IMG/VR virus record: IMGVR_UViG_3300018418_000050
Coordinates: 1-35,251 of that record
Strand: one strand, 5' to 3'
DNA from: a virus
Length of the DNA stretch: 35,251 nt
Shown here: piece after piece, positions 1-35,251 of the stretch
Layout of the letters: every line of letters starts with the position of its first letter
Numbering within the stretch: position 1 is the first letter of the stretch
Program-made: the position numbers and the translations under genes
The notes under the pieces: generated by a model
Seen by the model: only the letters and a program-made list of their open reading frames with translations
Database searches by the model: none
What the model was told of the DNA's origin: nothing

Positions 1-678
1 ATAACACAGCCTATACTTGACTCAGACGGTATGGTAATCAAGTATATCGGTGACGCAAGTATGCACGTTCATAATGCACCAACTGACGATCCTGATCATC
101 CAGATACAGCCGTGGATACAGGATTACGCATGTTAAAGGCTGTGGAGAAATTTAATGAAACGCTCAAAGAAGAAGGTAGACCTCCCATCGGTATGGGTGC
201 TGGCATTAATAGCGGCTTGGGTTACCTTGGCGAAATGGGTAGTACAAAGCGACATTCTTATGATGTTTTAGGAGATTCAGTTTCAACAGCGGCTAGAATT
301 GAATCCAAATGTAAAGAGTACGGATGCTTGTTACTTGTTGGAGAAGCAACAGTTAAACAGTGCAAAAAAGATTGGTTCTTTTTGAAAGTAGATGATCTTG
401 CTGTAAAAGGAAAAAGTGTAGGTATAGGAATACATACTGTTCTAGATTTAAAAGGAACACCTGCACAGCTTAAAAGCAAGGAAATGCATGATAGAATGCA
501 TGAAGCATATAGAGCTCAAAAGTTTGATGAAGCAATTTGGATTTGTGAGAGATTAAAAAGACACTTTGATGCTAAAATGGAAGGTTACTATAAAATGTGG
601 ATAGAACGTTGCGAGTATATGAAAACTCAAGACCTACCTAAAGATTGGAACGGCGTCTTTATAGCGACAACGAAATAA
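1..678 (+). CDS. Class III adenylate cyclase, C-terminal part (5' end outside window)
   Basis: The frame is open from base 1, so the N-terminus and the first metal-binding Asp lie upstream. The visible part is a class III nucleotide cyclase catalytic domain that makes cAMP from ATP. It shows KYIGD (substrate Lys and second metal Asp), GINSG, GEMGS, and YDVLGD, whose first Asp is the adenine-selecting position. The Lys plus Asp pair predicts ATP rather than GTP as substrate. The usual NxxxR transition-state pair reads SxxxR (VSTAAR), so Asn is replaced by Ser while Arg is kept. The last ~65 residues form the helical tail ending in DWNGVFIATTK that is typical of bacterial CHASE2/adenylate cyclases. 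The gene converges on a reverse-strand cassette and overlaps its last gene by 20 nt. Family membership is firm; activity is inferred. Confidence 0.88.
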   Translation: MTQPILDSDGMVIKYIGDASMHVHNAPTDDPDHPDTAVDTGLRMLKAVEKFNETLKEEGRPPIGMGAGINSGLGYLGEMGSTKRHSYDVLGDSVSTAARIESKCKEYGCLLLVGEATVKQCKKDWFFLKVDDLAVKGKSVGIGIHTVLDLKGTPAQLKSKEMHDRMHEAYRAQKFDEAIWICERLKRHFDAKMEGYYKMWIERCEYMKTQDLPKDWNGVFIATTK

Positions 679-826
679 CTATTCCAAACAGTACACCAAT
701 TACAAAACCAACACAACCAGATATTACCATATCTTTGTCATGCCATATAGCTTGATTATCTAGCCACGTTTTTGTTGTTTCGTTTTGGCTTTCGTACCAC
801 TTGCTCCACTTGCTCTGTTGAAACAT
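659..826 (-). CDS. Small membrane protein with C-terminal TM helix, 55 aa
   Basis: The start ATG (826-824) is preceded by AAGGA 9 nt upstream. The 55-residue product has a hydrophilic, Trp/Lys-rich first half (MFQQSKWSKWYESQNE) and a C-terminal hydrophobic helix rich in Val, Ile and Gly, ending ISLSL. It overlaps the 3' end of the upstream reverse-strand gene by 71 nt and the end of the cyclase gene by 20 nt. No family is recognised. Its size, topology and place at the end of a run of small TM proteins would suit a lysis-related or membrane-modulating peptide, but that is inference. Support is the good ribosome site and protein-like composition. Confidence 0.55.
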   Translation of the reverse strand: MFQQSKWSKWYESQNETTKTWLDNQAIWHDKDMVISGCVGFVIGVLFGIVISLSL

Positions 827-1136
827 TTTTATAATCCTTATCTATAATTTCTTCTATTTCGCTTACATCTAAGTCTAAACTTTTACCTGTAATTTTTTCA
901 TATTGCTCTTTGAATTCTAAAACCATATTAATTTTTTGTGTTAAACGAATCATATCATTGTCTAACATACGAATTCTGTCAATAAGAGCAATTAATGTAC
1001 TACTAGCTTCACCTAATACTGGTTTGATTTCAGTAGTAACCCATTTCCAAACGTAAAAGACAAAATAACCAAGACCCATGGCAGCAATGATTGGAAAACC
1101 ATATTGATTAATTGCTTCTACTATACTAGAACTCAT
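756..1136 (-). CDS. One-TM coiled-coil protein, paralogue of the 1351-1629 product
   Basis: This 126-aa protein has an N-terminal hydrophobic helix at residues ~12-34 containing YGFPIIAAMG, followed by a long charged helical region (DNDMIRLTQKINMVLEFKEQ) and a basic C-terminus (RKPKRNNKN). The N-terminal GFPI-x-A-x-GxFVF pattern is shared with the 92-aa protein two genes upstream, which suggests an old tandem duplication. The layout resembles small phage holin-like proteins of the BhlA/YvrJ type (short N-out stretch, TM helix, cytoplasmic helix), but this is only resemblance. The start overlaps the preceding gene by 11 nt, so translation is probably coupled. Confidence 0.75.
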   Translation of the reverse strand: MSSSIVEAINQYGFPIIAAMGLGYFVFYVWKWVTTEIKPVLGEASSTLIALIDRIRMLDNDMIRLTQKINMVLEFKEQYEKITGKSLDLDVSEIEEIIDKDYKNVSTEQVEQVVRKPKRNNKNVAR

Positions 1137-1350
1137 CCTTATGCTCGTGTCCTATTACCATGCTAGTAAGTTGGTCTACTCTAACTAACCAACCTGCTTC
1201 ATTTACTATAAAAACATCACCAGGTTTGTAAAGGTAATGGTCTTTTGGTGAACCATCTTGCGCTTTGCCCATAACTTCACCGGGCCATTCACCTCTTATA
1301 GTAAAACTACCGTTTGACCCCTGTTCTATATTATAGTCTACCCATAACAT
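1126..1350 (-). CDS. Hypothetical protein, 74 aa
   Basis: The gene has a strong ribosome site (AGGAGA) just upstream of its ATG. The product is soluble, probably beta-rich, with GEWPGEVMGKAQDGSP near the middle and YKPGDVFIVNEAGWLVRVD towards the end, like a small SH3-like barrel. It is not recognised. It sits between the two GFPI one-TM paralogues and overlaps the next gene by 11 nt, so it is co-expressed with them. Confidence 0.7.
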   Translation of the reverse strand: MLWVDYNIEQGSNGSFTIRGEWPGEVMGKAQDGSPKDHYLYKPGDVFIVNEAGWLVRVDQLTSMVIGHEHKDEF

Positions 1351-1629
1351 TTAATCTCTCCTTGCGTCCTCTTTGCCTTCATTAGCGGCGATTCTATCTA
1401 CATTTGGTTTTACGCTAAGTGCATAGCTCATAAGTGTATCTATTTTAACTAGATCGTTGTTCATAGTTTGCACACGGTTATCTAAAGCACTAATCATGCC
1501 TTTTAAACCATTTACAGAACCCGTAACACTGTCTAAAATAAATCTAAGTGTAATAAAAACAAATAGGCCTGATGCAAGAGCACCTGCGATAGGAAAACCT
1601 ACTTCGCCTACTAATTTTAAAAACTCCAT
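1351..1629 (-). CDS. One-TM protein with GFPI motif (holin-like?)
   Basis: This 92-aa product begins MEFLKLVGEVGFPIAGALAS. A hydrophobic helix spans residues ~10-32, followed by a helical, partly charged stretch with heptad-like spacing and a charged tail. A ribosome site (GAGGG) precedes the ATG. The N-terminus resembles that of the 756-1136 product. Short phage proteins with this plan include BhlA-type holins, but nothing here proves a lysis role. It is the second gene of a reverse-strand cassette headed by a late-type promoter. Confidence 0.75.
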   Translation of the reverse strand: MEFLKLVGEVGFPIAGALASGLFVFITLRFILDSVTGSVNGLKGMISALDNRVQTMNNDLVKIDTLMSYALSVKPNVDRIAANEGKEDARRD

Positions 1630-1662
1630 ATTGTTGCCCTCTTTTTTGAACGTTGCCCTACG

Positions 1663-1824
1663 TTATGTATCTTCCTCGTCGTCGTCTGGTAGTGTGTGAG
1701 TACAACTACCACATAATCCTGTTTTGCTTACATCACCACAATGACAGTCTTCCCCGCAAGATAAACATTTTTGTGTATCTTCAGGTATTTTAGGAGAGTG
1801 TATGTTTTGTGGATCTACATTCAT
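1663..1824 (-). CDS. Cys-rich mini-protein, possible zinc ribbon, 53 aa
   Basis: The 53-residue reading frame carries six Cys in CxxC-x3-CxC-x8-CxxC spacing (C20, C23, C27, C29, C38, C41) with nearby His, and ends in a run of acidic residues (DDDEED). This looks like a small metal-binding knuckle; no named family is recognised. There is no Shine-Dalgarno sequence. Instead a TAAATA box ends exactly 5 nt before the ATG, the late-promoter/leaderless arrangement described in the findings. It heads the reverse-strand cassette. Confidence 0.6.
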   Translation of the reverse strand: MNVDPQNIHSPKIPEDTQKCLSCGEDCHCGDVSKTGLCGSCTHTLPDDDEEDT

Positions 1825-1829
1825 ACTAA

Positions 1830-1837
1830 TATTTAGC
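1830..1837 (-). promoter_or_regulatory. Late-type promoter box (GCTAAATA) of the reverse cassette
   Basis: On the minus strand GCTAAATA is followed by TTAGT and then the ATG at 1824. T4 late promoters have TATAAATA at about -13 to -6, which would put +1 at the A of the ATG. The box departs from the consensus at its first two bases. Confidence 0.5.
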
Positions 1838-1846
1838 CATAAATGG

Positions 1847-1875
1847 TTGACATACTATACAGATGATGCTAAATT
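1847..1875 (+). promoter_or_regulatory. Sigma70-like promoter upstream of the peroxiredoxin gene
   Basis: TTGACA (1847-1852), a 17-nt spacer ending in TGC (extended -10), and TAAATT (1870-1875). The -35 is perfect and preceded by GG, as at the other promoters here; the -10 matches TATAAT at four of six positions. The hairpin with a T-run at 1879-1908 follows immediately. Confidence 0.55.
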
Positions 1876-1878
1876 AAT

Positions 1879-1908
1879 AATGTTAGTGCCTTACTAACAT
1901 TTTTTTTT
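1879..1908 (+). terminator. Intrinsic-terminator-like hairpin with T9 run
   Basis: A 9-bp stem is formed by AATGTTAGT (1879-1887) and ACTAACATT (1893-1901) around the loop GCCTT, running into nine T (1900-1908). This is a plus-strand rho-independent terminator shape. It lies between the promoter at 1847 and the peroxiredoxin start at 1925. It may stop transcription antisense to the reverse cassette or form a 5' hairpin on the peroxiredoxin mRNA. Confidence 0.6.
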
Positions 1909-1924
1909 GATTAGGAGTAAATTA

Positions 1925-2482
1925 ATGAAAGAAGGTATGCAACTACCTGAAGTTGATTTTAAGTATAGAGTTAGAACAGACGGGTTCCCTATCACTTATG
2001 TTAACAAAGACAATGGAGACGAAAATCCATTTGATTGGAAAACTGTCAATACAAAAGACATTTTTGATGGTAAAAGAATTGTAGTGTTTTCACTACCTGG
2101 TGCATTTACACCAACATGCTCAACCTACCAAGTTCCCGGTTTCGAAGATTTATATGACGATATTATTGCACAAAATGTAGATGACATTTATGTTATCAGT
2201 GTTAATGATACGTTTGTAATGCGTAAATGGATGATTGATCAAGAAGTTAAAAAGATCAAATTCATTCCAGACGGTACAGGCGAATTTACTGAAAAGATGG
2301 GTATGCTTGTATGCAAAGACAATCTAGGCTTTGGCAATCGTTCATGGCGCTATGCTATGGTTGTAAACGACGGAGTAGTTGAAAAAGCATTTGTTGAACC
2401 AGGACAAGAAGATAACTGTCCAACTGATCCATACGGTGAAACTTCCCCAGAAGCTATACTCGAATACTTGAAAGCAAGTTAA
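1925..2482 (+). CDS. Peroxiredoxin (Prx5-type)
   Basis: This 185-aa thiol peroxidase reduces H2O2 and alkyl hydroperoxides. The diagnostic motif PGAFTPTCSTYQVPGF contains the peroxidatic Cys (C65) with the family's Pro, Thr and Arg context. A second Cys lies near the C-terminus in EDNCPTDPYGETSPEA, where Prx5 proteins have DPF-x-x-SS. Length fits the family. The ATG at 1925 is chosen because AGGAG precedes it at the right distance; an in-frame TTG at 1907 would put that site inside the gene. The next gene starts on its stop codon (TAATG). A role in protecting the infected cell from oxidative stress is plausible inference. Confidence 0.9.
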   Translation: MKEGMQLPEVDFKYRVRTDGFPITYVNKDNGDENPFDWKTVNTKDIFDGKRIVVFSLPGAFTPTCSTYQVPGFEDLYDDIIAQNVDDIYVISVNDTFVMRKWMIDQEVKKIKFIPDGTGEFTEKMGMLVCKDNLGFGNRSWRYAMVVNDGVVEKAFVEPGQEDNCPTDPYGETSPEAILEYLKAS

Positions 2483-3057
2483 TGCAGATTGATTCAGTCT
2501 TTACTAATTTTATCGCCTACAAAGAATTAGGTGTATCAAATAGAGAAGCACTTATAGAGTTTTGTAAAGAGCGAGTAAAAGATAATGACGGAATTTTTGT
2601 TGACCCAGGTGAATCTGTTTTCCTCGAACTAGGAGGAAAGATTACACAGTTCTTAGACGAGCTACACACAAAGTTAGAATTTAGCGACGATTACGAACAG
2701 CGTATCAAACAGTTCTGGGTCAACAGTTTTTGCAATCAGTCAATTACAAGGATGCATAGGCATCCAGGGGCATTCTTTTCAGCTGTCTATTATCCACAGG
2801 CTGACGAAAATTCTAGCCCGCTAGGATTTACAAGTCCTAACCATGAACTAGCACATGTTATTAGACCCGAACACATAAAAAACTTTAACAGTTTTAACAG
2901 CGAACAATTATTCATTCCACCTAAGTCTGATTTACTTTTAGTATTTCCGTCTTGGATGTGGCACTTTGTTGCCCACAGTGAGGAAAGTAGCAACGCAAGA
3001 TTTAGTATTGCGTTTGATAGTGTAATTGTAAAAAAGGAAGTTAATGAAAGTTCATGA
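2482..3057 (+). CDS. Putative 2-oxoglutarate/Fe(II) oxygenase 1
   Basis: This 191-aa protein resembles the phage 2OG-Fe(II) oxygenase family related to TIGR02466 (jelly-roll dioxygenases using Fe(II), O2 and 2-oxoglutarate). Visible marks are MHRHPGAFFSAVYYP (His92/His94 area, strand after the metal site), FPSWMWHFVAHS (H161, distal metal His) and the ARFSIAFD strand with the 2OG-binding Arg. The substrate is unknown. It starts on the stop of the peroxiredoxin gene and overlaps the next oxygenase-like gene by 14 nt, so the three are co-translated. Confidence 0.75.
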   Translation: MQIDSVFTNFIAYKELGVSNREALIEFCKERVKDNDGIFVDPGESVFLELGGKITQFLDELHTKLEFSDDYEQRIKQFWVNSFCNQSITRMHRHPGAFFSAVYYPQADENSSPLGFTSPNHELAHVIRPEHIKNFNSFNSEQLFIPPKSDLLLVFPSWMWHFVAHSEESSNARFSIAFDSVIVKKEVNESS

Positions 3058-3592
3058 ATTTTATAACTGGAATCATTTGATTACTCCAGACATGCGTTTT
3101 AATATGTGCAAAGATATTAATCATCTTATTGCAAAAGGTAACTACTGGACAAACAGTCCTAAGTATCAAACCAATATAAACATTTTTGGCTTGCCCCAAA
3201 GTTATTGGACAAATCTAAAAATGAGTTTTATATGGTCGTGTTTTGCTTTTATGGAAAAGGAAGTAAAAATTAAAAATATACAAAGTTGGAGTTACCGTAC
3301 TAGTCTAAAAGATCCCGAAGATAGAGATATCTTGTGGCATCATCACAATCACGACACTTCTACTACTACTATAAGTGGAGTTTACTATTTGCACTTACCA
3401 GTAGATGTAGACAACGATTTAGAGACAGCAGGAACTGAGCTTGCACCAAATGGAGTTGAAGGAGAAGGAAAATACTTTGTACCTTGGAAACACGGACATT
3501 GGATGATCTATCCTGGCGAAACTTGGCACAGGCCAGGAATACTAAATTGTGAAGAAGACAGATTTATAGTTGCGGCAGACTTGGAGTACTAA
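3044..3592 (+). CDS. Putative 2-oxoglutarate/Fe(II) oxygenase 2
   Basis: This 182-aa protein has the same overall plan as its upstream neighbour but is diverged. It shows WHHHNHD (98-104) followed by SGVYYLHLP, and a C-terminal block YPGETWHRPG (H162) with an ERFIVAADLE-like last strand (EEDRFIVAADLE). These fit the cupin-fold oxygenase pattern His ... His ... Arg. The region between (residues ~120-150) is acidic and Gly-rich. The substrate is unknown. It may work with the preceding oxygenase, since the genes overlap by 14 nt. Confidence 0.65.
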   Translation: MKVHEFYNWNHLITPDMRFNMCKDINHLIAKGNYWTNSPKYQTNINIFGLPQSYWTNLKMSFIWSCFAFMEKEVKIKNIQSWSYRTSLKDPEDRDILWHHHNHDTSTTTISGVYYLHLPVDVDNDLETAGTELAPNGVEGEGKYFVPWKHGHWMIYPGETWHRPGILNCEEDRFIVAADLEY

Positions 3593-3747
3593 TGGGATAT
3601 CCTACTCAAGGACACATTGCAAAAGATGTTGCAGAAATTAAAAAACTTTTAAACGAGTGCGAAACTGAAATAGATAGAGTTAAACAATTGGCTGTAAGAA
3701 ACGGCGAGCTACTAAAAGAAATTTTAAAACTTATAAAACAAGGTTGA
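3592..3747 (+). CDS. Small helical protein, 51 aa
   Basis: This short ORF begins on the stop codon of the oxygenase gene (TAATG) and encodes 51 residues: MGYPTQGHIAKD, then one long charged amphipathic helix (EIKKLLNECETEIDRVKQLA and on). A coiled-coil or dimerisation role is likely; no family is recognised. Its stop codon lies inside the -35 box of the promoter that serves the tRNA-Arg gene. Confidence 0.6.
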   Translation: MGYPTQGHIAKDVAEIKKLLNECETEIDRVKQLAVRNGELLKEILKLIKQG

Positions 3748-3772
3748 CACATAGATGAAAACCAATTATAAT
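3744..3772 (+). promoter_or_regulatory. Sigma70-like promoter for tRNA-Arg and the 3887 gene
   Basis: Perfect TTGACA (3744-3749), 17-nt spacer, perfect TATAAT (3767-3772), with GG before the -35. The tRNA begins 13 nt after the -10. Confidence 0.85.
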
Positions 3773-3784
3773 ATAATAAATTAC

Positions 3785-3861
3785 GCGGCTGTAGCTCAGC
3801 TGGATAGAGCATTGGTCTACGAAACCAAGGGTCAGGAGTTCGAATCTCTTCAGCCGCGCCA
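3785..3861 (+). tRNA. tRNA-Arg (anticodon ACG)
   Basis: A full cloverleaf of 77 nt. Acceptor GCGGCTG pairs with CAGCCGC, followed by G and an encoded CCA. The anticodon stem TTGGT/ACCAA encloses loop CTACGAA with ACG at 3819-3821. The T loop is GTTCGAATC. A34 needs host TadA to become inosine. It has its own promoter just upstream. Confidence 0.96.
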
Positions 3862-3886
3862 AACAGAGTCTTAAGGAGGACCTATT

Positions 3887-4624
3887 ATGGCAAAACGTAG
3901 ATTTAGAATTGAAGCTGGCAGGTACGGTGGAGAATCTGTTATTGGAGAAGTCAGCAAAGAATTTGTTGAATTTTTTATTGATAAAGATGAATCAGATCTT
4001 ATCGACACTCTTCAAAGTTATGAATGGGAAGATGAAGATATGGGTCTAGCAGATGCACCAAAACCTCGAGACGAATTTTATGCTTGGTACGAGTGTGATG
4101 AATTTGAACATCAAAACAATGCTTATGCTGACGGTACTTGGGTGTACACAGAAGTTCCAGCAGATGGTTCAGACGACTTTGCATATGACGATGACGTAGA
4201 ATTTGAACCTTATCATATGTATGGTAGAGAAGCATATCATAATGACGAAAGTTATGAAAGTGCTACTACACATGTAGAAGAAGCAGACCTAGATAAAGTT
4301 GTTCCTGTTCTTGCTTTCCATAGCGGAGAAAAAGGAGGCTTTGCATGTTGGTTTGTAGAAACCGATGGTGAAGATTTTAATCCTAAGAAATTAGCATTTA
4401 GTTCAATTGAAATGAACTTGTGTGAACTTGTAGAAAATGTTTGGTATGACAAGGTAGAACTAGAACCAAACTATGATTACAATGATACAACTGGCAAAGG
4501 GTACTATGCGTCTGTCGGATACTTTAATAAGAAGTGGCATGATAAACCTGAACAGTATACAGACGACATGCTTGAAGAAGAAGGATTTTGGGAAGGTTAC
4601 GAAGATAATCTTCTAGAAGAATAA
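3887..4624 (+). CDS. Acidic hypothetical protein, 245 aa
   Basis: The gene has a near-perfect ribosome site (TAAGGAGG). The product starts with a basic segment (MAKRRFRIEAGRYGGE) and is otherwise very acidic and rich in Tyr and Asp/Glu, with clusters such as EWEDEDMG and YDDDVEFEP. A central hydrophobic block (VVPVLAFHSGEKGGFACWF) may form the core. Its strong acidity is reminiscent of DNA-mimic or host-inhibitor proteins, but no motif supports that. It ends in a 12-nt convergent overlap with the reverse-strand gene 4613-5026. Confidence 0.8.
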   Translation: MAKRRFRIEAGRYGGESVIGEVSKEFVEFFIDKDESDLIDTLQSYEWEDEDMGLADAPKPRDEFYAWYECDEFEHQNNAYADGTWVYTEVPADGSDDFAYDDDVEFEPYHMYGREAYHNDESYESATTHVEEADLDKVVPVLAFHSGEKGGFACWFVETDGEDFNPKKLAFSSIEMNLCELVENVWYDKVELEPNYDYNDTTGKGYYASVGYFNKKWHDKPEQYTDDMLEEEGFWEGYEDNLLEE

Positions 4625-5026
4625 ATCTTTGATTTCAGTTTCTCTAGTAGACAGTTCTATAAAATTGCTTAGAAATACAAAGTGTTTTGATAGATCTGAA
4701 AACAAGTCAGTGTTAAGAGTATTGGATACTATATCATAAGATGATATACCTATATCTTGATAATATCTGCGAGATATGCCGTGTTTGGAGCCAAAGTCAG
4801 GAAAGACCCCTGATACAAAAAGACAAGTATCAGCAAGTTCTTTCGGACTTTGGTTGTTTAAGAAACTTTCAGCAAAAGAAGTGTTTGGCAAGAAATCCGG
4901 TTTCTCGACAAAATTTGCTAACAGCAATACAATATAAGATTCAATGTGTATAGGTAACGTGAATCCTGTATCGTTTTGCGTATGTTGGACAACGCCTCTA
5001 AAGGCACTAACATATTCGTCCTTCAT
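4613..5026 (-). CDS. Conserved bacterial-type protein of unknown function, 137 aa
   Basis: The 137-aa sequence resembles a widespread bacterial family of unknown function marked by a helix like ESYIVLLLANFVEKP, then DTCLFVSGVFPD, then YYQDIGISSYD. These blocks are visible here in the usual order, so I take this strand, not the overlapping plus-strand frame, as coding. It has no Shine-Dalgarno sequence, but GGTAAATA lies exactly 5 nt before the ATG (late box, probably leaderless). Its function is unknown. Confidence 0.7.
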   Translation of the reverse strand: MKDEYVSAFRGVVQHTQNDTGFTLPIHIESYIVLLLANFVEKPDFLPNTSFAESFLNNQSPKELADTCLFVSGVFPDFGSKHGISRRYYQDIGISSYDIVSNTLNTDLFSDLSKHFVFLSNFIELSTRETEIKDLFF

Positions 5027-5039
5027 ATAAATATTTACC
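5026..5039. promoter_or_regulatory. Overlapping divergent late promoters
   Basis: Plus strand: TATAAATA at 5026-5033, predicted +1 at 5039, giving a 14-nt leader with AAGGAG before the ATG at 5053. Minus strand: GGTAAATA at 5039-5032, predicted +1 at the A of the ATG at 5026. The two boxes share two bases within a TAAATATTTA palindrome. Confidence 0.65.
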
Positions 5040-5052
5040 TAAGGAGTACTTA

Positions 5053-5253
5053 ATGAGCGAAGAAACAGCTAATTTTACATTCAAAGCAGAGGACATCTTC
5101 ACAGACATCCCAGATGATCCTAATAATGTTAATATGACAATTCCACCTGAAATATTAGAAAAAATGGGGTGGAAAGAAGGCGATGTCTTATCAGTAGAAT
5201 GGTCAGAAGGTCAAATCGTATTATCTAAAAAAGAAGAAAATGTCGAAGGATAA
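5053..5253 (+). CDS. AbrB/MazE/SpoVT-type swapped-hairpin protein
   Basis: Sixty-six residues. The C-terminal ~40 residues match the AbrB/MazE fold: [20 protein letters not shown], then [13 protein letters not shown]. Such proteins are usually dimeric DNA-binding transition-state regulators or antitoxins. No toxin gene adjoins it, so a regulator role is likelier than an antitoxin role. It is led by a TATAAATA late promoter and overlaps the IF-1 gene by 14 nt. Confidence 0.8.
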
Positions 5254-5458
5254 AGGCCTAATAGAATTAGAGGGAGAAATTGTTAAAGTTCTCCCTAATA
5301 ATATGTTTACTGTAAAACTACAGAATGACCATGAAATTACCTGCTATACCTCAGGTAAAATGCGTCAATTCAAAATTAAAATGATCCAAGGTGATATGGT
5401 ACGTGTAGAAATGAGTCCATATGATCTCTCAAAAGGTAGAATTACCTTTAGACTTTAG
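5240..5458 (+). CDS. infA: Translation initiation factor IF-1
   Basis: Seventy-two residues, the normal length of bacterial IF-1, a single OB-fold (S1) domain binding the ribosomal A site with 30S during initiation. The core matches: [18 protein letters not shown], then [18 protein letters not shown], then [13 protein letters not shown]. The usual Arg/Lys-rich RNA-binding face is largely kept. It is co-translated with the AbrB-like protein upstream and carries a late promoter. Phage-borne IF-1 could shift initiation towards phage mRNAs, including leaderless ones (inference). Confidence 0.93.
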
Positions 5459-5459
5459 G

Positions 5460-5488
5460 TTGACACACCCTACTTTACATGCTATAAT
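5460..5488 (+). promoter_or_regulatory. Sigma70-like promoter for the sprT-methylase operon
   Basis: TTGACA (5460-5465), 17-nt spacer ending TGC (extended -10), TATAAT (5483-5488). It lies directly after the IF-1 stop and drives 5527-10450, the only promoter I see for that run. Confidence 0.85.
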
Positions 5489-5526
5489 AGTTGTATAACA
5501 TGTAAGCAAATAGAGGGATATTTCCT

Positions 5527-6003
5527 ATGATCTTTGTCAAAGGTGGCTCAGAACGTCAACGTGAACTAGCAATGTCAATGGCTGAGTTTTGTATCAAGAA
5601 ACTCATGCCTAGAATGAAATCTCTTGAAGTAAACATAGTCCTTAAAGATTTTGGAAAAGATTCAGCATATGGGTATGCATTACCTGCTGATGAAGCTGAT
5701 ACATCACGTCCACGTCAATTCGACGTAGAAATTAATAGAAAAGTTAAGATGCGTAGAATGCTTGAAACTGTTGCACATGAAATGGTACATGTAAAACAGT
5801 TTGCTAGAGGCGAATTATATGAATCAATAAACTTAGGTATGCATCGCTGGAAAGGCGAATGGTTATCTAATAACCGACAGTGTGTAAAAGACTACTGGGA
5901 CCATCCGTGGGAAATAGAAGCTCATGGGCGTGAAACCGGTTTGTTTATCCGTTGGGCTGAAGCAAACGATCTTGCAAAATATAAATGGACACAGTTAGAC
6001 TAA
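5527..6003 (+). CDS. SprT-like zinc metalloprotease
   Basis: This 158-aa protein carries the gluzincin motif HEMVH (H84-E85-x2-H88) inside VAHEMVHVKQFARG and a downstream PWEIEAHGRE that can supply the third Zn ligand. SprT/Spartan-type proteins cut DNA-protein crosslinks or other DNA-bound proteins. The N-terminus (residues 1-75) is a mixed alpha/beta region as in short SprT proteins; no Zn-ribbon tail is present. The ribosome site is GAGGGA. The next gene begins on its stop (TAATG), linking it to the helicase/methylase cassette. Confidence 0.8.
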   Translation: MIFVKGGSERQRELAMSMAEFCIKKLMPRMKSLEVNIVLKDFGKDSAYGYALPADEADTSRPRQFDVEINRKVKMRRMLETVAHEMVHVKQFARGELYESINLGMHRWKGEWLSNNRQCVKDYWDHPWEIEAHGRETGLFIRWAEANDLAKYKWTQLD

Positions 6004-8159
6004 TGCATACAATTTACAACTACACAACTAAGAGCCAAAGCAAAAAGTCAATCGCAACTATTGACGGTGAAGTCTTTAATGTACGTTTGAAAGTAGGCGA
6101 AACAATGCTTACCGCAGATGACCGTATCGAACAACAAGACGGCACATCTAATAGTGAACCTCTAAAAAAAGTTTTTGAACGTAAAGTTCCTGTGCATATT
6201 ACTGACAAAGTATTGCACAAAGCTCTGCAACGTAAAGGTTACATAAAAAGTAGAGATGACAAAAACCGTGAATGGTTTGATTTTCCAGAGTGTGAAACAG
6301 CAAACGAAGCATGTAATGTTGTTAAGTCTGTTTTAAACGAACTTATAAATGGTGTAGAAGCACTAGAAGATTGGGATAGTTTTCCTTATCAGCAAGACAT
6401 AATTGATTGGGCTGTAGAACGTAGTAAAGTATCTGATGACATGCTTATTAACGCTATTATGCGAGCAGGCAAATGCCGCATCAGTTACGAAATAGCACGA
6501 GAACAATCTGCAAAGAAGATCTTAGTAGTTACAGCAAAAGTAGGAGTAAACGATAGTTGGTCTGCTCTATTGCCAGGCGGCGAAGAAAACCACATTAACT
6601 ATTCAGGTTGGAAATATCATAACTATAAAAAAATTAAAAAATTAGAATTTACTGGTACTGATGTTGTTTTTGTAAGTTTGCAATTTATAAACAAACACTG
6701 GGATAATCCTAATCAGTTACTAAAGGACATACTAGCAACAGAATGGGATACAGTATTTTTTGATGAGCAGCATTATGCTACAACTACAGACAATACACAG
6801 CGTCTTTGGAAAAGTCTAAATTTTAAAAAGAAATACGAACTTAGTGGTACACCTTACAAGACAATGCTAAGTGGTAGATATAGTGCTGAAGATGTTTACA
6901 ACTTTGATTACATTGACGAACAAACAATACGTAAGCAACTACTTGACTTAAACAATGATGACTTTTTAACAGACCAGTTCCGTAAACGTGCAGACATAAA
7001 CTATGCTCTAGTTAATGTTCCAGACAAAGTGAAACAGTATCTAGGAGATGAAGGTTTTACATTTAGCAAATTGTTTGCTACAGAAGACGGCGCTTTTAAA
7101 AATGTAATGGGAGTAAACGAATTTATTAACTTCCTTGTACAAAACTTCAAGAAACCACCAAAGCGTTACAGTAAGGTAGCAGACAAACTTTGCCGTCATA
7201 CTCTTTTTGTATTGCCCGATAATGTAGAAGCAATTGGTTTATTTGTTAAGGCATTACAATCGCACCCGTTCTTTGGTAAACGTAAAATAATAAATGCAAG
7301 TGGTAAAGGTGTTAGAAACATACAGCAGGTTAAAGACTTGATTGCACGAAATGACCATGACGGCGGCGCTGGCACAATTACTATTACATGTGGTAGATTT
7401 CTAGAAGGTACTACTGTACCTGAATGGTGGAGTGTACACCAAATTAATAATGATAAGAGTGCAGCAGATTACTTCCAAGGTAGTTTCCGTTGCAAATCAC
7501 CTGCAGATGGCAAAGAAAGTGTTGTAGTATTTGACTATGCACCAGAGCGATTTGTAAGTGTAGTTTACAATTATTGTGAACGAGTTGCAGACTCAAGTGA
7601 TACAACTACAGAAAGCGTAATTAGCGAATGGTTAGATGTTAGTGATGTATATGACTATGATGGTAACACTTGGAATATGCTTACAGGCAAAGATGTTAGT
7701 AGTAAATTCCTTGCTGATATCGTTAATCATATCGATCGCATAGGTGCCTGTGTTAAGAAAGATATGATCAACGATGCGATATGTTTGTTGCTAGAGGGTA
7801 AACAAAAAGATTCTAATACTAACAAAGCAAGCACAGATATAAACAGTAATGACATTGAAGAAGGCACAAACAAAAAACGTAAATCAGGTACTAGCGAGAA
7901 GGGTGAACCTACAGAAAATGATCCAGTTAGTATTGCAATGTCACGTATTAGATACAGTTTGAAACAAATTTACAAGTTAGCAGATATTGCATGGGCAAAC
8001 GATTTTGAGCTAGAAAAGATACAAGATATAGCAAAGTTTGATAGTGATATTGTTGAACAAGTAACTGGCTTGACTGTAGACGAATGGAATAGTATAATGC
8101 CTAGTATTAACACAATAGGCGTCAATCGAGCATTAGGGCAATACTATGATTATCAATAA
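6003..8159 (+). CDS. SF2 helicase with N-terminal GIY-YIG/T5orf172-like domain
   Basis: 718 residues from the coupled ATG at 6003; an in-frame ATG at 5985 lies inside the previous gene. Helicase marks: Q-like FPYQQ (127-131), Walker A variant MRAGK (153-157, with Cys where GKT/S has Thr/Ser), DEQH (254-257), LSGTP (280-284) and motif VI QGSFR (492-496). Residues 1-95 resemble the T5orf172/MUG113 branch of GIY-YIG nucleases: IYNY near the start, KVGET (30-34), DRIEQQ with the Arg, DKVLHKAL (68-75) and REWFDF (89-94). That would make it a nuclease-helicase fusion, like R-M restriction subunits. The spacing from IYNY to KVG is longer than usual, so the nuclease call is tentative; the helicase call is firm. 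It overlaps the methylase homologue by 14 nt. Confidence 0.82.
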   Translation: MHTIYNYTTKSQSKKSIATIDGEVFNVRLKVGETMLTADDRIEQQDGTSNSEPLKKVFERKVPVHITDKVLHKALQRKGYIKSRDDKNREWFDFPECETANEACNVVKSVLNELINGVEALEDWDSFPYQQDIIDWAVERSKVSDDMLINAIMRAGKCRISYEIAREQSAKKILVVTAKVGVNDSWSALLPGGEENHINYSGWKYHNYKKIKKLEFTGTDVVFVSLQFINKHWDNPNQLLKDILATEWDTVFFDEQHYATTTDNTQRLWKSLNFKKKYELSGTPYKTMLSGRYSAEDVYNFDYIDEQTIRKQLLDLNNDDFLTDQFRKRADINYALVNVPDKVKQYLGDEGFTFSKLFATEDGAFKNVMGVNEFINFLVQNFKKPPKRYSKVADKLCRHTLFVLPDNVEAIGLFVKALQSHPFFGKRKIINASGKGVRNIQQVKDLIARNDHDGGAGTITITCGRFLEGTTVPEWWSVHQINNDKSAADYFQGSFRCKSPADGKESVVVFDYAPERFVSVVYNYCERVADSSDTTTESVISEWLDVSDVYDYDGNTWNMLTGKDVSSKFLADIVNHIDRIGACVKKDMINDAICLLLEGKQKDSNTNKASTDINSNDIEEGTNKKRKSGTSEKGEPTENDPVSIAMSRIRYSLKQIYKLADIAWANDFELEKIQDIAKFDSDIVEQVTGLTVDEWNSIMPSINTIGVNRALGQYYDYQ

Positions 8160-9318
8160 TATAGACAAGCGACTAAAGCAAATTCAAGCATATGATAGTA
8201 GTAGCATACAGAGTATTGCTACAGAAAAAGATGCTAATCGAGCTTTGGATTTAATTGATACTAGTATATTAGAAAATCCAGAAAGCACTTATCTTGATCC
8301 ACAATGTGGTAGTGGAACACTCTTATTGTATCTTGTTAAACGATTAATGGATGCACTAGCCCCAAGTATTCCCAATGAAAAAGAACGTTTAAAGCACATT
8401 TTTACAAAACAAATATTTGCTAGTGACATTGATAGTTTGCAAGTATTAGTATGTAAAACTAATTTTAAAAAGGCACTTAACGATAAAACGTTTGAATTTA
8501 ATATTACTCAAGCAGACTTTAAAGACGTAGAGACTACAGTTACTTGTGTAGTTAGCGGAGTGCAATTTAATACTACAAATGACTTTGTACATCATTTTAG
8601 AAGAATTGCTCCTAATACACTAATTATTACACGACCAAACAAGTGTAGATATGCTACAACACATATACACGAACTTACACGTTATCGGTTTTTAGGAGTA
8701 TCTGATACTAGTGTACCTCTTTGTGCAATGTACTTTGCTCCTGAAGCAAGTAAGAAAGTTGAATTTGTAAGTGACGAACACTCAGTTATTGTAAATAATC
8801 CAATTTACTTGCCAGGTGTAAATTTAAAACAATATCAATATGCATCAGAAATTATTAACTTAGAACTAGATCCATTTGAAGCACAGTACGGCTCGTATTA
8901 TGCCAACGCAAAAGAAGTTGTTAATAACCCCGGCGATGTAGAGCTGATTTATCAAGTAGGTTGGGCAGATGGACCATACAAAAAGACAATAGGTGTAGAT
9001 AAAAGTATTATTACACCTAGAGAAGGTGTAGGTAAACACAAAGTAGTAATTAGTAAGAACGGTAATAGAGGCAAAAAAAGTGTTCTAAAGTATGCAAGTC
9101 CAAAATATGGCACAGGACATAATGCTATTTGGATTGGTGTAAAAGACAAAACAGAAGCAGACAAAGTTATAGAATATTACAATAGTGAGTATATAACAGA
9201 ATTAGTTTTAGCATTAAATGCAACTAGTCCTGCTAACGGCACAACATTTTGGCAACGTATACCTCATTATAAAAATGAAAAAACTGTAAAAAAGATATAT
9301 GACAAATACTATAATTGA
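8146..9318 (+). CDS. DNA methylase homologue with degenerate catalytic motif
   Basis: This 390-aa protein has an N6-adenine methylase-type SAM motif I (DPQCGSGTLLLYL, 51-63) and motif II (ASDIDSLQV). At the place of catalytic motif IV, where NPPY/F is expected after a hydrophobic strand, it reads CVVSGVQFN (134-142), so N, P and P are lost. The C-terminal half (~residues 215-390), with GHNAIWIGVKD, NSEYITELVLAL and TFWQRIP, resembles target-recognition regions of Eco57I/TaqI-type enzymes. The likeliest reading is a catalytically dead, DNA-recognising partner of the next gene's methylase. It overlaps both neighbours (14 and 20 nt). Confidence 0.72.
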   Translation: MIINNIDKRLKQIQAYDSSSIQSIATEKDANRALDLIDTSILENPESTYLDPQCGSGTLLLYLVKRLMDALAPSIPNEKERLKHIFTKQIFASDIDSLQVLVCKTNFKKALNDKTFEFNITQADFKDVETTVTCVVSGVQFNTTNDFVHHFRRIAPNTLIITRPNKCRYATTHIHELTRYRFLGVSDTSVPLCAMYFAPEASKKVEFVSDEHSVIVNNPIYLPGVNLKQYQYASEIINLELDPFEAQYGSYYANAKEVVNNPGDVELIYQVGWADGPYKKTIGVDKSIITPREGVGKHKVVISKNGNRGKKSVLKYASPKYGTGHNAIWIGVKDKTEADKVIEYYNSEYITELVLALNATSPANGTTFWQRIPHYKNEKTVKKIYDKYYN

Positions 9319-10450
9319 ATACTATAATCATATCTGTAATGAATGGGGAGTAACACCTACAGACTTAATATATACAGGATATGAACAGGTATACGATCAA
9401 CTAAAGTCCTACAGTAAAGAACGTTGGCTATTAGAAAGTGAAGAAGGCCGACAGAAGATAGAAGATGAAGTGTTCGAACTGTACCGTTCTATTAATATTA
9501 TTCCAATTACATATTTTAATCTTGAAGGGTGCAAAACAGCATTATTAGAAATTGGTAAAAAGTCGCATAACGTAGCAGATGGTAAGATAGGAGTAGGGCA
9601 AACTGAAGGACAACACTTCAGTAGGTTTTGGTTTCCTAATATGCAAGAAGCATATAGTAAAAACGACAAGATGGTTAGTATGCGATCCCGGTTTTATGAC
9701 GACAAAAGGCTAAAAAGAGCAATTAGTTTTTGCTATAAGTATAGAGATGAAGGTGAACGTAGTGTGCTACCTGCGAACATACGCCGTGCATTAGATCTTG
9801 TGAGTGGTGGCACTATTGCAAACTTCAAACCGCTTAATGCAAAAGCCGTATATGAATATATCTGTCCTGTGTTTATGGGTAATGTGTTGGACTTTAGTTC
9901 AGGCTACGGAGGACGCATGCTAGGCGCCCTTACAAGCAATCTAAGATACCATTACACGGGTATTGATCCTAATACGAAAACATATAATGGACTTGTTGCA
10001 CTAGGTGAGCTAATGACTGAATTAGGACTAGGAAGCGGATATGAAATGCACCATGTACCTAGTGAACAGTTTAAGCCAAAAGAAGGACATTATGATGCGG
10101 CTTTTAGTAGTCCTCCTTATTTTAATCTAGAAACTTATACCGACGAACCTACACAGTGTATGAACAGTTGTACTAGTTTAGACGAATGGTTTGATAACTA
10201 TGTATCACCTACTGTTGAAATGCTATACACAGCTCTTGCAAAAGACGGGTACTATGCTGTTAATATTGCTGACTACAAAATTCCACCGAACGAATACAAG
10301 ATTGTAGACAGATGGAAACAGATTAGTGAAAGTATAGGATTTAAGTATTTAGAGAAAATAGATATGATTCTTAACGTAAGACCAGGTGTAGGAAATGACA
10401 AACTAAACAATGCATACAAGTCTGAGGGTATATATTTGTTTAAAAAATAG
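9299..10450 (+). CDS. DNA methyltransferase, SPPY type (N4-cytosine or N6-adenine)
   Basis: 383 residues. SAM-binding motif I is VLDFSSGYGGRM (196-207), followed by YTGIDPN (motif II). Catalytic motif IV is SPPY (271-274) in AAFSSPPYFNLET. SPPY usually marks m4C methylases, but some m6A enzymes have it too. An N-terminal ~190-residue helical region may recognise DNA or bind the partner. This gene closes the operon begun at 5460. With its dead homologue and the helicase fusion upstream, it makes an R-M-like cassette, or a self-modification system with a remodelling helicase. Confidence 0.82.
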   Translation: MTNTIIEYYNHICNEWGVTPTDLIYTGYEQVYDQLKSYSKERWLLESEEGRQKIEDEVFELYRSINIIPITYFNLEGCKTALLEIGKKSHNVADGKIGVGQTEGQHFSRFWFPNMQEAYSKNDKMVSMRSRFYDDKRLKRAISFCYKYRDEGERSVLPANIRRALDLVSGGTIANFKPLNAKAVYEYICPVFMGNVLDFSSGYGGRMLGALTSNLRYHYTGIDPNTKTYNGLVALGELMTELGLGSGYEMHHVPSEQFKPKEGHYDAAFSSPPYFNLETYTDEPTQCMNSCTSLDEWFDNYVSPTVEMLYTALAKDGYYAVNIADYKIPPNEYKIVDRWKQISESIGFKYLEKIDMILNVRPGVGNDKLNNAYKSEGIYLFKK

Positions 10451-10451
10451 G

Positions 10452-10480
10452 TTGACAACCTTAGCACTATTTGCTATAAT
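10452..10480 (+). promoter_or_regulatory. Sigma70-like promoter of the long small-gene operon
   Basis: TTGACA (10452-10457), 17-nt spacer ending TTTGC (extended -10), TATAAT (10475-10480). From TTTGC onward the leader is the same as at 18311 for 31 nt, then differs slightly up to the ribosome site AGAGG. Confidence 0.88.
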
Positions 10481-10514
10481 ATATACATAAATTAGGCAAA
10501 TGAGAGGCACAAAA

Positions 10515-11321
10515 ATGTCATTACCAGATCCAAACACTCTTGATTGGGGTGCAATGAGCAAAGCTGAATTTAAGCGTATGGAACTAGCGTATGAATTGCA
10601 AGACGAAGACGATCGTCCTATTAGTCGTAAACCGCTTCCGCTTAAAACTGTAAAACTTACAGATGCACTTGCTGTTGCATATGCGGCTTATCGTATTAAC
10701 AAGGAAACTTACATCAAAGATATTCGTCGGTTTGATGAAGCGCCAACACAATTTCCTAACAAAGATCTTGTGCGTTATTACTATGATAAAAAGAACGGTG
10801 TTGACTGGGTTCCAACTGACTTCCCTACATTTGAGCCTACTGAAGAAGACTATGTCAAGGTAGAAGAAGCACGTAAGTGGATGAAACGATATGTAATGCT
10901 TGGTTTAGCTGACCTTGATGATTTTAAACGTGACATGATTGAGGAACTTAGCAAAGAAGAAGTACCTCTTAAAGGTATGGGTCGAATTGCATTTGCTCCA
11001 GAATTTATCAAACGTGATCAACACGAAAGTGGACTAAAGAAAGAGATTCGTATAGAGTACCGTGATAGCAAACACATTTCTCCTATAGGTGCTGCTGTTG
11101 AAGGCGTTATAAAGTTTTTAGATAAACGCTACAGTGCAAGGTGGGAAAGTTTTAACTATACTGGTGTAATTGACGGTAACCTAGTTTCGTTTATGAACAA
11201 GTTTGATCACGAAGTTGGGTCCATGAAAAGGATTAAAGCAAAAGTAAAAGATCATACAAAAAACCGTTTGTTTAGTGCCGATGAGACTAGACTTAATTAT
11301 GTAAAACTTTATAAGGTATAA
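10515..11321 (+). CDS. Hypothetical phage protein, 268 aa
   Basis: ATG 10515 is preferred because AGAGG lies 7-8 nt upstream; an in-frame ATG at 10500 would overlap that site. The product is soluble and mixed-charge, with a Pro-rich early segment (SRKPLPLKTVKL), a helical centre (YVKVEEARKWMKRYV) and a C-terminal half rich in Lys/Arg. I see no known catalytic motif. It is the first gene of the operon from 10452, whose leader is shared with the alarmone-hydrolase operon. Confidence 0.8.
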   Translation: MSLPDPNTLDWGAMSKAEFKRMELAYELQDEDDRPISRKPLPLKTVKLTDALAVAYAAYRINKETYIKDIRRFDEAPTQFPNKDLVRYYYDKKNGVDWVPTDFPTFEPTEEDYVKVEEARKWMKRYVMLGLADLDDFKRDMIEELSKEEVPLKGMGRIAFAPEFIKRDQHESGLKKEIRIEYRDSKHISPIGAAVEGVIKFLDKRYSARWESFNYTGVIDGNLVSFMNKFDHEVGSMKRIKAKVKDHTKNRLFSADETRLNYVKLYKV

Positions 11322-11323
11322 CT

Positions 11324-11470
11324 ATGGAAACTTTATTTGGAATTATATTATGCATTGTTGGTGGATGGATATGTTGGGTATCGTCTCAAATCCTTGATGA
11401 AAGGAAGCAGGCGTATAGAGCTGGTACACACGATTATTATGGTAACCCTATTGACAAGGAAAATGTATAA
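11324..11470 (+). CDS. Small one-TM protein, 48 aa
   Basis: The ORF fills the gap between two genes and its stop overlaps the next ATG (TAATG). It begins METLFGIILCIVGGWICWVS, a hydrophobic helix with two Cys, followed by a charged tail (DERKQAYRAGTHDYYG). No family is recognised. Placement and overlap support it; there is no clear Shine-Dalgarno sequence, so it may depend on upstream translation. Confidence 0.55.
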   Translation: METLFGIILCIVGGWICWVSSQILDERKQAYRAGTHDYYGNPIDKENV

Positions 11471-11688
11471 TGGAGTTTTTTAGTGAAAGCACTAGTTGGT
11501 TATTACTTGCATATATTGTAGGCACTCTGCTTGGGTTTTATTTTGGATATAAACATGCGGTTTATAATGTAACTGACAAGATCATCGACAGTTTGATCGA
11601 GCAAAAAATGCTGAAGACTGAAGGCCACGGCGATAACATGGAGATTATTCCTTGGACAGAGTGGTGCGATGATCAAACTTCAAAATAA
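11470..11688 (+). CDS. Small one-TM protein, 72 aa
   Basis: The product has a hydrophobic helix at residues ~10-28 (WLLLAYIVGTLLGFYFGY), a short helix (DKIIDSLIEQKMLK) and an acidic, Trp-containing tail. It is not recognised. It starts on the previous stop and its 3' end overlaps the TilS-like gene by 20 nt, so all three are translationally linked. Confidence 0.65.
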   Translation: MEFFSESTSWLLLAYIVGTLLGFYFGYKHAVYNVTDKIIDSLIEQKMLKTEGHGDNMEIIPWTEWCDDQTSK

Positions 11689-12271
11689 ACTACCTAGAGA
11701 TATTTTTGTTGCCTGCTCTGGCGGTGTAGACAGTATGGCGGTATTTGATTTCTTGCATAGAAATCATAATCTAACACTTTGTTTTTTTGATCACGGAACT
11801 GAAACAAGCAAAGAAGCATTAGAATTTGTATCAGAACAGGCCGTAGCATACGATGTTGGGTTCGTGTATGGTAGTATCCCTAAACAGTACAATAAAGCGT
11901 CTGGAGAAAGTTGGGAAGAGTATTGGAGAATTAAACGGTATGAATATTTTCATAGTTTTAATTCTCCAATTGTGACAGCACATCACTTAGATGATTGTGT
12001 AGAAACTTGGGTATGGAGTAGCATGCATGGACAAGGTAAAATTATTCCGTATAACAATCGTAATGTTATTCGTCCTTTTCGCCTTACCCGCAAACGTGAC
12101 TTAGAACTTTGGGCAGATTTAAAATCAGTGCCTTATATCGAAGACAAGTCGAATAAAGATACGAAATTCACACGTAACTATATTAGACATGAAATGATGC
12201 CTAATATTTTACGAGTAAATCCCGGTATTCATAAAGTTATTGCTAAGAAGGTAAAAGCAGATGAACATTGA
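11669..12271 (+). CDS. TilS-like PP-loop ATPase (tRNA-Ile lysidine synthase, compact)
   Basis: 200 residues with the N-type ATP-pyrophosphatase PP-loop SGGVDS (17-22), AHHLDDCVET (104-113) and the C-terminal signature DKSNKDTKFTRNYIRH, which matches the D-x2-N-x4-RN-x2-R pattern of TilS. TilS changes C34 of tRNA-Ile(CAU) to lysidine. Only the catalytic domain is present; the C-terminal tRNA-binding domains of cellular enzymes (about 430 aa in E. coli) are absent. None of the seven tRNAs in this window has a CAT anticodon, so its substrate is a host tRNA or a phage tRNA encoded elsewhere. Confidence 0.85.
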   Translation: MIKLQNKLPRDIFVACSGGVDSMAVFDFLHRNHNLTLCFFDHGTETSKEALEFVSEQAVAYDVGFVYGSIPKQYNKASGESWEEYWRIKRYEYFHSFNSPIVTAHHLDDCVETWVWSSMHGQGKIIPYNNRNVIRPFRLTRKRDLELWADLKSVPYIEDKSNKDTKFTRNYIRHEMMPNILRVNPGIHKVIAKKVKADEH

Positions 12272-12707
12272 ACATAATCCTAATTTTGATGTAGCACTTG
12301 TTACAGAACATTATAGTAAAAAAGACGGAGTACCTGTGACATATGTTTGCACTACAGATCTTAATGCTAGTGATGTGCCTGTTGATGTGTACTATAGAGC
12401 AACGCCACACCCTGAGTTTGGTAACCGTTATTTTGGCTTGTATCACGACCACGTTAGAGGTCATCTTATGATTACCGATGCAGACATTGTAGAATCACTT
12501 GAGTTCGGCATGATCGAAGTAGACGGTAAGTACTATTACAGTCAATCACATCACGATTATAAAGTAGTAGAAGGCAAGATGATTGACGGCGGACGACAAT
12601 ATATTAGAAGTAATGGTGGCACTACTACTATGCAAATTAAGAACGGAAAGTTCTATATTAAAACATTGGAAGATTTAATAGATTACAAGGACCATCAATA
12701 TGAGTGA
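12261..12707 (+). CDS. Hypothetical protein, 148 aa
   Basis: It overlaps the TilS-like gene by 11 nt. The product is beta-rich, Tyr- and His-rich, with RYFGLYHDHVRGHLMITDAD in the middle and repeated short strands (GKYYYSQSHHDYKV, GKFYIKTLEDL) towards the end. No catalytic motif is clear. Similar proteins occur in marine T4-like phages as far as I can recall, without known function. Confidence 0.75.
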   Translation: MNIEHNPNFDVALVTEHYSKKDGVPVTYVCTTDLNASDVPVDVYYRATPHPEFGNRYFGLYHDHVRGHLMITDADIVESLEFGMIEVDGKYYYSQSHHDYKVVEGKMIDGGRQYIRSNGGTTTMQIKNGKFYIKTLEDLIDYKDHQYE

Positions 12708-12906
12708 CGACTACGTAAAATTTGAAGATTCACTAACCGAAGATGACTATGGTCTTATTATTGATGGCCAATCAGGTGAGTTAAAAGGATTGTGGATGCC
12801 TAAAGGTAAAGAGGACGAACCTATTCCAGACACTATTGTAGATTTGTGTATACATGTATTTGGTATAGACCCTAATGATGAAGAAGATGAGGTAACTATA
12901 CATTGA
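12700..12906 (+). CDS. Small acidic protein, 68 aa
   Basis: This very acidic product contains DYGLIIDGQSGELKGLWMPK and ends IDPNDEEDEVTIH. It overlaps the preceding gene by 8 nt and the next by 4 nt. It is not recognised. Acidity and operon position are all that can be said. Confidence 0.7.
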   Translation: MSDDYVKFEDSLTEDDYGLIIDGQSGELKGLWMPKGKEDEPIPDTIVDLCIHVFGIDPNDEEDEVTIH

Positions 12907-13109
12907 GCAAACTACGTATTAAAATAGATCAGAGAATGGACGAGTTGCAAGCCATGATGGAGAGCAATATGCATCTAGAAAAACCAATATTAGTTGCTAT
13001 GCAAATTGAAAGCGTAAGTAAGTTTTGGTCTGTTCTATCAGAAGAAGATAGAGATTATATTCACGGTTGTCAATTTGCTTTAGAAGAAAAAGAGGAGTGG
13101 AATGTATGA
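12903..13109 (+). CDS. Hypothetical protein with WSVLSEEDRDYI motif, TTG start
   Basis: The start is TTG at 12903, overlapping the previous stop by 4 nt (TTGA); no ATG is available before conserved sequence. The 68-residue, mainly helical product ends with FWSVLSEEDRDYIHGCQFAL and EEWNV, a pattern I associate with small conserved proteins of marine T4-like phages. Its function is unknown. It overlaps the next gene by 4 nt (ATGA). Confidence 0.72.
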   Translation: MSKLRIKIDQRMDELQAMMESNMHLEKPILVAMQIESVSKFWSVLSEEDRDYIHGCQFALEEKEEWNV

Positions 13110-13486
13110 AAATTGGATTGAGTTTGTCACGCTGTGTGCGTGATATTCTAGAAGAACGTGTTGACTTCCACGATGTGCTAGTAATTGTATCACGAACAGA
13201 TATAGACCCACGTAATGATAATCACTGGAAAGCAATCTGGGAAGGTTACTTGTATGGCGGCCTAAGTCATCCTGAATGGGCAGGATTAGAAGACAGACAA
13301 AAGGCTATGCATGACTTGCTAATAAGTTTATATGATGCAGGCAAGTTACATCAACCTCGTCAGTTTGGAGCTCATCCACGTAGACTGCCTTACCACTGGT
13401 TAGAGTGTTTTGTACCGCCAGAAGAAATGAATCCTGCACAGCAAAAAGTGTGGGATAACTATAAACTGATAACGGACTTAGCATGA
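13106..13486 (+). CDS. Conserved hypothetical phage protein, 126 aa
   Basis: ATG 13106 is chosen for its ATGA overlap with the previous stop and the upstream AGGAG. The product starts MKIGLSLSRCVRDIL and has WEGYLYGGLSHPEW and FGAHPRRLPYHWLECF, with many aromatic residues. No catalytic motif is recognised. It is soluble, probably alpha/beta. The tight coupling on both sides points to one polycistronic transcript. Confidence 0.75.
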   Translation: MKIGLSLSRCVRDILEERVDFHDVLVIVSRTDIDPRNDNHWKAIWEGYLYGGLSHPEWAGLEDRQKAMHDLLISLYDAGKLHQPRQFGAHPRRLPYHWLECFVPPEEMNPAQQKVWDNYKLITDLA

Positions 13487-13689
13487 CATTACCAATTGAA
13501 AGAACAAATGCGGTATTAAATGTAGAACGATTCTTAATGGACTTGAGAGATCCTAAGAAGTATCCGCGAGTACCAAGTGAAGTTCGTAAACAGGCAAGTA
13601 GCCTGTTGAAGCACTATCCCCGCAAGTTTGACATGATGGATCCTGCGGAGAGTTTTGAAGCCATTAAGGAATGGAGTTATGAAAATTAA
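13483..13689 (+). CDS. BPSL0761-like protein, 68 aa
   Basis: The sequence follows the bacterial BPSL0761 family of unknown function: an N-terminal MTLPIERTNAVLNVERFLMD, a PRVPSEVRKQA helix and a central LLKHYP. This family is common in proteobacteria, so the gene looks acquired from a bacterial host. It overlaps both neighbours (4 and 11 nt). Confidence 0.72.
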   Translation: MTLPIERTNAVLNVERFLMDLRDPKKYPRVPSEVRKQASSLLKHYPRKFDMMDPAESFEAIKEWSYEN

Positions 13690-14395
13690 GATTGGACCTT
13701 ATGAATCTTGGTACGGACCATATCAGCTCGCTCAAACGCTAATGTTTTGGGTACCAAAAGAAAAAGACGAATACGGCTTTCCGCATACAGCAGATCGTGT
13801 ACACAAGTTTGGCGAATGGCTTGCTCACGGTAAAGTGCTGCCTGAACCTGAAGTAGGCGAAGTTTACGACATGTGGGAAGACCGTCCTAAGACGTGGCTC
13901 TATAAGTTCCTATCGTGGATCCACAGTAAGCAGAAGCGTACTGTTAAAGTACACATTGATCGCTGGGATACTTGGAGCATGGATCATACTCTTGCTCTTA
14001 TCGTACTTCCTATGCTCAAGCAACTAAAAGAAACCAAGCACGGTGCTCCTTTAGTTGATCCTAAGGATTGTCCACCAGAACTAAAACCTAAGAAACTGAC
14101 TAAGAAAGAACGTGACAACGGTACTACTGACAGCACACACTTTGAACGTTGGGACTGGGTGCTAGACGAAATGATCTTTGCGTTTGACAGCAAGGTCAAT
14201 GACGACTGGGAAGATCAGTTTGAAACTGGTGAAAGCGACCTACAGTGGAAGAAGCTGGAAGATGGCAACAGCCAAATGGTAGAAGGACCTAATCACACCA
14301 AGGTGTATAATTGGGAAGGTAGAAAGAAATATCAAGAAAGAATAAGTAATGGATTCCGACTATTTGGAAAATATTATGAAAACCTCTGGGATTGA
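13679..14395 (+). CDS. Conserved hypothetical phage protein, 238 aa
   Basis: The ATG at 13679 lies inside the last codons of the preceding gene. The product starts MKIKIGPYESWYGPYQLAQT and contains KVHIDRWDTWSMDHTLALIV, a block I recall from proteins of unknown function in marine and other T4-like phages. It is Trp- and Lys-rich with an acidic C-terminal third. No enzymatic motif is visible. Base composition here is slightly richer in G and C than in its neighbours. Confidence 0.78.
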   Translation: MKIKIGPYESWYGPYQLAQTLMFWVPKEKDEYGFPHTADRVHKFGEWLAHGKVLPEPEVGEVYDMWEDRPKTWLYKFLSWIHSKQKRTVKVHIDRWDTWSMDHTLALIVLPMLKQLKETKHGAPLVDPKDCPPELKPKKLTKKERDNGTTDSTHFERWDWVLDEMIFAFDSKVNDDWEDQFETGESDLQWKKLEDGNSQMVEGPNHTKVYNWEGRKKYQERISNGFRLFGKYYENLWD

Positions 14396-14786
14396 AATGG
14401 AATTAAAAGACACAACAACGCAAGAAGAATACAAAGAGATGTCCTCTCAGACAAGAGCTCGTAATCTTGCGATGGAACTGTCTAAAGAACGCAAACGTCT
14501 AAAAGCAGAACTTGCAGAGCTTCAAACAGAAGTAGAAGATCTTACACCTACTACGCCAACAGGAACTATAGACTGGTATGTAAAGTGGTGTGCGATGGTA
14601 TTAGCGGTATTTGGAGTGTTTAGTATCAGTGCAGGATTCACACAAATTGGACAAGTGTCTTATATCCTTAGTTCAATGGGATGGGTGTTTGTTGGCATGG
14701 CTTGGGGAGATAGGGCAATTATGATCGGATCAAGTATAAGTGGCACAGCGGTTGCAATGAATTTAGTAGCGAGTTTAACAGTATGA
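14379..14786 (+). CDS. Two-TM protein with N-terminal coiled coil
   Basis: The product has a charged helical region (SQTRARNLAMELSKERKRLK, then AELAELQTEVEDL), followed by two to three hydrophobic segments from WYVKWCAMVLAVFGVF to the end. The start is uncertain: ATGs at 14349, 14379 and 14397 are all in frame. I favour 14379 (GGA 7 nt upstream, 17-nt overlap with the previous gene). No family is recognised; an inner-membrane phage protein is likely. Confidence 0.72.
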   Translation, partial: KTSGIEMELKDTTTQEEYKEMSSQTRARNLAMELSKERKRLKAELAELQTEVEDLTPTTPTGTIDWYVKWCAMVLAVFGVFSISAGFTQIGQVSYILSSMGWVFVGMAWGDRAIMIGSSISGTAVAMNLVASLTV

Positions 14787-15025
14787 CAGATATGTTTGAA
14801 GTAGACGATGAAGCGGTTCGTAATCTAGTAATCCTTGCTAAGGAGTGTGAAACTGTAGATCCAATTGATTGGGGCGAACTTGCGATTACAGAAGAACAGG
14901 CCTACATTATGATGGCAACTCATGTGCTAGAAATGGAAAGAAATCACTTGACAGATGGCGCAATTATTGTTAAACTACTAGTAGAAAACTTTGTATTAAA
15001 TCTTAAATTATTAGGAAAGACATGA
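14783..15025 (+). CDS. Hypothetical helical protein, 80 aa
   Basis: An ATGA overlap joins it to the gene before and another to the gene after. The product is acidic and helical (DDEAVRNLVILAKECETVD, EEQAYIMMATHVLEMERNHL). No motif is recognised. Confidence 0.72.
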   Translation: MTDMFEVDDEAVRNLVILAKECETVDPIDWGELAITEEQAYIMMATHVLEMERNHLTDGAIIVKLLVENFVLNLKLLGKT

Positions 15026-15246
15026 AAACAATATATGACAATAAGGCAATTTTAACTAATACTCGCAACGAGCAATCAGTTGAAGTAGAAGTTGACAACG
15101 TTAGAGCAAATGAATCTTTTGATGCATTCATTGCAACTAACAAAATTCACATGCGCTGGAATGGTAAAATTTATATAGGTAATGCTCACGGCATGGAGTT
15201 TACTTCTAAAGGACCAAACGAGCGTGTAATTAAAGGGAGATTTTAA
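15022..15246 (+). CDS. Hypothetical protein, 74 aa
   Basis: It overlaps the preceding stop (ATGA) with AGGAAAG upstream. The sequence is beta-rich (EVEVDNVRANESFDAF, IHMRWNGKIYIGNAHGMEFT) and ends in a basic KGRF. Not recognised. Confidence 0.7.
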   Translation: MKTIYDNKAILTNTRNEQSVEVEVDNVRANESFDAFIATNKIHMRWNGKIYIGNAHGMEFTSKGPNERVIKGRF

Positions 15247-15455
15247 TGAAACAGAAAGTAGAGATCATGGAAGGACCATTTAGTGCGGCACTTGTAGAAG
15301 ATACAGAAGGTGTTCTGTATAGAGAAATTAAAACTGTTCGTGTTAAGCCAGATGGAATGCTTACGGAATATGTTACAAGACGCGAGTATAATCCTAGTGG
15401 CGACTATAATGATACTTCTAGTGTCCGTCCGTTAACTAAAGTGGAGGTAAAATAA
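15246..15455 (+). CDS. Hypothetical protein, 69 aa
   Basis: It starts on the previous stop (TAATG) with GGGAG upstream. A small beta-rich protein ([18 protein letters not shown], then [20 protein letters not shown]). Its stop overlaps the ClpP start. Not recognised. Confidence 0.7.
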
Positions 15456-16042
15456 TGCCGCTAATTCCTATGGTTGTTGAGCAAGAGTCAAGAGGCGAAC
15501 GTTCATACGATATTTACAGTAGACTTCTTAAAGACCGCATAGTTATGCTGAATGGTCCTGTTGAAGATAATAGTGCTAATCTAATTGTAGCACAAATGTT
15601 GTTCTTGGAAAGTGAAAATCCAGACAAGCCTATTAACTTTTACATTAATAGCCCAGGAGGCGTTATTACTAGTGGCATGAGCATTTATGACACTATGCAA
15701 TTTATTAAATCGCCTGTACATACTATTGTGTTAGGACAAGCATGTAGTATGGGTAGTTTCCTTGCACAGGCAGGTGAACCAGGCAAACGTAAAATGTTAC
15801 CTTATGCACGACACATGATCCATCAACCTAGTGGCGGAACACAAGGCATGGCAAGTGACATTGAAATTCAGTATAAGGAAATCACAAAGATGAAAGAAAC
15901 CTTAACTGAATTATATGTAAAGCATAATTCAAAAGGTAAGACCTACGAAGAATTTGAAAGAGACATGGACAGAGATACATTTATGTCTGCCCAAGAAGCT
16001 CTTGATTATGGCTTAGTAGATCAAATTGTAGAGAAACGCTAA
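15455..16042 (+). CDS. clpP: ATP-dependent Clp protease proteolytic subunit
   Basis: 195 residues, the normal length of ClpP. The Ser-His-Asp triad is complete and even keeps the usual numbering: S98 in GQACSMGS, H123 in MIHQPSGG, D172 in RDMDRDTFM. The N-terminal [10 protein letters not shown] and the handle region ([20 protein letters not shown]) are intact, so it should assemble as a barrel and pair with a host Clp ATPase; no ClpA/X/C gene is seen here. GQACS has Cys where Ala is usual. Roles could be degrading host proteins or processing phage head proteins (inference). It starts on the stop of the upstream gene. Confidence 0.95.
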
Positions 16043-16230
16043 TGCCTATTCCTGAAAAAGTCATTATTCCAGCGTCTAAAGATCCTGGCCTTAAGCATTT
16101 TTATATTAGTTTAGTAAAAAGTGGCTTAAGAATTGCAGGGTGTGTGGCTGTATTGCTTGGCGCAAATATTATGTGGTTGCCAGGATTGTTTTTAGTTGCA
16201 GAACTTCTAGGAATAGTAGAAGAACTATGA
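16042..16230 (+). CDS. Small membrane protein, 62 aa
   Basis: It starts on the ClpP stop (TAATG). After a polar N-terminus ([20 protein letters not shown]) come one or two hydrophobic helices (LRIAGCVAVLLGANIMWLPG, FLVAELLGIV). Not recognised. It overlaps the next gene by 4 nt (ATGA). Confidence 0.65.
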   Translation: MPIPEKVIIPASKDPGLKHFYISLVKSGLRIAGCVAVLLGANIMWLPGLFLVAELLGIVEEL

Positions 16231-16541
16231 GTAGTGCAATCTGGCATGTTGACAAACTAAAAGAGTTTGTTGCTGATAAGAAAGGAATCCCTACAGAAGA
16301 AGAACTAAATACCATGTTGAAAGAAACTGTCCTAGTTGTAACTTTCAACAAGTTAGACGGCGCAGAGCGTGTAATGACATGCACTAAGTCGTTTGACATT
16401 ATCCCTGAAGAGCATAAGCCCAAAACAGATAAAAAACCACCAGCTGGTAACGTAACTGTTTGGGATATCAATGCAAAGGGTTGGCGTAGTTTTAAATATG
16501 ATCGTGTAACAAAAGTCGAGGTTGACAAGACAGAATCTTGA
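16227..16541 (+). CDS. SH3-like/WYL_2-type protein (DUF2693-like), 104 aa
   Basis: ATG 16227 overlaps the preceding stop (ATGA). The product carries VVTFNKLDGAERVMTCTKS, and later VTVWDINAKGWRSFKYDRV, which fits the small Sm/SH3-like barrel family (WYL_2, formerly DUF2693) found in many marine T4-like phages. The function is unknown; nucleic-acid or ligand binding is suggested for WYL-type barrels. The -35 box of the tRNA promoter lies in its last codons. Confidence 0.75.
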   Translation: MSSAIWHVDKLKEFVADKKGIPTEEELNTMLKETVLVVTFNKLDGAERVMTCTKSFDIIPEEHKPKTDKKPPAGNVTVWDINAKGWRSFKYDRVTKVEVDKTES

Positions 16542-16550
16542 CTGTATAGT
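16522..16550 (+). promoter_or_regulatory. Sigma70-like promoter of the tRNA cluster
   Basis: TTGACA (16522-16527), 17-nt spacer, TATAGT (16545-16550). It overlaps the 3' end of the upstream CDS; the first tRNA starts 11 nt after the -10. Confidence 0.75.
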
Positions 16551-16560
16551 AATATACGCT

Positions 16561-16634
16561 GGGTGAATGGTGTAGTGGTAACACGACAGTCTCCAAAACT
16601 GTAAACTGAGGTTCGATTCCTTGTTCGCCTGCCA
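16561..16634 (+). tRNA. tRNA-Trp (anticodon CCA)
   Basis: A 74-nt cloverleaf. Anticodon stem ACAGT/ACTGT with loop CTCCAAA (anticodon CCA). Acceptor GGGTGAA pairs with TTCGCCT using G-T at the first and a T-G at the fourth pair; G73 and an encoded CCA follow. The weak first acceptor pair is unusual. Confidence 0.9.
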
Positions 16635-16644
16635 AAAAAATTAT

Positions 16645-16719
16645 GGCCCGTTCGTCTAGTGGTTAGGACACATGGTTTTCATCCATGCAACAGGAGTTCG
16701 ATTCTCCTACGGGCTACCA
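16645..16719 (+). tRNA. tRNA-Glu (anticodon TTC)
   Basis: A 75-nt cloverleaf with anticodon stem CATGG/CCATG, loop TTTTCAT (anticodon TTC) and T arm AGGAG-TTCGATT-CTCCT. Acceptor GGCCCGT pairs with ACGGGCT, again with a G-T first pair. A73 and CCA are encoded. Confidence 0.93.
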
Positions 16720-16723
16720 AGAT

Positions 16724-16785
16724 AGTATACACTCTGCAGGAAGTATAGCAACTTGCAACAGACTGATAAACTGGGAGTGTATACT
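16724..16785 (+). ncRNA. Candidate structured RNA between tRNA-Glu and tRNA-Ser
   Basis: A perfect 11-bp inverted repeat, AGTATACACTC (16724-16734) and GAGTGTATACT (16775-16785), encloses 40 nt that can fold further: TGC-(AGG bulge)-AAGT / ACTT-GCA gives one hairpin, and CAG-ACTGATAAA-CTG a second short one. The predicted shape is a three-way junction. It lacks tRNA T-arm and CCA features and has no T-run, so it is neither a normal tRNA nor an intrinsic terminator. It is co-transcribed with the tRNAs. Confidence 0.45.
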
Positions 16786-16788
16786 TTA

Positions 16789-16878
16789 GGAGAGTTGGCT
16801 GAGTGGTCGAAAGCGGCACCCTGCTAAGGTGTTATACGGGCAACTGTATCGAGGGTTCGAATCCCTCACTCTCCGCCA
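16789..16878 (+). tRNA. tRNA-Ser (anticodon GCT)
   Basis: A 90-nt class II tRNA with a long variable arm. Acceptor GGAGAGT/ACTCTCC, loop CTGCTAA (anticodon GCT), T arm GAGGG-TTCGAAT-CCCTC, G73 and an encoded CCA. Confidence 0.95.
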
Positions 16879-16882
16879 GATT

Positions 16883-16956
16883 GCGGGATTGGTATAGTGG
16901 TATTATGACAGCCTTCCAAGCTGACGAGACGGGTTCGATTCCCGTATCCCGCTCCA
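16883..16956 (+). tRNA. tRNA-Gly (anticodon TCC)
   Basis: A 74-nt cloverleaf with acceptor GCGGGAT/ATCCCGC, loop CTTCCAA (anticodon TCC), T arm ACGGG-TTCGATT-CCCGT, T73 and CCA. The outermost anticodon-stem pair is an A-A mismatch. Confidence 0.93.
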
Positions 16957-16961
16957 AATGG

Positions 16962-16989
16962 TTGACATTGACAAAATATGTGTTATAAT
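16962..16989 (+). promoter_or_regulatory. Sigma70-like promoter for the 17013 gene and tRNA-Thr/Ala
   Basis: TTGACA (16962-16967), 16-nt spacer, TATAAT (16984-16989), preceded by GG. The 16-nt spacing differs from the 17 nt at all the others. Confidence 0.8.
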
Positions 16990-17012
16990 GTGTTTTTTAA
17001 TTAGGAGTATGT

Positions 17013-17375
17013 ATGTTAGAATTAAGATCAGTTGAAGATAGAATGAAGTTTCACAACAAAGATATCGACAACCCTTATTCAGTAAATGGTTTTAATGGTA
17101 CATGGGCTTTTTCAGACCATAGATTAATTCCAGAAGCTTTAATTGGTTTTTTGCAACATTATTTTGGTCAAGCAAGAATTCGAAGAGTGTCGTTAGATCA
17201 AATCAACGAAGTTATGAACGATATTTGGGAAGGGCCCGGAAGTTTAAAGAAAGTCTTCGAGGCTGAAATGGAAATGAGAGCGTCTGGAAAAGATGTAAAA
17301 ATGATTGCATCAGATTTTGTCAAAACCAAGTTTGATGATTTGGAAGAAGATACACCACTAAGTAATGTAGAGTAA
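17013..17375 (+). CDS. Hypothetical protein, 120 aa
   Basis: Well-placed AGGAG precedes the ATG. A soluble helical protein (MLELRSVEDRMKFHNKDI, RRVSLDQINEVMNDIWEG) with an acidic C-terminus (DDLEEDTP). Not recognised. It sits between tRNA genes on one transcript, which would need processing at tRNA-Thr 5 nt after its stop. Confidence 0.78.
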   Translation: MLELRSVEDRMKFHNKDIDNPYSVNGFNGTWAFSDHRLIPEALIGFLQHYFGQARIRRVSLDQINEVMNDIWEGPGSLKKVFEAEMEMRASGKDVKMIASDFVKTKFDDLEEDTPLSNVE

Positions 17376-17380
17376 GTTAC

Positions 17381-17456
17381 GCCGGATTAGCTCAGTTGGT
17401 AGAGCAACTGATTTGTAATCAGTAGGTCGTCAGTTCGAATCCGACATCCGGCACCA
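17381..17456 (+). tRNA. tRNA-Thr (anticodon TGT)
   Basis: A 76-nt cloverleaf. Acceptor GCCGGAT/ATCCGGC, anticodon stem ACTGA/TCAGT with loop TTTGTAA (anticodon TGT), A73 and encoded CCA. It begins 5 nt after the previous stop. Confidence 0.95.
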
Positions 17457-17471
17457 TTTATAGGAAGAAGT

Positions 17472-17606
17472 ATGAAAAAGATAGCAGAATGGTTAGATAT
17501 CTGTAAAGTACACTGGAAAGAAATTTTTGCAATTTCGTTTCTGATGCATTTTGTATTTGATTGGTTCATATTTCTTTTAGGTTTTTTGGTAGGTAAATAT
17601 CTATGA
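17472..17606 (+). CDS. Tiny one-TM protein, 44 aa
   Basis: AGGAAG precedes the ATG at a good distance. MKKIAEWLDICKVHWKEIFA leads into a hydrophobic Phe-rich helix (FVFDWFIFLLGFLVGKYL). It lies between tRNA-Thr and tRNA-Ala, ending 2 nt before the latter. Not recognised. Confidence 0.6.
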   Translation: MKKIAEWLDICKVHWKEIFAISFLMHFVFDWFIFLLGFLVGKYL

Positions 17607-17608
17607 TA

Positions 17609-17684
17609 GGGGCCGTAGCTCAGTTGGGAGAGCGACTGGTTTGCATCCAGTAGGTCGCAGGTTCGACCCCTGTCGGCTCCACCA
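17609..17684 (+). tRNA. tRNA-Ala (anticodon TGC)
   Basis: A 76-nt cloverleaf. Acceptor GGGGCCG pairs with CGGCTCC (third pair G-T), anticodon stem ACTGG/CCAGT with loop TTTGCAT (anticodon TGC), A73 and encoded CCA. Confidence 0.95.
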
Positions 17685-17708
17685 TTCTAGAAAGGATACT
17701 ATGTAAAT

Positions 17709-18296
17709 ATGCCAGTTGAAGCATGGTTCTATACACCTGCTTATTATGACTTCATCAAAGGTGAAGATCTTAATAAGGTGCAGACAGAAATAAGCGATAC
17801 TTTGCCTAGCGTTGAGTTTTCAAAACACAAAGGTTGGGGAGAGACAAATCATAGTCTAAGCGATCCAACATTTAAAACTAATTACATAGACAAGTATAAA
17901 CTACGTTTTACAAAAAAATTATTTGTACAACACATCAAACAATATCTAGCCGCGTTCAAACACGAAGAATATACAGTTAAGATAGAGAATTCTTGGCTTA
18001 CAAGTACTCAAAAAGGTGAACACACTACTGTACATAATCACGGTGGTTTTGATATAAGTGGCGTGTATTACTTTCAAACAAACAAACAAGACGGTTCTCT
18101 ATATTTGATGAATCCTCTTACAAGCCTAGTAAGCTCACACTATTTTGCACCAGATGAATGCATATATTATCACCCAGAAATAGGGAAACTTATACTATTT
18201 CCTAGTTGGATATATCACGGTGTAAGGCCAAATGACACAGATGACACTAGAATAAGCCTGTCATTTAATGCCAAAATTTCTTTCAAAAATGGTTGA
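17709..18296 (+). CDS. 2-oxoglutarate/Fe(II) oxygenase 3 (TIGR02466-like)
   Basis: 195 residues, the clearest of the TIGR02466-type oxygenases here: NSWLTSTQKGEHTTVHNHGG (metal-site His at 109/111), SGVYYFQTN, GSLYLMNP, LILFPSWIYHGVRPN (distal His170) and TRISLSFN with the 2OG-binding Arg. The substrate is unknown. Start choice: an ATG at 17701 is followed at once by TAA, so the coding start is the ATG at 17709; AAAGGA is 4 nt from the former and 12 nt from the latter. The promoter of the next operon begins in its last codons. Confidence 0.85.
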   Translation: MPVEAWFYTPAYYDFIKGEDLNKVQTEISDTLPSVEFSKHKGWGETNHSLSDPTFKTNYIDKYKLRFTKKLFVQHIKQYLAAFKHEEYTVKIENSWLTSTQKGEHTTVHNHGGFDISGVYYFQTNKQDGSLYLMNPLTSLVSSHYFAPDECIYYHPEIGKLILFPSWIYHGVRPNDTDDTRISLSFNAKISFKNG

Positions 18297-18321
18297 CAAT
18301 GCCCTAATCCTTTGCTATAAT
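18293..18321 (+). promoter_or_regulatory. Sigma70-like promoter of the HD-hydrolase/ligase operon
   Basis: TTGACA (18293-18298), 17-nt spacer ending TTTGC, TATAAT (18316-18321). From TTTGC the leader equals that at 10470 for 31 nt and is nearly the same through the AGAGG ribosome site. Confidence 0.88.
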
Positions 18322-18354
18322 ATATACATAAATTAGGCAAAGTAGAGGCACACA

Positions 18355-18861
18355 ATGACATTAGTAGATCAAGCAAAATTGTTCGCTACAGCCGCACACG
18401 GGGCTATCGGACAAGTTCGTAAATACACAGGCGAACCATACGTTACACACCCTATTAGAGTAATGAACCTTGTTAGCACAGTAATCAAGGACGAGAAGGT
18501 GTTAGCGGCCGCTTTGTTGCACGATGTCATCGAAGATACTAAAATTACAAAAGAAGATATTGCTTTTGCATTTGGTATTGAAGTTGCTGATATGGTTGTT
18601 TTACTTAGTGACCCGCCCAAAGTTGAAGGTGGTCCTAATCGTAAAGCACGTAAAGCAATGGATCGTGATAGACTTAGTAAGGCACCTGCATGTGTACAGA
18701 CTATCAAAGTTGCAGACATGATTGACAACACTGAAAGTATTGTTGCACATGATCCTAAGTTTGCAAAAGTATACTTAGAAGAAAAGCGTTTGCTTTTAGA
18801 TGTATTAACTAAAGCAGATGCAAAGTTAGTTGAAATTGCAAAAAATCAGGTAACACGATGA
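18355..18861 (+). CDS. SpoT/MESH1-like HD hydrolase, probable (p)ppGpp hydrolase
   Basis: 168 residues, only the HD hydrolase domain of RelA/SpoT proteins. Seen: GQVRKYTGEPYVTHPIRV (H32), ALLHDVIEDT (H56-D57 and E60-D61) and QTIKVADMIDN (D121), the metal and catalytic residues of the family. No synthetase or regulatory domain is present, as in MESH1-type small alarmone hydrolases, which turn (p)ppGpp into GDP/GTP plus pyrophosphate. A phage could use this to blunt the starvation response (inference); other pyrophosphate-nucleotide substrates are possible. It overlaps the next gene by 4 nt (ATGA). Confidence 0.87.
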   Translation: MTLVDQAKLFATAAHGAIGQVRKYTGEPYVTHPIRVMNLVSTVIKDEKVLAAALLHDVIEDTKITKEDIAFAFGIEVADMVVLLSDPPKVEGGPNRKARKAMDRDRLSKAPACVQTIKVADMIDNTESIVAHDPKFAKVYLEEKRLLLDVLTKADAKLVEIAKNQVTR

Positions 18862-19079
18862 GTAGGTTTCAAGAGAAGTTTTTGAAGCCTACTCTTTTTA
18901 ATCCAAAAGGACATTGGATGGTAGGAACTGTTTGGCCAGTACAAGGAAGTAAAGGGAATGAGTATTCCGTCACATTACATGATCGTGGATTTAACTGTGA
19001 TTGTACAGGTTTTGGATACCATGGGTATTGCAAACATTCTAAATCTATTGTAAAAAAAGTTGAGAGGGCAATGGCATGA
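18858..19079 (+). CDS. SWIM zinc-finger mini-protein, 73 aa
   Basis: The sequence NCDCTGFGYHGYCKH gives the SWIM pattern CxC...CxH (C47, C49, C58, H60). SWIM fingers bind DNA or proteins. A short beta region precedes it (HWMVGTVWPVQGSKGNEYSV). It is coupled by ATGA overlaps to the alarmone hydrolase and to the DNA ligase, so it may assist ligase or repair. Confidence 0.8.
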   Translation: MSRFQEKFLKPTLFNPKGHWMVGTVWPVQGSKGNEYSVTLHDRGFNCDCTGFGYHGYCKHSKSIVKKVERAMA

Positions 19080-20383
19080 GAACACAACCAGACGCAATTA
19101 TTAGGCAACTTGAAGCAGACAACAGTCGCTTGGGCAAAGAAGCAATCCTAAAACAAGCACACGAAGAAGGACTTCCTGAGTTCTTTGAAGGTCTTACAAT
19201 GGCACTAGATCCGCTTGTAACATTTGGAGTAAAGCAGGTACCTGAACGTTCAGATATATTAACTGGACAAGGATTGTCTTGGTCTGTGTTTAAAGAACTT
19301 GCTGAAAAACTACAACAGCGTGAACTAACCGGACATGCGGCACGTTATGCTATTGAATTAGCAATGGGTGTGGCTACTACAGAACAATGGAATGATTGGT
19401 ATCGCCGTATCCTTATTAAAGATTTACGTTGCGGAGTAAGTGAAAAGACCGTGAACAAAGTGGTGCCTGGTACTGTACCGGTATTCACTTGTTCATTGGC
19501 ACACGACTCTGCTAAACACGAAAAGAAAATGACTGGCAAGAAACAAATTGAAATCAAATTAGATGGCGTTCGTGTTCTTACTACTATACGTGGTAACAAA
19601 GTTGAGATGTTCAGTCGTAATGGTAAACAGTTTCACAACTTTGGACACATCATTGCAGAAATAGAAGAAGTACTAAAAGATTATCCTGCACCGTATCCGC
19701 TTATGCTCGACGGCGAAGTAATGAGTGCTAACTTTCAAGACTTAATGAAACAGGTACATCGTAAGGACAATGTAAGTGCAAACGATGCTGTACTACATTT
19801 GTTTGACATGGCACCTTTGGGTAACTTCTTAAACGGAAAGTATGACAAACCACAGCATGAACGTAGTGCTATGGTAAAGTATTGGGTAGAAGATCATAAA
19901 AGCGTTTTAAAGCACGTACAAGCACTTGATTGGGAAACAGTAGACCTAAGTACTCCCGAAGGCGAAAAACGCTTTACAGAGCTTAATAAAGCGGCTGTAG
20001 ACGGTGGATATGAAGGTGTTATGATTAAGGACGTTGATGCTCCTTATGAATGTAAACGTACTCATGCATGGCTTAAAGCAAAGCCATTTATTGAAGTAAC
20101 ATTGGAGGTAGTAGATGTCGAAGAAGGAACAGGAAGAAATGAAGGAAGACTTGGAGCACTCGTATGCCGCGGTGAGGATGATGGACGGATGGTTGAGGTC
20201 AATTGCGGTAGCGGGTTTAGTGACGCTGATCGCGATACCTTTTGGAGCAATCGTGGGTCTTTGGTTGGCCAACTTGTAGAGGTACGAGCAGATGCAATTA
20301 CGCAAAATCAAGACGGCACTTACTCGTTACGTTTTCCAAGATTTAAAACGTTCCGGGGATTCGAAGCCGGCGAAAAAATATAA
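19076..20383 (+). CDS. ATP-dependent DNA ligase
   Basis: 435 residues, T4 gp30-like. The adenylated Lys is K161 in EIKLDGVRV (motif I, KxDG). Further nucleotidyltransferase motifs are MFSRNGK (III), LMLDGEVM (IIIa), GYEGVMIKD (IV) and AWLKAKP (V). The N-terminal ~150 residues form the helical DNA-binding region, the last ~110 the OB fold. It seals nicks in phage DNA replication, recombination and repair. From about 20105 its codons become markedly richer in G/C at the third position, where another frame carries two small ORFs. Confidence 0.93.
   Translation: MRTQPDAIIRQLEADNSRLGKEAILKQAHEEGLPEFFEGLTMALDPLVTFGVKQVPERSDILTGQGLSWSVFKELAEKLQQRELTGHAARYAIELAMGVATTEQWNDWYRRILIKDLRCGVSEKTVNKVVPGTVPVFTCSLAHDSAKHEKKMTGKKQIEIKLDGVRVLTTIRGNKVEMFSRNGKQFHNFGHIIAEIEEVLKDYPAPYPLMLDGEVMSANFQDLMKQVHRKDNVSANDAVLHLFDMAPLGNFLNGKYDKPQHERSAMVKYWVEDHKSVLKHVQALDWETVDLSTPEGEKRFTELNKAAVDGGYEGVMIKDVDAPYECKRTHAWLKAKPFIEVTLEVVDVEEGTGRNEGRLGALVCRGEDDGRMVEVNCGSGFSDADRDTFWSNRGSLVGQLVEVRADAITQNQDGTYSLRFPRFKTFRGFEAGEKI
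20115..20279 (+). CDS. Nested one-TM protein inside the ligase gene, 54 aa
   Basis: Wholly inside the ligase gene in another plus frame. GGAGG lies 6 nt before the ATG, a stronger ribosome site than most genes here. The product has a highly charged helix (MSKKEQEEMKEDLEHSYAAV), then a TM helix (SIAVAGLVTLIAIPFGAIVG), ending LWLANL, a plan like XhlA/holin-type or other phage membrane effectors. The ligase codons across this stretch depart from the AT-ending habit of the rest of the gene, as expected if two frames are under selection. The function is unknown. Confidence 0.5.
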   Translation: MSKKEQEEMKEDLEHSYAAVRMMDGWLRSIAVAGLVTLIAIPFGAIVGLWLANL

Positions 20384-20456
20384 ATTTTACAAATACACAA
20401 AAAGTAAAAAGTATGAAAATGCTCGTTGTATTTGGGACTTAGAAAACGAAGGATAG
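20292..20456 (+). CDS. Basic protein overlapping the ligase 3' end, 54 aa
   Basis: Same frame as the nested ORF just upstream, separated by TAG and 12 nt; the ribosome site (AGAGG) overlaps that stop. It starts within the ligase gene and continues 73 nt past its stop, filling the space before the gene at 20461. The product is strongly basic and aromatic (MQLRKIKTALTRYVFQDLKR, KKYKFYKYTKSKKYE) with a short acidic end, suggesting nucleic-acid binding. Not recognised. Confidence 0.55.
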   Translation: MQLRKIKTALTRYVFQDLKRSGDSKPAKKYKFYKYTKSKKYENARCIWDLENEG

Positions 20457-20460
20457 TGAC

Positions 20461-20700
20461 ATGAAACACATTTGGTATTTCCTTAAATGGAATTTTAACT
20501 TTCAAGAATGGCAACCTTACAGCAAACGCATGCTTGGATATTTTATATTAGGTATTGTATTTGGAATGCTTGTTGAGAACGGATTTTTTATTACGCCTAT
20601 TTTAATATTTGTTGATATGACAGTTGATATTGTGCGTAATAGATACAATGACTTTCTAGCAGAACGTGATGAGATCTTAGACGAGCTCAAGAAAAAATAA
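20461..20700 (+). CDS. Small membrane protein, 79 aa
   Basis: GAAGGA lies upstream of the ATG. A Trp-rich N-terminus (MKHIWYFLKWNFNFQEWQPY) is followed by two hydrophobic segments (MLGYFILGIVFGMLVENGFF, ITPILIFVDMTVDIV) and a charged coiled tail. Not recognised; inner-membrane location is likely. Confidence 0.72.
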   Translation: MKHIWYFLKWNFNFQEWQPYSKRMLGYFILGIVFGMLVENGFFITPILIFVDMTVDIVRNRYNDFLAERDEILDELKKK

Positions 20701-20712
20701 AGGCATCATGAG

Positions 20713-21123
20713 TTGCACTCTCTTATTCGCAAAAAACTGTTACAGGTTGCATACGATAATCCTGGAGTTCAAGGCCGTGTTAAAATGGCTGCCGGTATTA
20801 TCTATAAAAGACATCTAATTGCAACAGGTATAAACAGTTATAAGACCCATCCCTTAATGTGTGAATCTAACGGTTACAGGGATGGGCAAATCTACTTACA
20901 TGCAGAAGTTGATGCTATTAAAAATGCATTAAGAATCATTTCTGTTGATCAATTATCAAAATGTGATATGTACATTGTACGGTTGAAGAAAACTCAACCA
21001 TATGGAACTACATTTGTTCCCGGACTAGCAAAACCGTGTCCAGGATGTATGCAATTAATTAGTAGTTTCGATTTAAAGAATGTTTATTGGACTGAAGATG
21101 AAGAAACAGTTTGTTTTGCATGA
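20713..21123 (+). CDS. Cytidine/deoxycytidylate deaminase-fold protein (TTG start or frameshifted)
   Basis: 136 residues with the zinc-dependent deaminase motifs HAE (63-65, in YLHAEVDAI) and PCPGC (108-112). Such enzymes deaminate (deoxy)cytidine or dCMP, feeding dTMP synthesis, or act on other cyclic amines. The frame has no ATG; I use TTG 20713 with AAAGG 9 nt upstream. An ATG at 20708 lies in another frame and would reach the deaminase frame by a -1 slip at A AAA AAC (20731-20737), or if one A were missing from the run. The gene overlaps the next by 26 nt. Confidence 0.78.
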   Translation: MHSLIRKKLLQVAYDNPGVQGRVKMAAGIIYKRHLIATGINSYKTHPLMCESNGYRDGQIYLHAEVDAIKNALRIISVDQLSKCDMYIVRLKKTQPYGTTFVPGLAKPCPGCMQLISSFDLKNVYWTEDEETVCFA

Positions 21124-21337
21124 GTTTACGATGGGAGATGTAGAGGACCCGCATATTTACGTGACAGCGCCAATTTGGGAATGGCAACAAACTCAGCAAG
21201 GTAAATTTGCTATGAAGTACGGAAAAAATATTAAGTACACTATAGCACCAGACGATTTTTCCTACGGACATAGAGTTACTATAACAGGAGAATTTGCTGG
21301 CAAGTATGAAACTGTGCTACGTTTGAAAAAAGATTGA
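21098..21337 (+). CDS. Conserved hypothetical protein, 79 aa
   Basis: ATG 21098 is preferred (GAAG just upstream, inside the deaminase gene); 21131 is an alternative and 21080 is less likely. The block FTMGDVEDPHIYVTAPIWEW followed by QQT is one I recall from small conserved proteins of marine T4-like phages. The last part is a short beta hairpin region (HRVTITGEFAGKYETVLRLK). Function unknown. Confidence 0.72.
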   Translation: MKKQFVLHEFTMGDVEDPHIYVTAPIWEWQQTQQGKFAMKYGKNIKYTIAPDDFSYGHRVTITGEFAGKYETVLRLKKD

Positions 21338-21362
21338 CTTTTTTAATCTTTGCATATATACT
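21334..21362 (+). promoter_or_regulatory. Sigma70-like promoter for the 21392 gene
   Basis: TTGACT (21334-21339), 17-nt spacer, TATACT (21357-21362). Both boxes are one base from consensus. The -35 overlaps the stop of the preceding gene. Confidence 0.7.
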
Positions 21363-21391
21363 TTTTGTAATAAACTTTTTGGAGATTTTAA

Positions 21392-22684
21392 ATGGCCCTG
21401 CCGAAGACTAAAAGAAAAAAACCTAGAGCGGCTCCTCGTCTAAAACGCGGTGCTAAACTTACAGCGCCTAGTTGGGATGGCTGGGAAGAATGGACGGGTG
21501 AACAGATTCACCGTCATAGAGAATATGTAAGATCTTTTTACTATGAAAATTATAAGCCAGCTGATTTGTATCCTAGTATATTCAAATGGATGGAAGCAAG
21601 CGGAGAATATACTAAAGAACAAATAAAACACGCAAAGGCAATGCCTAATACTTACATCAGTATTACAAGTGCTATTGTTGCACAATCATTTTTAGATGGT
21701 GCTCCTGACTATGTAAAGAGAGAAGATGAGCATTGGCAAAGTCTTGCTGGCACAATGGGTCCTAAGAAAGGTCCTAGCGAATTCCTTAAAAAACGAATTG
21801 AAACTTACATTGAAGGTGGCTCAAAGGCTGTTCAAGTTAAAACAAAAGAAGAAAAAGCAAAAGCAAACGTCTACGTTCCTACAATACAAGAACGTATAAG
21901 AGACCAGGCATATGATATGTCTGAACCAATTGACGAATGGTTGGAAGTTTGGGTACAAGACCCAAAGTTGTTTGACCCAAAAGGGTTTGACTTTAAAGCA
22001 TATTTTAAAAAAGTTCAACCAAGTCAAGCTCACGCTCGCAAAATGAAATCTTTTTGGGAGTCGGAACTAGTAGACTTTGACGACCTAGAAAGAATGCCAA
22101 CAAAAGGACAGTTGGCAAAAATGGACGAACACGAAAGAGATATGTGGGAACAACTAAAAGAAGGTTACGCAGATCACAAAAAATCTGATATTGCAAAATA
22201 TCGCAAAGCAATCGAAACCGTGAATGCAGAGCTAGACTTTATTATTGAGCAAGCTAAGGCAACACGTAAACCACGTAAGCCTAAGCAACGATCTGCAAGT
22301 AAAATTGTAGAGAAGTTGAAGTTTAACAAAGCAGATGACAAGTATTCACTTGCAAGTATTGATCCTACACTTATTGTAGGTGCTAGTGAGCTGTGGGTGT
22401 TTAACAGTAAGACACGTAAACTAGGCAAATATGTTGCATCAAATATAGATCCAAAAGGTCTTGCTAGAGACGGTACTGGACTTAGTGTTAAAGGCACAAC
22501 AATAATAGGGTTTGACGAAAAAGAAAGTATTCAAAAGACGCTACGTAAGCCAGAAGAACAACTAAAAGAGTTTAAAAATGCAGGTAAAGTAGCATTACGC
22601 AAGTTTCTAGAGGAGATAAAAACTACTGATACAAAACTAAACGGACGTTGTAATCCGGATACAGTGCTTCTTAAAGTAAACTGA
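21392..22684 (+). CDS. Hypothetical protein with basic N-terminus, 430 aa
   Basis: GGAG precedes the ATG. The first ~25 residues are very basic (MALPKTKRKKPRAAPRLKRG); the middle is rich in charged helices with several Trp; residues ~300-320 form a second Lys/Arg cluster (KATRKPRKPKQRSASK). The C-terminal ~110 residues look globular (ASELWVFNSKTRKLGKYVA, DGTGLSVKGTTIIGFDE), like a domain I recall from marine T4-like phages. A DNA/RNA-binding role is a guess from charge. Its stop overlaps the late promoter of the next gene. Confidence 0.8.
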   Translation: MALPKTKRKKPRAAPRLKRGAKLTAPSWDGWEEWTGEQIHRHREYVRSFYYENYKPADLYPSIFKWMEASGEYTKEQIKHAKAMPNTYISITSAIVAQSFLDGAPDYVKREDEHWQSLAGTMGPKKGPSEFLKKRIETYIEGGSKAVQVKTKEEKAKANVYVPTIQERIRDQAYDMSEPIDEWLEVWVQDPKLFDPKGFDFKAYFKKVQPSQAHARKMKSFWESELVDFDDLERMPTKGQLAKMDEHERDMWEQLKEGYADHKKSDIAKYRKAIETVNAELDFIIEQAKATRKPRKPKQRSASKIVEKLKFNKADDKYSLASIDPTLIVGASELWVFNSKTRKLGKYVASNIDPKGLARDGTGLSVKGTTIIGFDEKESIQKTLRKPEEQLKEFKNAGKVALRKFLEEIKTTDTKLNGRCNPDTVLLKVN

Positions 22685-22690
22685 TAAATA
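22683..22690 (+). promoter_or_regulatory. Late promoter box GATAAATA (leaderless spacing)
   Basis: GATAAATA, then CTTAC (5 nt), then ATG 22696. The T4 rule puts +1 at the A of the ATG. No Shine-Dalgarno sequence is present. Confidence 0.65.
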
Positions 22691-22695
22691 CTTAC

Positions 22696-23829
22696 ATGAA
22701 GAAGCCAGATCCTAATAAAGTCCGTATTGCTGTAGAAGGACTACCTATTTTAGCAGAAGTTGTTGATGCTTTAGCAAGCATAGACAACACTCCTGACATG
22801 TCAAAACTAGCAAATAACAGCCTAAGTGGAGACTTAATTCAAGGAGGTACAATATCTAAGTTTAAAAGCACCGGTATTAAAGACGAGTCAACTAGACTTG
22901 TAGTGTTTGTAAATGACGATGGAATACTAACTGATACAATAGACGTAGAAACACTAGTAGGCGACACAAATGTTTCTGGTAATTTACATGTAGACGGCGA
23001 AGTTTATGCAAAAAAACTTCATGTTGACGAAGTTACAGCAGACGTTAGAAATGAAAGATCTGGACCACTTGAATTCAATGATGCAGATGGTAACATCTAT
23101 AATAAAGGATTATTGTGGGTGCAAAAAGGACAACCTACAAAACAGTTTGTGTACAGACCTAATCCAGATAGACTTTGGAGTAGTGATCCAATAGATTTAC
23201 ATGCAGATGCTGCATACTTTGTAAACGGCAACTATGTTCTAAGCAAAGATTCACTAGGCCCTGATATTAAAACAAGTAGCCTTAGAGAAGTAGGTACACT
23301 TCATAAGTTAAATGTTAGAGGCAATGTTTCTTTTGGTCAACATCTATTTTGGAACAGCGATGCTGATAGGCTAGGTATTGGTACTGAAGCACCTAATGGT
23401 GCTGTTGGTATAATGGGCTTTGATTCTGAGTTTGTTATTGATATAGATCAACCAGAGATCAAATTAGGAACATATACAACACATGACCTAGAAATTATAA
23501 CTGACAATACAACTAGAATTAGTGTAAGTGCTAATGGTAAAATACACCTAGGTAACAAGAACAGTGACTCAGCAAGGGTTACAGTACATGGTAAATTAGG
23601 TGTTGGTGTAAACACAATTTCAGACGACAGCGATCTTGCTGTTGCAGGCCCGATAAAATTTGAAAACAAAAAAATGCAAGTAGGTTCCGGTTCACCCACT
23701 AGTGGACAATATCGTAAAGGCGATATAGTTTGGAATGATGACCCAAAGCCAACAGGCTATATAGGTTGGGTATGCATTTTGGAAGGCACTCCAGGAGAAT
23801 GGAAGCCTTTCGGTCAAATCAGCTCATAA
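22696..23829 (+). CDS. Tail-fibre/virion-type structural protein, 377 aa
   Basis: The N-terminal ~50 residues resemble an attachment region; then come repeated beta motifs: GNLHVDGEVYAKKLHVDEV, HKLNVRGNVSFGQHLFWNSD, LGIGTEAPNG (226-235), ISVSANGKIHLGN and VTVHGKLGVG. Repeats of the NGNIYV/RIGIGT type are typical of trimeric fibre shafts in marine phages. The end (GDIVWNDDPKPTGYIGWVCI) resembles a small C-terminal head of such fibres. It is led by a late promoter, as expected for a virion protein. Exact position in the particle is unknown. Confidence 0.8.
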   Translation: MKKPDPNKVRIAVEGLPILAEVVDALASIDNTPDMSKLANNSLSGDLIQGGTISKFKSTGIKDESTRLVVFVNDDGILTDTIDVETLVGDTNVSGNLHVDGEVYAKKLHVDEVTADVRNERSGPLEFNDADGNIYNKGLLWVQKGQPTKQFVYRPNPDRLWSSDPIDLHADAAYFVNGNYVLSKDSLGPDIKTSSLREVGTLHKLNVRGNVSFGQHLFWNSDADRLGIGTEAPNGAVGIMGFDSEFVIDIDQPEIKLGTYTTHDLEIITDNTTRISVSANGKIHLGNKNSDSARVTVHGKLGVGVNTISDDSDLAVAGPIKFENKKMQVGSGSPTSGQYRKGDIVWNDDPKPTGYIGWVCILEGTPGEWKPFGQISS

Positions 23830-23858
23830 ACTACCAACAAAATAAAGTAAGAGTACCC

Positions 23859-23866
23859 TATAAATA
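23859..23866 (+). promoter_or_regulatory. Late promoter box TATAAATA (leaderless spacing)
   Basis: A perfect T4 late box, then TTAGT (5 nt), then ATG 23872. No Shine-Dalgarno sequence lies between box and start. Confidence 0.75.
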
Positions 23867-23871
23867 TTAGT

Positions 23872-24183
23872 ATGACTAACTTTGACTTATTAAAAAAACA
23901 AACTAAAAAACAGGCACTTATTTGGAAAATAATAGGCAGTGTACTTCCCATGACAGGCTTTATAGCTCTAGCGATTTCGTATTGGCTAGGAGCTCATGAA
24001 ACATATTATTGGCTTATTTTAACAGGCACTTGTACTTTTATGTTCGTCGCCGCAATTTGGTGGTGGTGGGCAATAGATAAAATTTCCTCTGTTGTTGAAT
24101 TAATGTCTCAAGCGGCTGAAAAATTTAAAGAAGTTAAGCAAGACATTACTGTCTTAAAAGAAGATATAAACAACAATAAATAA
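23872..24183 (+). CDS. Two-TM protein with C-terminal helix, holin candidate
   Basis: 103 residues. A basic N-terminus (MTNFDLLKKQTKKQALIWK) is followed by two TM helices (IIGSVLPMTGFIALAISYWL and WLILTGTCTFMFVAAIWWWW) and a charged C-terminal helix (SQAAEKFKEVKQDITVLKED). Size, two helices and late expression would fit a class II holin, but the same plan occurs in other phage membrane proteins. There is no ribosome site: the late box is 5 nt before the ATG. Confidence 0.7.
   Translation: MTNFDLLKKQTKKQALIWKIIGSVLPMTGFIALAISYWLGAHETYYWLILTGTCTFMFVAAIWWWWAIDKISSVVELMSQAAEKFKEVKQDITVLKEDINNNK
24175..24182 (+). promoter_or_regulatory. Late promoter box AATAAATA (leaderless spacing)
   Basis: AATAAATA spans the end of the previous gene; ATTGT (5 nt) and ATG 24188 follow. 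No Shine-Dalgarno sequence is seen. Confidence 0.6.
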
Positions 24184-24187
24184 TTGT

Positions 24188-24781
24188 ATGTATGTATTTG
24201 GTAACGGTGAAAGCCGTTCTCGGCTTGATATTGACTCTCTGTTTGGAACTAAAATAGGGTGCAATGCCATTATGCGTGATTATAAAATGGATCATCTTAT
24301 CTGTGTTGACAAACGAATGGTTGAAGAATCTATCAACGCTGGTATAAATGAGGAAACAAAAATTTACACAAGAAGCGATTGGTATCCTAGATTCAAACAA
24401 CACAAAAACATAAGATTACTTCCTAATTTACCTTATGAAGGAAATGAGAGATGGGACGAACCATTTCAATGGGGTAGTGGTCCTTATGCTGTTCTTTTAG
24501 GAGCTCTAAAGAGCAAAAAAGAAACAGTTCATTTAATAGGCTTTGATATGTACAGTGACACTAGCACAGTTAATAACATATACAAAGATACACGAAACTA
24601 TGATAGAGCAGATAAGAGAGCCGTTGATCCTAGATATTGGATACACCAAATAGGAAAAGTATTCCAATGTTTTCCTAAAACTAAATTTATAGTCTATAAT
24701 AAACATATAAAACTAAAAGAATCCTGGATTTATCCTAACGTAATGGTTGACACGATAAGTAACATATCGTATAATAGTTAA
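24188..24781 (+). CDS. DUF115/MptE-like or glycosyltransferase-like protein, 197 aa
   Basis: The N-terminus MYVFGNGESRSRLDIDSL, then GCNAIMRDYKMDHLICVD and later SGPYAVLLGAL...VHLIGFDMYS, follow the Rossmann-like pattern of DUF115/MptE-type proteins (6-hydroxymethylpterin diphosphokinase-like, also motility-accessory and sugar-transfer proteins). Function in phages is unknown; with a glycosyltransferase and a phosphomannomutase-like gene nearby, a glycan role is possible, and with QueD next door a pterin link is another. The late box 5 nt before the ATG suggests a leaderless mRNA. Confidence 0.7.
   Translation: MYVFGNGESRSRLDIDSLFGTKIGCNAIMRDYKMDHLICVDKRMVEESINAGINEETKIYTRSDWYPRFKQHKNIRLLPNLPYEGNERWDEPFQWGSGPYAVLLGALKSKKETVHLIGFDMYSDTSTVNNIYKDTRNYDRADKRAVDPRYWIHQIGKVFQCFPKTKFIVYNKHIKLKESWIYPNVMVDTISNISYNS
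24747..24775 (+). promoter_or_regulatory. Sigma70-like promoter for the queD operon
   Basis: TTGACA (24747-24752), 17-nt spacer, TATAAT (24770-24775), GG before the -35. It lies in the last codons of the previous gene. The ~62-nt leader contains a TGGCG/CGCCA pairing (24797-24801 with 24821-24825). Confidence 0.85.
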
Positions 24782-24843
24782 TATTAATATAGGACTTGGC
24801 GTCAACCCTTCTAATTCTGCCGCCATATTATAGGAGAAAACAT

Positions 24844-25329
24844 ATGGCATTTTATAGTACTAAAACATACGGACACAACATCGGTCTTTCAGCGGTGTTC
24901 CGTCAACCAAAAGCATTACATTCACATTGTCATTTATTGCATGGCTACAGTCTTGCTTTTAAATTTGTATTTGGCTGTAGTGATCTAGATGAAAAAAACT
25001 GGGCTGTAGACTTTGGAGGACTAAAACCTTTGAAGGCTTGGCTAGAAGATAGTTTTGATCATAAAGTTGCTGTAGATGCAGACGACCCTGAACTTGAAAC
25101 GCTTAAAGCACTAGAAGAAAAAGGACTAGCAGAGCTAAGAATTTTTGACGGTGTAGGTGCAGAAAAGTTTGCATATCATGCGTGGAAGTTTGCGGATAAT
25201 CTTGTGCGTGAAATGAGTGACGGACGTTGCTGGTGTGAGAGTGCAGAGTGTGCAGAGCACGGTGCTAACTCAGCAATTTATACTCCATATCAAACACAAA
25301 AGATGTCGTTTGCTGATGGCAAAGATTGA
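24844..25329 (+). CDS. QueD/6-pyruvoyl-tetrahydropterin synthase homologue
   Basis: 161 residues from the ATG with AGGAG upstream; a longer in-frame start at 24796 lacks a ribosome site. The core is HSHCHLLHGYSLAFKFVFGC (26-45): Cys29 and His33 fit the C-x3-HG motif of QueD, but the second Zn His (HGH) is Tyr here. Further family marks are NWAVDFGGLKPLK and DSFDHKVAVDADDPE. QueD makes 6-carboxy-tetrahydropterin for preQ0/queuosine, which some phages use for DNA or tRNA modification. No queC, queE or folE is visible in the window. Confidence 0.82.
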   Translation: MAFYSTKTYGHNIGLSAVFRQPKALHSHCHLLHGYSLAFKFVFGCSDLDEKNWAVDFGGLKPLKAWLEDSFDHKVAVDADDPELETLKALEEKGLAELRIFDGVGAEKFAYHAWKFADNLVREMSDGRCWCESAECAEHGANSAIYTPYQTQKMSFADGKD

Positions 25330-26125
25330 TAAGAGTCAATACACTAAGGAAGAATGGTTAAAGATTAAGGCCGAACGCAGAGAAGCAAAGGCTAGTAAAC
25401 TTATTTCTACACTTCCGCAGGATTATTTTGTGTTATGTCTTAAACATGGCACAAAATATTCTGCAGATTATGTAAACAAATTGTATAATATGGTAAAACG
25501 TAATTGTACGTTAGACTATAAGTTTGCATGTCTTACAGACGATCCAATGGGGTTAGATCCTAACATACAAATACTCAACTTACCAAAAGGCTTACATGGG
25601 TGGTGGTGCAAGCCTTATATGTTTTCTAAAGATCTTCCCATTAAAGGAACTATACTGTACTTAGATTTAGATGTTGTTATAAGCGGTAATATAGATAAGT
25701 TATTAACTTGGCAACCTAATCATTGGTGCATTGTAAAAGACTACACTCGAGCTATGCGTCCTAGTTATCAAAAGTATAACAGTTCGGTTATAAAGTTTAA
25801 AACAGGAGAACTGGGGTTTGTTTGGGACAAGTATAAACAAGATCCAGAAAAATATCAAAAACTGTTCTTTGGTGATCAAGACTACTTGTATGATGTAACA
25901 CATAAAGAAAAAGCCGCAATGTTATATCCAGATAGTTGGACACAAAGTTGGAAATGGGAAGTAAGACAAAGTAGAGATTTTGAACCAGGCGGCGTCAGAG
26001 GAAAAAGAACATTTAAGGTAGTGGAAAACTGTGTACCTCGAATAGAATGTTGCGTGTGTGTTTTCCACGGAGATCCAAATCCAGAACATTGCAAAGATCC
26101 ATGGGTAGTAGAAAATTGGCGATAA
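25316..26125 (+). CDS. Glycosyltransferase-like protein with DxD motif
   Basis: 269 residues from ATG 25316, which overlaps the QueD gene by 14 nt. LYLDLDVVISGNIDKLL (DxD, D117/D119) with the preceding KGLHGWWCKPYMFS and later SVIKFKTGELGFVWDKY and FGDQDYLY blocks match metal-dependent, retaining GT-A enzymes of GT8-like type. The DxD holds the nucleotide-sugar-bound metal. The acceptor is unknown (DNA, virion protein or host glycan). It overlaps the phosphomannomutase-like gene by 25 nt. Confidence 0.75.
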   Translation: MAKIDKSQYTKEEWLKIKAERREAKASKLISTLPQDYFVLCLKHGTKYSADYVNKLYNMVKRNCTLDYKFACLTDDPMGLDPNIQILNLPKGLHGWWCKPYMFSKDLPIKGTILYLDLDVVISGNIDKLLTWQPNHWCIVKDYTRAMRPSYQKYNSSVIKFKTGELGFVWDKYKQDPEKYQKLFFGDQDYLYDVTHKEKAAMLYPDSWTQSWKWEVRQSRDFEPGGVRGKRTFKVVENCVPRIECCVCVFHGDPNPEHCKDPWVVENWR

Positions 26126-26820
26126 AATATATATTTGATGTAGACGGAACATTGACTCCTAGCAGAGGTAGAATGGACTATGACTTTAGAGCATTCTTTA
26201 ATGCGTTCTCTATGGTCAATGACGTATATCTTGTAACAGGTAGTGATAAACCTAAAACTATAGAACAGATTACAGAACCAACTTATAACTTGTGCAAACG
26301 TGTTTATCAATGTAACGGTAATGATGTTTGGGAAGGCAAAGTTAATATTAAACACTCCGAATGGACATTACCAGAAGATGCACACGAATGGTTGTCGATT
26401 GAGCTCACTAGTAGTGCTTTTCCGTTAAGAACTGGGCTACATTTTGAACATAGACACGGAATGACAAATTACAGCGTAGTTGGGCGCAATGCTACACTGG
26501 GCGAACGCAAATTGTATGTAAAATATGATCTCGAACATAACGAAAGAAATAAAATAGCTGGAAAGTTTAATTTGCTCTTTCCAGAGTTAGAAGCAAGACC
26601 TGGAGGAGAAACAGGTATTGATATTGGACTCAAGGGTAGTGATAAAAGTCAAATACTACACGACTTTGATATAAATGATGAATTACACTTTTTTGGTGAT
26701 AGGATGGATAAAGCAGGAAATGATTATCCTCTTAAAAAACAGATCATTGACAGTGACTTAGGTATGTGTTATAATGTTAAAGATTATAAAGAAACGTGGC
26801 AATTACTAGAAGAAATATAA
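26101..26820 (+). CDS. HAD-superfamily hydrolase of eukaryotic phosphomannomutase type
   Basis: 239 residues from ATG 26101. HAD motif I is FDVDGTLT (Asp13 nucleophile, Asp15 acid/base); VTGSDKP is motif II. The C-terminal part shows GGETGIDIGLKGSDKSQIL and FFGDRMDKAGNDYPL (197-211), very close to the GWDK and FFGD-x-x-x-x-GGND signatures of eukaryotic-type PMM, which interconverts mannose-6-P and mannose-1-P. ERKLYVKYD fits the PMM cap. Bacteria normally use an unrelated PMM fold, so this is notable. It may supply GDP-mannose for the glycosyltransferase next door. Confidence 0.78.
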   Translation: MGSRKLAIKYIFDVDGTLTPSRGRMDYDFRAFFNAFSMVNDVYLVTGSDKPKTIEQITEPTYNLCKRVYQCNGNDVWEGKVNIKHSEWTLPEDAHEWLSIELTSSAFPLRTGLHFEHRHGMTNYSVVGRNATLGERKLYVKYDLEHNERNKIAGKFNLLFPELEARPGGETGIDIGLKGSDKSQILHDFDINDELHFFGDRMDKAGNDYPLKKQIIDSDLGMCYNVKDYKETWQLLEEI

Positions 26821-27929
26821 TGGATTTAAAATTTACAACAGCAGGTGACTTTTTGAAAGCACAACAAAAACGCATAGGTTTTGCATGCAAATACATGTAT
26901 CCTGATCAAACACAGAAGAAGAAATTGCTTGAGGAGATACAGCGACCACTAAATACTCGTAGCACAACAGTTGCGTGGCTCAATAGGCAAACACGTGATG
27001 TTGCTGAAGAACGCTTGTGGGACATTATGGTCCACAACATAGCGTCATACAGAAGGTTGATTGAATATGTTGGAAGTCTTCCCCCTCAACTTAGAATGGT
27101 CAGATTGGGTAGTGATGTACTTCCTGTTTATACCGAGCCTACTTGGTGTTATTTTTGGCGCAAGCCGGATGTGGTTGCATACTGTGAAAAAGAATTCGCA
27201 AAAGTTGGAGAAACCGCAAGAGCCCTTGACGTCCGACTATCAATGCATCCGGGACAATTTACTGTACTTGCCTCGGATAATCCGGAAATTGTTGAGAGGA
27301 GCATAGAAGAATTTGAATATCACACCGATGTCTTGCGCTGGATGGGATACGGCCGCACCTTCCAAGACTTTAAATGCAACGTACACATATCGGGTCGAAA
27401 AGGTCCACAAGGCATCATCGACGTCTTACCGAGACTCTCGCCAGAAGCGCGAAACGCAATCACAATCGAAAACGACGAAATGTCTTGGGGCATTGACGCA
27501 AGCCTCGAACTTGAAAAGCATGTCGCTCTCGTATTGGACATACACCACCACTGGGTTGCTAGTGGAGAATACATATCGCCCACCGACGATAGATTTTTAC
27601 GTATAGTTGACAGTTGGCGTGGAGTAAGACCTGTTATTCATTACTCAGTTTCACGCGAAGATCTACTAGTAGACCATGATGATAACTCTTTACCTAATAT
27701 GGATTCGCTATTAGAGCAAGGCTTTAAGAAGCAAAAACTTAGAGCACATTCTGACTTTATGTGGAATAATGCTGTTAACGACTGGGCATTAGAATTTTTA
27801 GATTACGCAGACATTATGGTCGAGTCTAAGTCTAAGAATCTTGCTAGTATTGACCTATACAAATATGGTCTAGCAACAGAAGATTATAACTCAATGGCAA
27901 AAGACTTCGCAGGAAAAATATATGCATAA
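26820..27929 (+). CDS. uvsE: UV-damage endonuclease UvsE/UvdE
   Basis: 369 residues. A TIM-barrel endonuclease that nicks 5' of UV photoproducts and starts alternative excision repair. Seen: IGFACKYM near the N-terminus, RLGSDVLPVY, LSMHPGQF (140-147), IENDE (216-220) and DIHHHW (240-245), which carry the metal-binding His, Glu and Asp. It begins on the stop of the preceding gene (TAATG). Codons from about 27060 to 27600 are much richer in C/G at the third position than the rest of the gene, suggesting a recombined segment or an overlapping constraint. Confidence 0.93.
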   Translation: MDLKFTTAGDFLKAQQKRIGFACKYMYPDQTQKKKLLEEIQRPLNTRSTTVAWLNRQTRDVAEERLWDIMVHNIASYRRLIEYVGSLPPQLRMVRLGSDVLPVYTEPTWCYFWRKPDVVAYCEKEFAKVGETARALDVRLSMHPGQFTVLASDNPEIVERSIEEFEYHTDVLRWMGYGRTFQDFKCNVHISGRKGPQGIIDVLPRLSPEARNAITIENDEMSWGIDASLELEKHVALVLDIHHHWVASGEYISPTDDRFLRIVDSWRGVRPVIHYSVSREDLLVDHDDNSLPNMDSLLEQGFKKQKLRAHSDFMWNNAVNDWALEFLDYADIMVESKSKNLASIDLYKYGLATEDYNSMAKDFAGKIYA

Positions 27930-27932
27930 ATA
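27925..27932 (+). promoter_or_regulatory. Late promoter box CATAAATA (leaderless spacing)
   Basis: CATAAATA spans the uvsE stop; GTTTT (5 nt) and ATG 27938 follow. No Shine-Dalgarno sequence is present. The surrounding ATGCATAAA...TTTATGCAT is also a short inverted repeat. Confidence 0.65.
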
Positions 27933-27937
27933 GTTTT

Positions 27938-28651
27938 ATGCATGAACAAATATATAATTTTTTCCAAGATCTAAGTACAACTTACAATCCAGAAACAATT
28001 TTTGCAGAATATGCAAAAGGTGAGCCTACTCCATTTTATATGATAGACAACTTTTTGCCACCATGGTTGTACAATACTATTATAAATTCATTTGAAGATA
28101 TCCCGGAAGAACGCTATAAAATTTTTGCTAATCAGTATAGCGAACGAAGAGAATGTAGAAACTTTGCTGAGGCGCCTTTACTACAAACCCTTGCAAATAG
28201 TTTTAACAGTAAATTGTTTGTAGATTGGTTAGAAGTTTGTACTGGTACAGAATCTCTTGTTCCAGATCCTCACTTCTTAGGCGGTGGGTTTTGTAGAAGT
28301 AGCAGAAATACATCATTAGGATTACATACAGACTTTAATTGGAATAACGGTCTTAAATTAAATAGACAAAAGAATGCCATACTCTATCTTAACAAAGATT
28401 GGAAAGAAGAGTGGAATGGACATTTAGAATTTTGGAACAATGAAAGAACAGAATGTGTTAAAAAAATTGCACCAAAGCCTAATAGATTAATTTTTTGGGA
28501 CTATGGTTATGATTTAGTTCATGGGCATCCCGAACCTATAGAATGTCCAAAAACAATAACTAGAGATAGTTTAATACTATTCTACTATACTTCAAATGCA
28601 ACATATGAGCATGATCCAAGACGTTCACAATTCTATGAGCAAGCAGAGTAA
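27938..28651 (+). CDS. 2-oxoglutarate/Fe(II) oxygenase 4 (prolyl-4-hydroxylase-like)
   Basis: 237 residues. The P4Hc-type core is clear: GLHTDFN with the HxD pair (H130, D132), ILYLNKDWKEEWNGHLEF, RLIFWDYGYDLVHGHPEPI (distal H195) and TRDSLILFYYT with the 2OG-binding Arg. This differs from the TIGR02466-like oxygenases elsewhere in the window. Such genes often sit among virion genes of marine T4-like phages; hydroxylation of a virion or host protein is possible. The late box 5 nt before the ATG implies a leaderless late mRNA. Confidence 0.87.
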   Translation: MHEQIYNFFQDLSTTYNPETIFAEYAKGEPTPFYMIDNFLPPWLYNTIINSFEDIPEERYKIFANQYSERRECRNFAEAPLLQTLANSFNSKLFVDWLEVCTGTESLVPDPHFLGGGFCRSSRNTSLGLHTDFNWNNGLKLNRQKNAILYLNKDWKEEWNGHLEFWNNERTECVKKIAPKPNRLIFWDYGYDLVHGHPEPIECPKTITRDSLILFYYTSNATYEHDPRRSQFYEQAE

Positions 28652-28654
28652 ATA
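28647..28654 (+). promoter_or_regulatory. Late promoter box AGTAAATA (leadered)
   Basis: AGTAAATA overlaps the previous stop; predicted +1 at 28660 gives a 12-nt leader with CGGAG before ATG 28672. Confidence 0.5.
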
Positions 28655-28671
28655 CAGTACGGAGATAAACA

Positions 28672-28965
28672 ATGAGCTATTTAAACAAAATGTACGGAAG
28701 AAATCCGGCCCAGACCCAATCATCATCTAGCGAATCTACAAAAAATCCTAATCGTGTAACGGGCGGGTTAAAAGCCCAAGGTGTAGATACTATGGTGTTG
28801 CTGGGAGAAGATGGCTCAACTCAAGAACTTCCTACTTTACAGTATGTTCGTAGTTTGGAAGAACAGTCAAGAAAACAGCGAGCCGCTATCACTGTATTAG
28901 AGCGTAAGCTGGCTCGCTGTGAGTCTGCTATCGAAAGACTAAGTGTTAGAAATATTACTTCTTAG
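28672..28965 (+). CDS. Coiled-coil late protein, 97 aa
   Basis: A Ser/Thr/Gln-rich N-terminal half (MSYLNKMYGRNPAQTQSSSS) is followed by GVDTMVLLGEDGSTQELP and a long coiled-coil helix (YVRSLEEQSRKQRAAITVLE, RKLARCESAIERL). Probably a virion or virion-assembly protein because of its late promoter and neighbours; not recognised. It ends in an 11-nt convergent overlap with 28955-29197. Confidence 0.7.
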   Translation: MSYLNKMYGRNPAQTQSSSSESTKNPNRVTGGLKAQGVDTMVLLGEDGSTQELPTLQYVRSLEEQSRKQRAAITVLERKLARCESAIERLSVRNITS

Positions 28966-29197
28966 AAAGTTTAAATACTTCGTCAACTAGGTCTGCTTTT
29001 TTCTTTCTTCTATCAATATCGACTTTATAATTTTCTTTTGCAAATGCTTCAAGTTTTTCTTTAGTCATTTTTGCTAAGTCTGCTTTTTTGACAGTAGTCT
29101 TTTTAGCTTCTGCTTTCTTTGGTGCAGGCGCAGGAGCAGGCTTTGCTACTGGCTCTGGCTGTGCAGATGAAAAAAGATTGCGTAACCAATTAAACAT
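28955..29197 (-). CDS. SAP/HeH-like small DNA-binding protein, 80 aa
   Basis: The N-terminus (MFNWLRNLFSSAQP) is a short amphipathic helix, followed by a Pro/Ala/Lys linker and a C-terminal module MTKEKLEAFAKENYKVDIDR, RKKKADLVDEVFKL, which fits the SAP/HeH/LEM-type helix-extended loop-helix found in nucleic-acid-binding proteins. The ribosome site is TATGGAGAA. On the minus strand TGTAAATA at 29237-29230 can serve as a late promoter. Confidence 0.72.
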   Translation of the reverse strand: MFNWLRNLFSSAQPEPVAKPAPAPAPKKAEAKKTTVKKADLAKMTKEKLEAFAKENYKVDIDRRKKKADLVDEVFKLSKK

Positions 29198-29229
29198 AAT
29201 TATTCTCCATAATAAAATATTTGCTTGTA

Positions 29230-29243
29230 TATTTACATAAATA
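29230..29243. promoter_or_regulatory. Overlapping divergent late promoters
   Basis: Plus strand: CATAAATA (29236-29243), predicted +1 at 29249, leader with TAGGAG before ATG 29264. Minus strand: TGTAAATA (29237-29230), leader with GGAG before ATG 29197. The boxes share two bases, the same arrangement as at 5026-5039. Confidence 0.6.
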
Positions 29244-29263
29244 CTCTATATAGGAGACTAATT

Positions 29264-29419
29264 ATGGTAGAAAGTTTAAAACTAAAAAAGATTGACGGAC
29301 TTAGAATAGATAAGAAACCTTTTCAACCTATTAAACTAAAGCCCGAGCAAAAACTACCTGAAGAAAAAAGGTCGATGAAAACAACTGAAAATACTAGACC
29401 AGGAGGATATAAGTTCTAA
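29264..29419 (+). CDS. Small basic protein, 51 aa
   Basis: ATG 29264 with TAGGAG upstream. The product is short, Lys/Pro-rich and probably disordered (MVESLKLKKIDGLRIDKKPF, KPEQKLPEEKRS, ending RPGGYKF). Not recognised. The next gene starts on its stop (TAATG). Late promoter upstream. Confidence 0.65.
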   Translation: MVESLKLKKIDGLRIDKKPFQPIKLKPEQKLPEEKRSMKTTENTRPGGYKF

Positions 29420-29583
29420 TGAAAAAATGGATTATAGACAGACTAGGCGAAAGAACTTCGCTTGATGGCGCTGTACTTATTGGTGCAGGTGTAGCATTTC
29501 TTATCTTCAAACCAATTGCTAGTTTAGTTGCATACGGTGCTATTGCATACGGTGCATGGACTATCTACAAAAAAGAAGATTAA
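29419..29583 (+). CDS. Small membrane protein, 54 aa
   Basis: Coupled by TAATG to the previous gene, with AGGAGG 13-18 nt upstream. The product has a basic, amphipathic start (MKKWIIDRLGERTSLDG) and a long hydrophobic Ala/Gly-rich segment (AVLIGAGVAFLIFKPIASLV, then AYGAIAYGAWTIY), probably two short helices, and a charged end. Not recognised. Confidence 0.6.
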   Translation: MKKWIIDRLGERTSLDGAVLIGAGVAFLIFKPIASLVAYGAIAYGAWTIYKKED

Positions 29584-29586
29584 TAA

Positions 29587-29838
29587 ATGTCTAGAGAGTA
29601 TATATTGACTGTTGAAACATCTGAAAATACAAGAGAAGTATCTGAAGGTGTTACTAAAGAACTGTATAATGTTACTATTACTAAAGTAGAAACAGGACAA
29701 ACTATCTCAATAGTTGATGTTGTAAGCACTTATGATAGAGATGACTGGTGCCAAACTGTATTTGAACATGCAAAAGAAGGATTAGATCACGAAGACGGTC
29801 CTAGTTGTTGCTATGTTAATGCAAGTTACGTAGACTAA
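29587..29838 (+). CDS. Hypothetical protein, 83 aa
   Basis: It starts 3 nt after the previous stop. A small beta-rich acidic protein (YILTVETSENTREVSEGV, YNVTITKVETGQTISIVD) with a Cys-Cys pair near the end (GPSCCYVNASYVD). Not recognised. It ends in a 4-nt convergent overlap with the reverse-strand gene. Confidence 0.68.
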   Translation: MSREYILTVETSENTREVSEGVTKELYNVTITKVETGQTISIVDVVSTYDRDDWCQTVFEHAKEGLDHEDGPSCCYVNASYVD

Positions 29839-30122
29839 AGTTTACTAATAGGGAGATCAGAACTAGCAGAAAATTTCCATTTCTGTTTTTGTTCTACTCC
29901 CTTTTTTTGTGCAAATTTTTTGCTATCACAATCATTACACACATGAAAATAATTGTTGCTTAACCGCTTGGCATCCATCTTGCCTCTAGGTCTTTCAAAC
30001 TCGTTATCACAGTTATCACATCTTAGTAACACGTAGGTCTTTTTGCGTGTGTAAGGGTGCGTACGACCTAATTTTGACGTTCTCACATGTCTTGTTTGTA
30101 CAACAAATTCTTTTATGAACAT
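29835..30122 (-). CDS. Zinc-ribbon/HNH-like small protein, 95 aa
   Basis: Two CxxC knuckles are seen, CDNCDNEFERPRG and HVCNDCDSKKFAQKKG, separated by ~20 residues, with a basic, Thr/Arg-rich N-terminus. The layout resembles the zinc-ribbon parts of phage HNH or restriction-related proteins, but I see no HNH catalytic His-Asn-His set. DNA or RNA binding is likely. The start lacks a Shine-Dalgarno sequence; AATAAATA lies 5 nt upstream. Confidence 0.7.
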   Translation of the reverse strand: MFIKEFVVQTRHVRTSKLGRTHPYTRKKTYVLLRCDNCDNEFERPRGKMDAKRLSNNYFHVCNDCDSKKFAQKKGVEQKQKWKFSASSDLPISKL

Positions 30123-30127
30123 AATTA

Positions 30128-30135
30128 TATTTATT
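30128..30135 (-). promoter_or_regulatory. Late promoter box AATAAATA (leaderless spacing)
   Basis: On the minus strand AATAAATA, then TAATT (5 nt), then ATG at 30122. No Shine-Dalgarno sequence. Confidence 0.6.
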
Positions 30136-30158
30136 ACATTAGGATTATAAAACTTATC

Positions 30159-30166
30159 GATAAATA
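30159..30166 (+). promoter_or_regulatory. Late promoter box GATAAATA (leadered)
   Basis: GATAAATA with predicted +1 at 30172, followed by AAGGAG and ATG 30183. It drives the IscA-like gene and the giant virion gene. Confidence 0.65.
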
Positions 30167-30182
30167 TATTAAAGGAGTACAG

Positions 30183-30557
30183 ATGTTTGTATTAAATCTT
30201 ACTAAATCAGCCAAAGAAAAAATAGATGAACTATGCAATGTAGAGCCAAAACACTTTGCCGTGCATTTAGGACTGAAAGGAGGCGGTTGTGCAGGATTTG
30301 AATACGAGTGGAGCATGGTCAATAAGGAAGACGTAGGTGTAAATGACGAAATAATACCTACAAATAATGGAAATCTAGTAGTAGATGCAACTAGTTTAAT
30401 GTATCTATTTGGAAGTGAAGTAGATTATTCTAAAGATGTATTCCAGACCCAATTTGTTATTAATAATCCTAACGCTCAAAGTAGTTGCGGATGCGGCGTA
30501 AGCGTTAATTTTAATGATAACATAGAAGACAATATACAAATTTTGGAGCTAAAATAA
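30183..30557 (+). CDS. A-type Fe-S carrier protein (IscA/HesB-like)
   Basis: 124 residues from ATG 30183, which has AAGGAG at the right distance; longer in-frame extensions lack a ribosome site and cross the promoter. The three conserved Cys of A-type carriers are present: C36 in GGGCAGFEYEW, and C102/C104 in SSCGCGVSV. IscA proteins pass Fe-S clusters or iron to apo-enzymes. HesB-like genes next to virion genes are known in marine T4-like phages; the role there is unclear. The giant virion gene starts 1 nt after its stop, so expression is probably coupled. Confidence 0.88.
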   Translation: MFVLNLTKSAKEKIDELCNVEPKHFAVHLGLKGGGCAGFEYEWSMVNKEDVGVNDEIIPTNNGNLVVDATSLMYLFGSEVDYSKDVFQTQFVINNPNAQSSCGCGVSVNFNDNIEDNIQILELK

Positions 30558-30558
30558 A

Positions 30559-33500
30559 ATGGCAAGACAAGAAGTAGACATCGGCATTGAAGGTAATGAC
30601 GGAACCGGTGATAGTATTAGAGAATCGTTTCGTAAGGTAAACGAAAACTTTCAAGAGATATATGCTGTAGTAGGTAAAGGTGGACAAATAACCTTTACAT
30701 TGCTTGCTGACACACCAGACAGTTTAAATCCATTTAAAGGTGACGGCGTTGATGCTTACTTGCCAATAGTATCACAAGACGGCACAGAAATTGAAATTAG
30801 AAAACTAGGCTCTGACAGCGACGAGAATCCCGCCAATGTAGACACTATTGATGTAAGTGTTGCTACTAACGGCAAAATTATTCTAAAATTAAATAGTATA
30901 ACATTACAATCAGATGCTAAACCAGTATTAGGTGGTCCATTAAATGCCGCCGGCGTTGCTATAGCAAATGTAGGAACTGAACTAGATGACGTAACTGGAT
31001 TTAACAATACTCATGGTACATCTTTTTCTATCGATGATATAGTTATTGACAAGAAGTTTGCTGACAAAAACTACATCCGTAGACAAGATCCAGGAGAAAC
31101 AATTAACGTACCAGCAGAGCCTGCTGACGGATCAAGTTATACAAAAGTCTTTACAGTAAGTTTATCATCTGCGGTTGGTGTTGGGACAGCACTTATACCA
31201 CAACACGGATTGACAAGAGGTTCTGATGGTGCAGCATACATTTTTAATACTTCAGGTACAGGATTAAATTGGAGTAGAATTGATCCAGCAACTGACACCC
31301 TAGTTTCTAGCACAGACTTGGACGACAACAATCAACTAATTTATGGTCCTTTAGAAAATGGCGATGTAGTATATCTTGGTATTTTGGACGAAAATAATAT
31401 TGGATTTTTTGCTAATCCAGAAGATGCACTACTAAATGACTCTGTAGAAAGAAATAGAAGAAGATACAAATTAACAACAACTGATTCGGCAGGTTTGAGT
31501 ATTACAGACGGCGGCTTCAACGAAGACCTAGAAGGATTTTTCTTAAGCCATCAGGTAATGCCACGTGATAGCATTGTAAGAAGACAAGGCGATACTATGG
31601 AGGGTCCGCTTACACTCCATGACCATCCAGGTGATTTAGCAGGAGCAGGAACTCCAAATGGTATTGCAGACTTACAGGCTGTATCAAAGTTATATGTAGA
31701 TAGCCAATCAACAGAATCAAGTGCAAATATATTTGTTAGTGTTGTAGGTAATGATGCACAAAATGTTGCTCCTCCAGGTAAGGAAGGTAGTTCACTAGCA
31801 TATGCGTATAGAACAATAGGCGCAGCAGCACGTAAGGCAGAGCAGATACAAATTGCTTCACCATTTGAACCTGGTCCTTATATGCAGGACATATTTACAT
31901 CACGAGTAATAAACGAAGGCGATCCCGCTGTTGTAGAACTTTCACAAGTTACACAACGAGGCTATGCAACAGGTGCAGGTCTTGATAGTAGAGGTAACAC
32001 TAAGTCACTTGTTGATGCTAACAAAAACTTTATTATTGCTGAAGTTATAGCATGGAAAAATGAACAAATAGAAAATAAAGCTACAACTACTGTTGGAACA
32101 ACTACAGTCAACTGGACAGATAGAGTTGTAAATGATAGAGCTCTTGAACTTGATTTGAGCATAGCATTGGATGCAGCACTGTTAGATCACGTAGCAGGTA
32201 CACTTGCATCAGCACTATCTACAAGGGTTGGTGTAGAGTTTTATAATGACGAATATGGTAGGTCACAAAATGGTCTACTAAAAACTGTTTATGCACATTT
32301 ATTAGAGCAAGCAAGGACTATTACAGCAAGTATTATTACAAATACACCTGTAACTCCTTCGCAAACAATTTACACACAAGAATTGATTACATTTGGTTCT
32401 AACCAGCCAGACAGCGATGACGCAGCTTCAGTAACTGGCATATCAGGTAATATGGCAATACAAAGAGATATTGTTTTGAATGGTGTGTTCTCTGCAGAGA
32501 CTCCGCAGACCGGTAACAGATACGAACTATTTTTTAGTAACAGTGTTAACGGAATAAGCCAAGGTAAAGTTGACCAAGGCGATCCACAAAACAGAGATCT
32601 ACGAGTAGGTAAAGTTATTAGAGGTAAGACATCTGGGGCTATTGGTAAAATTATTAGATATTTTACAGGCGATGATAACATTAACAATCCAGGATCTACT
32701 GACGATTTAGCAGAACTAGAATTGCTTACACCAGTAGAATTCACAATAGGTGAAAAACTGGAAATGGGCAACATTGTTAACAATAGACAAATCACTATTA
32801 GAATAGAAACAGGACAGTATTTTGAAGACTATCCAATTAGAGTTCCTGCAAACGTATCACTAGTTGGTGATGAATTTAGACGAGTTATTATTCGTCCAAA
32901 AGATGAAGTTTCTCAATCACCATGGTCTGGAACATATTTTTATAGAGATAAAGAATTTGACGGCTTAACAGGTGACAGTGATAGTGTCACAGGTGTAGCA
33001 GATCCTAACTTACCAGTAGACGGTGAAGCATATATTAATCCGCTTACAGGAGAAACAGATGGATATTTTGGTAGACATTATCTATACAACCCCAATTTAC
33101 CAAAAAACGTAGACAATGGCGGCAACCTTGCTATTACAAATCCAGGACAGTATGTAGATGCAGCTGTTTTAATTGAAAAGAACAAAGAATTTGTAATTGC
33201 AGAAGTTATTGCATTCCTTGATTTTTCAAAAGATCAAAGTAACCAAGGACAACCAGGATATACAGGATATGCAGGTGTTGTATGGGACGATCAGGCTAGA
33301 GACAGATATAGAAGAACAATAGGAAGTTTATGTGACGCTATTGCTGCTGATTTAAGAGCAGGTGGTAGCATTAATACATTACATATCCAAGGTAGTATTT
33401 TCTTCGATGGGTTAAATTATACAAATGAGGCAACCCCAAGATACCAAAGTATTATATCAGCGGCTGATGTTATACAAAATGTAATTATAAACAATGCTTA

Positions 33501-35251
33501 CAATAACATACTTTATGCAGCTTTTAAAGGTTCAGATCATCCAACTCAATACATCAATACAAACTTGACAGGTGGTGCAGATGTCGCTGGCAATGGTAAC
33601 TTAGTGTATGATATTGTTGAATTGATTAAATGGGGTAACGACGAAAGTCCAAACAATGACTGGAACCCAGCAAAACGATCAACAGCACTAGATGCTTTCT
33701 TAATGAATGATGCTACTATCCTACGTAATATGACTGTTCAAGGTCATGGCGGATTTATGTGTGTGCTAGATCCAGAAGGACAAATTCTTACTAAATCACC
33801 ATATATTCAAACAGGGTCAAGTTTCTCGCAATCACTTAATAGACAAGCATTTAGAGGCGGGATGCTAGTTGATGCGTTCTGTGCTAACACTCCAGTTAAA
33901 GTTACAAGTGTTGAAGCTAACGGATTTGAGCTATTAGTTACAGCAGACCCAGGAAGCGGTTTGTCTATTAGAAAGCCGCAAACACCTTGCCCATTTTATA
34001 TTAATGGTATTAGATATCAGGTAAACGATGTTACTGATTACAATGACGGTGGTGCATTACTTGCTCCAACAGCAAGATTAATACTTGACTCAACTTCTGG
34101 ACCAGTAAGTGACGCAAACCCAGATATTAACATAGGTTGGGATGAAGTTGAACTACCTATACCAGGCGGCGGCTATGCTATAACACTTCAAACAGCGGGT
34201 AACAGATCTCAGCTAGGTAACGACTTTACACAAGTTAACGACTTAGGTTATGGGCTTGTTACTATTAACGGCGGATTGAGTGAAATGGTTAGTATGTTTA
34301 CATACTACTGTCATACAGCATACTATGCAGGTAATGGTGGACAAATTAGATCATTAAACGGTTCTAACGCAAATGGTGTATATGGACTTGTTTCACAAGG
34401 TAGTGACCCTAACGAAGTACCAGACAATGTTGTTCTTAAGAATGACATGGTACAGTCAGCAAAAACATTTAGTGCTGTTACAGTTCTTGAACTTACAGCA
34501 AATTTAAGTGTAACGGCAGGCGATGCTATTGCTAATGCTGGTTCTACACCAAGTGCAAGCGGCGAATCAGTTTTTGCAACAGTAGGCAAGAAACTATATC
34601 TTGATACTACATCAGGAAGTTTTACACCTGGCGATAGTATCTTTGTAAATGGTGTAGACTCGGGTGTTGATATTGCTCTTAATGGAGTAGATACAACTGG
34701 TTACACTAACGTAGCAACACAACTTAGTATGCACGTATACGATTTAGAACATATTCCTACTAATAAAGGTGAAATAGATTATTACCATGATGATGATCCT
34801 GTATCACCTTTAAATAGAATAGGACGTTATGAGCTTGCAAACATTCAAACAATGAATGGTATTTTAGTTGACGGTTATACATTAGACAACACAGAGTATG
34901 TTTTTAATCCTGTAGCAAGAACAACAAATGTAAATGGAGTAGTAGGTAATGATGAAAGCGATCCTGTTACAGAAACTACAGAAGCTGTTATAGTTATATC
35001 TAAATCTCAACAAACTGTAAACGGACAATCAGGAATTTATAAAGTTAATATATTTGGTACAGAACGTGGAGATCACTACAAGATTGGTGACACGTTTACA
35101 ATATCAGGAACGCAACTAGGTGGTGTAAGTCCTACACATGATGCAACAGTAACAGTAACAGAAATTAACCGTAGCACAGTAAACATTGATAACGGTATCC
35201 AAACAGGAAGCATTAGACGTATGTCAATTAGTGGTGCTATTAATATTATTC
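30559..35251 (+). CDS. Giant virion structural protein, 5' part (3' end outside window)
   Basis: The frame is open from ATG 30559 to the window end (more than 1,560 codons) without a stop. The N-terminus MARQEVDIGIEGNDGTGDSI, RESFRKVNENFQEI is a known start of large fibre/baseplate-associated proteins in cyanophages and pelagiphages. DTMEGPLTLHDHPGD...SKLYVD (~360-381) is a fibre repeat type; EPGPYMQD (~437) and YPIRVPANVSLVGDEFRRVI (~758-777) recall cyanophage structural proteins with a pectate-lyase-like beta helix. Low-charge, Gly/Asn/Thr-rich beta sequence continues to the end. There is no separate promoter; it follows the iscA-like gene. Probable tail-fibre or receptor-binding component (inference). 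Confidence 0.85.
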   Translation, partial: MARQEVDIGIEGNDGTGDSIRESFRKVNENFQEIYAVVGKGGQITFTLLADTPDSLNPFKGDGVDAYLPIVSQDGTEIEIRKLGSDSDENPANVDTIDVSVATNGKIILKLNSITLQSDAKPVLGGPLNAAGVAIANVGTELDDVTGFNNTHGTSFSIDDIVIDKKFADKNYIRRQDPGETINVPAEPADGSSYTKVFTVSLSSAVGVGTALIPQHGLTRGSDGAAYIFNTSGTGLNWSRIDPATDTLVSSTDLDDNNQLIYGPLENGDVVYLGILDENNIGFFANPEDALLNDSVERNRRRYKLTTTDSAGLSITDGGFNEDLEGFFLSHQVMPRDSIVRRQGDTMEGPLTLHDHPGDLAGAGTPNGIADLQAVSKLYVDSQSTESSANIFVSVVGNDAQNVAPPGKEGSSLAYAYRTIGAAARKAEQIQIASPFEPGPYMQDIFTSRVINEGDPAVVELSQVTQRGYATGAGLDSRGNTKSLVDANKNFIIAEVIAWKNEQIENKATTTVGTTTVNWTDRVVNDRALELDLSIALDAALLDHVAGTLASALSTRVGVEFYNDEYGRSQNGLLKTVYAHLLEQARTITASIITNTPVTPSQTIYTQELITFGSNQPDSDDAASVTGISGNMAIQRDIVLNGVFSAETPQTGNRYELFFSNSVNGISQGKVDQGDPQNRDLRVGKVIRGKTSGAIGKIIRYFTGDDNINNPGSTDDLAELELLTPVEFTIGEKLEMGNIVNNRQITIRIETGQYFEDYPIRVPANVSLVGDEFRRVIIRPKDEVSQSPWSGTYFYRDKEFDGLTGDSDSVTGVADPNLPVDGEAYINPLTGETDGYFGRHYLYNPNLPKNVDNGGNLAITNPGQYVDAAVLIEKNKEFVIAEVIAFLDFSKDQSNQGQPGYTGYAGVVWDDQARDRYRRTIGSLCDAIAADLRAGGSINTLHIQGSIFFDGLNYTNEATPRYQSIISAADVIQNVIINNAYNNILYAAFKGSDHPTQYINTNLTGGADVAGNGNLVYDIVELIKWGNDESPNNDWNPAKRSTALDAFLMNDATILRNMTVQGHGGFMCVLDPEGQILTKSPYIQTGSSFSQSLNRQAFRGGMLVDAFCANTPVKVTSVEANGFELLVTADPGSGLSIRKPQTPCPFYINGIRYQVNDVTDYNDGGALLAPTARLILDSTSGPVSDANPDINIGWDEVELPIPGGGYAITLQTAGNRSQLGNDFTQVNDLGYGLVTINGGLSEMVSMFTYYCHTAYYAGNGGQIRSLNGSNANGVYGLVSQGSDPNEVPDNVVLKNDMVQSAKTFSAVTVLELTANLSVTAGDAIANAGSTPSASGESVFATVGKKLYLDTTSGSFTPGDSIFVNGVDSGVDIALNGVDTTGYTNVATQLSMHVYDLEHIPTNKGEIDYYHDDDPVSPLNRIGRYELANIQTMNGILVDGYTLDNTEYVFNPVARTTNVNGVVGNDESDPVTETTEAVIVISKSQQTVNGQSGIYKVNIFGTERGDHYKIGDTFTISGTQLGGVSPTHDATVTVTEINRSTVNIDNGIQTGSIRRMSISGAINII

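Follow-up and report, generated by a model that had tools for sequence, protein, structure and literature searches.

Can a T4-type late promoter lie so close to a gene that its transcript begins at the start codon itself? The question is raised by a 35,251-nt stretch of viral DNA (IMG/VR record IMGVR_UViG_3300018418_000050; hereafter the window, 37% G+C), in which the first-pass annotation had noted seven TAAATA boxes exactly 5 nt before an ATG and had predicted leaderless late mRNAs. Late transcription in T4 is textbook material: its promoters carry a TATAAATA box and depend on gp55, gp33 and gp45. In PMC2988020, T4 late promoters are numbered with the 8-bp box beginning at -13. If this numbering is applied to a box 4-5 nt before an ATG, +1 would coincide with the A of that ATG or lie beside it.

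All seven sites are present. TAAATA-N5-ATG matches lie at 1822-1835, 5024-5037 and 30120-30133 on the minus strand and at 22685-22698, 23861-23874, 24177-24190 and 27927-27940 on the plus strand, and each opens a reading frame:

1830..1835, minus strand: TAAATA box preceded by C, 5 nt to ATG 1824
1663..1824, minus strand: predicted leaderless gene, 53 aa, heading the minus-strand cluster 1824-756
5032..5037, minus strand: TAAATA box preceded by G, 5 nt to ATG 5026
4613..5026, minus strand: predicted leaderless gene, 137 aa, function not assigned, lone minus-strand gene
22685..22690, plus strand: ATAAATA box, 5 nt to ATG 22696
22696..23829, plus strand: predicted leaderless gene, 377 aa, tail-fibre-like (PHROG short tail fiber, 8e-7)
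23861..23866, plus strand: TAAATA of a TATAAATA box (23859-23866), 5 nt to ATG 23872
23872..24183, plus strand: predicted leaderless gene, 103 aa, weakly membrane/holin-like (Pfam Phage_holin_3_6, below cut-off)
24177..24182, plus strand: ATAAATA box overlapping the end of the gene before, 5 nt to ATG 24188
24188..24781, plus strand: predicted leaderless gene, 197 aa, phrog_30607 (unknown function)
27927..27932, plus strand: ATAAATA box, 5 nt to ATG 27938
27938..28651, plus strand: predicted leaderless gene, 237 aa, 2OG-Fe(II) oxygenase (PF13640, 1e-14)
30128..30133, minus strand: ATAAATA box, 5 nt to ATG 30122
29835..30122, minus strand: predicted leaderless gene, 95 aa, with CxxC pairs, lone minus-strand gene

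The 1824 gene had no family match in profile searches. With regard to the identity of the box, the TAAATA core is found at all seven sites, but the full TATAAATA only at the one beginning at 23859; the core is preceded by A in five cases (ATAAATA) and by C and G in one each. Of the 28 TAAATA boxes in the window, seven are followed by an ATG at spacing 5; the runner-up is spacing 9 with four boxes, three of which are explained by a second ATG in spacing-5 genes (ATGAATG at 1824, ATGTATG at 24188, ATGCATG at 27938). The earlier statement that chance is an unlikely source of seven such sites held: 100 dinucleotide shuffles yielded a mean of 1.18 and a maximum of 4, and none reached 7.

Other genes in the window have the box further upstream. 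The four named as leadered in the first-pass annotation indeed each combine such a box with a Shine-Dalgarno (SD) site, and there is a fifth, on the minus strand:

5028..5033, plus strand: TAAATA of a TATAAATA box (5026-5033), 19 nt to ATG 5053 of a MazE/AbrB-like gene, SD AAGGAG; overlapped by the opposite-strand box at 5032..5037
28649..28654, plus strand: TAAATA box, 17 nt to ATG 28672 of a leadered gene, SD GGAG
29238..29243, plus strand: ATAAATA box, 20 nt to ATG 29264 of a leadered gene, SD AGGAG
30161..30166, plus strand: ATAAATA box, 16 nt to ATG 30183 of an Fe-S biogenesis-type gene, SD AAGGAG
29230..29235, minus strand: TAAATA box, 32 nt to ATG 29197 of a leadered gene, SD GGAG

None of the seven spacing-5 genes has an SD site, as had been claimed; this lack is partly geometric, because the box itself fills positions -11 to -6. 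Among distinct genes, an SD-like site between -16 and -4 occurs in 1 of 125 at spacing 5, compared to 24 of 27 at spacing 19 and 48 of 58 at spacing 20. The proposed division into two late classes, one leadered and the other at N5 without SD, is thus visible both in this contrast and in the spacing histograms, with the leadered class mostly, rather than always, bearing an SD site.

The spacing histogram suggested at the outset, compiled for this and related phages, peaks sharply at 5, and leadered genes form a second class around 16-28 nt. Longer contigs of the same species (187 boxes) contain nine genes at spacing 5, nine at 19 and at most three at any other value, and 161 of 1,505 boxes lie at spacing 5 in 81 loci of relatives, a count that includes duplicates, leaves out the near-identical loci L001-L007 and L014-L018, and comes mostly from relatives retrieved using a spacing-5 gene as bait. 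In the isolate HTVC008M, 12 of 186 TAAATA boxes are at spacing 5, and Mosig has 6 genes of this class. When one random member was drawn per gene family, the window lineage (taken without G008, L010-L013 and HTVC008M) gave 8.6 of 653 families at spacing 5 and 7.5 at spacing 4; HTVC008M, Mosig and Melnitz together gave 10.5 of 350 at spacing 5, and T4 with three cyanophages 0.2 of 650. Spacings 4-5 therefore stand out in the uncultured relatives and spacing 5 in the pelagimyophage-type isolates. Furthermore, when 1,171 gene starts were scanned for hexamers position by position, with L003 alone kept of the near-identical loci, TAAATA at spacing 5 ranked first (93 observed, 7.5 expected), and permuted hexamers of the same composition were not enriched at that spacing. 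The sites are real, but 'exactly 5' was too strict a description: the window lineage has an excess at spacing 4 as well, and some gp2 genes have spacings of 6-8. One spacing-4 match, at 41983 of G002 (endolysin-like), was rejected as probable chance; its start falls within the domain.

In the isolates whose sites were also examined by ORF, raw counts of the pattern against a control were 14 and 4 in HTVC008M, 11 and 3 in Mosig and 5 and 3 in Melnitz; 10 and 5 in T4, 5 and 3 in S-PM2, 3 and 3 in Syn9, 6 and 6 in P-SSM2, 15 and 9 in Atu_ph07 and 3 and 2 in Phosso. For four further jumbo phages raw counts alone were obtained: 121Q (6 and 11), Vibrio 2.275.O (3 and 3), SCTP-2 (24 and 19) and PA5oct (15 and 12).

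Conservation of the arrangement was assessed on homologues collected regardless of the box. An earlier footprint was set aside in favour of this survey because its rows had been picked for a box at spacing 5. Homologues were counted as readable if the N-terminus aligned, an ATG lay near it and it was not at a contig edge; the near-identical loci and L362, which has no readable ATG, were left out. For the 30122 gene, 56 of 72 readable homologues were at spacing 5, 11 at spacing 4 and 5 without a box; for the 24188 gene, 52 of 73 were at spacing 5 and 21 without a box; neither gene had a leadered homologue. The 22696 gene had 21 of 23 at spacing 5 and two leadered. The arrangement is not kept for the 23872 gene (2 of 29 at spacing 5, 2 at spacing 4, the others elsewhere or boxless), the 27938 gene had three readable homologues (one at spacing 4, two without a box), and the 1824 and 5026 genes had none among the 81 loci. 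Judged from these alignments, homologue backing is very uneven: good for 30122, 24188 and 22696, weak for 27938 and lacking for 23872. Leadered genes also keep their class: 67 of 75 homologues of the 28672 gene are leadered (the other eight at spacing 4), as are 50 of 58 readable homologues of the 30183 gene and 8 of 8 of the 29264 gene. The two-class interpretation thus finds support in three of the seven N5 genes and in three leadered genes.

The N5 arrangement is present in two distant phage lineages, to which gp25 and a CHASE2 cyclase are common. The end-protector gp2 gene has the box at spacing 5 in 61 of 79 cases and at 6-8 in the remaining 18, never further (L362 again left out). In HTVC008M all 12 open spacing-5 sites coincide with annotated GenBank CDS starts, and 7 of these 12 genes are annotated as virion or DNA-end proteins. 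Orthologues in the isolates are not uniform, however: gp25 of Melnitz is leadered with an SD site, and the box of Mosig gp48 lies 24 nt off.

Several properties of the spacing-5 genes bear on whether their messages would be leaderless. Distinct spacing-5 genes opening at least 80 codons start with ATG in 128 of 132 cases (TTG 1, GTG 2, CTG 1), compared to 22 ATG and 22 others at spacings 9-13 and 199 and 15 in leadered genes with SD (all counted without G008). A later start codon in the same frame, preceded by an SD-like site, was found in 1 of the 132, and in none of the seven window genes within the first 30 codons. T or C precedes the start in 78 of 82 distinct spacing-5 genes versus 750 of 1,709 box-free starts. 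However, T/C at -1 is no marker of +1 alone, because leadered spacing-20 genes share the bias (40/52) and box+5 of leadered promoters is without it (124/265). Unstructured 5' ends were considered as a leaderless mark and discarded; the first 40 nt gave -2.88 kcal/mol compared to -2.77 in leadered genes, which is no difference.

A homologue of the late sigma factor gp55 is encoded on a contig of the same species (phrog_12791, 7e-79; phrog_234, 7e-22); it matched PDB gp55 at 1.3e-4 and had no Pfam match. In tblastn searches of G001 and G002 with HTVC008M queries, gp44 was found, and gp33, gp45 and most HTVC008M virion genes were not; the HTVC008M annotation includes both gp33 and gp45. The T4 portal model PF07230 had no match in the window lineage.

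T4 shares with the window phage a -10-like box, gp55, usage of both strands and a leadered class with SD, but the spacing-5 class is absent from it (ATAAATA 0/65 and TAAATA 3/225 at spacing 5; 0 of 250 called gene starts at spacing 4 or 5). Cyanophage late promoters are given as NATAAATA in S-PM2 and Syn9 in PMC2984593. The cyanophage box is the same as here, and HTVC008M, Mosig and Melnitz are classified in the cyanophages' family, Kyanoviridae, yet S-PM2, Syn9 and P-SSM2 (200 kb) have no spacing-5 peak. Their gp4 box lies 24-25 nt upstream in all three, the gp3 box 15 nt (P-SSM2) or 24 nt (S-PM2), and that of P-SSM2 gp25 at 10. By DNA polymerase, the closest isolates to the window phage are the jumbo phages Phosso (50.5%) and Atu_ph07 (46.3%). 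Although these kin carry TAAATA boxes in the leadered range, they differ in having no peak at spacing 5 (Atu_ph07, 480 kb, 37% G+C: ATAAATA 0/121, TAAATA 2/355; Phosso, 200 kb: 0/28 and 0/53). Leaderless mRNAs with +1 at the A of the AUG are known from Mycobacterium, Sinorhizobium and other bacteria, and individual leaderless phage mRNAs, such as that of lambda cI, are also known. The layout predicted here is the same, with a promoter placing +1 on the A of an AUG start; unlike those cases, a phage late sigma system would yield a leaderless gene set, including several virion parts. No earlier report of leaderless T4-type late mRNAs was found in the literature searched, which consisted mostly of papers outside subscription.

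Two possible correlates of the arrangement gained no support. The window phage encodes translation initiation factor IF-1:

5240..5458, plus strand: translation initiation factor IF-1 gene (PF01176, 1e-24)

The first-pass annotation had mentioned this gene alongside the leaderless class, but the link was not borne out: no IF-1 turned up in HTVC008M, Mosig or Melnitz, and Phosso does encode it, although the 200 kb of its genome examined contain no spacing-5 site that opens 50 codons. On this distribution, IF-1 was rejected as a necessary partner of leaderless translation. IF-1 was found in 8 of 23 IMG/VR records searched, many of them fragments. An alphaproteobacterial host as the cause is not supported by Cr30, phiM12 and phiM9, which have no TAAATA-N5-ATG at all, though their late box may be a different one. 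The window phage's peroxiredoxin, considered as a clue to the host, has its best matches in mixed phyla.

Taken from sequence, the spacing classes, the SD contrast, the conservation of class, the occurrence in two lineages, the preference for ATG, the enrichment at strand switches and the gp55 homologue point to a gp55 late promoter merged with the start codon, and we consider it quite probable that leaderless or nearly leaderless late mRNAs result. TAAATA, mostly as ATAAATA, would be a -10-like late box that the host RNA polymerase recognises when it carries the phage's gp55-type sigma. In one class of presumably late genes the box lies 4-5 nt ahead of the ATG, +1 would fall on or beside its A, and the 5'-terminal AUG would be translated without SD; in the other, with the box about 16-28 nt upstream, the leader would bear the SD site. 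Since spacings 4 and 6-8 occur, the position of +1 may vary by a few nt. This leaves some room for an account in which the late promoters are real and +1 lies a few nt off, giving a very short leader or a start inside the ORF with use of a later start codon. Spacing 4 is found in 21 families, spacings 6-8 in 18 of 79 gp2 genes, and leadered promoters have no clear initiator signature at box+5/+6. Nevertheless, spacing 5 is the commonest value, downstream SD-like starts are nearly absent, and the annotated HTVC008M starts agree, even if gene finders themselves rely on the sequence; we regard this account as unlikely.

The motif does occupy the SD position, and 18 of 36 spacing-5 genes of the window lineage begin less than 15 nt from their upstream neighbour, as might suit an RNA translation signal (AU-rich, S1-type or another non-SD kind) on transcripts begun further upstream. 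Such a signal is very improbable given that the identical hexamer, a match to the T4 late box, stands 16-28 nt before SD-bearing genes, and that permuted hexamers are not enriched at 5. Moreover, the upstream neighbour is on the other strand for 14 of 53 spacing-5 genes versus 120 of 1,362 box-free genes (three groups summed), an enrichment common to spacing-5 and leadered genes. We give almost no credence to chance in an AT-rich genome, or to a few inherited leaderless genes counted repeatedly: three families do supply 153 of 205 raw spacing-5 cases and G+C is low, but the shuffles, permuted hexamers, family-level counts and class conservation all speak against it, and neither T4 (35% G+C) nor Atu_ph07, with the window's own G+C, has a peak.

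With the fused promoter as the preferred reading, a further step can be proposed only tentatively: two distant marine groups of the T4 superfamily, the pelagimyophage type and a jumbo-like lineage near Phosso and Atu_ph07, may have fused the gp55 late promoter to late-gene start codons independently, routing part of the virion programme through leaderless messages, as an adaptation to host translation or a switch to a ribosome state not employed by SD messages. If true, a conserved leaderless late class would give T4 late transcription a new layout; in the T4 and cyanophage genomes examined, late boxes lie in the leadered range only. Late-promoter prediction in pelagimyophages is described as unsuccessful in PMC7029224, and a leaderless class may help explain that failure. 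This reading also gives exact transcript start predictions gene by gene, with HTVC008M and Mosig as isolates that have a cultured host, Candidatus Pelagibacter ubique HTCC1062, and would help to place start codons correctly in genomes of marine phages. It also prompts the question of why orthologous genes, gp3 among them, have leaders in cyanophages but are predicted to be leaderless here.

All seven TAAATA-N5-ATG sites that the first-pass annotation had placed before the genes starting at 1824(-), 5026(-), 22696, 23872, 24188, 27938 and 30122(-) are present in the window. Its two strands hold 28 TAAATA boxes, seven of them with an ATG at a spacing of 5 nt; shuffled sequence gave a mean of 1.18 such patterns and a maximum of 4 (100 shuffles), and the window's spacing histogram (0 to 40) reached at most 4 at every spacing except 5. 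The upstream sequences of the seven genes were printed together with those of five leadered contrast genes (5053, 28672, 29264, 30183 and 29197(-)), which have a box further upstream and a Shine-Dalgarno (SD) site. Three of the seven (1824, 5026 and 30122) each lead a minus-strand unit amid plus-strand genes; 29197, the fourth minus-strand gene with a box, has a spacing of 32 and an SD site. At window 5026-5037, a plus-strand box (5028-5033) overlaps a minus-strand one (5037-5032); they face the leadered gene 5053 (plus) and the predicted leaderless gene 5026 (minus), respectively; a comparable tight divergent pair in the Pelagibacter phage HTVC008M, 18916(-)/18943(+), has spacing 5 on both sides. 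A second, out-of-frame ATG follows the start at 1824 (ATGAATG), 24188 (ATGTATG) and 27938 (ATGCATG), and of the 14 printed rows of the 24188 family, 10 show ATGTATG.

The same-species contigs G001 (99.6 kb) and G002 (152 kb) encode homologues of gp43, gp44, gp46, gp47, gp25, gp6 and PhoH, as well as a gp55-type late sigma factor (phrog_12791, 7e-79; PDB gp55, 1.3e-4). The DNA polymerase is nearest to those of jumbo phages (Sinorhizobium Phosso, 50.5%; Agrobacterium Atu_ph07, 46.3%), and most HTVC008M virion proteins had no match in G001/G002. We read the window phage as a member of the T4 superfamily that is distant from T4, cyanophages and pelagimyophages. On the minus strand of G002, one 5,005-aa ORF (120932-135949; L105 932-15949) adjoins baseplate genes. 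The window itself carries seven tRNA genes between 3785 and 17684 (Arg, Trp, Glu, Ser, Gly, Thr, Ala) and a UvdE-type UV endonuclease gene (PF03851) at 26796-27929.

The spacing histogram that had been proposed for this phage and its relatives peaked at 5 in both. In the phage's own species (the first 37,777 bases of G001 and the whole of G002; genes of at least 50 aa), 187 boxes yielded nine genes at spacing 5, nine at spacing 19 and at most three at each of the remaining spacings through 30. For the relatives we used 81 loci (1.25 Mb), having dropped 12 near-identical ones but no other duplicates; of their 1,505 boxes, 161 had spacing 5, and a further hump appeared at 17-24. The 14 other hexamers of the same composition gave at most 13 at spacing 5; AAATAT, AATATA, AATAAT and ATAAAT peaked at 3-6, where they overlap the TAAATA box itself. 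Furthermore, a box-blind hexamer-by-position scan of 1,171 gene starts ranked TAAATA at spacing 5 first (93 vs 7.5 expected). Because a spacing-5 gene had served as bait for most of the relative loci, orthologues were collapsed. BLAST clustering of 84 sequences, HTVC008M among them, left 34 families at spacing 5, 21 at spacing 4 and between 3 and 13 at each spacing in 0-3 and 6-13. When each family was represented by one randomly drawn member, the uncultured relatives of the window phage had 8.6 of 653 families at spacing 5 and 7.5 at spacing 4, the pelagimyophage-type isolates HTVC008M, Mosig and Melnitz had 10.5 of 350 at spacing 5, and T4 with the cyanophages S-PM2, Syn9 and P-SSM2 had 0.2 of 650 at spacing 5 and 3-7 at each of 20-27.

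HTVC008M contains 14 pattern matches, 12 of which open at least 50 codons. All 12 coincide with GenBank CDS starts, and seven of them bear annotations for virion or DNA-end proteins (DNA end protector, head closure, tail tube cap, baseplate wedge, wedge initiator, tail completion and tape measure). Counting ATAAATA boxes with a spacing-5 ATG that opens at least 50 codons, we found 9/45 in HTVC008M, 6/56 in Mosig, 3/42 in Melnitz and 6/39 in the window species, and 0/65 in T4, 1/59 in S-PM2, 0/38 in Syn9, 1/52 in P-SSM2 (200 kb), 0/121 in Atu_ph07 (480 kb) and 0/28 in Phosso (200 kb). The shorter TAAATA gave 3/225, 1/171, 0/132, 3/183 (200 kb), 2/355 (480 kb) and 0/53 (200 kb) in these last six phages, respectively. 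No spacing-5 site was found in the distant contig G008.

The predicted division into leadered box genes with an SD site and spacing-5 genes without one was borne out. SD-like sites preceded 24/29 distinct genes at spacing 17, 24/27 at 19, 48/58 at 20 and 36/41 at 21, whereas only 1/125 distinct genes at spacing 5 had one. In 11 records of the window lineage, analyzed with a simple gene caller, none of 36 spacing-5 genes had an SD site and nine had an opposite-strand upstream neighbour; the corresponding numbers were 96 and 35 of 110 genes at spacing 14-28, and 505 and 108 of 1,056 boxless genes. In HTVC008M and Mosig together, such neighbours preceded 5/17 spacing-5 and 12/306 boxless genes. 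Box genes are enriched at strand switches, as expected of a promoter. Among the leadered genes of the window species are very large virion genes and the gp6-type wedge gene; gp25 and a tail-fibre-like gene belong to its spacing-5 class.

Persistence of the class was assessed by searching the 81 non-identical loci with tblastn and taking, for each homologue, the in-frame ATG closest to the aligned start. These rows were not picked by box presence; an earlier column footprint built on box-selected rows was set aside.

Box spacing among homologues of window genes
30122, minus, spacing 5: 73 homologues, 72 readable; spacing 5 in 56, 4 in 11, boxless 5, leadered 0
24188, plus, spacing 5: 75 homologues, 73 readable; spacing 5 in 52, boxless 21, leadered 0
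22696, plus, spacing 5: 65 homologues, just 23 readable; spacing 5 in 21, leadered 2
23872, plus, spacing 5: 41 homologues, 29 readable; spacing 5 in 2, 4 in 2, 9-13 in 5, 14-30 in 2, >30 in 7, boxless 11
27938, plus, spacing 5: 10 homologues, 3 readable; spacing 4 in 1, boxless 2
1824 and 5026, minus, spacing 5: no homologues by tblastn in the 81 loci
28672, plus, leadered control: spacing 14-30 in 67/75 homologues, 4 in 8/75
30183, plus, leadered control: 58 readable; 14-30 in 50, boxless 8
29264, plus, leadered control: 8/8 homologues leadered
5053, plus, leadered control: single homologue, boxless

Thus, where homologues suffice, the class is mostly kept, for leaderless and leadered genes alike, with the exception of 23872, at which the spacing-5 arrangement is not conserved. 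The homologue data strengthen the claim for the class and weaken the individual sites 23872 and 27938. The eight spacing-4 homologues of leadered 28672 make class switching inside that gene family possible.

The arrangement also recurs across lineages. We scanned IMG/VR with an HTVC008M/Mosig/Melnitz alignment of gp2 (DNA end protector), which is at spacing 5 in all three isolates. Among the best 80 of 584 relatives, 79 had a readable ATG, at spacing 5 in 61 (from 35 distinct upstreams; taking the smallest spacing instead would score 9 of these at 1), 6 in nine, 7 in three, 8 in six and elsewhere in none. HTVC008M shares spacing 5 at gp3 with Mosig, at gp25 with the window species (25% identity) and at a CHASE2 cyclase with Melnitz; window-lineage orthologues of this cyclase (46-66% identity) are at spacing 4. 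The arrangement is not universal among orthologues: Melnitz gp25 is leadered with an SD site, the Mosig gp48 box lies at 24, and no TAAATA was found within 45 nt of gp4 in Mosig and Melnitz. In the cyanophages S-PM2, Syn9 and P-SSM2, the gp4 box lies 24-25 nt upstream; gp3 has its box at 24 (S-PM2) or 15 (P-SSM2), P-SSM2 gp25 at 10, and T4 gp4 has a box and an SD site. Melnitz has a TAAATA-N5-ATG 17 nt ahead of the gp3 start that opens a different reading frame; in HTVC008M and Mosig, the spacing-5 box starts gp3 directly. The first window ORF (31-678) is the C-terminal end of that CHASE2-adenylate/guanylate cyclase, whole at G001 9267-11318; its HTVC008M and Melnitz relatives show 46-65% identity, and each of the three has its box at spacing 4 or 5.

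Our literature search turned up no account of T4-type late mRNAs being leaderless. In the portions of text available, late promoters of the S-PM2 type, NATAAATA, have been described in cyanophages (PMC2984593), an attempt to predict late promoters in pelagimyophages is reported as unsuccessful (PMC7029224), and a box search in Melnitz predicted fifteen, the word 'leaderless' occurring solely in the reference list (PMC9004378). The available AR9 text states that phage transcripts are often leaderless, citing E. coli ribosome work, and gives 26-491 nt for AR9's own leaders (PMC5312081). The IF-1 gene pointed out earlier is real (window 5240-5458), but it is not a required part of a leaderless scheme, since it is patchy in IMG/VR records (8/23; also in Phosso) and was not found in HTVC008M, Mosig or Melnitz. 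Atu_ph07 has an annotated IF-3.

Among the 132 distinct spacing-5 codons opening 80 codons or more, 128 are ATG, compared with 22 ATG and 22 others at spacings 9-13, and an in-frame downstream start with an SD-like site occurs in 1/132. Base -1 is T or C at 78/82 spacing-5 and 750/1,709 box-free starts, and also at 40/52 leadered spacing-20 starts. A search of leadered promoters for an initiator signature at box+5/+6 gave none that was clear, and 5' structure did not differ between spacing-5 and leadered genes. The T4 late box, as described in the accessible part of PMC2988020, is 8 bp, numbered from -13 and about one helical turn upstream of +1; because of this numbering, +1 for Box-N5-ATG would fall on the A of the ATG. 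We infer that gp55 uses the box, that these genes are transcribed late and that translation begins at the 5' AUG. The arrangement is best read as the fusion of a gp55 late promoter with the start codon, which would yield leaderless or nearly leaderless late mRNAs alongside a leadered SD class.
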